64,000 nucleotides of DNA. Origin: Modestobacter marinus (GTDB taxonomy: Bacteria > Actinomycetota > Actinomycetes > Mycobacteriales > Geodermatophilaceae). The notes beneath the pieces were generated by a model, which made no database searches, was not told where the DNA came from, and saw only the letters and a list, made by a program, of their open reading frames with translations. Made by a program: the position numbers and the translations under genes. Within the stretch, counting starts at the first letter, position 1. Each line of letters opens with the position of its first letter. Positions 1 through 64,000 of this stretch are shown piece by piece. The stretch covers positions 1,240,001 through 1,304,000 of the forward strand of contig NZ_JAAMPA010000001.1 in the NCBI RefSeq assembly GCF_011758655.1, given 5' to 3'.

Positions 1-2894
1 TCCCCGGCCGACCTCTGCAGGACGGCCGCGGCCCCCCTGCTCAGCCGCTCCCTCGCCTCGTCGCTGACGGTGCTCTTCCCGCGCGGGTCCTCGAGCCGGT
101 CGATGAACCGCTCGATGAACCGCTCGACCTGTCGGACGTCCTGCGGGCGCCCCCGCTCCGCGTGCCGGACCGCGGCATCGAGCGCTGCCGTCAGCTGCGC
201 CGCCACGGGCCCGGACACACTCCCCTGCGCGCGGTACTCGGCGAGGGCCCGGCGCAGGCCCGCCAGGTCGACGATGCCACTGCCCGACTCCGTCGAGCTG
301 TCGAACGGCAGCGCCCCGGGGTCGAGGGCCCTGGTCGTGTTCTCCGTCGATCCCAGGACCGCGGAGAACGCCGGCGTGGTCACGACGAACTGGAGGACGT
401 GCCGGGCGTTGGCCTCCAGCGCGGCTCGGGTGCTCTGCGGCTCCTTGGTGAGCGCGCGGGAGAAGTCGGCCAGCCCCTGCCGGTTGTAGCCCTGGCCCGG
501 GATGCTGAGCATCAGGTCGGTACCGGCCGCGGAGGCACTGACGGCGTTCATGTACGGCGAGATCCAGATGTCGGAGACCACGAACCCGTCGAAGCCCCAC
601 TCGCCGCGGACGACGCCCTGGAGCAGTTCGGGAGTCGCGCCGACCCACGTCTCACCGAGCCGGTTGAACGAGGCCATGATCCCCAGCGACCCGGCCTTCA
701 CGCCGTACTCGAACGGCTTGAGGTAGATCTCCCGCAGGGCACGCTCGGAGACGTAGGTCTCCACGCCCTGCCGGTTCTGCTCCTGCTCGTTGCCGACGAA
801 GTGCTTGACGACCGTGGTGACGCCCTGCTCGCCGGCCCCGACGACCACGTTGGCCATCATCCCGGCGCCGAGCAGCGGGTCCTCGGAGTAGTACTCGAAG
901 TTCCTGCCGCCCATGGGGTTGCGGTGGGTGTTGGCGCCGGGGGCGTACCAGGCGTCGACACCGAGGGCGCGGGCCTCCGCGCCGGCGGCCGCACCGTAGC
1001 GGTGGGCGAGCTCGGTGTTCCACGTCGCCGCGACCATGGACGCCGCCGGGAAGCCCGTCCCGTTGGGCCGGCCGCTGCCGGCAGGGGCCTTCACCTGCGC
1101 CGGCCCGTCCGTGGCATCGGTGGCGGGGATGCCGAGGCGGTCGAACCCGAGGGTCTTGAAGCCGCCCTGCAGCTGCATCGCCACGAGCTCGGCGTCGGTG
1201 AACTGAGCGAGGAAGGCGTCCATGCGCGTGGGGTCGGCGTGGACGTCGGTGAGCTGGATCGGAGCGGGGCCCTGCTCCGGGGACATCGCGACCCGGTTCC
1301 CGTCGACCAGCGCGGGCATGGCGCCGGGCTCGTTGAGGAAGCCCGGCGGGTTCCCGGAGCCCTGGGCGTTGAAGCCGGAGCCGAGCGGGCTGGTGTTGGG
1401 CACCGTCCGCGTGCCCGTGGCCGGCGCGGTGGGGGCCGTGCCCGTGGGGTCCTCCTGGGACAGGACCGTCAGGCCCTCCCCCACCTCGGCGAAGCGGTTC
1501 TCCAACGGGACGCCCGTCGTCGGGTCCTCCTCGATGACCACCGGCTCGCGCAGCCGGAAGCTCCCCGCGACGTCGACGTCCTGCACGGAGGCCCCGCTGT
1601 GGACGGTGTACTCCCCGGCGTCGAGCAGGTAGGCGCCCCGCTCCTCACTCCAGGAACTCAGGCCGTAGGTGTCCACGGTCGTGGTGACGATCTGCGACTC
1701 GCCGGGCTGGAGCACATCGGTCTTGCCGAAGGCGCGCAGCTCCTTGGCCGGCTTCTCCAGTTCGCCGTCGGGCGCCTCGACGTAGACCTGGACGACGTCC
1801 TTGCCGGGCACGTCGCCGGTGTTGGTGACCCTGGTCGCCACGGACAGCCCGTCGGGGCCGTGGTCGACGTCGAGGACCTCCCGGTCGAAGCTGGTGTAGG
1901 ACAGGCCGTGCCCGAAGGGGAACTGGACGGGCACGTCGAAGGTCTCGAAGTAGCGGTAGCCGACGTAGATGCCCTCCTCGTACTGGACGTAGTACTTGTC
2001 CAGTCCCGCTTCGCTGCCGGGCTTGACGAAGTCGCCGAAGTTCACCGTCGAGGGGTGGTCCTCGGTCCGGTGGGCGATCGTGTGCGGCAGCTTGCCCGAC
2101 GGGTTCACGTCACCGGAGAGCATGTCGGCGACCGACAGCATGCCGGCCTGCCCCGGGGTCCAGATGACCGCTGCGGCCTTGATGGAGTCGTGCTCCTCGA
2201 GGAAGCCCATCTCCAGCGCGACGCCGGTGTTGAACAGCACGACGACCTCGCCGAAGCTCGAGGCGACGGCGTCGATCATCGCCCGCTCGGCCGGGTACAG
2301 CTCCAGGTCACCCAGCCGCGGGTCGTGGACCTCGCTGCCGTTGCGGCCGATCACGACGACGGCTGTCGAGGAGAAGTCGCTGGCCGCCGCGAGGACGTCG
2401 GCGGGGACCTCCATCTCCGCGCGGGCGACGGAGTTGATCCCGAACTCGTCGAACGCACCGCCGGTGTCGCTCACGGGCCGGTAGTCCTGCTCCTTGCCCG
2501 GCAAGCTGCCGTCGATGCCCTCGTCCCACCACGTCTGGTAGCGGGTCGCGAGCGGCTCGTTGACCTCGAATCCCTCCTGGCGCAACGCGTCGAGGAACCC
2601 CACACCACCGGCGTCGATGACGGAGCCCGAGCCGCCACCGCCGAGGAACGGCGCGACCTGCGTGGACCCGAAGACCGACAGCCGGGTCCCCTTGCTCAGG
2701 GGCAGCGCAGCCTCGTTCTCCAGCAGCACGATGCCCTCGTCGGAGATCTCCTTCGCCACCGTCCTGCCGTCGTCCGCAGGGGCGGTCCCCACCGGCGCGG
2801 CTCCCGCGGGAACGGCTGGCAGCACCAGGGCGAAGGCCACGGCGGTCACCGCTGCGGCAGACCGCCGAGCCCGCCTGTCGAGCTTGCGTGTCAT
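1..2894 (-). CDS. Secreted glycoside hydrolase family 3 enzyme with swapped domain order (3' end cut by the window)
   Basis: Probable exported beta-glucosidase/xylosidase-type enzyme. The ATG at 2894 opens a frame with no stop down to base 1, at least 964 residues. Residues 1-33 form a signal peptide (MTRKLDRRARR, then a hydrophobic stretch ending AGA). The usual C-terminal GH3 domain comes first (about 45-330). It is followed by a fibronectin-III-like domain (about 350-430), a Pro/Thr/Gly-rich linker, and the usual N-terminal catalytic barrel (about 560-830) with DATDGPA, KHFVGNEQEQNR and GFDGFVVSDIW. Asp775 in VVSD should be the nucleophile. Residues about 880-960 resemble a FIMAH domain. 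Such permuted GH3 enzymes are known in some bacteria. The substrate cannot be read from sequence. A TetR gene is divergent, with a candidate operator between them. Confidence 0.88.
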   Translation of the reverse strand, partial: MTRKLDRRARRSAAAVTAVAFALVLPAVPAGAAPVGTAPADDGRTVAKEISDEGIVLLENEAALPLSKGTRLSVFGSTQVAPFLGGGGSGSVIDAGGVGFLDALRQEGFEVNEPLATRYQTWWDEGIDGSLPGKEQDYRPVSDTGGAFDEFGINSVARAEMEVPADVLAAASDFSSTAVVVIGRNGSEVHDPRLGDLELYPAERAMIDAVASSFGEVVVLFNTGVALEMGFLEEHDSIKAAAVIWTPGQAGMLSVADMLSGDVNPSGKLPHTIAHRTEDHPSTVNFGDFVKPGSEAGLDKYYVQYEEGIYVGYRYFETFDVPVQFPFGHGLSYTSFDREVLDVDHGPDGLSVATRVTNTGDVPGKDVVQVYVEAPDGELEKPAKELRAFGKTDVLQPGESQIVTTTVDTYGLSSWSEERGAYLLDAGEYTVHSGASVQDVDVAGSFRLREPVVIEEDPTTGVPLENRFAEVGEGLTVLSQEDPTGTAPTAPATGTRTVPNTSPLGSGFNAQGSGNPPGFLNEPGAMPALVDGNRVAMSPEQGPAPIQLTDVHADPTRMDAFLAQFTDAELVAMQLQGGFKTLGFDRLGIPATDATDGPAQVKAPAGSGRPNGTGFPAASMVAATWNTELAHRYGAAAGAEARALGVDAWYAPGANTHRNPMGGRNFEYYSEDPLLGAGMMANVVVGAGEQGVTTVVKHFVGNEQEQNRQGVETYVSERALREIYLKPFEYGVKAGSLGIMASFNRLGETWVGATPELLQGVVRGEWGFDGFVVSDIWISPYMNAVSASAAGTDLMLSIPGQGYNRQGLADFSRALTKEPQSTRAALEANARHVLQFVVTTPAFSAVLGSTENTTRALDPGALPFDSSTESGSGIVDLAGLRRALAEYRAQGSVSGPVAAQLTAALDAAVRHAERGRPQDVRQVERFIERFIDRLEDPRGKSTVSDEARERLSRGAAAVLQRSAG

Positions 2895-2968
2895 GTACGT
2901 GCGTCCTCAGGTTCGGGGGTGGCGCGGTGGCCGGCAACGGCGCACACACGCGTCAACCGACGCTATTG

Positions 2969-2986
2969 CTAACCACTTGGTAAGTG
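2969..2986. promoter_or_regulatory. Candidate operator between the GH3 and TetR genes
   Basis: CACTT-GGT-AAGTG (2974-2986) is a perfect 5-bp inverted repeat. It overlaps a second near-palindrome, TAACCACTTGGTAA. It lies in an AT-richer stretch of the 257-bp divergent region, 75 bp from the GH3 start. TetR-family proteins usually bind such short palindromes beside their own gene. The assignment is by position only. Confidence 0.5.
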
Positions 2987-3151
2987 ATAGTCGTAACGTA
3001 GGTCACAGGCGTTGGGCGACCCAAGGTCGCGACCCCCTTCGTTACCTCGCCGTTACCTGCTCCTGCGGCCGGCTCGAGCCGCGGCCTGCGACCGCTACCC
3101 TGCGGTTCGCCCCGAGGTCCGGCGGGCGCCAGGGCAGGGTGAGGAGTCACC

Positions 3152-3820
3152 GTGGGGCGGCAGCGGGGTCCGAACGTGCGGACCGGCGAGCGGCGACAGT
3201 CGATCCTGCGTGCGGCGCGCGACAGCTTCGTCGAGCACGGCGTGGACGGCGCGTCCCTGCGGGACATCGCCGCTCGCGCCGGGATGACCCACGCCGGACT
3301 GCTCCACCACTTCCGCAGCAAGGACGACCTGGTCGTGGCGCTGCTGCAGCAGCGCGATGCCGAGGAGAGCGCACGCGATCGCGCTCAGCGCGCCACCACC
3401 AGCGACGAGGACCGGCTCGCGCCGCTGATCGCCGAGTTGGTCACCGAGCGCCAGGCCGCACCAGAGCTCGTCCGACTGTGGCTGGAGGTGACCGCCGCCG
3501 CGGCCCGGCCCGCTCATCCCGCGCACGACTACTTCGTCGAGCGCTACGCCCAGGTCCGCAGCGCCATGACCGAGTACATGCGGTCCCGCGTCGCCGCCGG
3601 TGCAGTGCGGGGCGACATCGACCCGGAGCACGTCGGCGCGCTCCTGGCCGCTGTGCTCGACGGCCTGCAACTGCAGTGGCTGCACGACCACGACCTGCCG
3701 GTCGTCGACATCCTGGACCACTTCCTCGAGCTGGTCGCCGCTCCTGCGACCCCACCGACGGCAACAGGGGACCACGGCCGCGGGTCGACCAGCAGCCCAC
3801 CACCGACCACCCCGAGCTGA
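3152..3820 (+). CDS. TetR/AcrR family transcriptional regulator
   Basis: 222 residues from a GTG with a good Shine-Dalgarno (GAGGAG) 7 bases upstream. Residues about 12-58 carry the TetR helix-turn-helix: RRQSILRAARDSFVEHG, then ASLRDIAARAGMTHAGLLHHF and the FRSKDDL turn. The rest should be the ligand-binding and dimer domain, with a proline-rich tail of about 20 residues. It is divergent from the GH3 gene with a palindrome between them, so it probably represses that gene in response to a sugar or glycoside. The ligand is unknown. Confidence 0.87.
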   Translation: MGRQRGPNVRTGERRQSILRAARDSFVEHGVDGASLRDIAARAGMTHAGLLHHFRSKDDLVVALLQQRDAEESARDRAQRATTSDEDRLAPLIAELVTERQAAPELVRLWLEVTAAAARPAHPAHDYFVERYAQVRSAMTEYMRSRVAAGAVRGDIDPEHVGALLAAVLDGLQLQWLHDHDLPVVDILDHFLELVAAPATPPTATGDHGRGSTSSPPPTTPS

Positions 3821-3972
3821 GGCCCAGATCGGCTCGCCACCACCCCTCGGCCGACGGTGGGCGACGTGGCCGGCATCGCCCGTCGAGAGACTGCCCGGCG
3901 ACCGACCGTCCTCGGGTCGTCGAGCGTCGCTGGCGTGGAGGGGATCAGCACCAGCCGTGGGAGCGTGAGCGC

Positions 3973-5382
3973 ATGGTCATCGACTCGGCTGATCGGCGGC
4001 GTCACCTGCGTCCGGGCTCCTTGGTGACGGTCGGCGAACGCATCTGGGTCATCGACCAGGTGCAGCCGGTCGCTGTCGTCCTCGACTCCCGCACCGCCGA
4101 GCCGGTGGCGACGGTCGGCTGGCCTGAGCTGCCGCCGCAGGGGCCGGACAACTGGCCGAGCGGCTGGCAGGTCCGCCCAGCCGACGACGGGCTGTGGGTG
4201 CAGCAGGCCGGCGGTCCCCTCGCGCTGGTCACCGAGGACGGACTGCGCAGCGGCCACCTCAGCGGCGGGTGCACGCTCCGCGCCGTGTCCGCCCACGGGG
4301 CCTGGTGCCTGCCCGACCCGCCGGTCCAGGACATCGCCGCCACCGAGGGCACACCGCCTCGCGGCCGCGGCGGCCTCCACCACCTCTACGTCGCCCACCC
4401 CGACCGCACCACCGCCACAGTGCTCCTCGACGCCGAGGTGCACGCCGCCCGCTCGCAGGACGGCGACGTCCACCTGCAGGTGGAGACCGGCCGATGGTCC
4501 CGCCGCAATCTGGGCACCCCCGACTTCTGGGACCTCGAGCCGGAGACTGCGTGGTTGCGGCTGCCGGCCAACGAGCCACTGCCCGACCAGCTGAGCCTGA
4601 GCACCCATGCATCGAGCCCGCCGCCGGGCACGGAGAGCGCGGAGCCGGACGGCGGACGTCGCTTCGGCTACCGCTGGCTACCGCGGCCCGACCAGGACGA
4701 CCCGCTCGAGGGTCCTGCGGCCAGCGACCCGGGTCCCGCCGCGGTCGACTGGCGGGCCGGCTGGGTCGGACACGGCCGTGACCGCCACGCCGCCGTCCTG
4801 GCCCACGAGGCGGGCACGACCGTCCAGCGGCACCGGATCGACCTCGGACCAGGCACCGCCCACGCCGCGATCGCCACCCGCGGCTGGCTGTGGCTGGCCG
4901 TCGAGGGCCCGAGGCGCTACGAGACCTACACCGACCCTGCGCCGACCGCGCTCATCCGGGTGCGCGCGGACGACGGGACCGTGGTGACCGTGCTCGCCGC
5001 AGACACCGTCGACGTCACCGAGCACTGCTGGCCGCTGCCGCCAGAGCCGGTCGACGCGAAGGACTACACGTCCTTCTGGCGGGACCGCCTCACCGATCTC
5101 GACCACTTCTGGACGCGCTCCGACGGCCACCGCACCCCACTGGCCGGCGGACTCAGCGACAGCCGGGTCGACGTCGTCGGGACCTGGCCGGACACCGCAC
5201 TGCACATCACCTTCGCCTACGCGCCCCGCCCCGGACGACGACTCCGGCGGATCGTCCCGCTGTTCGACGAACTCGGGCGACAGGCCCCACCTGAGTACGC
5301 CGCCATCCACCTGATGGAGACCCTGGACACCGAGGACATCCCGGGCGCCGCAGCCCCGGGAGCCGACCACATCGACGTCTGA
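3973..5382 (+). CDS. Uncharacterised soluble protein
   Basis: 469 residues from the ATG at 3973. The frame is open far upstream, but the residues before this Met (WERER) and beyond are Arg-rich, as in non-coding GC-rich DNA. I recognise no family. There is no signal peptide or membrane segment. The sequence is rich in Trp, Pro and Asp, and has recurring short strands such as SLVTVGERIWVIDQ and RPADDGLWVQQAGG, which suggests a beta-rich, perhaps propeller-like fold (a guess). The C-terminal third (VVGTWPDTALHITFAY, then RLRRIVPLFDELGRQ) could be a separate domain. The 152 bases between it and the TetR gene show no clear promoter. Confidence 0.6.
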   Translation: MVIDSADRRRHLRPGSLVTVGERIWVIDQVQPVAVVLDSRTAEPVATVGWPELPPQGPDNWPSGWQVRPADDGLWVQQAGGPLALVTEDGLRSGHLSGGCTLRAVSAHGAWCLPDPPVQDIAATEGTPPRGRGGLHHLYVAHPDRTTATVLLDAEVHAARSQDGDVHLQVETGRWSRRNLGTPDFWDLEPETAWLRLPANEPLPDQLSLSTHASSPPPGTESAEPDGGRRFGYRWLPRPDQDDPLEGPAASDPGPAAVDWRAGWVGHGRDRHAAVLAHEAGTTVQRHRIDLGPGTAHAAIATRGWLWLAVEGPRRYETYTDPAPTALIRVRADDGTVVTVLAADTVDVTEHCWPLPPEPVDAKDYTSFWRDRLTDLDHFWTRSDGHRTPLAGGLSDSRVDVVGTWPDTALHITFAYAPRPGRRLRRIVPLFDELGRQAPPEYAAIHLMETLDTEDIPGAAAPGADHIDV

Positions 5383-5503
5383 CCTCAACGGATGCCCGGT
5401 GACCGTTGCCGGTCGGTTCACGTCCTTGTCAGGTGGACGGTGCTGTCCCACGATCAGCGCTCACCCGTCGCCCTTGACGTGGCACTGGATCGATCGGAAC
5501 TCG

Positions 5504-6172
5504 ATGGCGCTCAGGTCCCGTGCCACGCCGTCGCAGCCGCCTCAGGCCCGCGCGTGGGCACTGACCCTTCTGATGGCTGGAACGATCGGGGTGGCGGTGG
5601 CCACAGCCACCGTCTACGCCAACTACAACGACCCGTGGCGTCCACTCGCGCACTCGTTGGGCCTGTGGGCGGTGATGGCCAGTGCGGTCGCCTTCCGTCG
5701 ACCTCCAGTGCTGGCCATCGGCGCGCCCATCGCATCGCTGGGGACTGCCGTCGTCACTTTCTACGTCGGGCTCAAGGTCGGCCACGACATCCGCTGGGCC
5801 GATTCAGGAAGCCACATGTCGATCAACTGGGACAGGATCGGATCGTGGCTGGTCCTGGCCGTCGTGGCGGGCGTCGCCTTCGGGTTGCTGGGGTTCTTCG
5901 CTCCCCGCCCGGAATGGAAGGGAGCGGCCGCGACGGCTGCGCTGATGGGGCTCCTCGTGGCCGACGCCTACCGCCAGTTCTCGAGGAACAGGGACATCGA
6001 CGTGTCGGTCATCGTGGATGTGCTGGCAGCCCTTGCCGTGTTCGTCATCGCCACCAGGGACAACAAGCGACCACTCTCGACGTTGGGCCTCACGATCGCC
6101 GCGAGCGCTCTTGGACTGGTAGCCGTATCTGCCCCTGACTTCATCGAGCAGGGACTCATCGAGGGGTTCTGA
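5504..6172 (+). CDS. Small multi-pass membrane protein
   Basis: 222 residues from the ATG at 5504 (weak GGAA upstream). The frame could start 35 codons earlier at 5399, but that part looks non-coding. Six or so hydrophobic helices are visible, for example ALTLLMAGTIGVAVATATVY, SWLVLAVVAGVAFGLLGFF, VIVDVLAALAVFVIATR and LGLTIAASALGLVAVSA. There are no catalytic or transport motifs. The layout resembles small actinobacterial membrane proteins of unknown function (possibly DUF6518-like; not verified). Codon use is less GC-extreme than in its neighbours. Confidence 0.6.
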   Translation: MALRSRATPSQPPQARAWALTLLMAGTIGVAVATATVYANYNDPWRPLAHSLGLWAVMASAVAFRRPPVLAIGAPIASLGTAVVTFYVGLKVGHDIRWADSGSHMSINWDRIGSWLVLAVVAGVAFGLLGFFAPRPEWKGAAATAALMGLLVADAYRQFSRNRDIDVSVIVDVLAALAVFVIATRDNKRPLSTLGLTIAASALGLVAVSAPDFIEQGLIEGF

Positions 6173-6233
6173 GTCTTGCCGGCGGCGACGCGCCGGTCGG
6201 CTCGACACCGGCGGAACTGACTTCGACGCCGTC

Positions 6234-7193
6234 TCAGCCGTAGTTCCGGACGACGCCGTCGAGCACCGCGGTGAACGCATCGACGGCGCTCACCGGGGAG
6301 TCGTCCCGCGCGGTGCCGTTCACCACCCACACCCCGGCCCCGCGGACGTCGGGCACCGCGAGCCACACGTCGGTGACGCCCTGGGTCGACCAGCACTCGT
6401 AGAGGACGCCGCCGCCGGGCAGGACCGCCTGCGGGCAGCCGGTCGGCTGGTCCCCGGCGACGCTGACCGCGCTGCCGGCCAGCTCCTCGGGCGTCGTGCC
6501 GTCGCCGAGGAAGCCCACGCTGACGGTGAACGGGTACTCGATGGTGTCGTACTGCAGGGGCACCGGTGCCCAGGTGCAGCCCACCGGGCCGCTGGGCAGC
6601 GTGCCCACCCAATAGCTCATCTGCGGTCCGAGTGAGGTGGCGAGCCCGTCGGAGAGCACCGGGCACGTGGAGAGGTCGTCCGCGGTGTCCGCTCCCGGAT
6701 AGGGCTTGCTGTCTGGGAGCCAGCGGTCCCAGTCGGTGGGGGAGGTCAACAGCACGGGTGCGCCGAGCCGTGCCTCCAAACGGCCCAGGTCTGCCTGCAC
6801 CGCTGCCCGGCGGGCGAGGGAGTCGGCGTCCGTCGGGGTGGGTTGCGGGTCCTTGCCGTACGCGTCGGCCGCCCCACCGGTCAGGACGGCGTCGCCGGCG
6901 TCGGCGGTCACCGGGCGGTCGGTGGGCAACGCGGGGGCCGTCGAGGTCGGCGCAGGTGCGGCCGTGGTCGGCCCCGGCCCGGCGACGTCGGCCGCGCTGG
7001 GCGAGGAGGACAGCCAGCCGGACGCCACCGGCACCCCGACCGCGACCACGACTGCGGCGACGGCGGTGAGCCCCTGCCGGACCCGCCGCCGATGCCAGCG
7101 GGGCTGCGCACCCTCGGCGTCCCCGCCCGCGCCGCCCGTCAACTCGTCGACCAGGTCCTGCTCGAGGGGGTCCACGCGGGCCTCTCCGATCAC
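6234..7193 (-). CDS. Membrane-anchored uncharacterised protein
   Basis: 319 residues from the GTG at 7193, whose first bases overlap the TGA of a short upstream frame (GTGA), as in a translationally coupled pair. A cytoplasmic N-terminus (EARVDPLEQDLVDELTGG, then an Arg-rich stretch) is followed by one transmembrane helix at about 45-65 (GLTAVAAVVVAVGVPVASGW). A Pro/Thr/Ala linker and an extracytoplasmic domain with four Cys (STCPVLS, VGCTWAP, TGCPQAV, YECWST) follow, perhaps two disulfides. This layout resembles proteins encoded after sigma-factor genes in actinobacteria, but no sigma gene is present here. A longer start at 7319 would add an unlikely N-terminus. Confidence 0.65.
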   Translation of the reverse strand: MIGEARVDPLEQDLVDELTGGAGGDAEGAQPRWHRRRVRQGLTAVAAVVVAVGVPVASGWLSSSPSAADVAGPGPTTAAPAPTSTAPALPTDRPVTADAGDAVLTGGAADAYGKDPQPTPTDADSLARRAAVQADLGRLEARLGAPVLLTSPTDWDRWLPDSKPYPGADTADDLSTCPVLSDGLATSLGPQMSYWVGTLPSGPVGCTWAPVPLQYDTIEYPFTVSVGFLGDGTTPEELAGSAVSVAGDQPTGCPQAVLPGGGVLYECWSTQGVTDVWLAVPDVRGAGVWVVNGTARDDSPVSAVDAFTAVLDGVVRNYG

Positions 7194-7270
7194 TCGCCGA
7201 AACCGGATGGGTGGTCCTCGTCCATGCCGGCCAGGGGACGGATGCGAGTGGCGTCGACCAGAGCCGTCAC
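7190..7270 (-). pseudogene. 3' remnant of a gene coupled to the membrane-anchored protein
   Basis: A frame ends with TGA at 7190-7192, overlapping the GTG start of the next gene. It reads VTALVDATRIRPLAG, then MDEDHPSGFGE, from a GTG at 7270, and is open only back to 7316. The GTGA overlap suggests that the last codons of a once longer upstream gene survive. The product cannot be recognised, and chance cannot be excluded. Confidence 0.3.
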
Positions 7271-7357
7271 GAGCTGGGTTCGAGGTCGGGTCAGCAACGC
7301 CGAGCCAGGACACTCTCACCCACCAACGGATCGGGCCACGCCGACGCGCTGCTGATC

Positions 7358-7399
7358 ACGGTTCCGCGGAACCGTCGTCAAGCCGTGCGACTTGACGAC
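7358..7399. repeat. Two abutting perfect palindromes
   Basis: Bases 7358-7375 (ACGGTTCCGCGGAACCGT) form a perfect 18-bp palindrome. Bases 7374-7382 (GTCGTCAAG) and 7391-7399 (CTTGACGAC) form a second perfect inverted repeat with 9-bp arms and an 8-base loop, and share two bases with the first. They fall exactly where the toxin-like frame breaks down. They could be a recombination scar, a protein-binding site or a terminator for the minus-strand pair. Confidence 0.6.
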
Positions 7400-7446
7400 G
7401 CTGCACGGAACACCGAGTCCAGGACAGACCTCATCTCGGCACTCAC
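7378..7446 (-). pseudogene. Truncated PIN-domain (VapC-like) toxin remnant
   Basis: A GTG at 7446 overlaps the antitoxin stop (GTGA). The 22-residue frame VSAEMRSVLDSVFRAASSS, then RTA, stops at 7378. Intact VapC toxins commonly begin RSVLDTSVFIA, with the Asp as a metal ligand. Here one codon (Thr) is missing, the sequence diverges after SVF, and the frame ends in the palindrome cluster. Nothing resembling the rest of a PIN domain follows. The overlap with a Phd-like antitoxin is the best support. Confidence 0.5.
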
Positions 7447-7679
7447 AGATCGGTGACCGTGAAGTCGACGAGGTCGCGGTCCTGCTCCCACGTCGGATCT
7501 GCCGGTCCGGGAAACAGGTCATCGACATCGGTCTACAAACGCCAGGTGCGTACCTCGACCGGAACGAGACGCGCGCGGGGACGGCCGGCCATCGTGACGA
7601 TGACCTCCTCGCCGGACTCGGTCAACCGAACGAGGTCAGCGGCCTGCCGCTGTAGTGCGCTGAGCCCGACCGTCCGCAC
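7443..7679 (-). pseudogene. Phd/YefM-type antitoxin gene with an in-frame amber stop
   Basis: From the GTG at 7679 the frame reads VRTVGLSALQRQAADLVRL, then TESGEEVIVTMAGRPRARLV. This is the DNA-binding half of prevent-host-death antitoxins. It stops at TAG (7533-7535) after 48 residues, just after RTWRL. The same frame then stays open for 29 more codons (DVDDLFPGPADPTWEQDRD, ending FTVTDL) to TGA at 7443. That tail matches the toxin-binding C-terminus of such antitoxins, where a Trp (TGG) is usual at the TAG position. A single G-to-A change would explain the stop. Total length without it is 78 residues, normal for the family. Confidence 0.65.
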
Positions 7680-7714
7680 ACGGAGAAGGTAGCGCCGGTG
7701 CGGCTCCCACCGGA

Positions 7715-8758
7715 TCAGGAGAACAACGCGCTGTAGCCGTTCAGCGCCGGCTGGCCGCCGAGGTGGGCGTAGAGGACGGTCGAGGACCGGTCGATCTCGC
7801 CCCGGCCGACGAGGTCGATGGTCGCGGCCATCGACTTCCCCTCGTACACCGGGTCGGTGACCATGCCCTCGGTGCGTGCGGCCAGCTCCATCGCCTTGAT
7901 CGTCGCCTCGTCCGGGATGCCGTAGATGCCGGCGTGGTACCGCTCGTCGAGCTCCACGTCGTCGAGGGTGAGCTCGCGCTGCAGCCCGATCGCCGCGGCC
8001 GTCCGCTGGGCGATCCGCAGCACCTGGTCCCGGGTCTCGGCGGGCTTCGCCGAGGCGTCCACCCCGAGCACCCGGCGCGGCCGGCCACCCTGCTCCTCCA
8101 GCTGCGCGAAGCCGGCGACCATGCCGGCCTGCGTCGAGCCGGTCACCGAGCAGACGACGACGGTGTCGAAGAAGACGCCGAGCTCCGCCTCCTGCTGGGC
8201 CACCTCGTGCGCCCAGTTGGCGAACCCGAGGCCGCCCAGCGGGTGGTCCGACGCCCCGGCCGGGATCGGGTACGGCTTGCCGCCGCGCGCCTCGATCTCC
8301 CGCAGCGCGGACTCCCAGCTCTCCTTGAAGCCGATGCCGAACCCGGCCTTGACCAGCCGGACGTCGGCCCCGGCCAGCCGGCTGATGAGGATGTTGCCGA
8401 CCTTGTCGTAGACGGCGTCCGGCCAGTCGACCCAGCTCTCCTGCACCAGGACGCACTTCAGCCCGAGGTGCGCGGCGACCGCGGCGACCTGCCGGGTGTG
8501 GTTGCTCTGCACGCCCCCGATGGAGACGAGCGTGTCGCAGCCCTGGGCCAGCGCGTCGGCGACCAGGTACTCCAGCTTGCGGGTCTTGTTGCCCCCGTAC
8601 GCGATGCCGGAGTTCACGTCCTCCCGCTTGGCCCAGACCGCCGCGCCGCCCAGGTGCGCGGTGAGCCGGTCCAGCCGGTGCACCGGCGAGGGGCCGAACA
8701 GCAGGGAGTGGCGGGGGAAGTCGCCCAGGGAGGGTCGGGTGGGGTCAGGAACGCTCAT
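7715..8758 (-). CDS. acdS: 1-aminocyclopropane-1-carboxylate (ACC) deaminase
   Basis: A PLP enzyme that converts ACC, the plant ethylene precursor, into 2-oxobutyrate and ammonia; it is cytoplasmic. 347 residues, close to the usual 338. [10 protein letters not shown] carries the PLP lysine (about Lys58), and [11 protein letters not shown] has the catalytic Ser. Two features separate ACC deaminase from D-cysteine desulfhydrase: a Glu in VYEGKSM (about 306) and a Leu in PALNGYS (about 339). Both are present. Its start overlaps the end of the GntR gene by 14 bases, so the two are co-transcribed. This fits a plant-associated or soil life, with ACC as nitrogen source. Confidence 0.9.
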
Positions 8759-9410
8759 CGGTCGTCTCCTCCAGTTGGGACAGCAGCGCCGTCCAGATCT
8801 CGGTGGTGGTCGCGACGGCGGTGTCGGCGTCGGCTGCCGCGCAGGCGGCGATCAGGCGGTCGTGCAGGGCGACCGAGCCCTCCCCGTGGGCCGCGAAGCG
8901 CTGCCGCTCCAGCCGGCGGATCGCCGGGGTGAAGCGGTCGACGGTGGCGGTCAGGGCGGCGTTGCCGCAGCGGGCCAGCAGGACGTCGTGCAGCTCGTCG
9001 TCGGCGCCCATCGCCGCGTCGACGTCCGCGGCCCGCAGCGCGGCGGCGAACCGCTCGTTGGCCGCGCGCATCGCGGCGACGTCCTCGGTGGTGACCCGGC
9101 CGACGGCCTCGCGCACCGCCAGCTCGTGCATCGCCCGGACGACGACGGCGGCGTCCCGGACCTGGTCGAGCACCAGCGGCGTCACGCGGGTGTGGCTCTG
9201 CGGCTTGGCCTCCACCAGCCCCTCGTCGGTCAGCCGGGCCAGTGCGGCGCGCACCGGGGCCACCGACAGACCGAGCCGTCCGGCCAGCGCGGCGTCCTTG
9301 ACCACGGTGCCGGGCGGGAGGTCGCCGGCCACGATCGCGTCGCGGATCCGGGTGAGCGCCTGGTCGCGCAGCAGCACGCGCGGGACCGGATCGAGGGACA
9401 CAACTGACAT
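8745..9410 (-). CDS. GntR family regulator with FCD domain
   Basis: 221 residues. The N-terminal winged helix (about 10-75) reads [19 protein letters not shown], then [20 protein letters not shown] and [10 protein letters not shown]. An all-helical FCD effector domain follows, with the usual metal or ligand residues ([14 protein letters not shown], later [10 protein letters not shown] and LHDRLI). It is the first gene of an operon with acdS, so it most likely controls ACC use. The ATG at 9410 has no Shine-Dalgarno and follows directly on a perfect 12-bp palindrome. The mRNA may be leaderless, or translation may start at the GTG three codons later. Confidence 0.87.
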
Positions 9411-9422
9411 CTGACATGTCAG
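9411..9422. promoter_or_regulatory. Candidate GntR (FCD) operator
   Basis: CTGACATGTCAG is a perfect 12-bp palindrome lying directly upstream of the GntR start codon. A further TGACAT half-site lies at 9405-9410. FCD-type GntR proteins often bind short palindromes containing GT and AC steps. Its place at the start codon suggests autoregulation of the regulator and acdS. Confidence 0.55.
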
Positions 9423-9527
9423 TGCACCTCGCTGTCAACGACTTCCCGCGGAGCAAGGCCGGATCGCTGCGGTCCTCGGCAGGGCGGCCACTGTCCGACT
9501 CGGCGCGCCGCCGCGAGCATCGACGGC

Positions 9528-9965
9528 ATGGACTGGACGACCACCCCCGCCGACGCCGCCGCCCACTTCGCCCGGCGGCTGGCCGTGGAGACCGACGTCT
9601 CCGACGTCCACGCCGCGCTGGAGTCCGGCCGGCCCGGCTTCGTGCTGCTGGACAGCCGCAGCGCCGAGTCCTGGGCCCAGGGCCACGTGCCGGGCGCCGT
9701 CCACCTGCCCGGCCGGGAGATCACCGCCCGCGCGGCAGAGCTCGACCCCGCCGTCCCGGTGGTGACCTACTGCTGGGGGCCGGGCTGCAACGGGGCCATC
9801 CGTGCGGCGCTGACGCTGGCCCAGCTGGGTTACCGGGTGCGCGAGATGATCGGCGGGTTCGAGTACTGGGCGCGCGAGGGACTGCCGGTCGAGACGGCAG
9901 ACGGGGTGGCCCGTCCCGCGGTCGACCCGCTGACCGCGCCGGCCGAGGTCAGCTGCGGCTGCTGA
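9528..9965 (+). CDS. Rhodanese-like sulfurtransferase
   Basis: 145 residues from ATG. A single rhodanese domain: LLDSRSAESWAQGHVPGAVH, then HLPGREI and the active-site loop VVTYCWGPGCNGA, with Cys82 as the likely persulfide carrier. EMIGGFEYWAREGLPVE is the usual C-terminal motif. The tail ends CGC, which adds two cysteines. It may transfer sulfur from thiosulfate or another persulfide donor to an acceptor in the cytoplasm. It is convergent with the HxlR gene, three bases away. Confidence 0.85.
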   Translation: MDWTTTPADAAAHFARRLAVETDVSDVHAALESGRPGFVLLDSRSAESWAQGHVPGAVHLPGREITARAAELDPAVPVVTYCWGPGCNGAIRAALTLAQLGYRVREMIGGFEYWAREGLPVETADGVARPAVDPLTAPAEVSCGC

Positions 9966-9968
9966 GGC

Positions 9969-10322
9969 TCAGCAGTGCCCGGTGCACTCGCGCTCGGGCA
10001 GGCTCACCCGGGCCCAGTCGGCCAGCTGCTCGAGCACCGGCCGCAGCGAGGCGCCCGCGTCGGTGAGCTGGTAGCTCACCGACACCGGCGGGCCCTCGTC
10101 GACCGTGCGCTGCACCAACCCGGCCTGCGTGAGCTCGGTCAGCCGGTCGGAGAGCACCGAGTCGCTGATCCCGCCGACCGCCCGCCGGAGGCCGCTGAAG
10201 CCCGCCGGACCGCCGGCCAGCACGCCGATGATCAGGCCGTTCCAGCGCTTGCCGAGGAACCCGAAGGCGCGCACCAGGGCGCCGTCGCACGCCTCCGGGG
10301 TGTGCACCACGTCCTCGGTCAC
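9969..10322 (-). CDS. HxlR family regulator, probably thiol/quinone-responsive
   Basis: 117 residues. A winged helix: LGKRWNGLIIGVLAGGPAGF, then SGLRRAVGGISDSVLSDRL, and TQAGLVQRTVDEGPPVSVSY. An N-terminal Cys in EACDGAL sits where the redox cysteine of YodB-like members is found, and two more Cys end the protein (ECTGHC). It is divergent from an azoreductase gene, the same pairing as Bacillus YodB and AzoR1, so quinone- or diamide-type stress is a reasonable signal (inference). The intergenic region has repeats suited to its binding. Confidence 0.85.
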   Translation of the reverse strand: MTEDVVHTPEACDGALVRAFGFLGKRWNGLIIGVLAGGPAGFSGLRRAVGGISDSVLSDRLTELTQAGLVQRTVDEGPPVSVSYQLTDAGASLRPVLEQLADWARVSLPERECTGHC

Positions 10323-10350
10323 GACCTCAGCCTAGTCGTCCACAGTGGGG

Positions 10351-10392
10351 GCACTTCTGGAATCGAAGTGCTAGCTTTCCCGAAGTGCTAGC
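10351..10392. promoter_or_regulatory. Repeated operator-like sites between HxlR and azoreductase genes
   Basis: GCACTTC (10351-10357) and GAAGTGC (10365-10371) form an inverted repeat. The 12-mer CGAAGTGCTAGC occurs twice, at 10364-10375 and 10381-10392, 17 bp apart. CTAGC recurs further on, just before the Shine-Dalgarno of the azoreductase. This is the densest repeat in the 103-bp divergent region and the likely HxlR binding site. Confidence 0.6.
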
Positions 10393-10425
10393 GATCAGCT
10401 AGCGACTAGTGCATGAGGAGCGATC

Positions 10426-11080
10426 ATGTCCCTGTTCCGTCTGGACGCCAGCATCCGGGTCGAGGGCTCGGCCAGCCGCGAGATCGCGGACATCGTCGAG
10501 CGCGAGTGGCGGGCCGGGAACCCCGACGCCCCGGTCACCCGCCGGCACGTCGGCACCGAGCCGATCCCGGCCACCGCCTGGGGCGCGGCGGTCGCCGGCT
10601 CCTTACCTGCCGGCGGCGGAACGGACGCCGGAGCAGGCCGGGGCCCTCGCGCTCGCCGCCACGCTGGCCGACGAGATCGCCGACGCCGAGGCCCTGCTGT
10701 TCGCCGTCCCGCTGTACAACTTCGGCGTCTCGCAGCACATCAAGACCTACGTCGACCTGGTCATCACCGACCCACGGTTCGGCCCCCGCGCCGAGCCGCC
10801 GACCGCGGGCAAGCCCGCCGTGCTGGTCACCGTCCGCGGCGGCAACTACAGCGCCGGCACCCCGCGCGAGGGCTGGGACCACGCCACCGGCTGGCTGCGC
10901 CGCATCCTCGCCGACGTGTGGGGGATGGACCTGCGGGTGGTCGAGCGCGACTTCACCCTGGTCGGGGTCAACCCGGCACTGGACTCCTTCACCGACCTGG
11001 CCGCAGAGTTGAAGGCGACCGCCGAGCGGGAGGCCACCGAGCACGGCCGACTGCTCAGCAGCACCCCCGCCGCCGCCTGA
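10426..11080 (+). pseudogene. azoR: FMN-dependent NADH-azoreductase, broken by a one-base insertion
   Basis: The first 58 residues (from MSLFRLDASIRVEGSASREI) are in the frame of the ATG at 10426, which has a Shine-Dalgarno GAGGAG. After VAGS the frame is lost. The rest (LPAAERTPEQAGALALAATL, then FAVPLYNFGVSQHIKTYVD and VTVRGGNYS) continues in another frame to TGA at 11080. Removing one T from CCTTAC at 10601-10606 restores a continuous protein of about 217 residues. The flavodoxin-like fold, the PLYNFG FMN loop and the GG-YS motif are AzoR features. It may be a recent mutation or a sequence error. Confidence 0.8.
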
Positions 11081-11099
11081 ACCACGACCGCACCCCGGC

Positions 11100-11645
11100 T
11101 CAGCGCAGCGCCGGGGGCGGGTCGTCGGACAGGCGCGACCAGAGCAGCTCGTCGTGCCGGACGCCGTCCCCGTACCGGAAGCTGCGCCGCAACCGGCCCT
11201 CGCGGGTGAACCCGGCCCTGGCCGCCACCCGCCCCGACGCCTCGTTCTCCACCGCGTGGAACAGCTGTACCCGGTCCAGTTCCAGCACGGCGAACCCCCA
11301 CCGACACGCGGCGTCGACCGCCCGCACGGCCACCCCGCGACCGCGGGCCGCCGGCACCGTCCAGTACCCGATCTCCGCGTCCCCCTGATCCCGGTCGACC
11401 GAGTGCAGGGACACCGAGCCGAGCAGCCGGTCGGCCGGGTCGGCCACCGCCCAGGAGGCGTGGTCGCCGCTGCTCCAGTCCCGCCGTCGGGCCAGCAGCG
11501 CCCGGGCGTCCTCCCGCGAGCCGGATCCGGCGTCGTTCCACCGCCGCGTCTCCGGGTCCTGCAACGCCGCCCAGGCGGCGTCGACGTCGTCCTCCCGCCA
11601 GGGCCGGAGCACCAGGCCACCGGCCGGCAGCACGCACGGCTCCAC
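11100..11645 (-). CDS. GNAT family N-acetyltransferase (RimJ/RimL-like)
   Basis: 181 residues. The GNAT core is clear: LVLRPWREDDVDAAWAALQD at the N-terminus, GYWTVPAARGRGVAVRAVDA (acetyl-CoA-binding R-G-R-G loop, about 95-115), and NEASGRVAARAGFTREGRLR near the end. These motifs fit the branch that acetylates ribosomal proteins, antibiotics or small amines; the substrate is unknown. It ends 19 bases past the azoreductase stop on the opposite strand. Its start lies three bases from the stop of the UTRA regulator, so it may be the last gene of the nag operon. Confidence 0.8.
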   Translation of the reverse strand: MEPCVLPAGGLVLRPWREDDVDAAWAALQDPETRRWNDAGSGSREDARALLARRRDWSSGDHASWAVADPADRLLGSVSLHSVDRDQGDAEIGYWTVPAARGRGVAVRAVDAACRWGFAVLELDRVQLFHAVENEASGRVAARAGFTREGRLRRSFRYGDGVRHDELLWSRLSDDPPPALR

Positions 11646-11648
11646 CGC

Positions 11649-12395
11649 TCAGCCCTCCCCCAGCTCGACCGTCACCGCGACCTCGTACCGGTCACCGCGG
11701 TAGGTCGACAGCGCGTGCTCGACCGGCCGGCCGGCGCTGTAGGAGACCCGGTCGAACACCAGCACCGGGCGGGACGCCGCCAGCCCGAGCAGGACGGCGC
11801 ACTCCCGGTCGACCTCCGCCGCCCGCACGGTCTGCTCGGCCCGCTCGATCGTGACGCCGTACCGCTGGGCGAGCAGCGTGTACAGCGAGCCGGTGAAGTC
11901 GGCCGCGTCCAGGTCCGGGGCCACCGCGACCGGGTACCAGCCGTCGTCGACCGACATCGGCTGGTCGTCGGCCAGCCGCAGCCGGCGCACGTGCCAGGCC
12001 GGCTCCCCCGCCACCAGCCCCAGCGCGGCCCGGGTCGCCGGCGGCGGCACGGCCCGGCCGACCGTCAGGACGACGGTGGCCGGCCGCAGCCCCATCCGGC
12101 GCATGTCCTCGGAGAAGGAGGCCAGGTGCAGCCGGGACCGCGCGGGCCGCTCCGCGACGAAGGTGCCCTTGCCGCGCACCCGGACCAGCACCCCCTCGCT
12201 GACCAGCTGGCCGATCGCCTCCCGGACGGTGATCCGGCTGACCCCGTGCTCGGTGCACAGCTGCCGCTCACCGGGCAGCGGCGCACCCGCGGGCAGCCCG
12301 GCCGCCAGCTCGGCCAGCCGGCCGCGCAGCTGCTCGTGCTTGGGCACCACCCCGTCGACGATCACGCCCACCCCTGCGTCGGACCGTTCCGTCAC
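11649..12395 (-). CDS. GntR family regulator with UTRA domain (DasR/NagR-like)
   Basis: 248 residues from the GTG at 12395, whose bases overlap the nagB stop (GTGA). A winged helix (about 15-85: LRGRLAELAAGLPAGAPLPG, then VSRITVREAIGQLVSEGVLV and RGKGTFVAE) precedes a UTRA sensor domain (about 95-240: VDDGWYPVAVAPDLDAADFT, LYTLLAQRYGV, LVFDRVSYSAGRPVEH). In Streptomyces, DasR-type proteins repress amino-sugar genes and release DNA when they bind glucosamine-6-phosphate. Being third in the nagA-nagB operon, it most likely senses the NagA/NagB intermediates. Confidence 0.88.
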   Translation of the reverse strand: MTERSDAGVGVIVDGVVPKHEQLRGRLAELAAGLPAGAPLPGERQLCTEHGVSRITVREAIGQLVSEGVLVRVRGKGTFVAERPARSRLHLASFSEDMRRMGLRPATVVLTVGRAVPPPATRAALGLVAGEPAWHVRRLRLADDQPMSVDDGWYPVAVAPDLDAADFTGSLYTLLAQRYGVTIERAEQTVRAAEVDRECAVLLGLAASRPVLVFDRVSYSAGRPVEHALSTYRGDRYEVAVTVELGEG

Positions 12396-13189
12396 CAGCG
12401 CTGCTGGGGCAGCTTGTGCCGCAGCACGTACCGGTAGTAGTCGGCCCGGGTCAGCTGGGCGCCGGCCGCCTCGTCGACGACGAGGGTGACGTGCCGGTGC
12501 AGCTGCAGCACCGAGCCCGGGCAGGTCGCCGTCAGCGGCCCCTCCACGGCGGCGGCGATCGCGGCCGCCTTGGCCTCCCCGGTCGCCACCAGCACCAGGT
12601 GCTCGGCGCCGAGGATCGTGCCCAGCCCCTGGGTGATCACGTGCCGGGGCACGGCGTCGACGTCGTCGCCGAAGAAGCGGGCGTTGTCGACCCGGGTCTG
12701 CTCGGTCAGCGTCTTGACCCGGGTGCGGCTGGCCAGCGAGGAGCCGGGCTCGTTGAAGCCGAGGTGCCCGTTGGCCCCGATGCCCAGCACCTGCACGGCC
12801 ACCGGCCCGGCGGCCAGCAGCTGGTCCTCGTAGTCCCGGGCGGCCTGCAGCGGGTCGGCGGCCGCGCCGTCCGGCCCGTGCACCACCGCGGGGTCCAGCC
12901 CGAGCTCGTCGGTCAGCTCGCGGCGGATCACCTCGCGGTAGCTCTCCGGGTGGCCGCCGGGCAGGCCCACGTACTCGTCGAGCAGGAAGGCCTGCACGCC
13001 CTCGAACGCCAGCCCCTCCTCCCGGTGCCGGCGCAGCAGCTCCTGGTAGGCGAGCAGCGGCGAGGACCCGGTGGCCAGGCCCAGCACCACCGGACCGCCC
13101 CGGCCCAGCGCGGCCAGCACCGACCCGGCGACGGCGTCGGCGACGACCCGCCCGCACTCCTCGGGGGTGGGCAGCAGGACGACCTCCAC
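12392..13189 (-). CDS. nagB: Glucosamine-6-phosphate deaminase
   Basis: Converts glucosamine-6-phosphate to fructose-6-phosphate and ammonia. 265 residues from a GTG with Shine-Dalgarno GAGGAGAG, which lies inside the end of nagA. Motifs: LGLATGSSPLLAYQEL (phosphate binding), FLLDEYVGLPGGHPESY (catalytic Asp), GIGANGHLGFNEPGSS (with the catalytic His) and SRTRVKTLT. Length is the family norm. It starts two bases past the nagA stop and overlaps the regulator gene, so the three are one transcript. Confidence 0.94.
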   Translation of the reverse strand: MEVVLLPTPEECGRVVADAVAGSVLAALGRGGPVVLGLATGSSPLLAYQELLRRHREEGLAFEGVQAFLLDEYVGLPGGHPESYREVIRRELTDELGLDPAVVHGPDGAAADPLQAARDYEDQLLAAGPVAVQVLGIGANGHLGFNEPGSSLASRTRVKTLTEQTRVDNARFFGDDVDAVPRHVITQGLGTILGAEHLVLVATGEAKAAAIAAAVEGPLTATCPGSVLQLHRHVTLVVDEAAGAQLTRADYYRYVLRHKLPQQRW

Positions 13190-13191
13190 GG

Positions 13192-14406
13192 TCAGCTCTC
13201 CTCTCGGTGCACCCACGCACCGGCCCGGAGGACGGCGGTGGGGTTCAGTTCCGGGTCGGTGACGAGCACGTCGGCGCGCGCGCCTCGGATCAGGTGCCCG
13301 ACGTCGGTGCGGCCGAGCAGCCGGGCGGGGGTGCCGCTCGCCGCGAGGACGGCGCCGGCCAGCGGGACGCCGGCGGCCACGGTCGCGCGGACGACGTCCA
13401 CCAGCCGGGCGGTGCCCCCGGCGATGGCGCCCGATCCGCCGGCGAGCCGGGCGACGCCGTCGCGCACCTCGACCGGCAGGGCACCGAGGTGGTAGCTGCC
13501 ATCGGCCGTCCCGGCGGCGGCCATCGCGTCGGTGACCAGCGCGATCGCGCCCGGGCCGACCAGGTCGAACACGGTCGCCACCGTCTCCGGCGCCAGGTGC
13601 ACGCCGTCGCCGATCAGCTCGACCACCAGCTCACCGCGCGCCGCGGCGGCCAGGCAGGCGGCGACCGGGCCGGGCGCGCGGGACAGCAGCGGCGGCATGC
13701 CGTTGAACAGGTGGGTGGCCGAGAGCGGGCCACCGGGCGCCGCGCTGCGGATCGCCGCGGTGACCTCGACCGCGCCGGCGTCGGTGTGGCCGAAGCTGGG
13801 CAGCACCCCGTGCGCCCGCAGCAGGTCGACCAGCTCCGCCCGGTGCGCGGTCTCCGGCGCCAGCGTCATCGACACGACCGTCCCCCGGCCGGTGGTCAGC
13901 AGGTCGGCCAGCAGGGCCGGGTCGCCGGGGAGCAGCGCGGCCGGGTCCTGGGCGCCGCACCGGGCAGCGGAGAGGAACGGCCCCTCCAGGTGCACCCCGG
14001 CCAGCTCGCCCTCCTCGACCAGCGGGGCGAGCAGGGCCAGCCGCCCCCGCAGCACCGCCGCGGGCGCGGAGACCAGGCTGGCCACCAGCGTCGTCGTCCC
14101 GTGCGCCCGGTGGTGGGCGGCCGCGGCGCGCACTCCGGCGACGTCCGCGTCGGGGAAGCCGTGGCCGGCGGCCCCGTGGCAGTGCAGGTCGACCAGTCCG
14201 GGCAGCAGCAGCGTGCCCGGTGCCGGCGGGGGGAGGACGCCGTCCCACTCCCCGGCCGGGCCAGCGAAGGCCACCCGGCCGCCGGTGACGGCGAGCACCC
14301 CGTCGTCGACGACCGAGCCGCCGGTGACCAGCCGGCCCCGCAGCACGGGGCCCGGGGCCTGCGAGCCGGTGGGCCCACCGCGGGGCGCGACGCTCCGGGC
14401 GGGCAT
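13192..14406 (-). CDS. nagA: N-acetylglucosamine-6-phosphate deacetylase
   Basis: Removes acetate from GlcNAc-6-phosphate, feeding NagB. 404 residues, amidohydrolase fold. PGLVDLHCHGAAGHGFPDAD carries the first metal-binding His pair. HLEGPFLS has the metal Glu, FGHTDAG and SATHLFNGM carry the further His ligands, and LVTDAMAAAGTADG has the catalytic Asp. The N-terminal 20 residues are Pro/Gly-rich and may not belong; a later start near VLRGRLVTGG is possible. It is first in the operon, behind a dre-like palindrome. Confidence 0.93.
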   Translation of the reverse strand: MPARSVAPRGGPTGSQAPGPVLRGRLVTGGSVVDDGVLAVTGGRVAFAGPAGEWDGVLPPPAPGTLLLPGLVDLHCHGAAGHGFPDADVAGVRAAAAHHRAHGTTTLVASLVSAPAAVLRGRLALLAPLVEEGELAGVHLEGPFLSAARCGAQDPAALLPGDPALLADLLTTGRGTVVSMTLAPETAHRAELVDLLRAHGVLPSFGHTDAGAVEVTAAIRSAAPGGPLSATHLFNGMPPLLSRAPGPVAACLAAAARGELVVELIGDGVHLAPETVATVFDLVGPGAIALVTDAMAAAGTADGSYHLGALPVEVRDGVARLAGGSGAIAGGTARLVDVVRATVAAGVPLAGAVLAASGTPARLLGRTDVGHLIRGARADVLVTDPELNPTAVLRAGAWVHREES

Positions 14407-14466
14407 CCAGGACTCCTCAGGGACGGGCGGGCTGACAGTTCAGCCGGTGCAGTGACAGCGGCCCTG

Positions 14467-14482
14467 TCCGGTCATGACCAGT
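14467..14482. promoter_or_regulatory. dre-like operator for the DasR-type regulator
   Basis: TCCGGTCATGACCAGT contains the perfect palindrome GGTCATGACC (14470-14479), 61 bases upstream of nagA. Streptomyces dre sites read close to ACTGGTCTAGACCACT. On the nagA strand this site reads ACTGGTCATGACCGGA, and differs mainly in the central TA. It is the natural target of the UTRA regulator in the same operon. Confidence 0.65.
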
Positions 14483-14570
14483 GCATGGAGGATGACCGGT
14501 GCCTGAGCCTCGTGTCAACGTGCCCTCACGTCCCGCGGAGCTGGAGCAGGCCGGGCGCTACCGTCCGGCC

Positions 14571-15080
14571 GTGAGCGAGCGCGAACGCACCTACTCCTGG
14601 GGCGACCCGATGCAGACGGCGACGGCCGCCCGGACGATGGCGGGGGTCGACCTCCTGCGGGCGGCGATGTCCGGCGACCTGCCCGGGCCGCCGATCGCCG
14701 CCTCCCTCGGGTTCGACCTGGTCGAGGTGACCGAGGGCCGCGTCGTCTTCGCGTTCGAGCCGGCCGAGTACCACTACAACCCGATCGGCTCGGTGCACGG
14801 CGGCGTCTACGCGACGCTGCTCGACTCGGCCGCCGGCTGCGCCGTCCACTCGATGCTGCCCGCCGGGGTCGGCTACACCAGCCTGGACCTGACGGTGAAG
14901 TTCCTCCGCGCCATCACCCTGGACACCGGCCGGGTGACCTGCGTCGGCACGGTGACCCACCTGGGCGGCCGCACCGCGCTCGCCGAGGCCCGCCTGCTCG
15001 ACGGGGCCGACCGGCTGCTCGGGACGGCGGTCAGCAGCATCCTGGTCATCCGCCCCCAGCCCGGCACCCAGGTCGGCTGA
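14571..15080 (+). CDS. Hotdog-fold thioesterase (PaaI family)
   Basis: 169 residues from the GTG at 14571 (VSERERTYSWGDP). An in-frame ATG at 14499 would add 24 less convincing residues. The hotdog signature is clear: NPIGSVHGGVYATLLDSAAG contains the catalytic-type HGG with an Asp one turn later. It is followed by GYTSLDLTVKFLRAIT and VTHLGGRTALAEARL. Such enzymes hydrolyse acyl- or aryl-CoA thioesters in the cytoplasm. The substrate is unknown. It is divergent from nagA. Confidence 0.82.
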   Translation: MSERERTYSWGDPMQTATAARTMAGVDLLRAAMSGDLPGPPIAASLGFDLVEVTEGRVVFAFEPAEYHYNPIGSVHGGVYATLLDSAAGCAVHSMLPAGVGYTSLDLTVKFLRAITLDTGRVTCVGTVTHLGGRTALAEARLLDGADRLLGTAVSSILVIRPQPGTQVG

Positions 15081-15179
15081 GCTCGTCGCCGTCCTCGACT
15101 GCGCAGTTGCGGTCGACCCACGCGGCGTGTCCCGCCGTGTCGGCGACCACAAGTGCTCACTCGACGGACGCCGGGCGGC

Positions 15180-15692
15180 TCAGGCCGGGACGCTGACCCC
15201 GAGGCCGCCCTTGGTCTCGGCGCCGTAGCGGGCGATCTCGGCGTCCAGGTCCAGCGGCCGGGTGGTCGCGCCCAGCTCCCGGACGTCGGGGGTGATCAGG
15301 TCGGCGGGCAGCAGCCAGGAGACCTCGAACTCGATGCCGTCGGGGTCCCGGGCGTAGAGCGCCTTGGTGGTGGCGTGGTCGGAGGCCCCGGCCAGCGCCC
15401 CGGCGTCGGCCAGCGCGCCCCGGAACCGGGCCAGCTCGGCGAGCGTGTCGACCTCCCAGGCCAGGTGGTAGAGCCCGACGGTGCTGCGCCCGGCGCCGGA
15501 CGGGCCGGCCTGCACACCGACCGCGAACAGACCCAGGTCGTGGTCGTTGGTCGACCCCTCGGCCTGCAGGAACACCGCCTGGCCGGGCATCTCGACCTTG
15601 ACGCGGAAGCCGAGGACGTCGCGGTAGAAGGCGGCGCTGCGGTCGACGTCGCGGACGAAGAGGACGGCGTGGTTGAGGCGCTGGACGGGCAC
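15180..15692 (-). CDS. VOC family protein (catechol dioxygenase/glyoxalase-like)
   Basis: 170 residues, with two beta-alpha-beta-beta-beta modules. First half: LNHAVLFVRDVDRSAAFYRD, then VLGFRV. Second half: VGLYHLAWEVDTLAEL, then ALYARDPDGIEFEVSW. The metal-ligand pattern is a His near the N-terminus (H8), a His in YHLAWE and a Glu in GIEFEV. Close relatives include CatE/MhqO-type enzymes that remove catechols or quinones. A perfect palindrome lies 42 bp upstream, as expected for MarR-type control. Confidence 0.82.
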   Translation of the reverse strand: MPVQRLNHAVLFVRDVDRSAAFYRDVLGFRVKVEMPGQAVFLQAEGSTNDHDLGLFAVGVQAGPSGAGRSTVGLYHLAWEVDTLAELARFRGALADAGALAGASDHATTKALYARDPDGIEFEVSWLLPADLITPDVRELGATTRPLDLDAEIARYGAETKGGLGVSVPA

Positions 15693-15733
15693 GGTGCACT
15701 CCTGAGGTCGTCGAGGCAGCCAGTCTGCGCCTG

Positions 15734-15755
15734 GTTGCTTGAGAATTCAAGCAAC
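15734..15755. promoter_or_regulatory. MarR-type operator upstream of the VOC gene
   Basis: GTTGCTTGA-GAAT-TCAAGCAAC is a perfect inverted repeat with 9-bp arms and a 4-base centre. The TTGA..TCAA core is typical of MarR-family operators at quinone- or catechol-responsive genes. No MarR gene is in this window, so the regulator is encoded elsewhere. Confidence 0.6.
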
Positions 15756-15836
15756 TACCTGGTGAGGTGACCCGAGCGACGCGGCGGGCGGAGCCCGGGC
15801 GTGACCGGGCCGGCGGTGGCGCCCTGCGCGCCGAGG

Positions 15837-16430
15837 TCAGCCGAACGGCGCCCGGCCGCCCGGCAGCGACGCCGCGTCGGTGAGCACCGCGTCGATCAGG
15901 CCGTAGTCGCGCGCCTGGGTCGCGGTGAACCAGCGGTCGCGGTCGGAGTCGCGCTCGATCTGCTCGACCGACTGCCCGGAGTGCTCGGCCTGCAGCTCGT
16001 TGAGCTCTTGCTTCATCCGCGTCAGCATCTCCGCGCGGATCGTGATGTCGGCCGCCGTCCCGCCGAGCCCGGCCGAGGGCTGGTGCATCATGATCCGCGC
16101 GTGCGGCAGCGCGAACCGCTTCCCGGGCGTGCCCGCACTGAGCAGGAACTGGCCCATCGACGCGGCCATCCCCATCCCGTAGGTGGCCACGTCGCAGTCG
16201 ACGAACCGCATGGTGTCGAACAGGGCCATCCCGGCGCTGACGCCGCCACCGGGTGAGTTGACGTAGAGGTGGATGTCCCGGCGCGGGTCCTCCGCCGAGA
16301 GCAGCAGCATCTGGGCGGCGAGCTGGTTGGCGATCTCGTCGTCGACCTCACGGCCGAGGAAGACGATCCGCTCCCGGAGGAGGCGGTCGTAGACGGCGTC
16401 GCCCAGGGACGTGGTGGTGGGACCGGTCAT
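15837..16430 (-). CDS. clpP: ATP-dependent Clp protease proteolytic subunit
   Basis: Serine protease subunit that forms the barrel degrading proteins unfolded by ClpX or ClpC. 197 residues. Catalytic triad: Ser91 in GMGMAASMGQFLL, His116 in ARIMMHQPSAG, and an Asp in the DRDRWFTA region (about 167). The N-terminal propeptide is very short. It stands alone rather than in the clpP1-clpP2-clpX operon usual in actinobacteria. It is therefore probably an extra, stress-related ClpP paralogue (inference). Confidence 0.92.
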   Translation of the reverse strand: MTGPTTTSLGDAVYDRLLRERIVFLGREVDDEIANQLAAQMLLLSAEDPRRDIHLYVNSPGGGVSAGMALFDTMRFVDCDVATYGMGMAASMGQFLLSAGTPGKRFALPHARIMMHQPSAGLGGTAADITIRAEMLTRMKQELNELQAEHSGQSVEQIERDSDRDRWFTATQARDYGLIDAVLTDAASLPGGRAPFG

Positions 16431-16482
16431 CTCGGCATCCCCTCTTCAACATCGGAATGGACGCCGTCAGCCAATCGCCATG

Positions 16483-16507
16483 CATTCCTGGAAGCCAGTC
16501 AGGAATG
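16483..16507. promoter_or_regulatory. Inverted repeat upstream of clpP
   Basis: CATTCCTG (16483-16490) and CAGGAATG (16500-16507) are perfect 8-bp arms around nine bases, 53 bases upstream of the clpP start. GGAATGG at 16454-16460 resembles a third half-site. This is a candidate regulator site in the clpP / GNAT divergent region. It does not match a site I know. Confidence 0.4.
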
Positions 16508-16594
16508 GCGTATTGCGCTCTCCGCGCACTTCTTGTGCTGTCAGAGGAATGGTCTGGACGGCGCACGTCCGCGGGTGCGTGGTCTGATGGCGCG

Positions 16595-17215
16595 GTGACC
16601 GAGCCAGCCGCCGTCCGCCCCGTCGTGCGCCGGGCGACCCGCGCCGACGTCCCCCGGCTGGCCGCCACCCTGGCCGCCGCCTACCCCGACTACCGGTGGA
16701 CCTCCTGGGCGCTGCCGGAGGACGGCCGCACCCAGCGACTGTCCCGCTGGGCCGAGCTCTGGGGCGCGCTGGTGCCGGTGCTGGCCGAGACGGCGTGGGT
16801 GACCGACGACGTCGACGCGGCCGCCGCCTGGGTGGCCCCCGACGCGCCGCCGCACGCCGCCGACGTGCAGGCGGTCATCGACCGGGACCTGCCCCGGGTG
16901 TTCGGCGCCCGGCAGCCGGTGGTGCTGGCCAGCGAACGACTCGGGGCGCTGGGCCGCCCGGACGAGCCGCACTGGTGGCTGCACGCCGTGGGCACCCGGC
17001 CCGCCGCGCGGCACCAGGGGCTGGGCGCGGCGGTGCTGCAGCCGGTGCTCGAGCGCTGCGACGCCGAGCTGGTGCCGGCGGCGACGACGGTCTACACCTC
17101 CACCGCCGTCCGCTGGCTGCAGCGGTCCGGCTTCGCCGTGACCCACTCGACCCGGACCGCCGTCGACCACGAGCTGCCGATCTGGACCCTGGTCCGCCAA
17201 CCGAAGCGCAACTGA
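16595..17215 (+). CDS. GNAT family N-acetyltransferase
   Basis: 206 residues from GTG (VTEPAAVRPVVRRATRADVP). The frame is open further upstream, but that part looks non-coding. Motif A lies at WWLHAVGTRPAARHQGLGAA (acetyl-CoA loop), and the C-terminal WLQRSGFAVTHSTRT is the usual GF turn. A Trp-rich first third (YPDYRWTSWALPE) resembles actinobacterial acetyltransferases of unknown substrate. It ends just before the DtxR-type box of the manganese transporter. Confidence 0.8.
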   Translation: MTEPAAVRPVVRRATRADVPRLAATLAAAYPDYRWTSWALPEDGRTQRLSRWAELWGALVPVLAETAWVTDDVDAAAAWVAPDAPPHAADVQAVIDRDLPRVFGARQPVVLASERLGALGRPDEPHWWLHAVGTRPAARHQGLGAAVLQPVLERCDAELVPAATTVYTSTAVRWLQRSGFAVTHSTRTAVDHELPIWTLVRQPKRN

Positions 17216-17221
17216 CCCGGC

Positions 17222-17240
17222 GCAGGCAAGGCTGACCTGA
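17222..17240. promoter_or_regulatory. DtxR/IdeR/MntR-type metal box upstream of the NRAMP gene
   Basis: GCAGGCAAGGCTGACCTGA matches the 19-bp DtxR/IdeR consensus (TTAGGTTAGGCTAACCTAA) at 13 of 19 positions by my count, including the AGG..AGGCT.ACCT core. It begins 110 bases before the transporter start. A DtxR-family repressor loaded with Mn(II) or Fe(II) would shut the gene in metal-replete cells. Confidence 0.65.
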
Positions 17241-17331
17241 CCCCCGGGGGCCACAGGTCGGCCCGGTCGGCCCCCGTGGGCCGGGCAGGACAGGAGCGAC
17301 CACCCAGGCTCCAGCCACCCGCGAGGTCCCC

Positions 17332-18630
17332 GTGTACCTGTCGAAGACCGAGGCCGCCGTCCTCACCAGCACGCTGCCGCGCACCCTGCCGCGGCCCACC
17401 CCACCGGCGCCGAAGGCCAAGCGCAAGCTGTGGCCGCTGCTCGGGCCGGCGTTCGTCGCCGCGGTCGCCTACGTCGACCCGGGGAACTTCGCGACGAACT
17501 TCTCCGGCGGTGCCTCGTTCGGCTACACCCTGCTGTGGGTGATCGTCGCGGCCAACCTGATGGCGATGCTCATCCAGACGCTCACCGCCAAGCTGGGGCT
17601 GGCGACCGGGCGGGACCTGGCCACCTGCTGCCGCGAGCGGCTCCCCCGGCCGGTCACCTGGGGGCTGTGGGCGCAGGCCGAGGCGGTCGCGATCGCCACC
17701 GACCTGGCCGAGATCGTCGGCGGGGCGGTCGCGCTGAACCTGCTGTTCGGGGTGCCGCTGTGGATGGGCGGGATCATCACCGCGGTCGTCGCGTTCATCC
17801 TGCTGGCCGCCCAGTCGCGGGGCTTCCGGCCGTTCGAGCGGGTGATCACCGGGCTGCTGCTGGTCATCGGCGGCGGGTTCGTCTACACGTTGATCGGCGC
17901 CGGGGTCGACCCCGGCGGCGTCGCCTCGGGCATGGTGCCCAGCTTCGCCGGCACCGACAGCCTGCTGCTGGCCACCGGCATCCTGGGCGCCACGGTCATG
18001 CCGCACGTCATCTACGTGCACTCCGCGCTCACCCCGGGCCGCTACGGCGACACCGTCACCGCGGGCAGGACGCACACCGGACGGCGGGGCCTGCTGCGCG
18101 CCCAGCGGATCGACGTCTTCATCGCCATGGGCCTGGCCGGGCTGGTCAACGCCGCGATGCTGGTCATCGCCGCGCAGCTGTTCACCGCCGGCGACGGCAT
18201 CGAGTCGCTGGAGAGCGTGCACGCCGGCCTGGGCGACCAGCTCGGCAGCGGCGCGGCCCTGGCCTTCGCCGTCGCCCTGCTCGCGGCCGGGTTCGCCAGC
18301 TCCTCGGTCGGCACCCACGCCGGCCAGGTCGTCATGGCCGGCTTCCTGCGCAAGCACATCCCGGTGCTGGTCCGCCGGCTGATCACCCTGGCCCCGGCCC
18401 TGCTGGTGCTGGGCCTGGGCGGCGACCCGACGACGGCGCTGGTCTGGTCGCAGGTCGTGCTCTGCTTCGGCATCCCGTTCGCCCTGGTGCCACTGCTCTG
18501 GCTCACCAGCCGCCGCGACCTGATGGGCGGCTGGGTCAACCGGCGGGTCACCACGCTCACCGGCTCGGTCGTCGCCGCGCTGATCATCGCCCTGAACGGC
18601 TACCTGCTGGTGAGCACCTTCCTCGGCTGA
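17332..18630 (+). CDS. mntH: NRAMP family divalent metal (Mn2+/Fe2+) transporter
   Basis: 432 residues from GTG. An inner-membrane proton-coupled importer. The metal-site motifs are intact: DPGN in TM1 (Asp49, Asn52) and VMPHVIY in TM6 (Met223, His225). About eleven hydrophobic helices can be counted, for example LWVIVAANLMAMLIQ, IITAVVAFILLAAQSRGF, GLLLVIGGGFVYTLI and SVVAALIIALNGYLLV. The cytoplasmic N-terminus (about 35 residues) is basic and proline-rich. A DtxR-type box upstream supports metal control. Confidence 0.93.
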   Translation: MYLSKTEAAVLTSTLPRTLPRPTPPAPKAKRKLWPLLGPAFVAAVAYVDPGNFATNFSGGASFGYTLLWVIVAANLMAMLIQTLTAKLGLATGRDLATCCRERLPRPVTWGLWAQAEAVAIATDLAEIVGGAVALNLLFGVPLWMGGIITAVVAFILLAAQSRGFRPFERVITGLLLVIGGGFVYTLIGAGVDPGGVASGMVPSFAGTDSLLLATGILGATVMPHVIYVHSALTPGRYGDTVTAGRTHTGRRGLLRAQRIDVFIAMGLAGLVNAAMLVIAAQLFTAGDGIESLESVHAGLGDQLGSGAALAFAVALLAAGFASSSVGTHAGQVVMAGFLRKHIPVLVRRLITLAPALLVLGLGGDPTTALVWSQVVLCFGIPFALVPLLWLTSRRDLMGGWVNRRVTTLTGSVVAALIIALNGYLLVSTFLG

Positions 18631-18642
18631 CCGGCCCGACGG

Positions 18643-19281
18643 TCAGGCAGGGACGACGGAGCCGGCGCTCGGGAACAGCGGGAATCGGCTGTCGATGCCG
18701 TGCTGGGCCAGCGCCTCGTCCAGCCCGCCGGCCTCCTCGACCGCCTGCTCGGTGATCATCACGTCGATGCCGTCGCCGGCCGCCCGGGCCCCGACGGCCG
18801 AGACGACGCCGGAGTGCTCGGTGATCAGCCGGCTGGCCTCCGCCTGCAGGTCACCGGGGCGGAACGGGGTCTGCTCGACGACCATCGCGAAGTCCGCGCC
18901 CGCGTGGGCGTCCACCACCTGCTGGACGGCGGCCGGGACGGGCCCGTGCCAGCGCACGGTGACCAGGGTCCGGTCGCGGCTGATCTCCGGGTCGCCGAAG
19001 TCGGGGCTGTTCCCGGCCGCGACCCGCACCTGGTCGATCGCGTCCAGCATCTCGGCGCTGACCAGCGGCAAGGCGAGGTCCTCCAGCAGCTCGTCGGGCG
19101 GCACCACGTGCTCCAGCTCCTCGGGGAGCGGCGGCACATCGGGCATCGGCTGCAGCTCGACGTACCCCGACGGCGGCGTCCCGGGCCCGCCCGGCTGCTG
19201 CGGTGCCTGGTCCGCGCACGCCGTCAACGCCAGGAGGACCGTCAGCACGAGGCCGCACCGCCACCGCTCCCGAACGTCCAT
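18643..19281 (-). CDS. Uncharacterised lipoprotein, paralogue of the protein at 21730-22209
   Basis: 212 residues from ATG. The signal peptide ends in a lipobox (LLALTAC), so it should be a membrane-anchored lipoprotein. A proline-rich stretch follows, then a folded domain: GNSPDFGDPEISRDR, TLVTVRWHGPVP, EQTPFRPGDLQAEASRL. The same pattern occurs in a cytoplasmic-looking protein 2.5 kb away. No known family was recognised. The alternation of strands and helices could be a small alpha/beta domain. It is convergent with mntH, 12 bases away. Confidence 0.7.
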   Translation of the reverse strand: MDVRERWRCGLVLTVLLALTACADQAPQQPGGPGTPPSGYVELQPMPDVPPLPEELEHVVPPDELLEDLALPLVSAEMLDAIDQVRVAAGNSPDFGDPEISRDRTLVTVRWHGPVPAAVQQVVDAHAGADFAMVVEQTPFRPGDLQAEASRLITEHSGVVSAVGARAAGDGIDVMITEQAVEEAGGLDEALAQHGIDSRFPLFPSAGSVVPA

Positions 19282-19431
19282 GGCGGGGATCGTGCAGGTC
19301 GACCGCTCGCCGCCGCAGAGACCAGACGATCTCGTGACCGAACGGTGACCGGGCGCCGACGGTCGCGCTGCGGCCTGACGGCGGGACCAGGTCGCTGGCC
19401 TGGCCCACGGCCTGCCCGGCAGGATGCGGAG

Positions 19432-20130
19432 ATGCAGCCGAGGGAGCCGGTCGACTGGGCGCCGGGGATGTCGGTGCTGGCCGACACCAGCCCGGCGGCG
19501 TGGGTCGAGGCCGCCCTCACCCCGGCGCCTTCGTCCTGGACGGTCGCCGGGCTCGTCCCGCCCGTCTTCGACGCCTACGCCCGCGTCCTGCCGCCCAGTT
19601 ACGGGGACGAGGAGGGCGAGCCGCGCCACCGGTGGCCGGAGATCGCCGCTGCCACCGGGGTGCCGCTGACCGCCGCGACCCGGTTCGACGACCTGGTGGC
19701 CGGCTCCCGCCGCTGGGGCCGGCCCTGTGACGGCGGGCTGGACGCCCGGGAGACCGCGGCCCTCGCCCGCGTGCTCAGCGCGTTCACGGGGACGCCGGCG
19801 GAGGCCTACTTCTGTCTCTGGGAGGGCTTCGGGCTCGAGGAGACCGAGGCCTGGGCCGAGCGGCCGATGCGCGTGGAGGTCCCGTACCGGGCGTACCACC
19901 TGCTCACCGGCCCGGTCGCTGCCGCGCCGGTGCTGCCCACCGGGGTGCCGTGGCGCTGCGCGAGCCTGTGGTGGCCGGCCGACCGGGCCTGGCTGGTCGC
20001 CACCGAGATCGACGGCTACCTCACCTACGTCGGCGGGGACCGGGCGGCGATCGACGCCGTCCTCACCGCTCCGGACCTCGACGCCGTGGCCGTGGACCCC
20101 TCCACCCCGCTGGACCCCAGCTACGGCTGA
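19432..20130 (+). CDS. Conserved hypothetical protein
   Basis: 232 residues from the ATG at 19432, with Shine-Dalgarno-like AGGATGCGGAG before it. The sequence AYFCLWEGFGLEETEAW, then PYRAYHLLTGPV, and SLWWPADRAWLVATEIDGYL, then TYVGGDRAAIDAVL is a pattern I recall from actinobacterial proteins of unknown function. There is no signal peptide or membrane segment. It is divergent from the lipoprotein gene with 150 bases between them. Confidence 0.7.
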   Translation: MQPREPVDWAPGMSVLADTSPAAWVEAALTPAPSSWTVAGLVPPVFDAYARVLPPSYGDEEGEPRHRWPEIAAATGVPLTAATRFDDLVAGSRRWGRPCDGGLDARETAALARVLSAFTGTPAEAYFCLWEGFGLEETEAWAERPMRVEVPYRAYHLLTGPVAAAPVLPTGVPWRCASLWWPADRAWLVATEIDGYLTYVGGDRAAIDAVLTAPDLDAVAVDPSTPLDPSYG

Positions 20131-20225
20131 GCACGGACCGCCGATGAGGAACGGCGTCCGGCGCCGTCTCTGGTACGACACCACCAGCACCGGCACCGCC
20201 GGTCCACAGCCGAGGAGCACCACAG

Positions 20226-20780
20226 ATGGGCGCGATCAAGGTCCACGAGTTCACCACCGTCGACGGGGTCGTCGACGTCCCGATGTGGACGATGGACTAC
20301 GGCTTCCCCGACGACCTGGCCGCCTCGATCGGGCAGCTGACCGGCTCGTCCTCGGGGATCCTGCTCGGCCGGACCACCTTCGAGATGTTCGCCCCGGCCT
20401 GGTCGACCCGGACCGTCGAGGACGACCCGGGCGCGCCGTTCTTCAACGACACGACCAAGTACGTGGTCAGCTCGACGCTGACCGACGCCGAGTCGGTCTG
20501 GCGGAACTCGACCGTGGTCGGCGGGTACTCCGCCGAGCGGATCCGGGCGCTGAAGGACGAGCAGGACGGCGACCTCTACGTCAGTGGCAGCGCCACGCTG
20601 GTGCGGGCGATGCTCGCCGACGGCCTGGTCGACGAGCTGCACCTCTACGTCTACCCCCTGGCCGTCGGGACGGGCATCCGGCTGTTCCCGGAGGGCACGT
20701 CCCGGCTGCTGTCCCTGGCCGGCGCCGAGAGCCTGTCCAACGGCGTCGCCCACCTGACTTACGGGCCGACCGCCGCCTGA
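20226..20780 (+). CDS. Dihydrofolate reductase family (RibD C-terminal-like) protein
   Basis: 184 residues. The Rossmann-like RibD/DHFR domain is recognisable: KVHEFTTVDGVVDVPMWTMD, GILLGRTTFEMFAPAW, FNDTTKYVVSSTLTDAE, GDLYVSGSATLVRAMLADG and VDELHLYVYPLAVGTGIRLF. Stand-alone members are NADPH-dependent reductases of unknown substrate. The Shine-Dalgarno is GAGGAG. A strong hairpin follows the stop. Confidence 0.85.
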   Translation: MGAIKVHEFTTVDGVVDVPMWTMDYGFPDDLAASIGQLTGSSSGILLGRTTFEMFAPAWSTRTVEDDPGAPFFNDTTKYVVSSTLTDAESVWRNSTVVGGYSAERIRALKDEQDGDLYVSGSATLVRAMLADGLVDELHLYVYPLAVGTGIRLFPEGTSRLLSLAGAESLSNGVAHLTYGPTAA

Positions 20781-20785
20781 CCCGA

Positions 20786-20821
20786 CCGGAGGGGCCGAAG
20801 TCGCGACGCTGGCCCCTCCGG
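20786..20821. terminator. Bidirectional hairpin terminator
   Basis: CCGGAGGGGCC (20786-20796) and GGCCCCTCCGG (20811-20821) are perfect 11-bp arms with a 14-base loop. They sit between the stops of two convergent genes. There is no T-tract, as is common in high-GC actinobacteria. Confidence 0.65.
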
Positions 20822-20868
20822 GCCGCCCGGTGACTACACGGTCGCCTTCTCCACCGAGCCGGATCGAA

Positions 20869-21675
20869 TCAGAGGGCGCCCTGGAGCGCGCTGGACTCGG
20901 CGGTCAGCCACGCAACGGCTCGGGGCATCTGATCGTCGAGGCCCTCGTCCCACCACCGGCGGAAGACCGGGTCGACCTCAGCGGCCGCTCGTGACGTCAG
21001 GGCGAAGTTGGCCACCATGCGGTTCGCCACCGGGATCAGCTGGGCGCGTTGCTCGGCTGTCATGCCGTAGGCATCGGCGAAGGCACGCACCCGGGCGGGC
21101 ACGTCCGCCTCGACCAGCGAAGGAGCTCGGTCCACCGGGTCGAGCAGCGGAGCCCACCAGTAGAGGGCGTTCGCAAGGTCGGCCACCCGCGTGGTCGGCC
21201 GCGCCAGATCGAAGTCGATCAGGGCGGTGGGGCGTTCGTCGGAGAAGACGATGTTGCCGGGGCAGTAGTCCATGTGCGACACGAGCTCGGGTCGGTCGAA
21301 CAGCGGGATCACGCCCGCGGGTCGGACGCCGGGAACCCCACCCCATACGGCGTCGGCCGGTGGTGTCCACCCGTCTGCTGCTTCGTGCAGACGACGGATG
21401 AGGACCGCCAGGGTCTCCATCGATTCACTCGCGGTGGCATGGGCGGGCAGCGGGTCCACCGGGACCTCCCCTGCCACGAACGACAGGACCTCCCGCCCTT
21501 CGGCGTCGTAGCCGAGCGGTTCGGGGCAGTCGGTGAAGCCCTGGCTGCGCACGTGCGCGAGGTAGGCCTGGATGGTCGCGGTGAACGGCCGGGCCGGACG
21601 TCGGACACTCGGCCCGATTCGGACGACGTGCGTGACGCCCCCGCTGGCCAGCGTCTCCTCGACAGCGTCCTCCAC
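20869..21675 (-). CDS. Phosphotransferase (APH/choline kinase-like) family protein
   Basis: 268 residues from GTG. Kinase-like fold. The catalytic loop is VSHMDYCPGNIVFSDER (H-x-D-x-x-x-x-N pattern) and the metal motif is ALIDFDLARPTTRVADLANA (Asp for DFG). The N-terminal HVVRIGPSVRRPARP strand lacks an obvious ATP-binding lysine, which is common in distant members. Such proteins phosphorylate aminoglycosides, macrolides, choline or sugars; the substrate here is unknown. Codons are slightly less GC-biased than in its neighbours. Confidence 0.82.
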   Translation of the reverse strand: MEDAVEETLASGGVTHVVRIGPSVRRPARPFTATIQAYLAHVRSQGFTDCPEPLGYDAEGREVLSFVAGEVPVDPLPAHATASESMETLAVLIRRLHEAADGWTPPADAVWGGVPGVRPAGVIPLFDRPELVSHMDYCPGNIVFSDERPTALIDFDLARPTTRVADLANALYWWAPLLDPVDRAPSLVEADVPARVRAFADAYGMTAEQRAQLIPVANRMVANFALTSRAAAEVDPVFRRWWDEGLDDQMPRAVAWLTAESSALQGAL

Positions 21676-21729
21676 GACGCGACCGTAACCGGAAGAAGGG
21701 CCACGCCGGCGGCGAGCGGAGGTGCGGCG

Positions 21730-22209
21730 TCAGGCCGGTGGGGTGTCGCCGACGTCGGCGAAGAGCGGGACGGCGCTGTCGATCGCGGCCACCGCCTGCT
21801 GGGCGCCGCCGGCCGGGTCGGCGACCGCCGGCGGCACGAGCACCTCGACGCCGTCGCCCTCCGGCCGGGCGGTGGCGGCGGCCAGCACGTCCGGGTGCTC
21901 CCGGAGCAGCCGCTCGGCCTCCGTCCGCAGGTCACCGGGACGGAACTCGGTCTGCTGGACCGTGACCTCGCACCCGGGGTCGGCGAGCACGGCCTGCGCC
22001 GGCGCCGGGAGATCGCCGTACCAGCGCACGGTGAGCCGCTTGCGGTCCAGGCTGATGCCCGGGGTGCCGAAGTCCGGGGAGTCCCCGGCCACCGCGCTCA
22101 GCCGCTCCAGCAGGTCGTAGATCGCGGTCGGACCACCCGGGTAGGCCACGAACTCACCATGCCCCAGGCGCGGCGCCGGCCCGGCGGACGACTTCTTGCG
22201 TGCTGCCAT
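21730..22209 (-). CDS. Uncharacterised protein, soluble paralogue of the lipoprotein at 18643-19281
   Basis: 159 residues from the ATG at 22209 (MAARKKSSAGPAPRLGHGEF; an ATG three codons earlier is possible). GDSPDFGTPGISLDRKRLTV, then RWYGDLPAPAQAV, and QTEFRPGDLRTEAERLLREH align closely with the lipoprotein, but here there is no signal peptide or lipobox. The two are therefore predicted to act on opposite sides of the membrane. No function is known. It is divergent from the SDR gene with 26 bases between starts. Confidence 0.68.
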   Translation of the reverse strand: MAARKKSSAGPAPRLGHGEFVAYPGGPTAIYDLLERLSAVAGDSPDFGTPGISLDRKRLTVRWYGDLPAPAQAVLADPGCEVTVQQTEFRPGDLRTEAERLLREHPDVLAAATARPEGDGVEVLVPPAVADPAGGAQQAVAAIDSAVPLFADVGDTPPA

Positions 22210-22235
22210 GCCCGCCATCATCCAGGCTGGCCCGC

Positions 22236-23030
22236 ATGGAGATCTCCGGTGCACGGATCTGGGTCACCGGCGCCTCGACCGGCATCGGCGCGGCGCTGGC
22301 GGCCGAACTGGCCGACCGGGGCGCCCAGGTGGCGATCAGCGCCCGCAACGCCGAGCAGCTCGCTGAGGTGGCCGGGAGCCGGATGGTCGTCGTCCCGCTG
22401 GACGTCACCGACCGGGCGGCGACCGTGGCGGCCGGTGAGCGGGTGCGGCAGGCCCTGGGCGGACTGGACGTCGCCGTGCTCAACGCCGGCACCTGGTCGT
22501 CGTTCCACGTGGAACCGTGGGACTCCCAGCTCTTCGCCGACCACCTGCAGGTCAACGTCATGGGCGCGGTGCACACCATGGAGGCCGTCGTCCCGCAGAT
22601 GCTGGCCGCCGGCCGGGGCCGCATCGTCGGTGTCGCCTCGGTCGCCGGGTACCGCGGCCTGCCCGGGTCGGAGGCCTACAACGCCGGCAAGGCGGCGCTG
22701 ATCAACCTGCTGGAGAGCCTGCGCGGCTCGCTGGCCCCGCGCGGTGTCGTCGTCCAGATCGTGAACCCGGGGTTCGTGACCACCCGGATGACCGACCGGA
22801 ACACCTTCCCCATGCCGTTCAAGGTCCCCGCGGACGTCGCCGCACGCACGATCGCCGACGGCATCGCCGCGGACAAGGCCGAGGTCGTCTTCCCGGTGCC
22901 GATGATGATCGGGATGAAGCTGGCTAGGCTGCTCCCAGTCCGGCTGTGGACCCGGCTCACCGCCGAGCTGGCCCGCCGCGGCGTGACCAGGGCACCCAGC
23001 GCCGAGCCGCCGCCGTCCGCTCAGCGGTGA
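22236..23030 (+). CDS. Short-chain dehydrogenase/reductase
   Basis: 264 residues from ATG. The NAD(P)-binding TGASTGIGAALAAELADRG, the NAG motif (AVLNAGTW), the catalytic Ser in GVASVAGYRG, and Tyr148/Lys152 in EAYNAGKAAL are all present. The C-terminus has a hydrophobic, basic segment (MMIGMKLARLLPVRLWTRL) that could associate with membrane. Substrate unknown. The coding region contains one of three copies of a 14-bp palindrome (22502-22515). The stop codon lies inside a large nested hairpin. Confidence 0.85.
   Translation: MEISGARIWVTGASTGIGAALAAELADRGAQVAISARNAEQLAEVAGSRMVVVPLDVTDRAATVAAGERVRQALGGLDVAVLNAGTWSSFHVEPWDSQLFADHLQVNVMGAVHTMEAVVPQMLAAGRGRIVGVASVAGYRGLPGSEAYNAGKAALINLLESLRGSLAPRGVVVQIVNPGFVTTRMTDRNTFPMPFKVPADVAARTIADGIAADKAEVVFPVPMMIGMKLARLLPVRLWTRLTAELARRGVTRAPSAEPPPSAQR
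22502..22515. promoter_or_regulatory. parS-like palindrome, copy 1
   Basis: GTTCCACGTGGAAC, a perfect 14-bp palindrome inside the SDR coding sequence. It differs at two positions from the common ParB site GTTTCACGTGAAAC. Identical copies lie at 49235 and 61014. Confidence 0.5.
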
Positions 23031-23109
23031 TCAGGTCCCCTGATCGAAAACTGTCCCCCTGCACCAACGCTGGCGCAGGGGGACAGCGGGTGATCAGGGG
23101 ACCTGATCA
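23028..23109. repeat. Nested palindromes between convergent genes
   Basis: The outer arms, 23028-23045 and 23092-23109, are perfect 18-bp inverted copies (TGATCAGGTCCCCTGATC). Each arm is itself a 7-bp hairpin (GATCAGG-TCC-CCTGATC). The inner arms, CTGTCCCCCTGC (23051-23062) and GCAGGGGGACAG (23075-23086), are perfect over 12 bp. The element starts at the SDR stop codon and ends 16 bases before the fabG stop. It can fold as one long stem or as three hairpins, and probably ends transcription both ways. Confidence 0.8.
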
Positions 23110-23125
23110 GTGCTGGGGGCGCGGG

Positions 23126-23881
23126 TCAGGCGCGGGGGCCGCCGGCGACGTAGATGACCTGGCCGGAGACGAAGCCCGCGCCCTCGCTGCACAGGAACGA
23201 CGCGGTGTGCGCGATGTCCTCGGGCTGGCCGACCCGGGCGACCGGGATCTGCTTGGCGGCCATCTCCTTGAACTGCTCGAACGGCACGCCCACCCGCTCG
23301 GCGGTCTGCGCGGTCATCTCGGTCTCGATGAAGCCGGGGGCGATCGCGTTGGCGGTCACGTTGTACCGGCCCAGCTCGATGGCGAGGGTCTTGGTGAAGC
23401 CCTGCATGCCGGCCTTGGCCGCGGAGTAGTTGACCTGGCCGCGGTTGCCCAGCGCCGAGACGCTGGACAGGTTCACGATCCGGCCGTACTCGGCCTCGAC
23501 CATGTGCTTCTGCGCCGCCTTGCTCATCAGGAAGGCGCCCCGCAGGTGCACGCCCATGACGGCGTCCCAGTCGGCGACGCTCATCTTGAACAGCAGGTTG
23601 TCCCGGGTGATCCCGGCGTTGTTCACCAGCACCGTCGGGGCGCCCAGCTCGGCGGCGATCCGCTCGACCGCGGCGTTGACCGACTCCTCCTCGGCGACGT
23701 TCGCACCGACCGCGAGCGCCTCGCCGCCGGCCTTCTGGATCTCCCCGACCGTGTCGGCGCAGGCCGCCTCGTCCAGGTCGAGGACGGCGACCGCCATCCC
23801 GTCCTGCGCGAACCGCCGCGCGATGGCCGCGCCGATCCCGCGCGCCGCACCTGTGATGATCGCCGTCCGCTGCTGAGCCAC
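23126..23881 (-). CDS. fabG: 3-oxoacyl-ACP reductase family SDR (FabG/PhaB-like)
   Basis: 251 residues from GTG. NADPH-binding ITGAARGIGAAIARRFAQDG, NNAGITRDNLLFKMSVADWD (the Asn-Asn-Ala-Gly with the FabG-typical RDNLL), catalytic Ser in NLSSVSALGNRGQVNYS, and Tyr/Lys in YSAAKAGMQGFTK. APGFIETEMT and the C-terminal GQVIYVAGG close the fold. It reduces 3-oxoacyl thioesters in fatty-acid or polyhydroxyalkanoate metabolism. It is monocistronic here, so the exact role is open. Confidence 0.88.
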   Translation of the reverse strand: MAQQRTAIITGAARGIGAAIARRFAQDGMAVAVLDLDEAACADTVGEIQKAGGEALAVGANVAEEESVNAAVERIAAELGAPTVLVNNAGITRDNLLFKMSVADWDAVMGVHLRGAFLMSKAAQKHMVEAEYGRIVNLSSVSALGNRGQVNYSAAKAGMQGFTKTLAIELGRYNVTANAIAPGFIETEMTAQTAERVGVPFEQFKEMAAKQIPVARVGQPEDIAHTASFLCSEGAGFVSGQVIYVAGGPRA

Positions 23882-23983
23882 TGCATCTCCTCGTCGAGTA
23901 CGTCGGCGGGCCACGGTCGTCCGGCCCGCCGTCCTGCCCCAGTGCATAGCACCAGGCCCGCGCGGCGCCTGCACCCGGCCGGG

Positions 23984-25429
23984 TCAGTCCGGGGGCCGGG
24001 CCGTACCGACGGCGAGCGCGCCGAGCGCCAGCGACCACAGCAGCGCCGCACCGACGAGCCACCACGGGACCGCGCCGAGCAGCAGGGCCAGCGCGACCGG
24101 GGCGGTCCCCAGCAGGCCGACGTCCGGCCCGCGCACCAGGGTGCTGCTCACCCCCACGGGGACGGCGCCCATCGGCGAGGCGAGCACGGGGCCGGACCAG
24201 TCCAGGTCGGGGCGGTAGCCGGCGCGCACGGCGGCTCCCGCCCACGCCGGGGCGGTGGCCGCGCCCAGCGCCAGCCACGCGGCCGGTGCGCCGGCGCCCT
24301 GGCCGACGAGCAGCGCCGAGACCCCGCAGACCCCCGCGAGCACCGCGACCGGCACGACCGCCCGGGCCCAGACGACCGCCGCACCGCCCAGCGGCAACGC
24401 CCGGTCGGCGGCCGGCGCCGCGACCGCCCGCCGGCTCGGCTCCCCCAGTGACGTCGCGGCGGTCCCCCAGCCGAGGGCGACGGTCACCGCCACCAGGGCG
24501 GGCAGCTCGGCCAGCCCCTCGGTGCGGGCGGCCAGCACCGGCAGCGCCGCCCCGGCCGCCAGCTGCCCCCACCGCCACGGGGACCGGGCCAGCACCGCCA
24601 GGTCGCCGGCGACGACCGCCTGCCACGGCCGCCGCACCCAGCGCCAGGCCAGCGGGCGCCGCGGCCGGCGCACCGTCGTCCCCAGCGCCCGGCCGAGCTC
24701 ACGGGTGTCCAGCGAGAAGACCGACGCCGTGGCGTACTGCGCGGTCTCCCCCGACGCGCGGAGCGCGCCGGCGGACAGGTCCGCCAGCCGCCGGTCGGCC
24801 AGGGCCAGGCAGAGGACGGCGACCACCAGCAGCCCACCCAGCAGCCCCGTCGCCACCGGCGCCGGCAACCACCCGCCCGCGACGTCGGGCAGGTCCACGC
24901 CCAGCCCGGCGACCACGCACCCGGCGACGGCCGGGCCCACCAGGGCCAGCGCGGTCACCGCACCGGCGACCGGGGGCACCCACCGGCCGCCACCACCGGC
25001 CTGCCGGACGACGAGCACCCCGACGGCGGCACCCGGCAGCAGCGCACCGGCCGCCAGCCCGGCCAGGACGCCGGCCGGTGTCCGGCTCCAGGCCAGCACC
25101 ACCGGGACGCCGACGGCCAGCGCCGCCGCCACCGCCAGGCCGACCGCCCGGCGCAGCTCCCCGCGCAGCAGCCCGCGCCGCCCCGCGGGCAGGGGCAGCC
25201 ACCACGCCGCGGCCGCCGGTGTGGCGCTGACCGGCCCCAGCCGGGCGAACAGTGCGGTCAGCCCCGCGGCCAGGGAGAGCGCGACGGCCGCCGCGGTCAG
25301 CCCGCCGGGGAGCACCGCCGCATCGACGGCCGGCCGGGCGGCGATCTGCTCGCGGAGGCTGGAGACGGCGCCTCCGCACAGCGCCACGAGGACCCCGGCG
25401 GAGGTGAGCCCGGACAGCGTGTCCCCCAC
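23984..25429 (-). CDS. Polytopic membrane protein, partner of the upstream ABC ATPase
   Basis: 481 residues from the GTG at 25429, very rich in Ala, Leu, Val and Gly, with about ten hydrophobic helices (AVALSLAAGLTALFARLG, AVGLAVAAALAVGVPVVLAW, LLGGLLVVAVLCLALADRRL). It follows an ATPase gene and resembles actinobacterial ABC-2-like permeases of unknown substrate (possibly DUF6297-like; not verified). The same frame stays open upstream to the ATPase stop at 25550. It contains a Shine-Dalgarno GGAGGG seven bases before an ACG codon that would begin ACG-Thr-Thr-Ala-Ala-Pro-Pro. The true start may be that ACG, adding 40 residues. Confidence 0.7.
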   Translation of the reverse strand: MGDTLSGLTSAGVLVALCGGAVSSLREQIAARPAVDAAVLPGGLTAAAVALSLAAGLTALFARLGPVSATPAAAAWWLPLPAGRRGLLRGELRRAVGLAVAAALAVGVPVVLAWSRTPAGVLAGLAAGALLPGAAVGVLVVRQAGGGGRWVPPVAGAVTALALVGPAVAGCVVAGLGVDLPDVAGGWLPAPVATGLLGGLLVVAVLCLALADRRLADLSAGALRASGETAQYATASVFSLDTRELGRALGTTVRRPRRPLAWRWVRRPWQAVVAGDLAVLARSPWRWGQLAAGAALPVLAARTEGLAELPALVAVTVALGWGTAATSLGEPSRRAVAAPAADRALPLGGAAVVWARAVVPVAVLAGVCGVSALLVGQGAGAPAAWLALGAATAPAWAGAAVRAGYRPDLDWSGPVLASPMGAVPVGVSSTLVRGPDVGLLGTAPVALALLLGAVPWWLVGAALLWSLALGALAVGTARPPD

Positions 25430-25549
25430 CCGGGTCAGCCAGCTGGTGTCGGCCCGGGCGGCCGTCGCCCGGCGGGTGTACCGGCGAACGGCGGTGCCGC
25501 TCCACTCCTCCTGCCGACGCGCCCGTGGCGGAGCCGCCGTGGTCGTGGC

Positions 25550-26227
25550 TCAGCCCTCCTGCAACGCCGCGACGGCGTCCTCGGGCGCGACCACCGGGCA
25601 CTCGTCCTCGCCGACCACCAGCACCCGGTCGGCGAGGGTGCCGACGAACGTCGGGTCGTGGCTGGCGAACAGCACCGCACCGCCGGCGTCCACCAGCGCC
25701 GCGAGCCGGTCGGCCAGCGCCCGGCGCATCGCGGTGTCCAGCCGGCGTTCCGGCTCGTCGAGCACCAGCAGGTCGGCCGGGCGCACCAGCGCCCCGGCCA
25801 GCGCCAGCCGCCGGCGCTGGCCGGAGGAGAGCGCCGAGGGCAGCGCGCCGGCCCGGTCGGTCAGCCCGAAGGCGGCCAGCTCGGCGTCGACCACCTGCTC
25901 GGCGCCGGTGACCCCGTGGGCGCGGGCGGTGAGCAGCAGGTGCTCCGCGCCGGTCAGCGACGGGAAGAACGCATCGTCGTCCAGCACCCCGGCGACCGCG
26001 CGGCGGAAACCGGCGTCCCGCTCGTCGACCGGCCCACCGGCGAAGCGGACCGTCCCGGCCAGCGGCGGCAGCAGACCGACCATCGTCTGCAGCACGGTGG
26101 ACTTGCCGGCACCGTTCGGGCCGACCAGCGCGACCGCCGTCCCGGGTTCGACCGACACCGTCACGGGGGCGCACACCGGCTCGTCGCCGTAGCCGACCGA
26201 GAGCTCCTCGGCGGCCAGCAGGGCCAT
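25550..26227 (-). CDS. ABC transporter ATP-binding protein
   Basis: 225 residues from ATG; the start shares a base with the tenA stop (TGATG). Walker A VGPNGAGKST, Q-loop near VAGVLDDDAFFPSLTG, signature SSGQRRRLALAGALV, Walker B DLLVLDEPERRLD and the switch His in FASHDPTFVG are all present. The form is that of drug/ABC-2-type ATPases, not of an ECF or thiamin-binding-protein importer. It is translationally coupled to two TenA genes and a membrane protein, which suggests it moves thiamin-related compounds (inference). Confidence 0.88.
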   Translation of the reverse strand: MALLAAEELSVGYGDEPVCAPVTVSVEPGTAVALVGPNGAGKSTVLQTMVGLLPPLAGTVRFAGGPVDERDAGFRRAVAGVLDDDAFFPSLTGAEHLLLTARAHGVTGAEQVVDAELAAFGLTDRAGALPSALSSGQRRRLALAGALVRPADLLVLDEPERRLDTAMRRALADRLAALVDAGGAVLFASHDPTFVGTLADRVLVVGEDECPVVAPEDAVAALQEG

Positions 26228-26856
26228 CAGCCGGACTCCGCACCACCGCGCCAGGCGGCGTCGAAGAAGCCGACCTCCAGCTCCATGGCCCGCCGGTAGG
26301 CGCGCCGGACCGCGGGCGTGTCGGCGGCCGTGCCGTCCAGCAGCCGCTCCAGCGTGGCCGCCAGCTCCTCGAAGCCCGGGTCGGTGTAGGTGGTGACCCA
26401 CTCGGCGTAGGCGGGCGCCGCTCGGCCGGCCAGCGACTGCCCGAGGTGGGCGTACAGCCGCATGCACGGCGTCATCGCCGCGCAGGTCAGCCCGCTGCCG
26501 CCCAGGGCCGCCGTGGCGAGCAGGAAGTCGGTGTAGGCCAGCGTGGCCGGCAGCGGCTCGACCGCGGCCAGGTCGATGCCCCAGCGGGCGGCGTAGCCCT
26601 CGTGCAGCCGCAGCTCCTCGCGGACGCCGGCGAGCAGGTCGGCGAAGACGTCCAGCGCGGCCCGGTCGGGGCTGTGCGCGGCGCCGAGGGCGTAGCCGCG
26701 GGCGAAGGACTCCAGGAAGAACGCGTCCTGGGCGACGTAGCCGGCGAACAGCTCCGGCGGCAGGCTGCCGTCGCCGATGCCCTGCACGAACGGGTGCGCC
26801 CGCGCGACGGCGGCGAGGTCGGCGTTCTCGGCCCAGAGGTCGGCGGCCAGGCTCAT
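26227..26856 (-). CDS. tenA: TenA family protein (aminopyrimidine aminohydrolase/thiaminase II type)
   Basis: 209 residues from ATG. HPFVQGIGDGSLPPELFAGY, then VAQDAFFLESFARGYAL, is the TenA N-terminal helix pair. A Cys lies in LTCAAMTPCMRLYAHLG at the active-site position of the TenA_C group, and VTTYTDPGFEELAATLERLL has the terminal Glu region. TenA hydrolyses degraded thiamin pyrimidines back to HMP, salvaging thiamin. It overlaps the first TenA-like gene by four bases (ATGA). Confidence 0.86.
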   Translation of the reverse strand: MSLAADLWAENADLAAVARAHPFVQGIGDGSLPPELFAGYVAQDAFFLESFARGYALGAAHSPDRAALDVFADLLAGVREELRLHEGYAARWGIDLAAVEPLPATLAYTDFLLATAALGGSGLTCAAMTPCMRLYAHLGQSLAGRAAPAYAEWVTTYTDPGFEELAATLERLLDGTAADTPAVRRAYRRAMELEVGFFDAAWRGGAESG

Positions 26857-27449
26857 GCCGCCTGCTCCAGGGCCATGTCCCAGAAGGCCACCTCGGCGGC
26901 GACCACCTCGGCGAAGACGTCGTCCTGACCACCGCCCACCGCGTCGGCCGCCGTCTCCAGGCCGGCGACGTAGCCGGCGAAGCCCGGCACGGTCCAGTGC
27001 TCGACGAACTCCCGGTAGGCCGGGGCACCGGGCAGCGCCGTCGTCCATGCGTCGAGGTAGGTGCGCTCGATGGTCCACAGCGCGGTCAGCGCGACCGGGA
27101 CGTCGGCGGTGTCCAGCCGGTCCAGCAGCTCGGCGTAGGCCGCGGTGGCCGGCAGCGCGGGGGCGGTGAGGTCCAGACCGCGGGTGGCCGCCTGCTCCTC
27201 GAACCAGGCCAGCTCCTCGACCAGGGCGACCAGACCGCCGGCGAGCACCGCCTGGGCCGGCCGCGGCGCCCGGGCGAGCAGCCGGGCCTGGAAGCGCAGC
27301 AGGTCGGCGACGAAGCGCGCGTCCTGGACCAGCCAGGTGTCGAACGCGCCCGCGGGCAGCGACCCGTCACGCACCGCGGTCAGGAAGGGGTGCGCGGTGG
27401 CCGCGCGCCAGATCTCGGGATGACGTCGGAGCAGCTCGGCGACCGGCAC
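26853..27449 (-). CDS. TenA-like protein lacking the active-site cysteine
   Basis: 198 residues from GTG. The fold is TenA: AHPFLTAVRDGSLPAGAFDT, then WLVQDARFVADLLRFQARLL, and WTVPGFAGYVAGLETAAD. At the position of the catalytic Cys the sequence is VALTALWTIERTYLDAW, with no Cys, as in the TenA_E group. It may act on another pyrimidine or have lost catalysis. It is the first gene of the minus-strand unit tenA-like, tenA, ATPase, membrane protein. It faces the TPP-riboswitch operon. Confidence 0.8.
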   Translation of the reverse strand: MPVAELLRRHPEIWRAATAHPFLTAVRDGSLPAGAFDTWLVQDARFVADLLRFQARLLARAPRPAQAVLAGGLVALVEELAWFEEQAATRGLDLTAPALPATAAYAELLDRLDTADVPVALTALWTIERTYLDAWTTALPGAPAYREFVEHWTVPGFAGYVAGLETAADAVGGGQDDVFAEVVAAEVAFWDMALEQAA

Positions 27450-27499
27450 GGCGCGGACTCTACGAGGTCGTTAGGGTGGGCCACGTCATGGCGTCGAGC

Positions 27500-27590
27500 C
27501 ATGTGCGGGAGCTCGGAGGACCGGGCTGAGAGGGCGGCTGACGCGCCGCCGACCGCTGGAACCTGACCGGGTAATGCCGGCGTAGGGAGC
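27500..27590 (+). promoter_or_regulatory. TPP (THI-box) riboswitch
   Basis: The conserved cores are present: GGGCTGAGAGGGC (27523-27535) and ACCTGACCGGGTAATGCC (27561-27578), followed by GGCGTAGGGAGC. The second core matches the THI element (ACCTGATCTGGGTAATGCC) closely. The 3' end AGGGAG doubles as the Shine-Dalgarno of the next gene, so TPP binding would block translation. The outer limits are approximate. Confidence 0.93.
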
Positions 27591-27595
27591 CCGTG

Positions 27596-28939
27596 ATGAG
27601 CACGTCCGGAACCGTCGGCACGACCACGTCCGGTGCAGACGCACCGCTGACCCTCACCGAACCAGCCGCCCGCACGCTGGGCTTCCGCGAGTCCGCGGGC
27701 CTGTGGGGCAACCTCGGCATCAGCCTGCTGCTGCCGGTCGCCGCCGTGTACGTCGTCCTGCCGGGGCGGCCGCTGTCGGTCACGCTCGGCGCGATCGTCG
27801 TCGGCGCGGTGATCGGTGCCTCGCTGCTGGGGCTGGCCGCCGCGGCCGGCGCCCGCGAGGGGGTGCCGGCGATGGTGCTGCTCCGCGGCCTCCTCGGCCG
27901 GCGGGCCTCCTACCTGCCCACCGCGCTGAACCTGGTGCAGTGCATCGGCTGGGCCACCTTCGAGATCGTGATCATCGCCGAGGCGGCGTCCCGGGTGCTG
28001 GACGCGCCGCGCTGGCCGTTCGTGCTGATCGCCGGGGTGCTCGCCACCGCGATGGCGCTGCGGCCCCTCGGCGTGGTCCGGGTGCTGTCCCGCTACGCGG
28101 TGTGGGCGGCGCTGGCCGCGATCGTCTACCTGTTCGTCGAGGTGCTCTCCGAGCCGCTCGCCCCGCTGGACAGCGGCGGCGCCGCCTCGTTCTGGACGGC
28201 GACCGACATCGTGATCGCCCTGCCGATCTCCTGGTTCCCGCTCGCCGCCGACTACACCCGGCACGTGCGCAGCGGCCGGGTCGCCGGCACCAGCACCGCG
28301 CTGGGCTACGGGCTGGCCACCGTCGCGATGTTCACCCTCGGCGTGCTGGCGCTGGCGGCCTACGGGAGCTCCGGGCTGGACGTCATCGACGCGCTGCTGG
28401 CCGTGCCGCTGGGGGCGCTGGCCGTGCTGGTGCTCGTCACGGTCGAGCTCGACGAGGCGTTCGCCAACGTCTACTCCACGGCGGTGTCCGCGCAGAACGT
28501 GGTGGCCCGGCTGGACCGCCGGCTGCTCGCGCTGGGCGTCGGCGCGACCGCCACCGTGCTCGCGCTGAGCTTCGACATCGTCGCCTACGAGCCGTTCCTC
28601 TTCCTGATCGGTGCGGTCTTCGTGCCGCTGATCGGCGTCTTCCTGGTCGCCTACGCGCTGCGCACCCCCGGCCGGTGGGACACCTCGGACACCGCCCCGG
28701 CCCGGCTGGTCTACCTGCTGCCGTGGCTGGCCGGCTTCGTCGCCTACCAGCTGACCCTGCCGACCTTCTTCGCCGGCGTCGGCGCCGGCTGGACCTCCTG
28801 GTGGACCGCCCGGCAGAGCGACCTGGGCATCGACCCGGCCAACGGCTGGTCGGCCTCCCTGGTCAGCCTGGCCGTCGCCGCGGTGCTCACCGCGGTGATC
28901 GCGCTGCTCGACGCCCGCCGCGGGCGGCAGCCGGCATGA
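27596..28939 (+). CDS. cytX: Hydroxymethylpyrimidine transporter, NCS1 family
   Basis: 447 residues from the ATG at 27596 (a GTG lies one codon before). About twelve membrane helices, with NCS1 hallmarks: GLWGNLGISLLLPVAAVYVV in TM1, NLVQCIGWATFEIVIIAEAA in TM3, SWFPLAADYTRHVRSG in TM6. CytX proteins are linked to thiamin genes by TPP riboswitches and are thought to import HMP or related pyrimidines. The gene lies directly behind a TPP riboswitch and overlaps thiE (ATGA). Confidence 0.9.
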   Translation: MSTSGTVGTTTSGADAPLTLTEPAARTLGFRESAGLWGNLGISLLLPVAAVYVVLPGRPLSVTLGAIVVGAVIGASLLGLAAAAGAREGVPAMVLLRGLLGRRASYLPTALNLVQCIGWATFEIVIIAEAASRVLDAPRWPFVLIAGVLATAMALRPLGVVRVLSRYAVWAALAAIVYLFVEVLSEPLAPLDSGGAASFWTATDIVIALPISWFPLAADYTRHVRSGRVAGTSTALGYGLATVAMFTLGVLALAAYGSSGLDVIDALLAVPLGALAVLVLVTVELDEAFANVYSTAVSAQNVVARLDRRLLALGVGATATVLALSFDIVAYEPFLFLIGAVFVPLIGVFLVAYALRTPGRWDTSDTAPARLVYLLPWLAGFVAYQLTLPTFFAGVGAGWTSWWTARQSDLGIDPANGWSASLVSLAVAAVLTAVIALLDARRGRQPA

Positions 28940-29562
28940 CCTCCGCGCTGGGCCGGCTGCACGTGCTCACCGACGCCGACGGCGGGCCGCGCGCGCTCGC
29001 CGTCGTCGCCGCCGCGGTGGCCGCCGGGGCGCCGGTGGTGCAGGTGCGGGCGAAGGGCTGCAGCGACCGGGTGCTGCACGACTTCGCCCGCGCGGTGGTG
29101 GAGCTCTGCCGGCCCGCGGGCACCACCGTCCTGGTCAACGACCGGGTCGACGTGGCGCTGGCCGTCGGCGCCGACGGGACGCACCTTGGCGCCGACGACC
29201 TCCCGCTCGCCGCGGCCCGGCGGGTCGCCGGGCCGGGGCACCTGCTCGGCGGCACGGCCCGCGACCCGCAGCAGGCCCGGCAGCTGGTGGCCGAGGGCGC
29301 GGACTACCTGGGGGTCGGCCCGGCCTTCGCCACCACCACCAAGACCGGGCTCCCCGACCCGATCGGGGTCGCCGGGGTCGGTGCGGTGGCGGCCGCGGTG
29401 CCGGTGCCGGTGATCGCCATCAGCGGGGTCACCGCCGCACGGGTCGGGGAGCTGATCGCCGCCGGCGCCACCGGGGTGGCCGTGGTCGGCGCGGTCACCG
29501 GCGCCGCCGACCCGGGTGCCGCGACCGCCGAGCTGCTGCGTGCCCTGGAGGACTCCCGGTGA
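28936..29562 (+). CDS. thiE: Thiamine-phosphate synthase
   Basis: Joins HMP-pyrophosphate and thiazole phosphate to thiamin phosphate. 208 residues, TIM barrel. VVQVRAKGCSDRVLHDFARA has the substrate Lys/Arg, LVNDRVDVALAVGADGTHLG the pyrophosphate site, and DYLGVGPAFATTTKTGLPDP the thiazole-binding loop; VIAISGVTAARVGELIAAGA follows. It starts within the cytX stop (ATGA) and its stop overlaps the thiO GTG. Confidence 0.93.
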   Translation: MTSALGRLHVLTDADGGPRALAVVAAAVAAGAPVVQVRAKGCSDRVLHDFARAVVELCRPAGTTVLVNDRVDVALAVGADGTHLGADDLPLAAARRVAGPGHLLGGTARDPQQARQLVAEGADYLGVGPAFATTTKTGLPDPIGVAGVGAVAAAVPVPVIAISGVTAARVGELIAAGATGVAVVGAVTGAADPGAATAELLRALEDSR

Positions 29563-30667
29563 TCGACGTCGCGGTGGCCGGTGGTGGGCTGATCGGGCTG
29601 TCGGTGGCCTGGCGGGCGGCGCAGCGCGGCCTGTCGGTCGCCGTCGTCGACGACGCCCCCGGCACCGGGGCCTCGGCCGCCGCCGCCGGGATGCTCGCCC
29701 CGGTCACCGAGGCCGCCTACGGGGAGGAGGCGCTGCTGCGGCTGTGCCTGGCCTCCCTGCAGCGCTACCCGGCGTTCGCCGCCGAGGTGGAGGCGGCCAG
29801 CGGCCTGCCGGTGGGGCTGCGTACCGCCGGCACCCTGGTGGTCGGCTTCGACGCCGACGACGTCCGGGCACTGGACGCGCTGCACGACTACCAGCAGGAG
29901 CTGGGCCTGGCCGTCGAGCGGCTGACCCCGCGGGAGACCCGCCGCCGGGAGCCCGGGCTGACCCCGCGGCTGCGCGGCGGGCTGGCCGTCGAGGGCGACC
30001 ACTCGGTCGACGGCAGGGCGCTGCACCGGGCGCTGACCGGCGCCGTCGAGGCCGCGGGCGTGCGCCTGGTCCGGGACCGGGTGGCCGGGGTGCAGGTCTC
30101 CGGCGGGCGGGCGACCGGGCTGGCGCTGGCCGGCGGCGGGGAGCTGGCCGCCGGCACCGTCGTCCTGGCGCTGGGCGCGCACAGCAACACGCTCCCCGGG
30201 GTGCCGCCGCTGCCGGTGCGGCCGGTCAAGGGGCAGATCCTGCGGATGGCCGGTGCGGCGGGGCTGCTGACCGGCACCGTGCGCGCCCTGGTCCGCAGCC
30301 GGCACGTGTACCTGGTGCCCTACGGCGAGGACGGCCTGATCGTGGGGGCGACCACCGAGGACCGCGGCTTCGACGCCACCGTCACCGCCGGTGGGGTGCA
30401 CGAGCTGCTGCACGACGCGATCGAGGTCGTGCCCGGGGTGACCGAGCTGGAGCTGGTGGAGACCCTCGCCCGCTGGCGGCCCGGCACCGACGACAACGCC
30501 CCGCTGCTGGGGCCCAGCACGCTGCCCGGGCTGGTGCTGGCCACCGGTCACCACCGCAACGGCGTCCTGCTCACCCCGGTGACCGGTGACCTCGTCGCCG
30601 AGCTGCTGGCCACCGGCGAGCTGCCCGGGCTCGCCGCCCCGTTCACCGTCGAGAGGTTCCCGCACCG

Positions 30668-30671
<4 letters not shown>
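29559..30671 (+). CDS. thiO: Glycine oxidase
   Basis: FAD enzyme that oxidises glycine to the iminoglycine (dehydroglycine) used by ThiG for thiazole. 370 residues from GTG. The FAD-binding VAVAGGGLIGLSVAWRAAQR, then VAVVDDAPGTGASAAAAGML, is the DAO-family start. VRPVKGQILRM, then VYLVPYGEDGLIVGATTEDR and the C-terminal LVLATGHHRNGVLLTPVTGD, complete it. It is coupled on both sides by overlaps. The presence of ThiO rather than ThiH indicates the aerobic route. Confidence 0.93.
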
Positions 30672-32278
<1,607 letters not shown>

Positions 32279-32452
32279 GCGGGCGCCGCGCCGCTCGACT
32301 GGCGTGACCCACCCCGGACCGGTGAGGTGTAGATCACATCGACTTCATGATTGGACCTGCCCCTGCCGAGACAAGACAGGGGTTCGGCGTGCGACCGTTC
32401 GCGGACCGAAACTGCCGCGTGACTGTCCGCGGCCCGACAGCGAGGAGACCGG

Positions 32453-32893
32453 GTGACGGGCGAGGGGGCCAGCCTTGCGTGGCCGTCGTCCCCTCCTCCG
32501 CCGGCCGAGGCCGGCTGGCAGTGGGCGCTGAACGGCGTGGCGGAGCTCCCCCGGGTCCGGGCGCAGCTGCGCCGCGGGCTGGCCGAGGAGTCCGACGGCA
32601 GTCCTCAGGCGGCCGAGCTCGACGAGGCCGTCGTCCTGGCCTTCGACGAGATGGCCTCCAACGCCCTGCGGCACGGCGGCGGCGGGGTGCACGCCCAGGT
32701 GCGGCGGACGCCGCGCGCCTGGCTGGTCGAGGTGCGCGACTCCGCGGTCCAGCGCCCCCCGCAGCCGGCGGTCGGGCGCGACCCCAGCCAGGGCGGGCTG
32801 GGCCTCTACCTGATCGCGGAGATGGCCGACGCCCACGGCTGGCACTCCACCGACGGCCAGAAGAGCGTCTGGGCGCTGCTGCCCCGGCGCTGA
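32453..32893 (+). CDS. ATP-binding anti-sigma/switch-kinase-like protein (HATPase_c_2)
   Basis: 146 residues from GTG. A GHKL fold of the RsbW type: LDEAVVLAFDEMASNALRHG has the N-box Glu/Asn, and GRDPSQGGLGLYLIAEMADA the G-rich lid. Such proteins bind and inhibit a sigma factor or phosphorylate a STAS antagonist. It is convergent with a SpoIIE phosphatase seven bases away, its likely functional counterpart. The 174 bases upstream hold no promoter I can name. Confidence 0.82.
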   Translation: MTGEGASLAWPSSPPPPAEAGWQWALNGVAELPRVRAQLRRGLAEESDGSPQAAELDEAVVLAFDEMASNALRHGGGGVHAQVRRTPRAWLVEVRDSAVQRPPQPAVGRDPSQGGLGLYLIAEMADAHGWHSTDGQKSVWALLPRR

Positions 32894-32900
32894 GCCCGGC

Positions 32901-35396
32901 TCAGCGCGCCGGGGGCAGCACCTCGTCGGGGTGCAGCCGGACGGCGACCAGCGCGACGTCGTCCTCCGACCCCTGCGGGCGCAACCGGTCGACGATCTGG
33001 TCCAGCAGCTCCCCCAGCGGCAGGTCCCCCAGCTCGGCGAGCAGGCCGGCCAGCCGGGCCACCCCGTCGTCGAGCGGGAGGTCGCGTCCCTCGACGAGGC
33101 CGTCGGTGTAGAGGACGACCGTCGCACCGGGCTGCAGCAGCACCTCGTGCTCCCGGCGGGGGGCGTCGGCGGCCACGCCGAGCATCAGGTCGGCCCGCTG
33201 GGTGTCCAGCACCACGACCCCACCGTCGGCGTGCCGCACCATCAGCGGCGGGTGGCCGGCGTTGGACCAGCGCAGCCGCGTCTCCCCCCGCCCCGGCTCC
33301 CCGCCGGTCCGTTCCAGCCGGGCCACGGCCGCGGTCGCCAGGGTGTGCAGCTGGAGCCCCTCGATGGCGCCGTCCAGGTCGCGGAGCACCTGCACCGGGC
33401 CGGCCGCGTTGCGCCAGGCGATCCCGCGCAGCAGGCCGCGCAGCTGCCCCATCGCCGCAGCCGCCTTCGTGTCGTGCCCGACGACGTCACCGATCGCGAG
33501 GACCGTCGTCCCGTCCGACTGGAGGAACGCGTCGTACCAGTCGCCGCCCACCTGGGCGGCCTGCACGGCCGGGGAGTACCGGACGGCGATGTCGGCGTGG
33601 TCCGGCTGCGGCGGGTCGGTGAGCAGGCTGCGCTGCAGGTCCTCGGCCATCCGGCGGTGCTGCTCCTGCAGCGCCGCGCTGTCCAGCGCCAGGGCCACCC
33701 GACCGGCGAGCTGGTGGACGACCTCGACGTCCTCGGGGTCCATGGGGTCGCGGTCGGCCGAGCGGTAGACGCTCATGGCGCCCACCGTCCGGCCGTGCGC
33801 GGTCAGGCCGAGGGCGACCGCCGTCGCCGGGGCCAGCGTCTCGAACGCCTCGCGCACGGGCCCGGGCGGCAGCGTCCGCCCGACCGCCTCGGTCACGTCG
33901 GGGACCTCGATCACCTTGCCGCTGGCCAGCGCGGCGACGAGGGGGGCGGTCGAGGTGAGGGCGGCCAGCCGCAGCTCGGCGTAGCGCTCCGCGACCGGCC
34001 GGAGACCGGGGTCCCGGTGCCAGGTGGCGACGTCCTGCAGCCGGCCGCCCTCGTCCGTCAGGCTGACGATCACCCAGTCCCCGAGGGCGGGGACGACGCC
34101 GAGCGCCAGCTCGCGCATGGCCTCCGCCGCCCCCCGGCCGTCGACCAGGGCGGCGGCGACGGTGTCGGAGACCCGGGTGACCAGGGCCAGCCCCTCGGCC
34201 CGTCGCCGCGCCGCCTGCTCGGTCCGGTAGCGCTCGGTGACCTCGCTGAAGTAGACCGACAGCCCCTCGAGGGTCGGCCAGGCGCGCACCTCGTACCAGG
34301 CGTCCAGGGGCGGCGGGTAATAGGCGTCGAAGGCGGCCGGTTCGCCGGACGTCATCGCCTGCCGGTAGTTGGTCTCGAACCCGCTGCCGACCGCATCGGG
34401 GAACAGCTCCCACAGGTCGCCGCCGAGCAGCTGCGCCCGGGTCGCGCCGAGCAGCTCCTCGGCGCCACCGTTGACGTAGCGGAAGGTCCAGTCCCGGTCC
34501 AGCGAGAAGAACGCCGCCGGCATCGACTCCAGGACCTCGGCGACCTGCGCCTCGACCCGCCGCTGCGCGGTGGCGTCGTGGGCCACCCCGACGACCCGGA
34601 CCGCCGTCCCCGTCCCGTCCAGGACGGCGCGGCCCCGGGCGCGCACCCAGCGGAGCTCCCCGCTGGGCAGCTGGACCCGGTGCTGCTGGTCGAAGCCCTC
34701 GCCGGTCACCAGCGCCGTGCGGATCGTGGCGGTGACGCCGTCCGCGTCCTCCGGGTGCAGCCGCTCGATCAGCGCGCTCAGCGTGCCGGGGAAGGCCGCG
34801 CGGTCCCAGCCGTAGAGGTCGAGCAACCGGTCGTCCCAGATCAGCTGGTCGGCGACGGCGTCCCAGTCGAAGCTGCCGAGCTCGGCCGCGTCGATGGCCA
34901 GGCCCCAGCGCCACCGGTTGGCCTCCGACTCCGCACCGACCGCGGCCAGCCGGAGCTCCGTCGCGACGCACTCGGCGAGCAGGTGGAGCACGGCGACGTC
35001 CTGGTCGGTCCAGTCCCGGGGCGCGGCCCCGAAGACGCACAGGGCGGCGTGCCAGCCCTGCAGCGGCACACCCAGGTAGGCGCCGATCTCACCGGAGGTG
35101 ACCAGTGCCCGGTCCGCGACCCGGGGGTCGTTCGCGGCGTCCCGGACGACGAGGGGCTCCCCGGTCTCGACGGTCACGGCGCACAGCGACTCGGCCAGCG
35201 GCAGCTCGAGCGCCTGCCGCGCGGCCGCCGGGCCGCTGAGGACGGCAGCCGTCTGCATCTCACCGATCAGCGAGAGCTGGGCGACGTCGGGCCCCAGCAG
35301 CCGGGCGGCCAGGTCGGCCAGCCGCTGGAGGACCGGCCCGGCGGCCACCGCCGCAGCCCGGGCAGCCGCCCCGTGGGCTGGGTCGTACCCCGACAT
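32901..35396 (-). CDS. Multi-sensor PP2C-type (SpoIIE) phosphatase
   Basis: 831 residues. Order: GAF (about 15-150), PAS (about 165-280: SFDWDAVADQLIWDDRLLDL, then LRWVRARGRAV), second PAS (about 285-400: AAFFSLDRDWTFRYVNGGAE), second GAF (about 410-570) and SpoIIE phosphatase (about 600-825). The metal-binding Asp are in QVGGDWYDAFLQSDG, AIGDVVGHDTKAAAAM and VVLYTDGLVEGRDLPLDD. It should dephosphorylate a STAS protein, releasing a stress sigma factor, in response to signals read by the PAS and GAF domains. No membrane segment is present. Confidence 0.9.
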   Translation of the reverse strand: MSGYDPAHGAAARAAAVAAGPVLQRLADLAARLLGPDVAQLSLIGEMQTAAVLSGPAAARQALELPLAESLCAVTVETGEPLVVRDAANDPRVADRALVTSGEIGAYLGVPLQGWHAALCVFGAAPRDWTDQDVAVLHLLAECVATELRLAAVGAESEANRWRWGLAIDAAELGSFDWDAVADQLIWDDRLLDLYGWDRAAFPGTLSALIERLHPEDADGVTATIRTALVTGEGFDQQHRVQLPSGELRWVRARGRAVLDGTGTAVRVVGVAHDATAQRRVEAQVAEVLESMPAAFFSLDRDWTFRYVNGGAEELLGATRAQLLGGDLWELFPDAVGSGFETNYRQAMTSGEPAAFDAYYPPPLDAWYEVRAWPTLEGLSVYFSEVTERYRTEQAARRRAEGLALVTRVSDTVAAALVDGRGAAEAMRELALGVVPALGDWVIVSLTDEGGRLQDVATWHRDPGLRPVAERYAELRLAALTSTAPLVAALASGKVIEVPDVTEAVGRTLPPGPVREAFETLAPATAVALGLTAHGRTVGAMSVYRSADRDPMDPEDVEVVHQLAGRVALALDSAALQEQHRRMAEDLQRSLLTDPPQPDHADIAVRYSPAVQAAQVGGDWYDAFLQSDGTTVLAIGDVVGHDTKAAAAMGQLRGLLRGIAWRNAAGPVQVLRDLDGAIEGLQLHTLATAAVARLERTGGEPGRGETRLRWSNAGHPPLMVRHADGGVVVLDTQRADLMLGVAADAPRREHEVLLQPGATVVLYTDGLVEGRDLPLDDGVARLAGLLAELGDLPLGELLDQIVDRLRPQGSEDDVALVAVRLHPDEVLPPAR

Positions 35397-35534
35397 CCGC
35401 CCCCGCCCTCGCTCCCGTGCGCCGCCGACGGGGCCCTCACGGCCGCGTACCGGAACCGATCATGCCTGGTGACGCCCCGGACCGGTCGCAGGGCGTGCCG
35501 GGCGGCTCCCCCATCGGCGGGGGACGATGGACCG

Positions 35535-36674
35535 GTGCAGGAGACAGCCGCCTCCCGGTCGCCGGAGCACCGGCCGAGCAGACGGGACCCCCGGTCCTGG
35601 TCGAGCGCGCTGGAGCGCACCTGGGCCCGGCACCCGCAGCTCGGCCTGGCCGTGCGGGCCGCCATCGCGGCGACGATCGCCTGGGCACTCGCCCGGGTGC
35701 TCCCGGGGCCGGCGCAGGAGTACCCCTACTACGCGCCGTTCGGGGCGGTCATCGCCACCTCGACCACGCTGGCCGGCTCGGCCCGGTCCGCCGCCCAGTC
35801 GGTGGCCGCCATCGCGCTCGGGGCCGCCGTCGCCCTGGCCGTCGACGCGCTGCCCGTCCCGGTCGTGGTGCGGGTCGGCATCGTGGTGACCGTGGGGGTG
35901 CTCCTGGCCGGCTGGCACCGGCTGGGCGGCTCCGGGAGCTGGGTGCCCACCTCGGCGCTGTTCGTGCTGATCATCGGCGGCGGCGACCCCCTGGACTACG
36001 TGCTGGGCTACGCCGGGCTCACCTTCTTCGGCGCCCTGATCGGGACGGCCGTGCTCGCCGTCTTCCCGCCGCTGCCGTTGGCTCCCTCGCAGACCGAGCT
36101 GGCCCGGCTGCGCGACCTGCTGGCCGACCAGCTGGAGGACCTCGCCGACGGGCTCCAGCAGGAGCACCCTCCCACCGAGGACGAGTGGCGGGAGCGCATC
36201 CACACCATCGACCCGGTGCTGGCTCAGATGCGTGCGGCGGTGCAGCAGACCGACGAGGCCCGGCGGGGGAACCGCCGGGCCCGGCGGCACCAGCAGGACG
36301 CCGAGCGGCAGTACGCCCAGGCCCGGGCGCTGGAACGCCTCACCCTGCTGGTGGAGGACCTCACCCAGCTGATCGCCGAGACCGAGACCGCGGACCTCTC
36401 GCAGGTGGCGCTCGGCCCGGCCCTGCGGCCGGCGGCGGCCGGTGCCCTGACCGGGCTGGCGCAGGTGCTGCGCTCCGTCGAGGGCGCGACGGCCGATCCC
36501 GACACCACCCGCACCGCCTACCGCGACCTGCACGGCCTGGAGGTGGAGCTGCGGCGCGCCCGCTCCGGCACCGACGACGACCTGTTCGCGGCGAGCAGCG
36601 TGGTGGTGGCGATCCGGCGCTGCCTGGCCGCGGTGGTGCCGGTGGAGCTGGCCGAGGAGGAGGCGCCGGACTGA
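35535..36674 (+). CDS. FUSC/aromatic-acid-exporter-like membrane protein
   Basis: 379 residues from the GTG at 35535. The N-terminal half has six hydrophobic helices (LAVRAAIAATIAWALARVLP, APFGAVIATSTTLAGSARSA, VVVRVGIVVTVGVLLAGWHR, YVLGYAGLTFFGALIGTAVL). The C-terminal half is a long charged coiled coil (ARLRDLLADQLEDLADGLQQ, then the Arg-rich ARRGNRRARRHQQDAERQYA). This half-size FUSC layout occurs in proteins linked to efflux of aromatic acids; the substrate is unproven. The 138 bases upstream hold only a GC-rich hairpin. Confidence 0.78.
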   Translation: MQETAASRSPEHRPSRRDPRSWSSALERTWARHPQLGLAVRAAIAATIAWALARVLPGPAQEYPYYAPFGAVIATSTTLAGSARSAAQSVAAIALGAAVALAVDALPVPVVVRVGIVVTVGVLLAGWHRLGGSGSWVPTSALFVLIIGGGDPLDYVLGYAGLTFFGALIGTAVLAVFPPLPLAPSQTELARLRDLLADQLEDLADGLQQEHPPTEDEWRERIHTIDPVLAQMRAAVQQTDEARRGNRRARRHQQDAERQYAQARALERLTLLVEDLTQLIAETETADLSQVALGPALRPAAAGALTGLAQVLRSVEGATADPDTTRTAYRDLHGLEVELRRARSGTDDDLFAASSVVVAIRRCLAAVVPVELAEEEAPD

Positions 36675-36690
36675 CCGACCGGGCCGACCA

Positions 36691-36716
36691 CAGCCCGGCC
36701 GACGACGGCCGGGCTG
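36691..36716. terminator. Bidirectional hairpin terminator
   Basis: CAGCCCGGCC (36691-36700) and GGCCGGGCTG (36707-36716) are perfect 10-bp arms with a 6-base loop, between two convergent stops. Confidence 0.65.
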
Positions 36717-36724
36717 CTGACGGC

Positions 36725-38536
36725 TCAGCGACCGACGGCGTAGCCCTGCATCCCGCGCGGGTTGGCCCCGGCCCGCAGCAGGCCCGTCTCCGGGTCGACC
36801 GAGACCGCGGAGAGCCGGCCCAGCGACCACGGGTCGGAGACGGTGACCGCGTGGCCGCGGCGGCGCAGCTCGGCGATGGTCTCCTCCCCGATCCGGGACT
36901 CGACCACGACCTCGTCCGGCGTCATCTCCCGCGGGACGAACGACGACGGGAAGGCGGTCGTGTGCCAGGCCGGCGCGTCGATGGCCGCCTGGAGGTCCAG
37001 CCCGCCCAGCACGTGGGCCAGCCAGAAGCACAGCTGCCACTGCTCCTGCTGGTCACCGCCGGGGGTGCCGAAGGCCAGGGTCGGCACCCCACCGCGCAGC
37101 GCCAGGGACGGGGTGAGCGTGGTGCGCGGGCGCTTGCCCGGCTGCAGCGAGTTGGGGAGCCCGGGCTCCAGCCAGAACATCTGTGCCCGGGTGCCCAGCG
37201 CGAAGCCGAGCGAGGGGATGACCGGCGAGCTCTGCAGCCAGCCCCCCGAGGGGGTGGCCGAGACCAGGTTGCCCCAGCGGTCGACGACGTCGACGTGGCA
37301 GGTGTCGCCCCGGGTCGTGCCCCGCGTGTCGACGGTGGGCTCCCCGACCCCGGCGACCGGACCGGCGGAGGCGCGGCCGCCCTCGGTGACGAACCGGGGG
37401 AGCCGCGGCGGGCGCCCCCCTGGCGAGCCGGGGCGCAGCTCGGTGCTGGCCCGGTCGCTGATCAGCGCCCGCCGTTGCTCGGTGTAGCTCGTGGACAGCA
37501 GGTCGTCCACGGGGACCTCGGCCATGTCGCCGTACCAGGCCTCACGGTCGGCCATCGCCAGCTTCACCGCCTCCACGCTGGCGTGGACCAGGTCGGCATC
37601 GGCGGTGCCCGATGCGTACCCGGCCCCGGCCCCTGCTGCCGGGTGGCCGTCCAGCATCGCGAGCGCCTGGAGCAGCGCCGGGCCCTGGGACCACGGCCCG
37701 GCCTTCGCGAGCGTCCACCCCTGCCAGTCGAGGGTGACCGGCGGCTCGTACCTCGGGGCCCAGCTGGCCAGGTCCTCACCGGTGAGGAAGCCGCGGTGGG
37801 GACGACCGGAGTCGTCCATCACCGGGGACCGGGAGAACTCGTCGATCGCCTCGGCGACGAACCCCGTGTACCAGGACGCCAGTGCCGCGTCGATCTGCGC
37901 CTCTCGGGAGGGTCCGCGCGCTGCGTCGAGCAGTCGGCGGTAGGTCGAGGCGAGGACCGGGTTGCGGAACAGGCGGCCGGCGGTGGGGGGTGCTCCGTCG
38001 GGGGCGAGCCAGGTGGCGGCCGAGGTCGGCCAGTGGGTGCGGAAGTGCTCGGAGACCGAGGCGACGGTCGCGGCGACCCGGGGGTGGACCGGGTGGCCGT
38101 GCTCGGCGTACTCGATGGCGAAGCGGAGGACGGCGCCCAGCGGCAGGGTGCCGTGGTCGCGCAGGAGGGTCAGCCAGGCGCCGAGGGCGCCGGGCACGGT
38201 GGCGGCGAGGAGACCGGTGCCTGGGATCAGGTCGAGACCGAGGTCCCCGAAGGCGTCGATCGTCGCGCCGGCGGGGGCGACCCCCTGACCGGACAGGACC
38301 ACGGGGACCCCCGCGCCGGTGGCTGCCCGCGGGCTCCGGGCGAAGAGGATCGGGACCTCGCCCCCCGGGCCGTTGAGGTGCGGCTCGACCACCTGCAGGG
38401 TGAGTCCCGCAGCGACCGCGGCATCGAACGCGTTCCCACCGGCCTCGAGGGTCGCCATGCCCGCGGCGCTGGCGAGCCAGTGCGTCGAGGCGACCATCCC
38501 GAAGGTGCCGGCGAGCTCCGGCCGCGTGGTGAACAT
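36725..38536 (-). CDS. Gamma-glutamyltransferase family protein
   Basis: 603 residues from ATG. Ntn-hydrolase fold: GMVASTHWLASAAGMATLEA, then GGNAFDAAVAAGLTLQVVEP and NGPGGEVPILF at the start. The autoprocessing nucleophile is most likely Thr412 in RGDTCHVDVVDRWGN. TPGGDQQEQWQLCFWLAHVL and GVPTLAFGTPGGDQ build the C-terminal part. There is no signal peptide, so it should act in the cytoplasm, unlike classical Ggt. Glutathione is not the usual actinobacterial thiol, so another gamma-glutamyl or acyl amide is likely the substrate. Confidence 0.88.
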   Translation of the reverse strand: MFTTRPELAGTFGMVASTHWLASAAGMATLEAGGNAFDAAVAAGLTLQVVEPHLNGPGGEVPILFARSPRAATGAGVPVVLSGQGVAPAGATIDAFGDLGLDLIPGTGLLAATVPGALGAWLTLLRDHGTLPLGAVLRFAIEYAEHGHPVHPRVAATVASVSEHFRTHWPTSAATWLAPDGAPPTAGRLFRNPVLASTYRRLLDAARGPSREAQIDAALASWYTGFVAEAIDEFSRSPVMDDSGRPHRGFLTGEDLASWAPRYEPPVTLDWQGWTLAKAGPWSQGPALLQALAMLDGHPAAGAGAGYASGTADADLVHASVEAVKLAMADREAWYGDMAEVPVDDLLSTSYTEQRRALISDRASTELRPGSPGGRPPRLPRFVTEGGRASAGPVAGVGEPTVDTRGTTRGDTCHVDVVDRWGNLVSATPSGGWLQSSPVIPSLGFALGTRAQMFWLEPGLPNSLQPGKRPRTTLTPSLALRGGVPTLAFGTPGGDQQEQWQLCFWLAHVLGGLDLQAAIDAPAWHTTAFPSSFVPREMTPDEVVVESRIGEETIAELRRRGHAVTVSDPWSLGRLSAVSVDPETGLLRAGANPRGMQGYAVGR

Positions 38537-39480
38537 GTAGCCACCCTAAAGAAGTGTGGCCGGTTCCCGCTGCCTCGCGGTTGCGCCGTCGCCGCGCTGC
38601 GCGGCTCCGGCGGTGCGGTGGGGGTGCTGGGCAGCTCCCGCATCGGCGGGACCTCGTCGTCGTCCGGTGCACGGTGCCGGAGGTCCGGCGCTCGATGCCG
38701 GAGGTCTGGGTCGAAGGGCCGGAGGTCCGGGCCGGAGGGCCGGCCGCCGACGCCGGCGGGCCGGAGGTCGACCGGCTGCCGGGGCTCGGGCACGACCACC
38801 CGGGACGGCCGCGGGGCGGGCTCCGGGAGCGCCGTCAGCGTCAGCCGGTGCACCGGGGGCGGGACCGGGCGACCCCAGCTGAGCGAGGCGCCGTCCGGGC
38901 CGCTGCCCCAGGCCGCCGCCCGCCGGTGCACGCCGCGCAGCCGGCCGAGCAGCAGCCGCACCGGGGCGGTCAGCCGGGACGGGCGCGCGGCCAGCCGGGC
39001 GGGGGTGGTGAGCAGGTCGACGGAGAGGTCGGTGGCGAACTCGATCGCCGCCTCCAGCTCGTGGTCCACGGCCGGCGGCACGGCGGGGGCCGGTGCCCGC
39101 CCCGCGACCGGGGCGACCGGGGCGGCCGGCCGGAGCGGCGCCGGCCGGGTCGCGGACCGGTCCGGGCCGTCGGTCAGCCGGTGGACCCGCAGCGGCGCCG
39201 CCCGCCAGGCCAGGTGCGCACCGTCCCCGCCGGCGCCCCAGGCGGCGGCACGACGGGCGAGCTGACGGCGCCGGGAGCGCGGCGGGCGCACCGCGACGTC
39301 GTCGTCCGCGGTCGGGGTGGGCGACATGCCCAGCACGCCGCACGCCAGGCCGACCGCCAGCCCGAACGCCAGGTCGGTGGTGTTCGGCGCCGGGGTGTCG
39401 GTGCCGAACAGCCCGAGCCGGCCGGTGTCCCGGGCGACGGGCAGCTCGGCCGACCGGACCGGTGCCAGCTGGATCGCCAT
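38227..39480 (-). CDS. Uncharacterised protein with an internal repeat; 3' end uncertain
   Basis: From ATG at 39480: MAIQLAPVRSAELPVARDTG, a short hydrophobic segment (DLAFGLAVGLACGVLGM), then two related blocks, RRAAAWGAGGDGAHLAWRAA and HRRAAAWGSGPDGASLSWGR, each followed by VHRLT. The C-terminal part is proline-rich (DLRHRAPDLRHRAPDDDE). The frame runs to 38227, overlapping the first 310 bases of the gamma-glutamyltransferase gene on the same strand. That is unlikely to be real coding. A shift in the Arg/Pro-rich part to the neighbouring frame would stop at 38546, ten bases before that gene. The N-terminal 280 or so residues are the reliable part. Confidence 0.5.
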   Translation of the reverse strand: MAIQLAPVRSAELPVARDTGRLGLFGTDTPAPNTTDLAFGLAVGLACGVLGMSPTPTADDDVAVRPPRSRRRQLARRAAAWGAGGDGAHLAWRAAPLRVHRLTDGPDRSATRPAPLRPAAPVAPVAGRAPAPAVPPAVDHELEAAIEFATDLSVDLLTTPARLAARPSRLTAPVRLLLGRLRGVHRRAAAWGSGPDGASLSWGRPVPPPVHRLTLTALPEPAPRPSRVVVPEPRQPVDLRPAGVGGRPSGPDLRPFDPDLRHRAPDLRHRAPDDDEVPPMRELPSTPTAPPEPRSAATAQPRGSGNRPHFFRVATCSPRGRSSPAPSGWSPRRTGSPAPRAWRPSRPVGTRSMPRSLRDSPCRWSSRTSTARGARSRSSSPGARGQPPARGSPWSCPVRGSPPPARRSTPSGTSVST

Positions 39481-39767
39481 GTGCTGCCCTCCCGGGAAGT
39501 AGTCGCCGCGGCCGGGGAAGGGGCCGCGGGCAAGGGAGAAGTTACGGACGACGGAGCCCGCGGACCCCTGTTCCGGACACCCCCGCACGACCGCGTGACC
39601 CAACCGTTGCCGGACCCCTCCGCAGCGGTCGATGACCCGCCTCCGGACCCGGGCACTAGTCGACACCACCGGACGAAAGGCCAGGTCAGCACCGTCCTGG
39701 CCGACCGATGACCTCGACCCCCGATCCGGCGCGCCGGCGTGTCGGGCCGGTCTGGTGGGATGGGCCG

Positions 39768-40712
39768 ATGCGCACCCCCCTGGTGATCGACACCGACCCG
39801 GGCATCGACGACGCCCTGGCCGTGCTGCTCGCGCTGGCCAGCCTCGAGGTCGACCTGCAGCTGGTGACGACGGTGCACGGCAACGTCGGCCTCCCCGAGA
39901 CCACCGAGAACGCGCTGCGGGTGCTGCACCTGGCCGGGCGGTCCGACGTCCCGGTGGCCGCGGGCGCCCGCACGTCGCTGGTGTTCCCGCAGCCGGAGCG
40001 GGCCGGGCACGTGCACGGGACGGCGGGCCTCGGCGGCGTCGTGCTGCCGCCGTCCCCGGCCGCCGTCGACCCCCGGCCCGCGGTGGTGGCGCTGGCGGAG
40101 CTCCTGCTGGCCAGCGAGCAGCCGGTGACCGTGGCGGCGATCGGCCCGCTGACCAACATCGCCCTGCTGATCGGCGTGTACCCCGAGGCGGCGGCACGGA
40201 TCGGCCGGCTGGTGGTCATGGGCGGCTCGGCCACCCGCGGCGGCAACGTGACCGCGGCCGCGGAGTTCAACGTGTGGGCCGACCCGGAGGCCGCCGCGGC
40301 GGTGTTCGGCGCGGGCCTGCCGACCGTGCTGGTGGGCCTGGACGTCACGCTGCCCACCGTCCTGACGGCGGAGGGGATCGCCCGGTTCGCCGCGGCCGGC
40401 CCGGTCGGCGACCGGGCGGCGGCGATCCTGCAGCAGTACGTCGACCACGCCCGCAGCAGCTACGGCGTCGACGGCGTGGTGGTGCACGACGCCCTCGCGC
40501 TGACCGAGGCGATCGTGCCGGGCACGCTGACGTCGGTGCGCCGGGACGTCGTCGTGGACACCGGCCACGGGGCCGGGCGCGGGCAGACCCTGGTGGACCG
40601 CCGGACGCCGTCGGCCTCGGCCACCGCGGTGGCGGTGGCCGAGGACGTCGACAGCGAGGCGGCCGTGGAGTTCCTGGTCAGCCGGCTGTGCGAGCTGGCC
40701 GCCCGCAGCTGA
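39768..40712 (+). CDS. Nucleoside hydrolase (IunH/RihA-like)
   Basis: 314 residues from the ATG at 39768 (20 earlier codons are also open). TPLVIDTDPGIDDALAVLLA holds the Ca2+-binding Asp cluster. VAAIGPLTNIALLI, VVMGGSATRGGNVTAAAEFN, then VWADPEAAAAVFGAG and VDGVVVHDALAL (active-site region) are family motifs. It cleaves the N-glycosidic bond of ribonucleosides for purine or pyrimidine salvage. It is convergent with the betaine importer. The 287 bases before it, back to the divergent unknown gene, hold no signal I recognise. Confidence 0.9.
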   Translation: MRTPLVIDTDPGIDDALAVLLALASLEVDLQLVTTVHGNVGLPETTENALRVLHLAGRSDVPVAAGARTSLVFPQPERAGHVHGTAGLGGVVLPPSPAAVDPRPAVVALAELLLASEQPVTVAAIGPLTNIALLIGVYPEAAARIGRLVVMGGSATRGGNVTAAAEFNVWADPEAAAAVFGAGLPTVLVGLDVTLPTVLTAEGIARFAAAGPVGDRAAAILQQYVDHARSSYGVDGVVVHDALALTEAIVPGTLTSVRRDVVVDTGHGAGRGQTLVDRRTPSASATAVAVAEDVDSEAAVEFLVSRLCELAARS

Positions 40713-40727
40713 GCAGGTCGGGCCGGG

Positions 40728-41708
40728 TCAGGCCGGCTCGACGAGCCCCTCGGAGACCATCCACTCCAGCGCCACGTCCCCCGGCTGCTCGCCGGCCACG
40801 TCGACCCGGGCGTTGAGCTCCTGCAGCACGTCGTTGGTCAGCAGCGGGGTGATCTGCCCGAACAGGTCGGCCAGCTCGGGGTGCTCGGTGAAGGTCTCGG
40901 TGAGCAGCACCGGCGAGATGTTGTAGTTGGGGAAGAACGCCCGGTCGTCCTCGAGCACCGTGAGGTCCAGCGCCTGGATCCGGCCGTCGGTGGTGAAGAC
41001 CTCGCCGAAGTTGCACGCGCCCTGGTCGGTGGCCTCGTAGACCGCACCGGTGTCCAGCGTGCTGACGTTGTCCCGCGGCACGCCCTGGGCGTCGCCGAGC
41101 TCCAGGCCGTAGGTCTCCAGCATCGGGACGAACCCGTCGTTCCGGCTGGCGAACTCGCTCTCCACGCAGAAGGTCCGCTCCTCCACGGGCAGCTCGGCGA
41201 CCTCCGAGAGGCTGCTGATCCCACCGAGGTCGTCGACCGCCTCGCTGCGGACGGCGAAGGCGTAGGTGTTGTTGGCCTCCGCCGGCGGCAGCCAGGTCAG
41301 GCCGTTGGCCAGCTCGGCGTCCCGGACGGCCTCGTACTGCTCCAGCGGGTCCACGATCGGCGCGGTCTCACCGAGGTAGGAGAGCCACGCGGTGCCGGTG
41401 TACTCCCACTCCATGTCGATCTCCCCGTTGACCATGCCCTGACGGGCCGGCACCGAGCCGGGGATGTTGGTCCGGTCGACCACGTCGAACCCGGCGGTCT
41501 GCAGCGCGATCACCGCGATCTTGCCGAGGATCAGCTGCTCGGTGAAGTTCTTCGACCCCACCACGATCTCCTCGCCGGCCACCCCCTCGATCGGCTGGAT
41601 GTCGGCCGGCTCGGACGCCGGGGTGTACTGCGTGGCGGCCTGCAGACCGCACCCGGTGAGCAGCGTGGCGGCCGCGAGCGAGCACGCGGTGGCGGCGCGG
41701 GTGCGCAT
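40728..41708 (-). CDS. Glycine betaine/choline ABC transporter substrate-binding lipoprotein
   Basis: 326 residues from ATG (start shares a base with the permease stop). The lipobox LLTGCG anchors it outside the membrane. EEIVVGSKNFTEQLILGKIA is the signature of OpuCC/ProX-type binding proteins. EYTGTAWLSYLGE, EANNTYAFAVRSE and DQGACNFGEVFTTDGRIQAL complete the two-lobed fold. It delivers quaternary amines such as glycine betaine, carnitine or choline to the permeases. It is last in the four-gene operon. Confidence 0.9.
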   Translation of the reverse strand: MRTRAATACSLAAATLLTGCGLQAATQYTPASEPADIQPIEGVAGEEIVVGSKNFTEQLILGKIAVIALQTAGFDVVDRTNIPGSVPARQGMVNGEIDMEWEYTGTAWLSYLGETAPIVDPLEQYEAVRDAELANGLTWLPPAEANNTYAFAVRSEAVDDLGGISSLSEVAELPVEERTFCVESEFASRNDGFVPMLETYGLELGDAQGVPRDNVSTLDTGAVYEATDQGACNFGEVFTTDGRIQALDLTVLEDDRAFFPNYNISPVLLTETFTEHPELADLFGQITPLLTNDVLQELNARVDVAGEQPGDVALEWMVSEGLVEPA

Positions 41709-42535
41709 CAGAGTCCCTTCGGTCGGGCGACGTGCTCCACGACGCGGCCGAGCCAGTCGATGGCCAGCGCGAGCAGGGCGACGAGGACAGCACCGCTGAA
41801 CAGCAGGCTGTCCAGCGAGAGGTTGATCCCGGTGGTGATCAGCTGGCCCAGGCCGCCGCCGCTGATGAAGGTCGCCAGCGTGGCGGTGCCGACGAGCAGC
41901 ACCAGGGCGGTCCGGACGCCGGCCAGGATGACCGGCACGGCCAGCGGCAGCTCCACCCGCAGCAGGACGGCGAGGGAGCTCATGCCCATCCCCCGGCCGG
42001 CCTCGACCAGCCGCGGGTCGACGCCCTGCAGCCCCACCATGGTGTTCCGCAGCACCGGCAGCACCGTGTAGAGCACCAGGGCCACCACCGCGGACCGGAA
42101 GCCGAACCCCAGCCAGGTGGCCAGCAGCACGAACAGCCCGATCGCCGGGGCGGCCTGGCCGGTGTTGGCCACGCCGAGCACCAGCGGCGTGGCCCGGCGG
42201 AACGGCCCGCGGGTGAGCAGGACGCCCAGCGGGATGCCGATCAGCAGCACGACGACGGCGGCCAGCAGGGTGAGCTGCAGGTGCTCGACGATGCTGCGGC
42301 CCAGCACGCTCCAGCCGAGCTGGCGCTGCTCGGTGTCGGCCAGCTCGGCAGTCGACCGCCAGACGACGAAGGCCAGCACCCCGGCCAGCACGAGGACCGG
42401 CTGCACGAGCAGCCCGCGCCACGCACCGCGGGCCTCCTCCGAGCCGCCGGCCGCCGGCGTCTGGGTCTGGGCCAGCGCGTCGTCGACCTCGGTGTCGGGG
42501 TAGGCCTCGGTCGCCGCGGGGCGGGGGGCCGTCAT
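41708..42535 (-). CDS. Betaine/choline ABC transporter permease
   Basis: 275 residues, six membrane helices. LTLLAAVVVLLIGIPLGVLL, NTGQAAPAIGLFVLLATWLG and the EAA loop VEAGRGMGMSSLAVLLRVEL (ATPase contact) identify the OpuCB/OpuCD type. It has an extra cytoplasmic N-terminus of about 40 residues (EAYPDTEVDDALAQTQTPAA). It overlaps the ATPase gene by four bases. The second permease lies upstream of the ATPase, so the channel is probably a heterodimer. Confidence 0.9.
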   Translation of the reverse strand: MTAPRPAATEAYPDTEVDDALAQTQTPAAGGSEEARGAWRGLLVQPVLVLAGVLAFVVWRSTAELADTEQRQLGWSVLGRSIVEHLQLTLLAAVVVLLIGIPLGVLLTRGPFRRATPLVLGVANTGQAAPAIGLFVLLATWLGFGFRSAVVALVLYTVLPVLRNTMVGLQGVDPRLVEAGRGMGMSSLAVLLRVELPLAVPVILAGVRTALVLLVGTATLATFISGGGLGQLITTGINLSLDSLLFSGAVLVALLALAIDWLGRVVEHVARPKGL

Positions 42536-43728
42536 CCCTCCACCTCGTCGCGGGTGCGCTGGATCGCGGCCATCACCGTCTCCACCACCATGACGCCGGC
42601 GACGCCGTCCCGGCCGGTCACCACGACGCCGCCCTGGCTGGCGGCGAGCATGGTGTCCAGCGCGTCGTTGAGGGTGGAGCGGAGCCCCACCACCGGGAGC
42701 TTCTCGTCCACGGTGTCGGGCACGGTGGTCGCCCGGGACAGCTCCGCCAGCGACGGCCAGCTGATCGGCCGGTCACGCCGGTCGACCACGACGACGTACT
42801 TCTCCCCGGCGGCCGACGCGCGGCGGACGACCTCGGCGGCGTCCTCACCGACCCGGGCCTGCTGGGGGTGGAGCAGCTCGACGTCCCCGACCCGGGTGAG
42901 GGTCAGCTGCTTCAGCGTCGCGCCGGCGCCGACGAAGTCGGCCACGTACTCCTCCGCCGGGTCGGCGAGGATCGCCTCCGGGGTGTCGTACTGCACGACC
43001 CGCGCGCCGACGTCGAAGACGACGATCCGGTCACCGAGCTTGACCGCCTCGTCGAAGTCGTGGGTGACGAACACGATCGTCTTGCCCAGCTCCTCCTGGA
43101 TGCGCAGCAGCTCGTCCTGCAGGCGCTGGCGGGTGATCGGGTCGACCGCCCCGAACGGCTCGTCCATCAGCAGCACCGGCGGGTCGGCGGCGAGCGCCCG
43201 GGCCACGCCGACGCGCTGCTGCTGGCCACCGGAGAGCTCGCGGGGGTAGCGGTCGCGGTAGACCTCGGGGTCGAGGCCCACGAGCTCCAGCAGCTCGTCG
43301 ACCCGGGCGTCGATCCGCTTGCGGTCCCACTTGAGCATCCCGGGGACCAGGCCGACGTTGGTGCCCACGGTCATGTGCGGGAAGAGCCCACCGGCCTGGA
43401 TGACGTACCCGATCCGGCGGCGCAGCTGGTCGGCGTCCTGCCCGGTGACGTCCTCGTCGCCCAGGAAGATCTTGCCGCTGGTGGGCTCCACCAGCCGGTT
43501 GAGCATCTTCAGCAGCGTGGTCTTCCCGCAGCCGGAAGGACCGACGAACATGACCATCTGCCCGGCCGGGATGTCCAGGTCGACGGCGTCGACCGCCGGC
43601 TTCGCCTGGCCGGGATAGTTCTTGGTGACGCCCTCGAGCCGGATCGACACACCGCTGACCTGGCGGTCGGTGCGGGTCGGTGCGGCTGCTGCGGTGGCGC
43701 CGCCGCGCTCGGCGGTGGTCTCAGACAC
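42532..43728 (-). CDS. Betaine/choline ABC transporter ATPase with CBS domains
   Basis: 398 residues. Walker A VGPSGCGKTTLLKMLNRL, signature RELSGGQQQRVGVARALAAD, Walker B VLLMDEPFGAVDPITRQRLQ and switch His in FVTHDFDEAVKLGDR. Residues about 275-395 form a CBS pair (VVVVDRRDRPISWPSLAE, GVVVTGRDGVAGVMVVE). In OpuA-type importers this pair senses ionic strength or cyclic dinucleotides. It overlaps both flanking permease genes. Confidence 0.93.
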   Translation of the reverse strand: MSETTAERGGATAAAAPTRTDRQVSGVSIRLEGVTKNYPGQAKPAVDAVDLDIPAGQMVMFVGPSGCGKTTLLKMLNRLVEPTSGKIFLGDEDVTGQDADQLRRRIGYVIQAGGLFPHMTVGTNVGLVPGMLKWDRKRIDARVDELLELVGLDPEVYRDRYPRELSGGQQQRVGVARALAADPPVLLMDEPFGAVDPITRQRLQDELLRIQEELGKTIVFVTHDFDEAVKLGDRIVVFDVGARVVQYDTPEAILADPAEEYVADFVGAGATLKQLTLTRVGDVELLHPQQARVGEDAAEVVRRASAAGEKYVVVVDRRDRPISWPSLAELSRATTVPDTVDEKLPVVGLRSTLNDALDTMLAASQGGVVVTGRDGVAGVMVVETVMAAIQRTRDEVEG

Positions 43729-44362
43729 GGATGCCCCTCGAGGTGGTCAGGCGACCGACCAGCACGAGCACCACGTCCAGGACGAGGGCCAGCAGGACGA
43801 TCGCGATGGTCCCGACGAGCGTGGCGTTCAGCGCGTTCGCACCGCCCAGCCGGGAGAGTCCGGAGAAGATGAAGCTGCCCAGGCCGGGGCCGAGCACGTA
43901 GGCGGCGATCGCGGCGATGCCCATGACCATCTGGGTGGAGACCCGGATGCCGGCCAGGATCACCGGCCAGGCGAGCGGGAGCTCGATCCGCACCAGCGTG
44001 CTCAGCCGGCTCATCCCGATGCCGCGCGCCGACTCCACCAGCGACCGGTCGACGCCGGCCAGGCCGACGACGGCGTTGCGCAGGATCGGCAGGGCGGCGT
44101 AGAAGGTCACCGCGATCACGGCCGGGGTGATCCCGAACCCGAAGGGCGCGAGCAGGATGCCCAGCAGCGCGAACGACGGGATGGTCAGCCCGATGGCCGA
44201 GAGGCCGTTGGCCAGCCCGGTGAGCCGCGGGCTGCGGTAGGCCAGCACCGCCAGTCCGATGGCGATCACGGTGGCCAGCAGCACGCACTGCACGACCAGG
44301 CTGACGTGCTGGAAGGCCTGGAAGGCGATCAGTCCGCGCCGATCGACCAGGTAGTCCCACAT
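43721..44362 (-). CDS. Betaine/choline ABC transporter permease
   Basis: 213 residues from ATG; first gene of the operon. Six helices with the same plan as its partner: QCVLLATVIAIGLAVLAYRS, LTIPSFALLGILLAPFGFGI, and the EAA loop VESARGIGMSRLSTLVRIEL. The GLGSFIFSGLSRLGGANALN segment near the end is typical of OpuCD. An operator-like palindrome lies about 180 bases upstream. Confidence 0.9.
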   Translation of the reverse strand: MWDYLVDRRGLIAFQAFQHVSLVVQCVLLATVIAIGLAVLAYRSPRLTGLANGLSAIGLTIPSFALLGILLAPFGFGITPAVIAVTFYAALPILRNAVVGLAGVDRSLVESARGIGMSRLSTLVRIELPLAWPVILAGIRVSTQMVMGIAAIAAYVLGPGLGSFIFSGLSRLGGANALNATLVGTIAIVLLALVLDVVLVLVGRLTTSRGIRV

Positions 44363-44545
44363 CGGCCCACCCCCTCTCCGCACCAGACCACGCTGGGCCG
44401 GGCGTTCGTCGTCCTCACGGCGCCGCACTCGGTCCAGGGGGACTGGGCGGCCTCGGCGGGCAAGCGGCCCCGGCGCGCCATGCGCTGCTGCGAGGGCTCC
44501 ACCGCCGGGCACGGGCCCTACCGCACCGGCGGCCTCATGTCGGCC

Positions 44546-44564
44546 GTGTGACACCGTGTCACAC
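44546..44564. promoter_or_regulatory. Operator-like palindrome in the betaine importer / STAS intergenic region
   Basis: GTGTGACACCGTGTCACAC is a perfect 19-bp palindrome with 8-bp arms. The 339-bp region (44363-44701) has no gene. It also holds the 12-bp palindrome CCCCGATCGGGG (44636-44647). Both importer and STAS genes are transcribed away from it. The protein that binds it is not known. Confidence 0.55.
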
Positions 44565-44659
44565 CCGTCACCCGGACCGCGAGTGGAACCGGATGACGAA
44601 GTGATGACGTTCCTGACCGGGTCCAGCGACTGGCGTGCCCCGATCGGGGTAGGGACCCG

Positions 44660-44683
44660 CCCTGTCCCGATCTGCGGACAGGG
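44660..44683. promoter_or_regulatory. Hairpin just upstream of the STAS gene
   Basis: CCCTGTCC (44660-44667) and GGACAGGG (44676-44683) are perfect 8-bp arms with an 8-base loop, 18 bases before the STAS start. It may act in the 5' leader or as an operator. Its function is not known. Confidence 0.4.
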
Positions 44684-44701
44684 GCCGACGGGAGACGATC
44701 G

Positions 44702-45142
44702 GTGACGGACACGGCGGAGGTGTCCCGGTCTGGAGGAGGACCCATCAAGACGGTCAGGTCGGCAGCCGGCGAGGCGCCGTTCCAGGTGCGGCTCGCCGAC
44801 GGCCCGGAACCGGGGCAGCTCGTCGCCTCCGTGTCCGGTGAGCTGGACGCGGCCAGCAACCCGCTCCTGCAGCAGACCCTGCTCGCGGCGCTGCGCGAGG
44901 CGGAGCGCCTGCTCACCATCGACCTGTCCGGGGTGACCTTCTTCGGGTCCGCCGGGGTCACGGCGCTGGTGTGGGTCAGCCAGCACCCGGAGGCCGACGG
45001 CAAGCACGTCGGCGTCATCGCGACCAGCCGCATCGTCACCGGGCCGCTGGAGCTGACCGGGCTGCTCCAGCGGCTGGACGTCCACGGCATGCCCGGCGTC
45101 GCCGCCGGCCCCGACGGGGGCGAGGAGCGGGCGCGGCGCTGA
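44702..45142 (+). CDS. STAS domain anti-anti-sigma factor
   Basis: 146 residues from GTG. The STAS fold is visible: LVASVSGELDAASNPLLQQT, then the phosphorylation loop TIDLSGVTFFGSAGVTALVW with Ser83 as the probable target, and LELTGLLQRLDVHGMPGV at the end. Unphosphorylated, it should bind an RsbW-like kinase and free a sigma factor. The kinase-like gene follows 98 bases later on the same strand. Confidence 0.85.
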   Translation: MTDTAEVSRSGGGPIKTVRSAAGEAPFQVRLADGPEPGQLVASVSGELDAASNPLLQQTLLAALREAERLLTIDLSGVTFFGSAGVTALVWVSQHPEADGKHVGVIATSRIVTGPLELTGLLQRLDVHGMPGVAAGPDGGEERARR

Positions 45143-45240
45143 CCGCACCGAGCCGACACGTGACCCCCCGTGCTGCACCCGGGCGCTGCGTCCGCCACCA
45201 TGGTCCCGGCGGAGACACCGGCCGGCGGGAGGCCCGAAGA

Positions 45241-45720
45241 GTGAGCGCACTGGTCTGGCCATCGGCCGACGTGCCCCACGAGGACGGCGACGTGTGGCGG
45301 TGGGAGCTCCCGACGGTGCACGACGCGTCCCGGGTGCGCATGGACCTGCGGGCCCGCCTCGCCCACCCGTCCCTGGCCGCCCGGTCCACCGAGGACGCCC
45401 GTGAGGGCCTGCTGCTGGTGTTCGAGGAGCTGAGCTCCAACGCGCTGCGGCACGGTGGCGGTGCGGTGGTGGCGCTGATCGTCGCCGCCCCGGCCGGCTG
45501 GCTGATCGTGCTCACCGACGGCTCGCCCGACGCCCCACCGCGCCCCGCGGTCGACCGCGACCCGGCGTACGGCGGGATGGGGCTGCCGATGGTGGCCCAG
45601 TTGTCGCTCGACTACGGCTGGTGCAGCGACACCGAGCGCAAGCACGTGTGGGCCCGGCTGCCCTCCGGGCTGGCGACCGCCGCCGTCCCGCGGCCGCGCT
45701 CCTCCGGCCCCGGGGCCTGA
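45241..45720 (+). CDS. ATP-binding anti-sigma/switch-kinase-like protein (HATPase_c_2)
   Basis: 159 residues from GTG. REGLLLVFEELSSNALRHGG (N-box Glu and Asn) and VDRDPAYGGMGLPMVAQLSL (G-box) are the GHKL motifs. It is similar in plan and in the Pro-Ala-Val-x-Arg-Asp-Pro stretch to the protein at 32453-32893, so the two are probably paralogues. With the STAS gene upstream it makes a partner-switching pair. No sigma factor is encoded in the window. Confidence 0.83.
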   Translation: MSALVWPSADVPHEDGDVWRWELPTVHDASRVRMDLRARLAHPSLAARSTEDAREGLLLVFEELSSNALRHGGGAVVALIVAAPAGWLIVLTDGSPDAPPRPAVDRDPAYGGMGLPMVAQLSLDYGWCSDTERKHVWARLPSGLATAAVPRPRSSGPGA

Positions 45721-45728
45721 CCGACTGC

Positions 45729-46172
45729 TCAACCCCGGACCACCTGCACCTCGCCGAACCCCTCGGCGGTGCTCGGCGGGGTGAGCTGGCCGGCGGCGCT
45801 GTACAACCCCACCAGCGGCACCCGGTCCCGGCCCTCGCGCGCCTCGTTGCGGGCCCGGCAGGTCTCCAGCGGGACGTCGAGGAACACCGCGCGGACCGGG
45901 ACGCCGGCCGCTGCCGCCGTCGCGATCAGCGGTGCCCGCTCGGCCGGCGAGGGCGAGGTGTTGTCGACGACGACGCTGGCGCCCTCGGCGAGCAGGGCGG
46001 CCACCACCCGCTGCTGCCGGGCCTCGCGGTGCCGGGCGTTCGGCCAGTGGTCCTTGCTGACGACCACGTGGGTGCCGGCCAGGTGCGCGGCGACCCAGCT
46101 GGACTTGCCCGACCCCTGCAGCCCGACCATGACCACGAGCTCCTGGGGCGCCGCGTCGTCCTGGGGGGTCAC
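45729..46172 (-). CDS. P-loop kinase-like ATPase (polynucleotide-kinase type)
   Basis: 147 residues from GTG. Walker A VVMVGLQGSGKSSWVAAHL; VVDNTSPSPAERAPLIATAA fits the Asp-Asn-Thr substrate motif of T4-PNK-like kinases; VFLDVPLETCRARNEAREGR is the lid with arginines. Stand-alone domains of this kind phosphorylate small molecules or nucleic-acid ends; the substrate is unknown. It is convergent with the HATPase gene, eight bases away. Confidence 0.82.
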   Translation of the reverse strand: MTPQDDAAPQELVVMVGLQGSGKSSWVAAHLAGTHVVVSKDHWPNARHREARQQRVVAALLAEGASVVVDNTSPSPAERAPLIATAAAAGVPVRAVFLDVPLETCRARNEAREGRDRVPLVGLYSAAGQLTPPSTAEGFGEVQVVRG

Positions 46173-46274
46173 GTCCTCCCCGGTACCCGCTGACCCGCTC
46201 GGTGATCACCCGGGGGTTGCCGGGCCGCACCTGCGGGCATGGAGGGTCAACTGCCCCCAGACCGAGGAGGACCC

Positions 46275-46622
46275 GTGTTCCCGGCCGAGAACATCCGTGA
46301 CTGGCGCACCCTGAACGTCGTCGACCCGGACGGGAGCAAGATCGGCACGTTGGAGTCGGTGTACGTGGACACCACCACCGACCAGCCGTTCTTCGCTGCG
46401 GTCACCACCGGCATGATCGGCCGGCACAAGCTGACGTTCGTGCCGCTGACCGGCGCCACCGTGGCCCCCGACCACATCCGGGTCACCGTCTCCAAGGACC
46501 TCACCAAGAGCGCGCCGTCCATCGACACCGACGGCGAGCTGACCGTCGAGCAGGAGCCGGACGTCTTCGCGCACTACTCGATGCCCTACACCGGCGGCGT
46601 CCGCCGGCTGGCCCGCCGCTAG
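46275..46622 (+). CDS. PRC-barrel domain protein
   Basis: 115 residues from the GTG at 46275, chosen for its Shine-Dalgarno GAGGAGG five bases upstream. RDWRTLNVVDPDGSKIGTLE, then SVYVDTTTDQPFFAAV, is the PRC-barrel, and LTFVPLTGATVAPDHIRVTV the second strand set. Small PRC-barrel proteins are stress-linked in actinobacteria, but their biochemical role is poorly defined. A strong hairpin follows 37 bases after the stop. Confidence 0.82.
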   Translation: MFPAENIRDWRTLNVVDPDGSKIGTLESVYVDTTTDQPFFAAVTTGMIGRHKLTFVPLTGATVAPDHIRVTVSKDLTKSAPSIDTDGELTVEQEPDVFAHYSMPYTGGVRRLARR

Positions 46623-46658
46623 TCGTACCGACCGGGCGCAGCAGCCGCCGCGTCCGGC

Positions 46659-46702
46659 GGGCCCGCTGGTCCCCCTCCACCGAGAGGGTGACCAGCGGGC
46701 CC
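46659..46702 (+). terminator. Hairpin terminator after the PRC-barrel gene
   Basis: GGGCCCGCTGGTC (46659-46671) and GACCAGCGGGCCC (46690-46702) are perfect 13-bp arms. Inside them CCCTC and GAGGG pair again around CACCGA. It is very stable and has no T-tract. Confidence 0.75.
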
Positions 46703-46889
46703 TCGCCGTAGGCGCCGGCGCCCGGACCGACCGCCACGTCGTGCTGTCGAGCCGGTGCCGGGTCGGGCGACGGCTGGTCACCTGCCGTTCACCGTCAGTT
46801 CGCCGAGTTGTCAACTGTTCATCAACCGACCTACGGTGCTCGGGCACCTGGGTCAGCTGGTCCTGGGGCGTCGATCCCAGGGGTCCACC

Positions 46890-47705
46890 GTGCTCACCGT
46901 CATCCGACCGCGCCGGCTGGTCGCCGTCCTGACCGGGGCGGTCGTCCTGCTGGGCGCGGTCAGCCTCACCCTGAACCTCCTCGTGCTGCAGGCGGCCGAC
47001 TCGCCGGCGGCAGGGCTGCTCGACCTGCTCAGCGTCAACCGGGAGGGGAACCTCCCGACGTGGTTCTCCTCGGCGCTGCTGCTGTCGGCGGCGGCCGCGG
47101 TGGCGGGAGTCGGTGCGTGGGCGCATCGGGTCCGCGACCGCTGGCGGTGGCACTGGACGGTCCTCGCCGCGGTGTTCGGCTACCTCTCGGTCGACGAGCT
47201 CGTGCGGTTGCACGAGCGGGCCAACCACCAGGTCGGCAAGGTGGTGGAGCCGACCGGGGTCTTCACCTTCGGCTGGTGGCTGCTGGCCGCACCGCTGGTC
47301 CTGCTGTTCGCCGCCGCCTACGTCCGCTTCCTCCGCGGGCTGCCCGGACGGATCGGCCTGCTCATGGTGGTGGCCGGGACCCTCTACGTCGGCGGCGCCA
47401 TCGGCATGGAGATGGTGGGCAGCTGGCTGGCCGACGACCGGGGGACGCTGCTGTCCACCCCCTACGTCCTGGCCACCACGGCGGAGGAGGTGTTCGAGAT
47501 GCTCGGCGTGGTCGTCTTCCTCTACGCCGTCACCACCTACGCGAACTCCCGGATGACCGTCGTCGACGTCCCCGTCGCGCCCGCCGCCGCGCTGCCCGTC
47601 CAGGCTCCCGACCGTGCCGGCCGGGGTCGCGGCCGTGCCGCTGCCGGTGCGGGCACGGCCCCGGGCGCGGTGGACTCCGACCTCGGCAGCTCGCGCGCGG
47701 CCTGA
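46890..47705 (+). CDS. Multi-pass membrane protein
   Basis: 271 residues from the GTG at 46890 (the open frame before it is not convincing). Six or seven helices: LVAVLTGAVVLLGAVSLTLN, FSSALLLSAAAAVAGVGAWA, WTVLAAVFGYLSVDELVRLH, FGWWLLAAPLVLLFAAAYVR, LLMVVAGTLYVGGAIGMEM, VFEMLGVVVFLYAVTTY. The conserved-looking polar residues SVDELVRLHERANHQVGK sit between helices. The C-terminal 45 residues are Ala/Gly/Arg-rich and disordered. Function unknown. The 267 bases upstream hold a terminator and an AT-richer stretch (GTTCATCAACC) that may be the promoter. Confidence 0.7.
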   Translation: MLTVIRPRRLVAVLTGAVVLLGAVSLTLNLLVLQAADSPAAGLLDLLSVNREGNLPTWFSSALLLSAAAAVAGVGAWAHRVRDRWRWHWTVLAAVFGYLSVDELVRLHERANHQVGKVVEPTGVFTFGWWLLAAPLVLLFAAAYVRFLRGLPGRIGLLMVVAGTLYVGGAIGMEMVGSWLADDRGTLLSTPYVLATTAEEVFEMLGVVVFLYAVTTYANSRMTVVDVPVAPAAALPVQAPDRAGRGRGRAAAGAGTAPGAVDSDLGSSRAA

Positions 47706-47773
47706 CCGGGCCACCACCGCCTGACCGGACGGCCGCCCTCCGTCAGGCCGCCACCATCAGGTGGCGACCGCCC

Positions 47774-47839
47774 GGCTGCCAGGGCTCCAGGGCTGCCGGG
47801 GCTCCAGGCTTCCGGGGCTCCGGGCTGCCGGGGCGTCAG
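47774..47839. repeat. Short degenerate tandem repeat after the membrane protein gene
   Basis: Four imperfect copies of a 16- to 17-bp unit (GGCTGCCAGGGCTCCA, then variants with GGGG or TTCC) run into the stop codon of the NYN gene. Slippage-prone GC-rich spacer; no function seen. Confidence 0.55.
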
Positions 47840-48534
47840 CCTCGGCGGGCGGCGAAGAGACCGGCGGCGTCGCGCAGGCTCTTGGTCGGGCGCAGCCAGG
47901 CGCCGTCCGCCGGCAGCGCGTCCAGCCGCACGCGGTCCAGCGGCTCGACGAACGCGCCGGGGACGTCCTCGATGTCGACGAACTGCAGCAGCTCGGAGCT
48001 GATCGCGTACCCGGCGACCTCGCTGAACGCGACGACGACCACCTCGGTGCCCGCGCGCGCCAGGTCCTCCAGCGGCTCGGCGAAGTTCCGGCCGTCACCG
48101 GAGAAGACGACGAGACGACGCAGCTGGTGACTGTGCGCCCGGACGCTGATGTGGTCCAGCATCGACTGGTCGATGTCGTCGTCGGGCTGCAGCTTGGGCC
48201 GGGCGAAGACGGCGTAACCGAAGCTGCGCAGGGCCTCCACCCAGCGCTGCAGCGAGGTGGCGTGCTGCGGCGGCACGTTGGCGAAGACGCACGCCTCGAC
48301 CTCCGGCTGCTGCGGTGCCCCGAACTCCTCGGCACCCTCGACGAACCACGCGGCGATCGCGTCGAACCGTGGCCGGGACGCCGCGGTGGGGCGGGCGCCG
48401 ATCACGTTCGCCAGGGTCATGTCGATGTTCGGCGCGTCCCACACCAGCAGGTCCAGCGACGGACGCGGCCCCTCGGCCGAGAACTCGTCGTGCCCGTCCA
48501 CCGCTCCGGTCGCGTCGTCGAGGGTCTCGGTCAT
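47836..48534 (-). CDS. NYN (PIN-like) domain protein
   Basis: 232 residues from ATG. SLDLLVWDAPNIDMTLANVI supplies the first catalytic Asp region of NYN nucleases, DDDIDQSMLDHISVRAHSHQ the second Asp cluster, and RRLVVFSGDGRNFAEPLEDL the third, where SGDGRNF matches the usual SGDSDF-like motif. These domains cut RNA. The C-terminus (ADGAWLRPTKSLRDAAGLFA) is an added helix. The target is unknown. Confidence 0.82.
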   Translation of the reverse strand: MTETLDDATGAVDGHDEFSAEGPRPSLDLLVWDAPNIDMTLANVIGARPTAASRPRFDAIAAWFVEGAEEFGAPQQPEVEACVFANVPPQHATSLQRWVEALRSFGYAVFARPKLQPDDDIDQSMLDHISVRAHSHQLRRLVVFSGDGRNFAEPLEDLARAGTEVVVVAFSEVAGYAISSELLQFVDIEDVPGAFVEPLDRVRLDALPADGAWLRPTKSLRDAAGLFAARRG

Positions 48535-48703
48535 CGGCTCAGTCTGCCGGTCGCGCTCCGGCTGCGGGTCCGGTGGGCGCGGAACGGCAGTGGGCGCGCC
48601 GCCCGGAGCGGTCGCCCGACGCCGACGCCGACCGGTCACCGGGCAGCTCCCACGCCAGGACGACGGCGCCTCGACCAACTCACGCCGGCACCGTACGAGA
48701 CGC

Positions 48704-49099
48704 TCAGGTCGTGAGGGCCACCAGCCGCTTGAGCGCCAGCAGGGCCAGCGGCGCGTAGCCCAGCACCAGCGGGGCGAACCCGCTGATCCGCAGGCCGGTG
48801 GTCGTCCCGCCGTCCGGGCCGGGGCTCACCCAGTGCGCCAGCCCCAGCCGGGTCGGGCCGACGGTGACCTGCCAGCTCCACTCCCGCGTGGCGTCGGACA
48901 CCTCGTCGATCACGAACGGGACGGAGGTGCGCAGCGGGTCGAACACCCGCCCGGTGACGCCCTGGGCGATCCGCGGGGCACTGGCCTGCACCCGGCTGAT
49001 CTGCGGGGACCACTCCGGCCAGCGGGCGGGGTGCACGAAGCGGTCCCACACCTCGCCGGGCTCGATCGGGCCGGTGGCGTGCAGGGTCAGTGTGGTCAC
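48704..49099 (-). CDS. SRPBCC (START-like) family protein
   Basis: 131 residues from GTG. TGPIEPGEVWDRFVHPARWP, then EWSPQISRVQ, is the common SRPBCC opening. VTGRVFDPLRTSVPFVIDEV, then REWSWQVTVGPTRLGLAHWV, makes the curved sheet around a hydrophobic pocket. The C-terminal helix is unusually hydrophobic (APLVLGYAPLALLALKRLV). A small hydrophobic ligand or polyketide is typical for the fold; none is indicated here. Confidence 0.78.
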   Translation of the reverse strand: MTTLTLHATGPIEPGEVWDRFVHPARWPEWSPQISRVQASAPRIAQGVTGRVFDPLRTSVPFVIDEVSDATREWSWQVTVGPTRLGLAHWVSPGPDGGTTTGLRISGFAPLVLGYAPLALLALKRLVALTT

Positions 49100-49233
49100 C
49101 CGGGACGGTTGCCCGCCCAGCTGCCGACTGACACCCGGGCGGGCTGACGGCCGGGATCCGCCCCCGAGAGTGACCCCGACCGGTCCATCCGCGCCGGACC
49201 AGGATGCGCCCCACCCGCCGACCTCGCAGGTCC

Positions 49234-49249
49234 GGTTCCACGTGGAACC
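49234..49249. promoter_or_regulatory. parS-like palindrome, copy 2
   Basis: GGTTCCACGTGGAACC, a perfect 16-bp palindrome in the intergenic space upstream of a GNAT gene. It contains the same 14-mer as the sites at 22502 and 61014. Confidence 0.55.
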
Positions 49250-49288
49250 CCCGGCCGCGCCCCGCGACCCGGGCGCGAGGATGACGCC

Positions 49289-49826
49289 GTGCCCGGCTCC
49301 CCCTCGACCGTCCTCCGCCCGATGACGGCGGCCGACTGGCCCGCCGTCCGCGAGATCCTCGCCGCCGGCATCGCCACCGGCCTCGCCACCTTCGAGACCG
49401 AGCCACCGAGCTGGGCGGCCTTCGACGCCTCACGCCTGGCCGGTCACCGGCACGTCGCCACCGACGACACCGGCACCGTGCTCGGCTGGGTGGCGTGCAC
49501 CCGCGAGTCGCCGCGGGCGGCGTATGCCGGCGTGGTGGACCACTCGGTCTACGTCGCCGCGCACGCGGCCGGGCGGGGCGTCGGGCGGCTGCTGCTGCAG
49601 GCGCTCATCGACTCGACCGAGGCCGACGGCATCTGGACCATCCGGGCGGCCGTCCTCCCGGCCAACACCGCGAGCCTCGCGCTGCACGAGCGGCTCGGGT
49701 TCCGGGTGGTCGGCCGCCGCGAGCGGGGTCGGCCGCCGGGTCGTCGACGGTCGGGCGACCTGGCACGACGTGCTGTTCCTCGAGCGACGCAGCCGGGTGG
49801 TCGGCCGGGACGGCGACCCGGCCTGA
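49289..49826 (+). pseudogene. GNAT acetyltransferase (phosphinothricin-acetyltransferase-like) with a frameshift
   Basis: Residues 1-145 are intact: TVLRPMTAADWPAVREILAA, GLATFETEPPSWAAFDA, VYVAAHAAGRGVGRLLLQAL (acetyl-CoA loop) and NTASLALHERLGFRVVGRRE. After that the frame turns to Arg/Pro/Gly. The true family ending (VGRRVVDGRATWHDVLFLER, then RSRVVGRDGDPA) is in the next frame and stops at 49826. Dropping one G from the GGGG at 49724-49727 joins them into about 178 residues. The enzyme may still fold, since the break is near the end. Without correction the frame would stop at 49894. Confidence 0.78.
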
Positions 49827-49832
49827 TCCGCC

Positions 49833-49861
49833 GTCAGGCCGGCGGGCCGCCGACCAGCAGC
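49833..49861. repeat. 29-bp direct copy of the cinA 3' end
   Basis: Bases 49833-49861 are identical to 49965-49993, which encode the end of CinA on the minus strand (LLVGGPPA plus stop). The copy lies just past the frameshifted GNAT gene. The DNA between the copies carries further GC-rich partial matches, so this is probably a small duplication scar. Confidence 0.75.
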
Positions 49862-49965
49862 CGCGCGGCGGGCCGGGACGGCGGCCCGGCCTGACCGGCG
49901 TCAGCCCGGGGCGACGGATCCGCAGCCACGTGGTGGTCAGGATCGCGACCTGGCCCGACCCACGG

Positions 49966-51249
49966 TCAGGCCGGCGGGCCGCCGACCAGCAGCTGGCGCA
50001 GCAGGTGCAGGGCCAGGGTCGTCGTCCGCTGGCGCACCGCCTCCCGCGAGCCGAGCAGGCTCAGCGAGCGGGCGACCGCGCCGTCCGGACCGACCGCGGC
50101 GAGGTGGACGGAGCCGACCGGCTTCTCCGCCGTGCCGCCGCCCGGGCCGGCGATCCCGGTGACGCCCACCCCGACGTCGGCGGCGAACCGCTGCCGGGCC
50201 CCCTGGGCGAGTGCGGCGGCGACCTCCGCGCTGACCGCACCGCCGGCGGCCAGGGTGCTCACCGGCACGTCGAGCAGCTGCGTCTTGGCGCTGTCGGCGT
50301 AGGCCGCGACCCCGCCGAGCACCCGGGCCGACGACCCCGCCGGTGCGGTGAGCCGGGCGGTGAGCAGCCCGCCGGTGCACGACTCACCGATGCCGACCGT
50401 CCAGCCCCGCTCGTCCAGCGCGGCGGCGACCAGCTCGTCGACCGTCGGCCCGTCGCTGAACAGCGTGTCGCCGAAGTCGGCGGTGACCGCCTGCACCAGC
50501 CGCTGGTGCGCCGGCTCGGCGTCCGGGCCGTAGCGGGTGACGATCTCCAGCTCGCCGTCCCGCAGGCAGGTGGTGATCTCCAGGCCGCCCACCTCGTCGT
50601 CGACCCGGCGCAGGCTGGCGGCCAGCTCGGACTCCGGCGTGCCCCACAGCCGCAGCGTCGACTGCCGCAGCTCGGTGGCCCCGGCCAGCGCCCGGTGCAC
50701 CGGCTCGGCCGCCAGCGCGGCCGGCCACATGCCCTGCAGCTCCGACGGCGGCCCGGGCAGCACCAGCACCGGGGGCCCGCTCCGGCCCTCGGCCACCGGG
50801 ACGACGAGGCCCGGCGCCGTGCCGACCGGCTCCAGCACCGTGGCCCCCGCCGGGACCTGCGCCTGCTTGGCGACGCCGGCCGCGGTCGCCGCCGGGTCCA
50901 TCCGCCAGCCACGGCGCGCGCTGAGCCGGGCCACCACCGCGGCGATCCGCTGCTCCAGGTCCGGGTCGAGCGCCGAGGGCCGGCCCTGGAAGTCAGCGAC
51001 CAGGGCAGCGGTCAGGTCGTCGGCCGTGGGACCCAGCCCGCCGGTGGTGATCACCAGGTCGGTGCCCCCGCCGGCCAGGAAGGCCAGGGCGGCCCGCAGG
51101 TCCTCGGGCCGGTCGCCGACGACGACCACCGACCCGACGTCGACCCCCCGGGCGCGCAGCGCCTCGGCCAGCCACGGCCCGTTGCGGTCGGCCACCCGGC
51201 CGGTGAGCACCTCGGTGCCGGTGACGACGATGCCCGCGCGTGCTGCCAC
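49966..51249 (-). CDS. cinA: CinA family protein (competence/damage-inducible, NMN deamidase type)
   Basis: 427 residues from the GTG at 51249. The N-terminal molybdopterin-binding-like domain (about 1-170) has IVVTGTEVLTGRVADRNGPW and VITTGGLGPTADDLTAALVA. The C-terminal CinA domain (about 265-420) has TVGIGESCTGGLLTARLTAP with the catalytic Ser and VGVTGIAGPGGGTAEKPVGS. The C-terminal domain deamidates nicotinamide mononucleotide, recycling NAD. The usual recA neighbour is absent. Its last 29 bases are duplicated about 130 bases downstream. Confidence 0.92.
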   Translation of the reverse strand: MAARAGIVVTGTEVLTGRVADRNGPWLAEALRARGVDVGSVVVVGDRPEDLRAALAFLAGGGTDLVITTGGLGPTADDLTAALVADFQGRPSALDPDLEQRIAAVVARLSARRGWRMDPAATAAGVAKQAQVPAGATVLEPVGTAPGLVVPVAEGRSGPPVLVLPGPPSELQGMWPAALAAEPVHRALAGATELRQSTLRLWGTPESELAASLRRVDDEVGGLEITTCLRDGELEIVTRYGPDAEPAHQRLVQAVTADFGDTLFSDGPTVDELVAAALDERGWTVGIGESCTGGLLTARLTAPAGSSARVLGGVAAYADSAKTQLLDVPVSTLAAGGAVSAEVAAALAQGARQRFAADVGVGVTGIAGPGGGTAEKPVGSVHLAAVGPDGAVARSLSLLGSREAVRQRTTTLALHLLRQLLVGGPPA

Positions 51250-51398
51250 GGCCCCGACCCTAGGTGCGCGACCGGAGCACGGCGCGGGGACGGGATCAGC
51301 ACGGCTCCCCGCGGCTACGGTGACCAGCGCCCTGCCCCGCCGTCCGGCCGCCCGCGACCAGGCCGCCGGCGCCTCGGCGCACCCCACGAGGAGGACAC

Positions 51399-52259
51399 GT
51401 GAGCCAGCCGCACCCGCCGATCCCCGAGCCCCAGCAGCAGCCGGGCTCGGCACCCGCCGGCGCGACCCGGTACCCCGCCGACGAGCGCGCCGGGGACCAG
51501 CACCCCATCAGCGACCACCCCACCACCGTGCAGCCCGCCACCGAGCACCCCGCCACGGAGCACCCCGCCACCGAGCCCGCGGTGACCGGGACGGCCGAGG
51601 ACCCCCGCACCCAGTCGATCCTGCTGCCGCCCAGCCAGCGCCAGACGGTCGAGCCGGAGCAGCCGGACGCCGGGCGGCACGGCAGCCACCAGCCGTACCA
51701 GCCGTCCTACGACCCGCCGCGGGACGGCCCCGGCACCGGCCCGGTCGACGTCGTCCCCGGGTTCGCGCCCACCCCGCCACCGGTCCCGGGGCCGACCACC
51801 ACCCCCGGCACCGCGCCCGGCACCTCCTCCGGGGACGGGCCTGCCGGCCGCTCCTCGTCGTCCTCGGTCCGCTCCCGCCTCGCCGCCGCCCGGCCGTCGG
51901 GCCGGCCCGCGACGGAGCTGGTGGCCCTCCTGCTCGGCGTGCTCGGGCTCGCCCTGCTGGAGCTGGGGTTGAGCCTGGACTTCATCGACCAGTCGCTGTG
52001 GGACGTCGTCCCGACCTGGTCGGCGTTCGCCACCGTCGCCGCCCTGGTCGCGCTGGCGTCCCCCGTCGCGGCACTGGCCGGGCGGCGGGGCTCGGTCCGG
52101 ACGGCGTGGCGGATCGGGGCCGGTGGACTGGTCGCCCTGGCCGCCTTCTGGGTGCTGGTCGCCCTCCCGCTCGTCGCCAGCGACCGGGGCTTCTGGCTCA
52201 CCGTCGCCCTGGCCGCCACGGGTGCCGCGGTGGCACTGGCCCCGGGCCGCCCCGAGTGA
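51399..52259 (+). CDS. Uncharacterised membrane protein with a disordered proline-rich N-terminus
   Basis: 286 residues from GTG (Shine-Dalgarno GAGGAGGA). Residues 1-165 are Pro, Gln, Thr and Ser-rich, with the unit ATEHP repeated (15-bp DNA repeats). Residues 170-286 hold three or four helices (ELVALLLGVLGLALLELGLS, WSAFATVAALVALASPVAAL, AGGLVALAAFWVLVALPLVA). Function unknown. It is coupled to the next gene by GTGA. Confidence 0.7.
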   Translation: MSQPHPPIPEPQQQPGSAPAGATRYPADERAGDQHPISDHPTTVQPATEHPATEHPATEPAVTGTAEDPRTQSILLPPSQRQTVEPEQPDAGRHGSHQPYQPSYDPPRDGPGTGPVDVVPGFAPTPPPVPGPTTTPGTAPGTSSGDGPAGRSSSSSVRSRLAAARPSGRPATELVALLLGVLGLALLELGLSLDFIDQSLWDVVPTWSAFATVAALVALASPVAALAGRRGSVRTAWRIGAGGLVALAAFWVLVALPLVASDRGFWLTVALAATGAAVALAPGRPE

Positions 52260-52591
52260 CCCGGGGCCACGGCTGGTTCCTCGGCGCCGGGGTGCTCGCC
52301 GTCGCCTCGCTGGGGCTGCCGTGGACCGGTCAGCTCTCCGGCACCGGGCACCCGGCGAGGGTCGCCGTCCTCGCCGCCCTGGCCCTGGCGGTGGTGGGGC
52401 TGCGCCGGCGGCAGGACCGGTGGCTCACCGCGGCGCTGGCCGCCGCCGGCGTCGGGGTGCTGCTCGGTGGGGTGGACGCGTCGCCCGGCCGGGTGGCGCT
52501 GGCCGCCGCCGCGACCTGCCTGGTCCTCGGCTGCCGGGCTGCGGGGCACCGCCTGGTCCCGGCCCGGCGGGCCCGGGGCGCGGCGAGCTGA
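52256..52591 (+). CDS. Small uncharacterised membrane protein
   Basis: 111 residues from a GTG overlapping the previous stop. Three or four helices (GWFLGAGVLAVASLGLPWTG, VAVLAALALAVVGLRRRQDR, WLTAALAAAGVGVLLGG, ALAAAATCLVLGCRAA). Its coupling with the preceding membrane protein suggests they work together. No family is recognised. It is convergent with the SpoIIE gene, ten bases away. Confidence 0.65.
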   Translation: MTRGHGWFLGAGVLAVASLGLPWTGQLSGTGHPARVAVLAALALAVVGLRRRQDRWLTAALAAAGVGVLLGGVDASPGRVALAAAATCLVLGCRAAGHRLVPARRARGAAS

Positions 52592-52601
52592 GCAGGGGGC
52601 G

Positions 52602-54509
52602 CTACCCGCGCACCCGCACCGCCAGCAGGGCGACGTCGTCGTCCACGGACCCCTCGAGCTCGGCCAGCAGCCGGTCGCACAGCGCCTCCAGCGGGAGGTG
52701 CGCCCACCGGGCGAGCGCCCCGGCCAGCCAGGCCGTGCCCTCGTCCAGCACCGCACCCCGGCGCTCCACCAGCCCGTCGGTGTAGAGCAGGACCGTCGAG
52801 CCGGGCGCGAGCAGCTGGGTGTGGTCGCTCCGCGGGACGGACGGGTCGACGCCCAGCAGCAGGTCCGGCTCGCGCTCGAGCACGGTCACCGTGCCGTCGG
52901 GGTCGAGCAGCAGCGGTGGAGGGTGCCCCGCGTTGCTCCAGCGCAGCAGCCGGTCACCGGCCCCCACCTCCTCGACCGTGGCCAGCGCGGCGGTGGCGAG
53001 GGTGTCCACCTGCAGGTCCAGCAGCGCCCGGTCCAGCGCGCCGAGCACCGCACCCGGGGAGCCGCGCCCGCTGTGCGCGACCCCCCGGAGCACGTTGCGG
53101 ACCTGCGCCATCGCCGCCGCCGCGTGCCGGTCGTGCCCGGTGACGTCGCCGATCACCAGGGCGATCCGGCCGTCGCCCAGCAGGAAGGCGTCGTACCAGT
53201 CACCGCCGACCTGGGCCAGCGACGCCGCCGGCAGGTACCGGACGACGATCTGCAGGTCCTCGGCCTCGGGCGGTTCGGTGAGCAGGCTGCGCTGCAGCGC
53301 CTCGGCCATGCCCTCCACGACCGCGTGCTGGGCGCGCTCGTCGGCCCGGGCGCGGATGCGCTCCAGCGCCAGGGCGGACTGACCGGCCAGCGCCTGCAGC
53401 AGCTCCAGGTCGCTCTCCTCCAGTCCCGGGGAGTGCATCCAGCCCACGCTGAGCGACCCGATCCGCCCGGAGCCGCTCTCCAGCGGCACCGCCGCCCAGG
53501 CGTGGACACCCGTCGCGGCCGCCAGCCGGGCCAGCTGGGGGGAGAACGCCTCGGTGGCCGCCCGGTCGGGCAGCAGCACCCGCGCCCCCGTGCGGGCGGC
53601 GACGCAGCTGGGATAGGGAGCGTCCAGCGACAGCACCGTGTCCGGCCCGACGCCGACCGGGGCGATCCCGTCGGTGAGCACCAGCCGCAGCTGGTGGGCG
53701 CCGTCGCACACCCCGATCCCGCCGCCGTGCGCGCCCAGCGCCACCAGACCGCGCTCGTTGACCACCCGGGCCAGGTCGTCGAGCGTCTCCGCGCGCCCCA
53801 GCGCCAGGGCCACGCCGGAGAGGGCGGCGAGCCGGCGTGCGGTGTCCGCCTCGGCCTGGCGGGCGGCGCGGAGCTCGGCGCCACGGGCGAACAGGTCGCT
53901 CTCCACCTCCAGCACCCGGCGGTGCCAGCGCCTCCCCCGTCCGCTGGGGTGGTCGGACATGGCCTGCTGGCGCACGTAGTCGGTGATGTCCTCGACCCGC
54001 TGCATCAGGTGCCGGCAGCGCCCCTCGCCGTCCAGCACCGGGACGCTGATCAGGCTCCAGAAGTGCTTGGTGAAGCCGCCCGAGCCGTCGGGGATGTCGA
54101 ACTCCTGGACGGGCAGGGTGTGCGGGCGGCAGGTGTCCCGGGCCCGCTCGAGGGACGCCCGGATCCGGCTGCCGCTGGCGTCGGGGGCGGTCGAGTGGGG
54201 GTTGCCGGGGAACGCCTCGAAGACCGGCCGGCCGACCAGGTCCTCCCGGGTCCGGCCGGTGTTGGCGAGGTAGGCCGGGTTGGCGTCGACGATGACCAGC
54301 TGAGGCGTCAGGACCAGGTACGGGGTGGGCATCGCGGCGAAGAGGTCCGCGTGGTCAGGACGGGTGGGGTCCCGAGGGGTGTGGTCAGGAGGGGCGTTGT
54401 CGGGAGGGGCGTGGCCCGGCTCCGGGTGGGCCGGGGACGACGGTGGCGGGCCCGCGCCAGGATGCCGGGTGCCGGTCGGCTCGTCCGACCCGTTCGCCCG
54501 CGCGCCCAC
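52602..54509 (-). CDS. PAS-GAF-SpoIIE phosphatase
   Basis: 635 residues from GTG. A disordered N-terminus with PPDHTP-like 5-residue repeats (about 1-50). It is followed by PAS (about 55-175: PTPYLVLTPQLVIVDANPAY, ending EDITDYVRQQAM), a helical linker, GAF (about 225-385: AALSGVALALGRAETLDDLA) and SpoIIE (about 410-632). Metal Asp residues: QVGGDWYDAFLLGDGRIAL, VIGDVTGHDRHAAAAMAQVR, VLLYTDGLVERRGAVLDEG. It is the second phosphatase of this type in the window and could feed the same or another STAS switch. Confidence 0.9.
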   Translation of the reverse strand: MGARANGSDEPTGTRHPGAGPPPSSPAHPEPGHAPPDNAPPDHTPRDPTRPDHADLFAAMPTPYLVLTPQLVIVDANPAYLANTGRTREDLVGRPVFEAFPGNPHSTAPDASGSRIRASLERARDTCRPHTLPVQEFDIPDGSGGFTKHFWSLISVPVLDGEGRCRHLMQRVEDITDYVRQQAMSDHPSGRGRRWHRRVLEVESDLFARGAELRAARQAEADTARRLAALSGVALALGRAETLDDLARVVNERGLVALGAHGGGIGVCDGAHQLRLVLTDGIAPVGVGPDTVLSLDAPYPSCVAARTGARVLLPDRAATEAFSPQLARLAAATGVHAWAAVPLESGSGRIGSLSVGWMHSPGLEESDLELLQALAGQSALALERIRARADERAQHAVVEGMAEALQRSLLTEPPEAEDLQIVVRYLPAASLAQVGGDWYDAFLLGDGRIALVIGDVTGHDRHAAAAMAQVRNVLRGVAHSGRGSPGAVLGALDRALLDLQVDTLATAALATVEEVGAGDRLLRWSNAGHPPPLLLDPDGTVTVLEREPDLLLGVDPSVPRSDHTQLLAPGSTVLLYTDGLVERRGAVLDEGTAWLAGALARWAHLPLEALCDRLLAELEGSVDDDVALLAVRVRG

Positions 54510-54601
54510 GACCCCAGATGCCCCCCACGGCCACCGCCTCGTCGGACCGGGCCTGTGGCGGGGAACATACCGGCGCCATGCCTCGCCGGGTGACGCCGCG
54601 C

Positions 54602-56332
54602 TCAGCCCCGGCTGGGCTTGCCGTTCCCGTTGCCCGGGCCGTTGCCGTTCCCCGTGCCGTTCCCGTTCCCGTTGCCCGCACCGTTGCCGTTGCCGTTGCC
54701 GGTGGACGGGGCGGGGGTCTCCGTGGCGGGAGGGGTCTCGCCGTCGTCGGGCTGCTCCTCGGTACCCGTGGGCTCGGCCGGGTCCGGCGCCTCGGCACTG
54801 GCGCCCTCGTCGTCCGCGACCGGCTGGGTCGGCTCGCCGGTCTCGGCCGGCTGCTCCTCGACCACCCCGTCGGTCGGGCGCCCGCCGGTCGTCGCGGTGG
54901 GCCTCGGGGCAGGCACGCGGGTCGGTTCCGGGGCGGCGGTGGTCACCGGGGCGGGAGCCGGCTGCTGGACGACGGTGTCGACCGTCCGCTCCCTGCTCGG
55001 CGCGACAGGCTCCGGGGTGTCGCTGGGTGCGACGGCGTAGCTGACCAGGACCGTCTCACCCGCCCGGAGCTCCGTCGCCAGCGGCGCGACGTCGACGACC
55101 GTGCCCGGATCGGCGGAGTCGGTCTCCGTCGGCTGGACCTCGACGACCAGGTCGAGGGCCTCCAGCTGGGCACGGACGGCGTCCACCGGACGGCCCAGGT
55201 AGTCAGCGGCGTCCAGGGTCACGGTGGCCGGGGAGGCCACCACCTCCCCCGGGACCTCCACGGCGGCTGCGGTCGGCGTCGTCGCGGTCGGGCCGAACGC
55301 CTGCAGGACGACGGCTGCCATCCCCGCCCCGACCAGCAGCGCGACGAGCGGGACCAGCAACCGGCCCAGGCCACCCTGCGGAGCCGGCCGGCGCGAGGCG
55401 GGGTCGGTGGCCGGCGACGCCCCGGCGAGCGCAGCCGCGTCGGGCAGCAGCCAGAAGCTCTGGGTGTCGGTGCGCTGGACCGCGGGGAGCTCCCGGCCGG
55501 CGAGCACCTCGTCGATCGCCGCGACGACGGCCTCGCCGTCGGCGTACCGCTGGGCGGGGTCCTTGACGATGGCCCGCTCGACCAGCCGCCGCACGCCCTC
55601 GGGCAGCTCGGCGGGGAGCGGGGCGGGCTGGTCGCGCAGGTGCCGCAGCGCGATGGTCACGGAGTTGTCGCCGTCGAAGGCGCGCTCGCCGGTCAGGCAC
55701 TCGTAGCCGACCATGCCGAGGGCGTAGACGTCGCTGGCCGCCGTGGCGTGGGCACCGGCGGCCTGCTCCGGGGAGAGGTAGGACGCGGTGCCGACCACCT
55801 GGCCGGTCTGGGTGAGGGGGACGCTCCCGGCCGACCAGGCGATGCCGAAGTCGGTGATCTTGACGGTGCCGTCCCAGCGGACGAGCACGTTGCCCGGCTT
55901 GACGTCCCGGTGCACCACCCCGGCCGCGTGGGCGGCGGCCAGCGCGGACGCGGTCTGCCGGAGCACGTCGAGCGTCCGGTCCGGCGTCAGGCTCCCCTCG
56001 CGGGCGAGCACGGTCGACAGCGACTGGCCCTCGACCAGCTCCATGACCAGGTAGGCCAGGTGCTCGCCCGACCCGTCGACGGCCGGCTCCTCGCCGTAGT
56101 CGTAGACGGCGGCGATGTTCGGGTGGCTCAGCGCGGCCGCGTGGTGGGCCTCAGCGCGGAAGCGGGCGAGGAAGAGCTCGTCGCCGGTGTACTCGCTGCG
56201 CAGCACCTTGACCGCGACAGCCCGGTCGAGCAGCCGGTCGTGCCCGCGCCAGACCTGGCCCATGCCACCGGAGGCCAGCAGGGTCGCCAACTCGTAGCGG
56301 TTCCCGAGGCTCTTCCTCGTGGGCTCCACCAC
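54602..56332 (-). CDS. PASTA-domain Ser/Thr protein kinase
   Basis: 576 residues from GTG. Kinase domain about 10-280: ASGGMGQVWRGHDRLLDRAV, ATP Lys in AVKVLRSE, catalytic VVHRDVKPGNVLVRWDG, DFG in KITDFGIAWSAG, APE-like YLSPEQAAG. One membrane helix about 328-350 (LLVPLVALLVGAGMAAVVLQ). A single outside PASTA-like domain about 370-455 (ADYLGRPVDAVRAQLEAL). The tail is Pro/Thr/Glu-rich and ends in about 15 Gly-Asn repeats. PknB-type kinases usually have three or four PASTA units, so this is a reduced relative that may sense cell-wall fragments weakly or not at all. Confidence 0.9.
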   Translation of the reverse strand: MVEPTRKSLGNRYELATLLASGGMGQVWRGHDRLLDRAVAVKVLRSEYTGDELFLARFRAEAHHAAALSHPNIAAVYDYGEEPAVDGSGEHLAYLVMELVEGQSLSTVLAREGSLTPDRTLDVLRQTASALAAAHAAGVVHRDVKPGNVLVRWDGTVKITDFGIAWSAGSVPLTQTGQVVGTASYLSPEQAAGAHATAASDVYALGMVGYECLTGERAFDGDNSVTIALRHLRDQPAPLPAELPEGVRRLVERAIVKDPAQRYADGEAVVAAIDEVLAGRELPAVQRTDTQSFWLLPDAAALAGASPATDPASRRPAPQGGLGRLLVPLVALLVGAGMAAVVLQAFGPTATTPTAAAVEVPGEVVASPATVTLDAADYLGRPVDAVRAQLEALDLVVEVQPTETDSADPGTVVDVAPLATELRAGETVLVSYAVAPSDTPEPVAPSRERTVDTVVQQPAPAPVTTAAPEPTRVPAPRPTATTGGRPTDGVVEEQPAETGEPTQPVADDEGASAEAPDPAEPTGTEEQPDDGETPPATETPAPSTGNGNGNGAGNGNGNGTGNGNGPGNGNGKPSRG

Positions 56333-56479
56333 CGTGCGCCGTCCCCTCGTCCTGCCTCGTCCGCGGTGCGACCCCCAGCCGGCCGGCGCTGGCGGGCTGG
56401 ACGCACCGAGCGGGTGGGTGCCCCGTCCGAGCGTGCCTACACATGCCGACGCCCGGCTCGTCGCCCGATTCTGCCAGCG

Positions 56480-57583
56480 TCAGGTCGTGACGGACCATTC
56501 CCGCGCGAGGTGTTCACCTGCCACCGCCAACCAGTGAGCTGGGTCGCCCATGGCACCGTCGACCGAACCAGCGAGGTCGGTGAGCGAGAGCGCCCGGGTC
56601 ACCGGCAGCCCCTCCGCCGCCACGACCCGGCCGGCGACCACCGCCACCGGAACCGCCGCACGGTGCGCCCGCTCGACCAGGTCGCCCACCACCTTGCCCC
56701 GCAGTGACTGGGCGTCGAACTGCCCCTCGCCGGTCACCACCAGGGCCGCGCCCCGCAGGGCCTCGTCCAGACCCGCCGCGGCGGCCACCGCCTGCGCGCC
56801 GCTGACGAACTCTGCCCCCCAGCAGACCGCGAAGCCGTAGGCGGTCCCGCCGGCCGCCCCGGCCCCCGGCGCCTCCCGGTCGCCGCCGAGCAGGTCGGCC
56901 AGCCGGGACAGCGCCGCGTCGAGCTCGGCCACCTGGGCGGGGTCCGCACCCTTCTGGGGCCCGAACTGGACGGCGGCGCCCAGCGGCCCCAGCAGGGGTG
57001 CGGTGACGTCGACCAGGCACTGCACGCCACCGGCCGGCGGCGGCACCAGCCCGGCGAGGTCCACCCGGTCCAGCCGGGAGAGGGCGCCGCCGCCGGGGGG
57101 CAGTGGCGCGCCGTCGGCGTCCAGGAACCGGGCGCCCAGGGCCGCGAGCGCACCGGTGCCGCCGTCGGTCGTGGCCGAGCCGCCCAGGGTGAGCATCACC
57201 CGGTGCACGGCCGGGTCGGCGACGACGGCGGCGAGCAGCTGCCCCAGCCCCCGGGTGGTCGCCCCGAGCGGATCGGGCCGCTCCATGAGGGGCAGCCCGG
57301 CCGCCCGGGCCATCTCCACCACCGCCGTCCCGTCGGGGAGCAGCAGCCAGGCGGCGTCCACCGGACGCCCGTCCGGCCCGGTCACCTGTGCACTGCGCCA
57401 GCAGGTGGCCGGGAGGTCGTGCCCGAGCGCCTCGAGGGTGCCCTCACCACCGTCGGCCAGGGGGACGGTGAGCAGTTCGTCGTCCGGTCGCACCGAGCGC
57501 CAGCCGGCGGCCAGCGCCTCGGCGGCCGCCGCCGCACCGAGCGTCCCCTTGAAGGAGTCGGGCGCGATCGCCACCCGGGTCAC
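56480..57583 (-). CDS. Glycerate kinase (GarK/GlxK family)
   Basis: Phosphorylates D-glycerate, usually to 2-phosphoglycerate in this family. 367 residues from GTG. VAIAPDSFKGTLGAAAAAEA, PLADGGEGTLEAL, MLTLGGSATTDGGTGALAAL, FGPQKGADPAQVAELDAAL and VVTGEGQFDAQSLRGKVVGD are all family motifs. It stands alone and is not near glyoxylate genes. It is separated by 147 bases from the kinase gene, on the same strand. Confidence 0.92.
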   Translation of the reverse strand: MTRVAIAPDSFKGTLGAAAAAEALAAGWRSVRPDDELLTVPLADGGEGTLEALGHDLPATCWRSAQVTGPDGRPVDAAWLLLPDGTAVVEMARAAGLPLMERPDPLGATTRGLGQLLAAVVADPAVHRVMLTLGGSATTDGGTGALAALGARFLDADGAPLPPGGGALSRLDRVDLAGLVPPPAGGVQCLVDVTAPLLGPLGAAVQFGPQKGADPAQVAELDAALSRLADLLGGDREAPGAGAAGGTAYGFAVCWGAEFVSGAQAVAAAAGLDEALRGAALVVTGEGQFDAQSLRGKVVGDLVERAHRAAVPVAVVAGRVVAAEGLPVTRALSLTDLAGSVDGAMGDPAHWLAVAGEHLAREWSVTT

Positions 57584-57694
57584 CCTCGGTCACCGTCGCC
57601 GTCGTCGCCGCACATGACCGGCAGCCTCGCCGGTGCCGGGGCCGCACGGCAAGCCGGGTGGGCCGGACAGGGCACGGCGGGCCGGGCGGGCCGG

Positions 57695-57861
57695 TCAGAA
57701 CGAGACGGGATGAGTGGACCGATCAGAACAAGGCGGACCGAGCGGCCCGGTCAGAACGGGGCGGGATGAGCGAGCCGTTCAGAACGGGGCGGGCTGGCAG
57801 GCGGGTCAGAACGAGGCGGGCTGGGCGGACCGGTCAGAACGAGGGGGGCTGGGCGAGCCGG
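57695..57861. repeat. 28-bp tandem repeat, six copies
   Basis: The word TCAGAAC recurs at 57695, 57723, 57751, 57779, 57806 and 57834 (spacing 28, 28, 28, 27, 28). Each is followed by a variable GC-rich part of the type GAGGCGGGCTGGGCGGACC. It lies in the 420-bp gap between the glycerate kinase start and the small unknown gene. Long frames on both strands here are by-products of the repeat. Confidence 0.85.
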
Positions 57862-58005
57862 CCTCGACAGGACGGCCGAACGAGGCGGACGGGTGAGGCG
57901 GACGGGTGAGGAATGTGTCGCCAGCAGGTACCGATCCGCTCGCGAGGTGCCGAGGAGGACCCCGACGGCCGCTCGCGCAAGCCCACGACCAGGAGTGCAG
58001 GTCCG

Positions 58006-58404
58006 ATGATCGGTGCCATGTCCACGTCCGCCACCCCGACCCGGGGCCTGCGACCCATCTCCGTGCGCGCCACCACCCCGGCTCGCTGGCGGCGGAATGC
58101 ACTCGCTGCCCTCACCGCCGAGGACCGCGCGCTGCTCGCCGAGGCGACCGGCGTGCTGCTGACCGCGGACGGCGAGCGGGCTGACGGACGTGAGCTCGTC
58201 CCCGCGGTCGCCTCCGCCGTGGCACGGGACCGCCTGACCGGGCGGCTGCCCACCGGCCGGCCGGTCACGCGCACCTACCTCGAACAGCTGTGGGCCGCGC
58301 TGCCCCTCGGTGCGGGCTCGGCGGCGACCATCCGGGACATCACCGCGCTGCTGGACGTGCTGGCCCGCCGAGACGCGCTGCAGGCGCTGGCCCAGCCCGC
58401 CTGA
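58006..58404 (+). CDS. Small uncharacterised protein between repeat arrays
   Basis: 132 residues from the ATG at 58006 (a second ATG is four codons later, [13 protein letters not shown]); AGGAG lies ten bases upstream. It is mainly helical: [80 protein letters not shown]. There is no signal peptide and no known family. The stop codon falls inside the first unit of a 15-bp repeat array. Codon bias is normal for the genome, so it is likely a real gene. Confidence 0.6.
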
Positions 58405-58611
58405 CCCACGCCCGCCTGACCCACGCCCGCCTGACCCACGCCCGCCTGACCCACGCCCGCCTGACCCACGCCCGCCTGACCCACGCCCGCCTGACCCACG
58501 CCCGCCTGACCCACGCCCGCCTGACCCACGCCCGCCTGACCCCCACGCCCGCCTGACCCCCACGCCCGGCTGACCCCCTGCCCGGCTGACCCCCTGCCCG
58601 GCTGACCCACG
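58396..58611. repeat. 15-bp tandem repeat array
   Basis: Nine exact copies of CCCGCCTGACCCACG (58396-58530), then five variant copies of 15 to 17 bp (with ACCCCCACG or GGCTGACCCCCTG) to 58611. The first copy includes the stop of the upstream gene. Because 15 is divisible by 3, every unit repeats a TGA in that frame, and the other frames give repetitive Arg/Pro or Gly/Val/Gln translations that are not proteins. Confidence 0.92.
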
Positions 58612-58655
58612 CCTCAGCCGCCGCCACCTGCACTGCCCACCAGGTCGACCTCCGG

Positions 58656-58698
58656 GTGCTAGTGCTCTGGTGCACCAGTACAGCCAGAGCACTAGCAC
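58656..58698. repeat. Perfect inverted repeat with 15-bp arms
   Basis: GTGCTAGTGCTCTGG (58656-58670) and CCAGAGCACTAGCAC (58684-58698) are exact complements around 13 bases. The centre also contains CTGGTGCACCAG, so an alternative hairpin can form. It is less GC-rich than the surroundings. It sits between the 15-bp and 17-bp arrays. Confidence 0.8.
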
Positions 58699-58771
58699 GC
58701 CAGACCCTGGATGCTGCCGGCGTCGGCATGCCCTCGGGCTCGCCGGCCACCTCGCTACGGCGTGCGCAGCT

Positions 58772-59043
58772 CGCGAACCGGCTGGGCCCACGAACCGGCA
58801 CGGCCCACAGATTGGCGGAGCTGACAGACCGCCTTCGCTCACGGACCGCCTCGGCTCACGGACCAGCTCGGCCCACGAACCAGCTCGGCCCACGAACCAG
58901 CTCGGCCCACGAACCAGCTCGGCCCACGAACCAGCTCGGCTCACGGACCGGCGGAGCTCACGAACCGACCGAGCTCACAGACCGGCGGAGCTCACAGACC
59001 GGCGGAGCTCACGGACCGGCTCAGCCCACGGACAGGCGGAGCC
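58772..59043. repeat. 17-bp tandem repeat array, sixteen copies
   Basis: Sixteen units of 17 bp with the pattern CACGRACCRGCTCGGCC. The five central ones (58857-58941) are nearly identical, four reading CACGAACCAGCTCGGCC or differing by one base, and the outer ones diverge (GGCGGAGCT, CAGACC). The length is not a multiple of three, so this is not a protein repeat. Evenly spaced 17-bp direct repeats recall iterons, but no replication gene is near. Confidence 0.85.
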
Positions 59044-59257
59044 GAGGAGGCCGCGTCCGCACCTCACGCAGTCCGATGAGATGGCTCGCGGCGAAGCCCT
59101 GTGCCACGGCGACCCCCGAACGCGACGGGGTCCTGCGTCCGGGGATCGAGGCAGTCCGACCTCGGACGGCCGTGACCCTCCGGTGCAGCACGCGCCGGCC
59201 GACCACCTACCAGCAGAATGGGCCGCGCCCGGACCACCGTCAGCAGAGGAGCTGTCG

Positions 59258-59296
59258 ATGCACGCCCAGGAGACGCACCCCCAGGACCTGCCATGA
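59258..59296 (+). CDS. Twelve-codon leader peptide upstream of the acyl-CoA dehydrogenase gene
   Basis: ATG with a very good Shine-Dalgarno (GAGGAG, six bases before) encodes MHAQETHPQDLP. Its TGA overlaps the ATG of the next gene (ATGA). Translation of the leader probably loads ribosomes on the next gene by re-initiation. The 200 bases upstream hold only the end of the repeat array and GC-rich spacer. Confidence 0.5.
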   Translation: MHAQETHPQDLP

Positions 59297-60174
59297 CCGG
59301 CCCTGAACCCACCGGCGCGCCTCTCCCGGACCAGGTCGGGGTGATCGGCGGGGGCCGGATGGGCGCCGGTATCGCCCAGGCGTTCCTGGTCGCCGGCGCG
59401 CGGGTCGAGGTGGTCGAAGCCGGGGACGAGGCCGCCGAGGCCGCCCGCGGCCGGGTGTCGGCCGGGCTCGAGGAGGCCGCTCGGCGCGGCAAGCTCAGCG
59501 ACGCGGTCGGCGAGGTGCTCGGCCGGCTCACCCTGGTCGACTCCCCCGCCCAGCTGACCCCCCACGCCGGCCTGGTGGTGGAGGCGGTGCCCGAGCGCGC
59601 GGACCTCAAGGTCGCCGTGCTCACCGTCGCGGAGTCCGTGCTGGGGCCCGACGCCGTGCTGGCGACCAACACCTCCTCCCTCTCGGTCACCGAGCTGGCC
59701 GCCGCACTGCAGCGTCCGGCGCGCTTCCTGGGCCTGCACTTCTTCAACCCGGTGCCCGCCTCGAAGCTGGTCGAGGTGGTCGTCGCCCCGGAGACCGGCG
59801 ACGACGTCGTCGCGGCCTCCCGCGACTGGGTGCGCGCCCTGGGCAAGACCGACGTGGTGGTGCGGGACTCCCCCGGCTTCGCGTCGTCCCGGCTGGGCGT
59901 GCTGCTCGGGCTGGAGGCGATCCGGATGCTGGAGGAGGGCGTCGCCGACGCCGAGGCGATCGACGCGGCGATGGAGCTGGGCTACCGGCACCCGATGGGC
60001 CCGCTGCGCTCGACCGACCTCGTCGGCCTGGACGTGCGGCTGGCGATCGCCGAGTACCTCGCCGGCACATTGGGCGAGCGCTTCACCCCACCGCAGTTGC
60101 TGCGTGACAAGGTGGCCGCCGGCGAGCTGGGCCGCAAGACCGGCCGCGGCTTCCACGACTACGCAGAGAACTGA
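59293..60174 (+). CDS. 3-hydroxyacyl-CoA dehydrogenase (3-hydroxybutyryl-CoA dehydrogenase type)
   Basis: 293 residues from ATG. Rossmann GVIGGGRMGAGIAQAFLVAG, catalytic Ser/His region TNTSSLSVTELAAALQRPAR, then FLGLHFFNPVPASKLVEVV, and the C-terminal DSPGFASSRLGVLLGLEAIR, then YRHPMGPLRSTDLVGLDVR. It oxidises 3-hydroxyacyl-CoA with NAD. It is paired with an enoyl-CoA hydratase ten bases downstream. This pair fits fatty-acid, phenylacetate (PaaH-like) or hydroxybutyrate metabolism; no further pathway gene is present to decide. Confidence 0.9.
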   Translation: MTGPEPTGAPLPDQVGVIGGGRMGAGIAQAFLVAGARVEVVEAGDEAAEAARGRVSAGLEEAARRGKLSDAVGEVLGRLTLVDSPAQLTPHAGLVVEAVPERADLKVAVLTVAESVLGPDAVLATNTSSLSVTELAAALQRPARFLGLHFFNPVPASKLVEVVVAPETGDDVVAASRDWVRALGKTDVVVRDSPGFASSRLGVLLGLEAIRMLEEGVADAEAIDAAMELGYRHPMGPLRSTDLVGLDVRLAIAEYLAGTLGERFTPPQLLRDKVAAGELGRKTGRGFHDYAEN

Positions 60175-60184
60175 GAGGACGACG

Positions 60185-60985
60185 ATGTCCGCACCCGGCG
60201 CCGAGCCCACCGTCACCCGCACCGACGCCGACGGCGTCGCCACCCTGACCCTGCAGCGCCCGGCGCTGTCCCACCGGCTGCGCACCGAGCTGCTCGCCGC
60301 CGTGCGGGAGGTCGCCGCCGACGAGTCGGTGCGCGCCGTGCTGCTCACCGGGAGCGGCCGGGCGTTCTGCGTCGGTCAGGACCTCGCCGAGCACGTCGAC
60401 GAGCTGCGCTCCGAGCGACCGGACGGCGCACCGTCGCTGTCGGTGGTGGAGGCCGAGTACAACCCGCTGATGCTGGCGCTGGCCGCCCTGCGGGTGCCTC
60501 TCGTGGTGGGGATCAACGGGGCGTGCGCCGGCGCGGGCCTGGGGATCGCGCTCGCCGGCGACCTGCGGGTCGCCGCGGCCGGCGCGAAGCTGACCACCGC
60601 GTTCGCCGGCATCGGGCTGTCCAGCGACTCCGCGCTGGCCTCGCGGCTGGTGCACTGCGTCGGCGGGTCCCGGGCGGCGGAGCTGCTGCTGCTGCCCGAG
60701 CCGTTCCTCGCCGAGACCGCCGCCGAGTGGGGCCTGGTGCACCGCGTCGTCCCGGCCGCGGACGTGCTCGCCGAGGCGACCGCGCTCGCCACCCGGCTCG
60801 CCGCCGGGCCGACCCTGGCCTACCGGGCGATCAAGACCGTGCTCGCGACGGCGGCGACCGACGGCCTCGAGGACACCCTGGCGCTGGAGGCGAGCCTGCA
60901 GACCGACCTGGGGGCGACCGCCGACCACCGCGAGGCCGTCGAGGCCTTCCTGGCCAAGCGACCACCGGTCTTCACCGGCCGCTGA
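60185..60985 (+). CDS. Enoyl-CoA hydratase/isomerase family protein
   Basis: 266 residues from ATG (Shine-Dalgarno GAGAGGA). Crotonase fold: LLTGSGRAFCVGQDLAEHVD forms the first oxyanion-hole segment, and VVGINGACAGAGLGIALAGD the second, with the Gly-Ala-Gly pattern. The catalytic Glu of true hydratases in the later AFAGIGLSSDSALASRL region is replaced by Ser/Asp residues. Asp may act as in PaaG-type isomerases. It follows the dehydrogenase in one operon. Confidence 0.88.
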   Translation: MSAPGAEPTVTRTDADGVATLTLQRPALSHRLRTELLAAVREVAADESVRAVLLTGSGRAFCVGQDLAEHVDELRSERPDGAPSLSVVEAEYNPLMLALAALRVPLVVGINGACAGAGLGIALAGDLRVAAAGAKLTTAFAGIGLSSDSALASRLVHCVGGSRAAELLLLPEPFLAETAAEWGLVHRVVPAADVLAEATALATRLAAGPTLAYRAIKTVLATAATDGLEDTLALEASLQTDLGATADHREAVEAFLAKRPPVFTGR

Positions 60986-61013
60986 GCGAGGCCCCGCCCC
61001 GCGGCGGGCCGGA

Positions 61014-61027
61014 GTTCCACGTGGAAC
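61014..61027. promoter_or_regulatory. parS-like palindrome, copy 3
   Basis: GTTCCACGTGGAAC in the 57-bp intergenic space after the enoyl-CoA hydratase gene. It is identical to the palindromes at 22502 and 49235. Confidence 0.55.
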
Positions 61028-61042
61028 CGCTGCGCGGAGCTG

Positions 61043-61318
61043 TCAGGCGTGGGTGGTGCAGGCCGGGCAGACGTCGATCGCGGGCACCGGCCAGTGCTCC
61101 TCGGTGGTCACCCGGGCCAGGGTGCCGCAGACGGTGAGCTCGCAGGCGCCGTCCAGGTCGGCGGGGGCCCGGTGCACCTCCACGGCGTGCCAGAGCGCGG
61201 CGGTCGGCCCGTGGGCACGGCTGCGGGCGGCGGCGAAGGTCAGCGTCGGCGAGGTCACCCCTGGGTTGTCGGCAGCCCCGGCCCCCCGGCACAGCACCCC
61301 ACCGCCGGACCACCCCAT
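61043..61318 (-). CDS. Small cysteine-containing uncharacterised protein
   Basis: 91 residues from the ATG at 61318, which has Shine-Dalgarno GGGGAGAGG eight bases upstream. A GTG at 61258 would give 71 residues. The second half looks like a folded domain: ALWHAVEVHRAPADLDGACE, LTVCGTLARVTTEEHWPVPA, then DVCPACTTHA. The CxxxxC and CPAC pairs could bind zinc. The family is unknown. It is divergent from the MBL-fold gene by 84 bases. Confidence 0.55.
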   Translation of the reverse strand: MGWSGGGVLCRGAGAADNPGVTSPTLTFAAARSRAHGPTAALWHAVEVHRAPADLDGACELTVCGTLARVTTEEHWPVPAIDVCPACTTHA

Positions 61319-61402
61319 CGGGTGACCTCTCCCCGCACCCGGGTCTGCCCCCGCCGTGACACCGTCGTCCCACCCGATCACGAGTCCCACGAGGAGACCC
61401 TG

Positions 61403-62041
61403 GTGCAGCTGACCAAGCACGGACACGCCTGTGTGGTCCTGTCCGACGGCGACCGACGGCTGGTCGTCGACCCGGGGGCGTACACCGCCGACGACGCCTG
61501 GCACGGCGCCTCGGCCCTGCTCGTCACCCACCAGCACCCCGACCACTTCCTGCCCGACCGGGTCCGCGCCGCACTGGACGGCGACCCCGCGCTGGAGGTG
61601 TGGACCAACGCGGCGGTGGCCGAGCAGCTGGCCGGCGCCGGCCCGCGGGTGCACGTGGTCGGCGCCGGTGACGCGTTCACCGCCGCCGGCTTCGACGTCA
61701 CGGTGCACGGGGAGTGGCACGCCGTGATCCACCCGGACGTCCCCCGGGTGCGCAACGTCGGGTTCCTCGTCGAGGAGCGCGTCTTCCACCCCGGCGACGC
61801 GCTGACCGTGCCCGAGGTGGCCGTCCCCACCCTGCTGCTGCCGGCGCACGCCCCGTGGTCGAAGACCAGCGAGCTGATCGACTACCTGCGCGAGGTGCGC
61901 GCCGACCGGGCGCTGGCCGTGCACGACGGCCTGCTCAACGACACGGGCCTGGGCCTCGTGGCCGGGCTGCTCGGTGAGCGTGGCCCCGGCCAGCCGGTGC
62001 CCTACGCGCGCCTGGCCCCCGGGGAGTCCGTCGAGGTCTGA
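61403..62041 (+). CDS. MBL-fold metallo-hydrolase
   Basis: 212 residues from the GTG at 61403 (Shine-Dalgarno GAGGAG). VQLTKHGHACVVLSDGDRRL, then VVDPG at the start, metal motif LLVTHQHPDHFLPDRV (His-x-His-x-Asp-His), VTVHGEWHAVIH, VFHPGDALTVPE (Asp ligand) and LLLPAHAPWSKT (last His). This is the compact branch related to UlaG-type lactonases and predicted Zn-dependent hydrolases of unknown substrate. Its last 40 bases overlap the end of the EAL gene on the other strand. Confidence 0.87.
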   Translation: MQLTKHGHACVVLSDGDRRLVVDPGAYTADDAWHGASALLVTHQHPDHFLPDRVRAALDGDPALEVWTNAAVAEQLAGAGPRVHVVGAGDAFTAAGFDVTVHGEWHAVIHPDVPRVRNVGFLVEERVFHPGDALTVPEVAVPTLLLPAHAPWSKTSELIDYLREVRADRALAVHDGLLNDTGLGLVAGLLGERGPGQPVPYARLAPGESVEV

Positions 62042-63885
62042 GGTCCTTCGCCCGGCGTCGCGAGGGACAACGGGACCCCGACCCGCGCGTCCAGCTCGGC
62101 GATCCGGGCCGCGTACCGCCGCACCCGGTCCCGCTCGGTGCGCAGCGCCCGTTCGGTCTCCACCTGCTCGGTGACGTCGGCCTGGATGCCGATGTACTGG
62201 ACGACGGCGCCGGTCCCGTCGGTCACCGGGGTGAGCGTGCACTCGTTCCACCAGGTGCTGCCGTCGGAACGCCGGTTGAGCAGCACCTCCCGGCACTCGT
62301 CGCCCACCTCGATCGCCGCGCGGATCCGGCCCACGGCCGCGGGGTCGGTGTCCGGGTGCTGCAGGAAGCGGCAGTTGCGGCCCAGCAGCTCGGCGGCGGG
62401 CTGCCCGGCCAGCCGCTCGAACGCGGGGTTGACGTAGACCAGCGGCTGGTCGGGCAGCCGCAGGTCGACGATGGTGACGCCGGTGCCGACCGCGGCCAGC
62501 GCCCGGTGCAGGAGCGCCTCGCCCGGGTCGCCGGCCGACCGCCCGGTGAGCAGCGAGGCCACGCCGGCCGGCACGTCCGCCACCGCCTGACCGTCCGCCG
62601 CGGGCCCGCGCCGCGTGGTGCTCGGCGCGACCCGGGAGAGCAGCGCCCGGGCGGCCCGGACCACCGTGTCGCGCTCGTAGGTGAGGGAGAACGCGAACCG
62701 GCGGGCCAGGTCCGACCCGTCGTCCCCGAGGTCGCGGGCCAGCAGCGCGGCGCTGAAGTGCGGGCTGAGCACCACGACGTCCCACTCGCCGCGCACCGGG
62801 TCACCGGGTGCCAGGTCGGCCCCGCGCAGCCCCGGCAGCGGCTCCGCCGGCAGGTCCTCGCCGAGGGCAGCGACGAAGCCCACCCGCTCGACCAGGTCCC
62901 GGTACCGCAGCCGGGTCGCCGGGGTGACGTGCCGCGCCTCCTGGAACGTCGTCGCGACCACGCAGGTCTCCCCCAGCCGCATGGCCTGCCGTTCCAGCTG
63001 CTTGCTGAGCTCGATCAGCAGCGCCTTGGGCGCCTCCCGGACCGGCACGTGCGCCGGCAGGCACTCGAACGGGGAGAGCAGCCGACCCTGCGGGTCAGGG
63101 GGCGGGACGGCGGGCAGCCGGAGCGCTCCGGGTCGTGCGCCCGGGGCGGCGCCGGGCCCCGGGCGGCCGAACAGCCAGCCCTGCCCGAGCGTGGCGCCCA
63201 GGCCCCGCGCCATCGCCAGGTGCGGGCCGGTCTCGATGCCCTCGGCGAGCACCAGGGCACCGGTCGACTCGGCGTAGGCGTTGACCGCGTTCATGATCTC
63301 GGCGATGGCCGGGCCGGGGCGTCCCTGCACCAGGCGCAGGTCGAGCTTGACGACGTCGGGGCGCAGCAACGGCATGAAGGCCAGCGAGAGCGACTCGGCG
63401 CCGACGTCGTCCAGGGCGATCGCCCAGCCGAACTCCCGCACCCGCGCGACGGTCCGGAGCAGTTCCGCGGGGCGGGCGGCCAGCGCACGCTCGGTGATCT
63501 CCAGGACCACCCGCAGGTCCCCCGGCACCGGCACCTCGGGGTCGAACAGCCCCGCCACGGGGGTGTCGTCCAGCACCTCGGGCTCGACGTTGACGAAGAC
63601 GGTGGAGGGGGCCAGCAGGCCGCGCGCCACCGCGCCGCGCAGCGCGGCGGCCCGGCACGCCTGGTCCAGCTCGGTGAGGCAGCCCTCGGCGCGCGCCGCG
63701 GCGAAGAGTGCGTCCGGCGCCTCCAGCGGCCCCTGCGGGCCGCGGGCGAGCGCCTCGTAGGCGACGACCCGCCCGCTGTCCAGCTCGACGATCGGCTGGA
63801 ACACGCTGCGCACGGCACGGTCCGCGATCACCGCCCGGGCACCGGTCGTCCGCTGCTCCTGGAACTGCTGCACGTCGTCCCCCAT
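62002..63885 (-). CDS. EAL-DICT-LOV protein, probable light-regulated c-di-GMP phosphodiesterase
   Basis: 627 residues from the ATG at 63885. EAL domain about 15-265: VFQPIVELDSG, then YEALARG (Glu44), FVNVEPEVLDD, VVLEITERAL, IALDDVGAESLSL (Asp pair; DDFG is DDVG), VVKLDLRLV, VLAEGIET and TLGQGWLFGRP. Every metal and catalytic position I can check is kept. A middle region of about 150 residues (EAPKALLIELSKQLERQAMR, then TCVVATTFQEARHVTPATRL) matches the DICT sensor domain. Residues about 450-565 are a PAS of LOV type: Cys505 in LLGRNCRFLQHPDTDP is the flavin-adduct cysteine. A short coiled coil ends the protein. Blue light may therefore control c-di-GMP breakdown. Confidence 0.88.
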   Translation of the reverse strand: MGDDVQQFQEQRTTGARAVIADRAVRSVFQPIVELDSGRVVAYEALARGPQGPLEAPDALFAAARAEGCLTELDQACRAAALRGAVARGLLAPSTVFVNVEPEVLDDTPVAGLFDPEVPVPGDLRVVLEITERALAARPAELLRTVARVREFGWAIALDDVGAESLSLAFMPLLRPDVVKLDLRLVQGRPGPAIAEIMNAVNAYAESTGALVLAEGIETGPHLAMARGLGATLGQGWLFGRPGPGAAPGARPGALRLPAVPPPDPQGRLLSPFECLPAHVPVREAPKALLIELSKQLERQAMRLGETCVVATTFQEARHVTPATRLRYRDLVERVGFVAALGEDLPAEPLPGLRGADLAPGDPVRGEWDVVVLSPHFSAALLARDLGDDGSDLARRFAFSLTYERDTVVRAARALLSRVAPSTTRRGPAADGQAVADVPAGVASLLTGRSAGDPGEALLHRALAAVGTGVTIVDLRLPDQPLVYVNPAFERLAGQPAAELLGRNCRFLQHPDTDPAAVGRIRAAIEVGDECREVLLNRRSDGSTWWNECTLTPVTDGTGAVVQYIGIQADVTEQVETERALRTERDRVRRYAARIAELDARVGVPLSLATPGEGPQTSTDSPGARRA

Positions 63886-63990
63886 CGGAGCCGGGCATCG
63901 ACCCCCCGAGTCTGACAGCATCGTCGTGCCCGGGACGGGCGAGCACACCGGTGGGGTCGCCGGGCAGGCTGCAGGCGAACAGGGGGAACG

Positions 63991-64000
63991 GTGAGTGCCG
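63991..64000 (+). CDS. Possible start of a gene running off the window
   Basis: GTGAGTGCCG at the very end is preceded by AGGGGGAACG. It would be divergent from the EAL gene. Only three codons are visible, so no product can be named. Confidence 0.3.

What the first reader, a model, noticed from the sequence alone, without database searches (positions are those of the whole stretch)
22502..61027. Three exact copies of GTTCCACGTGGAAC, a parS-like palindrome
The 14-bp palindrome occurs at 22502-22515 (inside a gene), 49235-49248 and 61014-61027 (both intergenic). With about 74% GC, a rough estimate is far below one chance copy in 64 kb. It resembles the ParB site GTTTCACGTGAAAC with one symmetric change (T to C, A to G). 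It could be the lineage form of parS, marking an origin-proximal region, or the site of another regulator.
Basis: partly seen in the sequence, partly recalled or inferred. Interest (0 to 1): 0.75.

Follow-up and report, generated by a model that had tools for sequence, protein, structure and literature searches.

The report
Two-grade chromosome centromere (parS) sites
The repeated palindrome is almost certainly the docking site that this soil bacterium's ParB protein uses to pull apart its copied chromosomes, and its family also keeps a second, one-letter-different form of the site that tends to lie farther from the replication origin.

Summary
Confirmed, and the parS reading is supported. The window lies in a Modestobacter-like genome (Geodermatophilaceae). 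GTTCCACGTGGAAC occurs 11 times in 5.10 Mb, all within 176 kb of contig C1; about 0.01-0.02 are expected. The run surrounds dnaN/dnaA and parAB, with one copy beside parA. The three window copies lie about 88, 61 and 49 kb left of the dnaN-dnaA gap. In a sample of 200 genomes of the order, 28 of 28 of this family carry 7-15 copies and none carries GTTTCACGTGAAAC, which 138 of 172 others carry. The same letters are a ParB site in Myxococcus and Pseudomonas, so the sequence is not new.

Not found in the library: a second, asymmetric class, GTTGCACGTGGAAC, in 28 of 28 family genomes against 4 of 172 others. It keeps orthologous places across species and ranks farther out than the palindromes in all ten genomes mapped, though the ranges overlap in seven. 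Orthologous places switch between forms. I read it as a lower-affinity ParB site: inferred, not shown. Coding constraint may explain part, since 48 of 68 examined lie in genes.

The parts
22502..22515 (.). parS palindrome GTTCCACGTGGAAC, about 88 kb left of the dnaN-dnaA gap (genome C1:1262502)
   Evidence: the 14 letters are intact at the aligned place in 3 of 3 other Modestobacter genomes compared
22236..23030 (+). short-chain dehydrogenase gene that contains the first site, in frame as TTC CAC GTG GAA (Phe-His-Val-Glu); the ATG start is my choice by eye
   Evidence: (PF00106, E 1.8e-44, for ORF 22200-23030)
49235..49248 (.). parS palindrome GTTCCACGTGGAAC, intergenic, about 61 kb left of the dnaN-dnaA gap (C1:1289235)
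   Evidence: intact in 2 of 3 other genomes with a diverged 3' flank, no alignment across the site in the third
49289..49894 (+). GNAT acetyltransferase gene next to the second site
   Evidence: PF00583, E 2.5e-13
60104..60985 (+). enoyl-CoA hydratase/isomerase gene that ends 28 bp before the third site
   Evidence: PF00378, E 2.6e-50
61014..61027 (.). parS palindrome GTTCCACGTGGAAC, intergenic, about 49 kb left of the dnaN-dnaA gap (C1:1301014)
   Evidence: intact in 2 of 3 other genomes although the flanks carry gaps, no alignment across the site in the third

Best explanation
The three copies are parS, the ParB loading (centromere) sites of a chromosomal ParABS system. ParB dimers bind the palindrome, load as CTP clamps, slide out, and the ParB-parS complex is moved by ParA and recruits SMC so that sister origins separate first (mechanism from established knowledge of ParABS, not tested here). 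In the Geodermatophilaceae genomes sampled the palindromic form is GTTCCACGTGGAAC, 7-15 copies per genome, 87 of 93 mapped copies within 100 kb of parB; GTTTCACGTGAAAC is absent. Mostly outside this core lie 2-10 asymmetric sites GTTGCACGTGGAAC (one half-site intact, the other with C4 to G), and a few GCTCCACGTGGAAC, which I infer to be weaker ParB sites kept at fixed places. Shown: count, position, conservation, family specificity, orthologous switching between forms. Inferred: ParB binding, its strength, and the effect on segregation or SMC loading.
For: 11 of 11 exact copies lie in 176 kb of a 5.10 Mb genome (about 3e-14 under uniform scatter). dnaN is at C1:1348528-1349688, the dnaA frame at 1350433-1352739, then rsmG, parA and parB up to 1358.8 kb, so 5 copies lie left and 6 right of the dnaN-dnaA gap, from -88 to +89 kb. 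One copy and one GTTTCACGTGGAAC lie 35 bp apart just before parA; 14 of 14 named family loci that reach that far have such a pair, where most loci of other families carry GTTTCACGTGAAAC-type sites. One ParB_N protein in the genome at E up to 0.001; it has ParB_N, HTH_ParB and ParB_C and, by my line-up, the equivalents of Caulobacter R173 and G201, which select parS over the Noc site. The form is in 28 of 28 family genomes at 7-15 copies and in 54 of 172 others at 1-4. Palindromes are intact in 23 of 24 alignable comparisons with three other Modestobacter genomes, 9 of 33 not alignable. The same 14 letters are bound by ParB of M. xanthus and P. aeruginosa in vitro (passages). 87 of 93.
Against: No binding, ChIP or genetic data for a Geodermatophilaceae ParB turned up. 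In Corynebacterium glutamicum, parS-like sequences with three or more mismatches did not recruit ParB (passage), so binding of the one-mismatch class cannot be assumed. The core/periphery split is a tendency: ranges overlap in 7 of 10 mapped genomes, and in the single-contig genome G089 palindromes also lie at -205, -254 and -350 kb, among the asymmetric ones. One palindrome (1424368) and one asymmetric site (1583121) are lost at the aligned place in G009. The window genome is in 12 contigs.
Confidence: 0.94

Rival explanations
1. The asymmetric sites are ordinary parS sites whose fourth base is fixed by the protein they run through: the half-site must spell Leu (TTG, or CTC in the GCT form) rather than Phe (TTC). 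They are a coding compromise without a separate role.
For: 48 of 68 asymmetric sites examined are in genes against 23 of 64 palindromes (Fisher p 1e-4, rows related). 34 of the 48 read Leu-His-Val-Glu. In the YaaA-like gene of the 1477254 site the outgroup residue is Leu in 14 and Met in 5 of 22 aligned loci.
Against: 20 of 68 were called intergenic, and several keep the G in all species aligned; but at least two of the 20 (the 1603779 place in G000 and G059) are probably miscalled, since that place is in a gene in G050 and in other genera. At a palindrome inside a helicase-like gene the residue is Leu in 5 of 5 outgroup loci and Phe in 6 of 6 family loci, so coding did not prevent the palindrome there. 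It does not by itself explain the distance from the origin.
Confidence: 0.3
2. The asymmetric GTTGCACGTGGAAC is the site of a different DNA-binding protein that merely resembles parS.
For: The departure is mostly one and the same letter, which random decay of parS would not give: of the 10 one-mismatch places of the window genome 7 are this form, out of 21 possible kinds.
Against: Orthologous places carry the palindrome in one genome and another form in others: one place in G150 against five genomes, and at C1:1551472 the GCT form in three genomes against the palindrome in G009, across small alignment gaps. Same chromosomal zone; intact CACGTG core and one intact half. Only one ParB_N protein in the genome.
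Confidence: 0.1
3. The palindrome is the operator of a transcription regulator (E-box-like CACGTG core), not parS.
For: It is a palindrome and two of the three window copies are intergenic.
Against: 8 of 11 copies are intergenic and 3 inside genes; all lie around dnaN/dnaA/parAB; the identical sequence is a ParB site elsewhere.
Confidence: 0.02
4. The three copies are a chance recurrence.
For: None beyond the palindrome being short.
Against: Expected 0.009-0.017 copies per genome against 11 found; conserved with diverged flanks.
Confidence: 0.001

Closest known systems
parS of Myxococcus xanthus (22 sites, consensus TGTTCCACGTGGAACG)
   Same: Same 14-letter palindrome near oriC, bound by ParB in vitro (PMC3899335, passages).
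   Different: There a 3.1-kb fragment holds the 22 sites; here 11 sites are spread over 176 kb, and an asymmetric, mostly outer class is present.
parS1-10 of Pseudomonas aeruginosa
   Same: Perfect sites TGTTCCACGTGGAACA near oriC plus imperfect, lower-affinity sites (PMC4368675, passages).
   Different: The six weakest sites there each have their own two mismatches and two lie opposite oriC; none of the ten is GTTGCACGTGGAAC. Here one variant recurs 2-10 times in every family genome sampled.
parS of Streptomyces and Corynebacterium glutamicum
   Same: Actinobacterial ParABS with multiple origin-proximal sites; in Streptomyces parAB lies beside oriC (PMC8743542, PMC7083940, passages).
   Different: Most genomes of other families of the order sampled here carry GTTTCACGTGAAAC (138 of 172); the C. 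glutamicum sites form one 35-kb cluster 73 kb from oriC, and Streptomyces sites lie mostly right of oriC.
Bacillus subtilis parS sites of unequal strength
   Same: Strong sites mostly clustered near the origin and weaker ones farther out, argued to help avoid collisions of SMC complexes (PMC8357415, passages).
   Different: One distal site (-304 kb) is relatively strong there; no single recurrent weak sequence fixed across a family is described in the passages I saw.

Membership tests
chromosomal ParABS / parS | 14-16 bp palindrome matching GTTYCACGTGRAAC (consensus recalled, in line) | tested here: met
   GTTCCACGTGGAAC, 11 exact copies
chromosomal ParABS / parS | Sites clustered around the replication origin | tested here: met
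   11 of 11 within -88 to +89 kb of the dnaN-dnaA gap
chromosomal ParABS / parS | parA and parB genes adjacent, ParB with parS-type HTH residues | tested here: met
   parA then parB between C1:1356.6 and 1358.8 kb; R173 and G201 equivalents, by my line-up, in 35 of 35 family rows
chromosomal ParABS / parS | ParB binds the site and spreads from it with CTP | not testable with these tools
   No experiment possible; the same letters are bound by other ParBs
chromosomal ParABS / parS | Loss of sites disturbs origin segregation | not testable with these tools
   Needs mutants
Noc / NBS (nucleoid occlusion) | Q and R at the positions of Caulobacter ParB 173 and 201 | tested here: not met
   R and G in 35 of 35 rows; the NCBIfam Noc model scores 226.9 bits, below its cut-off of 315
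asymmetric class as weak parS | Located in the same zone and interchangeable with the palindrome at orthologous places | tested here: met
   (one orthologous place, six genomes); a GCT-form place
asymmetric class as weak parS | Bound by ParB with lower affinity | not testable with these tools
   Needs binding assay or ChIP

The most novel reading that the evidence does not exclude
Geodermatophilaceae chromosomes carry a graded centromere: a palindromic core of ParB loading sites around oriC, and a mostly outer set of asymmetric, half-intact sites whose single-letter defect is itself under selection, so that ParB (and with it SMC) loads weakly at fixed places some 40-450 kb from parB. The defect has stayed at the same loci across genera, inside and outside genes.
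Probability: 0.5. Interest if true: 0.62.

Novelty: new variant of a known kind. Interest (0 to 1): 0.5.

Why it matters
The sites locate origin and centromere in a family for which the library searches (20 of 98 papers listed) showed no parS work. The outer class is a natural, repeated experiment on how strong a centromere site may be at a given distance from the origin, a question otherwise studied by moving or mutating parS in B. subtilis, C. glutamicum and P. aeruginosa. It also shows selection on the DNA site strong enough to keep rare codons: 8 of 10 Leu-His-Val-Glu stretches in the Modestobacter genes scanned use TTG CAC GTG GAA, expected share 2.6e-4 (orthologues in four genomes counted separately).

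Tried and rejected
ParB residue behind the T-to-C change at base 4: in the recognition helix, position 205 is Ser in 35 of 35 family rows and Pro in 60 of 62 outgroup rows (L059 was left out of that count and has Pro, which makes 61 of 63). At least three of the 35 rows are one genome twice, judged from equal contig lengths. I do not claim it as the cause: neither outgroup Ser locus (L044 Rhodococcus rhodnii, L071 Nocardia colli) shows the palindromic C form. Among solved structures the residue is Pro in 6sdk and Ser in 7bnk and 6s6h; I recall these as B. subtilis, M. xanthus and Caulobacter, and Caulobacter as a T-form user. Residue 174 of Caulobacter ParB, which I take as its equivalent, is not mentioned in the paper searched.

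Polarity: in the window genome 6 of 7 asymmetric sites have the altered half towards the origin, but strands in other genera are mixed, so dropped.

Motif against flank identity of intergenic sites by a loose alignment (0.84 against 0.68 for palindromes, 0.85 against 0.74 for the asymmetric class) is blunt, because gaps misplace some sites. The aligned rows are better evidence: palindromes intact in 23, lost in 1 and not alignable in 9 of 33 comparisons; asymmetric sites intact in 14, lost in 1 and not alignable in 3 of 18. The seventh asymmetric site (908847) was outside the stretch and not compared.

With N at both variable places and one further mismatch the genome has 28 places, and the read-backwards control 7; the exact and one-mismatch searches had a control of 0.

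Rows left out of counts: one search used 10 of 28 family genomes (those with usable position lists) and left out 4 asymmetric sites on other contigs (G050, G116, G130, G150) and 1 palindrome of G050 outside the fetched stretch. G199 was treated as circular. One search examined 68 of the 135 asymmetric sites, and 64 palindromes. In one search, 28 of 30 YaaA-like loci aligned over the site, out of 51 genomes with a match.

Promoter and terminator scans, Rfam and structure prediction were not run. Livny 2007, the parS survey cited in the papers seen, is not held, so whether it lists these forms is unknown to me.
Full report
OBSERVATION. GTTCCACGTGGAAC is exact at 22502, 49235 and 61014 and has no other match with up to two mismatches in the window (the three were also read in place). 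The window is C1:1240001-1304000 of a 5,102,893-base, 12-contig assembly. Genome-wide there are 11 exact copies, all in C1:1262502-1438623; the read-backwards control found none. Markov models of order 1-4 expect 0.009-0.017 copies per genome; 11 points within 176 kb have a probability of about 3e-14 under uniform scatter.

PLACE. The only PF02195 (ParB_N) match at E up to 0.001 is at C1:1358007. dnaN (1348528-1349688) and the dnaA frame (1350433-1352739) lie on the minus strand; a Jag-like frame (below the model's cut-off) and rsmG follow on the plus strand, then parA and parB. oriC lies between dnaN and dnaA in Streptomyces (passage), so I take the gap at 1349689-1350432 as its likely place. 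From there the 11 sites run from -88 to +89 kb, 5 left and 6 right; the window holds the three leftmost. A pair, GTTTCACGTGGAAC and GTTCCACGTGGAAC 35 bp apart, stands just before the likely start of parA; the longest parA frame begins inside the second site.

LINEAGE. A ParB search of named genomes gave Modestobacter sp. VKM Ac-2977 as the best hit at 97% identity, with other Modestobacter, Klenkia, Blastococcus and Geodermatophilus after it (records of the window's own genome may be left out there). The unnamed family f1 of the genome searches is taken as Geodermatophilaceae because contigs of G050, G059 and G009 have the lengths of named Modestobacter records. 14 of 14 named family loci that extend past parA carry a pair there: 6 with a T-G and a C-G site, 4 with two C-G, 4 with a C-G and a C-A (letters 4 and 11); three family loci (L032-L034) are too short to tell. 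In the same 200 genomes of the order, GTTCCACGTGGAAC is in 28 of 28 family genomes at 7-15 copies and in 54 of 172 others at 1-4; GTTTCACGTGAAAC is in 0 of 28 and 138 of 172. The family has therefore exchanged the form that prevails in its order.

SECOND CLASS. Allowing one mismatch, the window genome has 10 more places: 7 GTTGCACGTGGAAC, 2 GCTCCACGTGGAAC and 1 GTTTCACGTGGAAC, out of 21 possible kinds. GTTGCACGTGGAAC has an expectation of 0.01-0.02 per genome. It occurs in 28 of 28 family genomes (2-10 copies, 135 in all) and in 4 of 172 others, once each. In ten family genomes mapped against parB, with 93 palindromes and 57 asymmetric sites on the parB contig, 40 palindromes but no asymmetric site lie within 40 kb of parB. 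The asymmetric sites rank farther out in each genome (one-sided p 0.0007-0.033; pool 9e-17, without correction for kinship). 87 of 93 palindromes and 13 of 57 asymmetric sites are within 100 kb; the ranges overlap in 7 of 10 genomes. In three single-contig family genomes all 49 exact or one-mismatch places lie between -350 and +451 kb of parB (G199 taken as circular). G089 departs most from a clean split, with palindromes out to -350 kb.

CONSERVATION. In four Modestobacter genomes the map agrees at most places. Against three of them, palindromes are intact in 23 of 24 alignable comparisons (9 of 33 not alignable) and asymmetric sites in 14 of 15 (3 of 18 not alignable). At 1464232 and 1486492 (intergenic) the asymmetric 14-mer is intact in both genomes that align while the downstream flank has diverged. 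The YaaA-like gene site (1477254) is intact in six of six family genomes aligned there, and a like site at the same codon, read RR.GLHVEH, recurs in further genera. Orthologous places switch form: in G150 one gene has the palindrome where five other genomes have GTTCCACGTGCAAC, at 74-79% identity of the surroundings; at 1551472 three genomes have GTTCCACGTGGAGC and G009 the palindrome. Such switching is expected if one protein, ParB, reads them all.

CODING. With a home-made codon-usage gene caller, 41 of 64 palindromes are intergenic and 23 in genes; 20 of 68 asymmetric sites are intergenic and 48 in genes. The caller is imperfect: the 1603779 place is called intergenic in G000 and G059 but in a gene in G050. 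In genes the asymmetric sites read Leu-His-Val-Glu (34), Phe-His-Val-Gln (10) or other (4). TTG and GAA are about 0.2% of codons each (printed before it failed). Of 10 Leu-His-Val-Glu stretches in the Modestobacter genes scanned, 8 use TTG CAC GTG GAA, with an expected share of 2.6e-4 (orthologues counted separately). So the letters are selected as DNA. Whether Leu also restrains the base is open: outgroup YaaA-like proteins have Leu (14) or Met (5) at that place in 19 of 22 aligned loci, but a palindrome in a helicase-like gene goes with Phe in 6 of 6 family loci against Leu in 5 of 5 others.

MECHANISM. Most likely ParB loads at the palindromes, slides, is moved by ParA and recruits SMC, and the asymmetric sites load less ParB. 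In P. aeruginosa perfect palindromes bind best, and sites with one intact arm bind better than sites altered in both. In B. subtilis strong sites are mostly clustered, and moving strong sites apart makes SMC collisions noticeable. That would explain why strong sites stay central and outer ones weak. Against: C. glutamicum ParB ignored sites with three or more mismatches. I have no binding data for this family.

LITERATURE. GTTCCACGTGGAAC is in nine papers of the library (listing), among them work on M. xanthus and P. aeruginosa parS (passages). GTTGCACGTGGAAC and its complement GTTCCACGTGCAAC are in none. No paper holds the whole words parS, ParB and Geodermatophilaceae together, and none of the 20 titles listed of 98 is on the subject. 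Seen as passages only: PMC4368675, PMC7383237, PMC7022226, PMC8743542, PMC8357415, PMC7083940, PMC3899335. This library lacks most subscription papers.

Noticed in passing
window 58395-58557: Tandem array of a 15-bp unit (GCCCGCCTGACCCAC), about ten copies, the last ones degenerating.
   Followed up: no
window 33418-33650 and 53077-53309: Two 233-bp stretches 75% alike, 19.7 kb apart, perhaps paralogous gene segments.
   Followed up: no
G180 C1:2662572-2663192: A second, distant ParB-like protein (31% identity) in one single-contig family genome, 1.33 Mb from the chromosomal parB.
   Followed up: no
ParB position 205 (recognition helix), family against outgroup rows: Ser in 35 of 35 family rows, Pro in 60 of 62 outgroup rows; also Thr in 35 of 35 against Arg in 59 of 62 at 222. 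A candidate for the base-4 preference, not established.
   Followed up: partly
G000 C1:1217996 and 1551472: GCTCCACGTGGAAC, a third rare form, also kept at fixed places: 1551472 in three Modestobacter genomes, 1217996 in two (a third has GATCCACGTGGAAC).
   Followed up: partly
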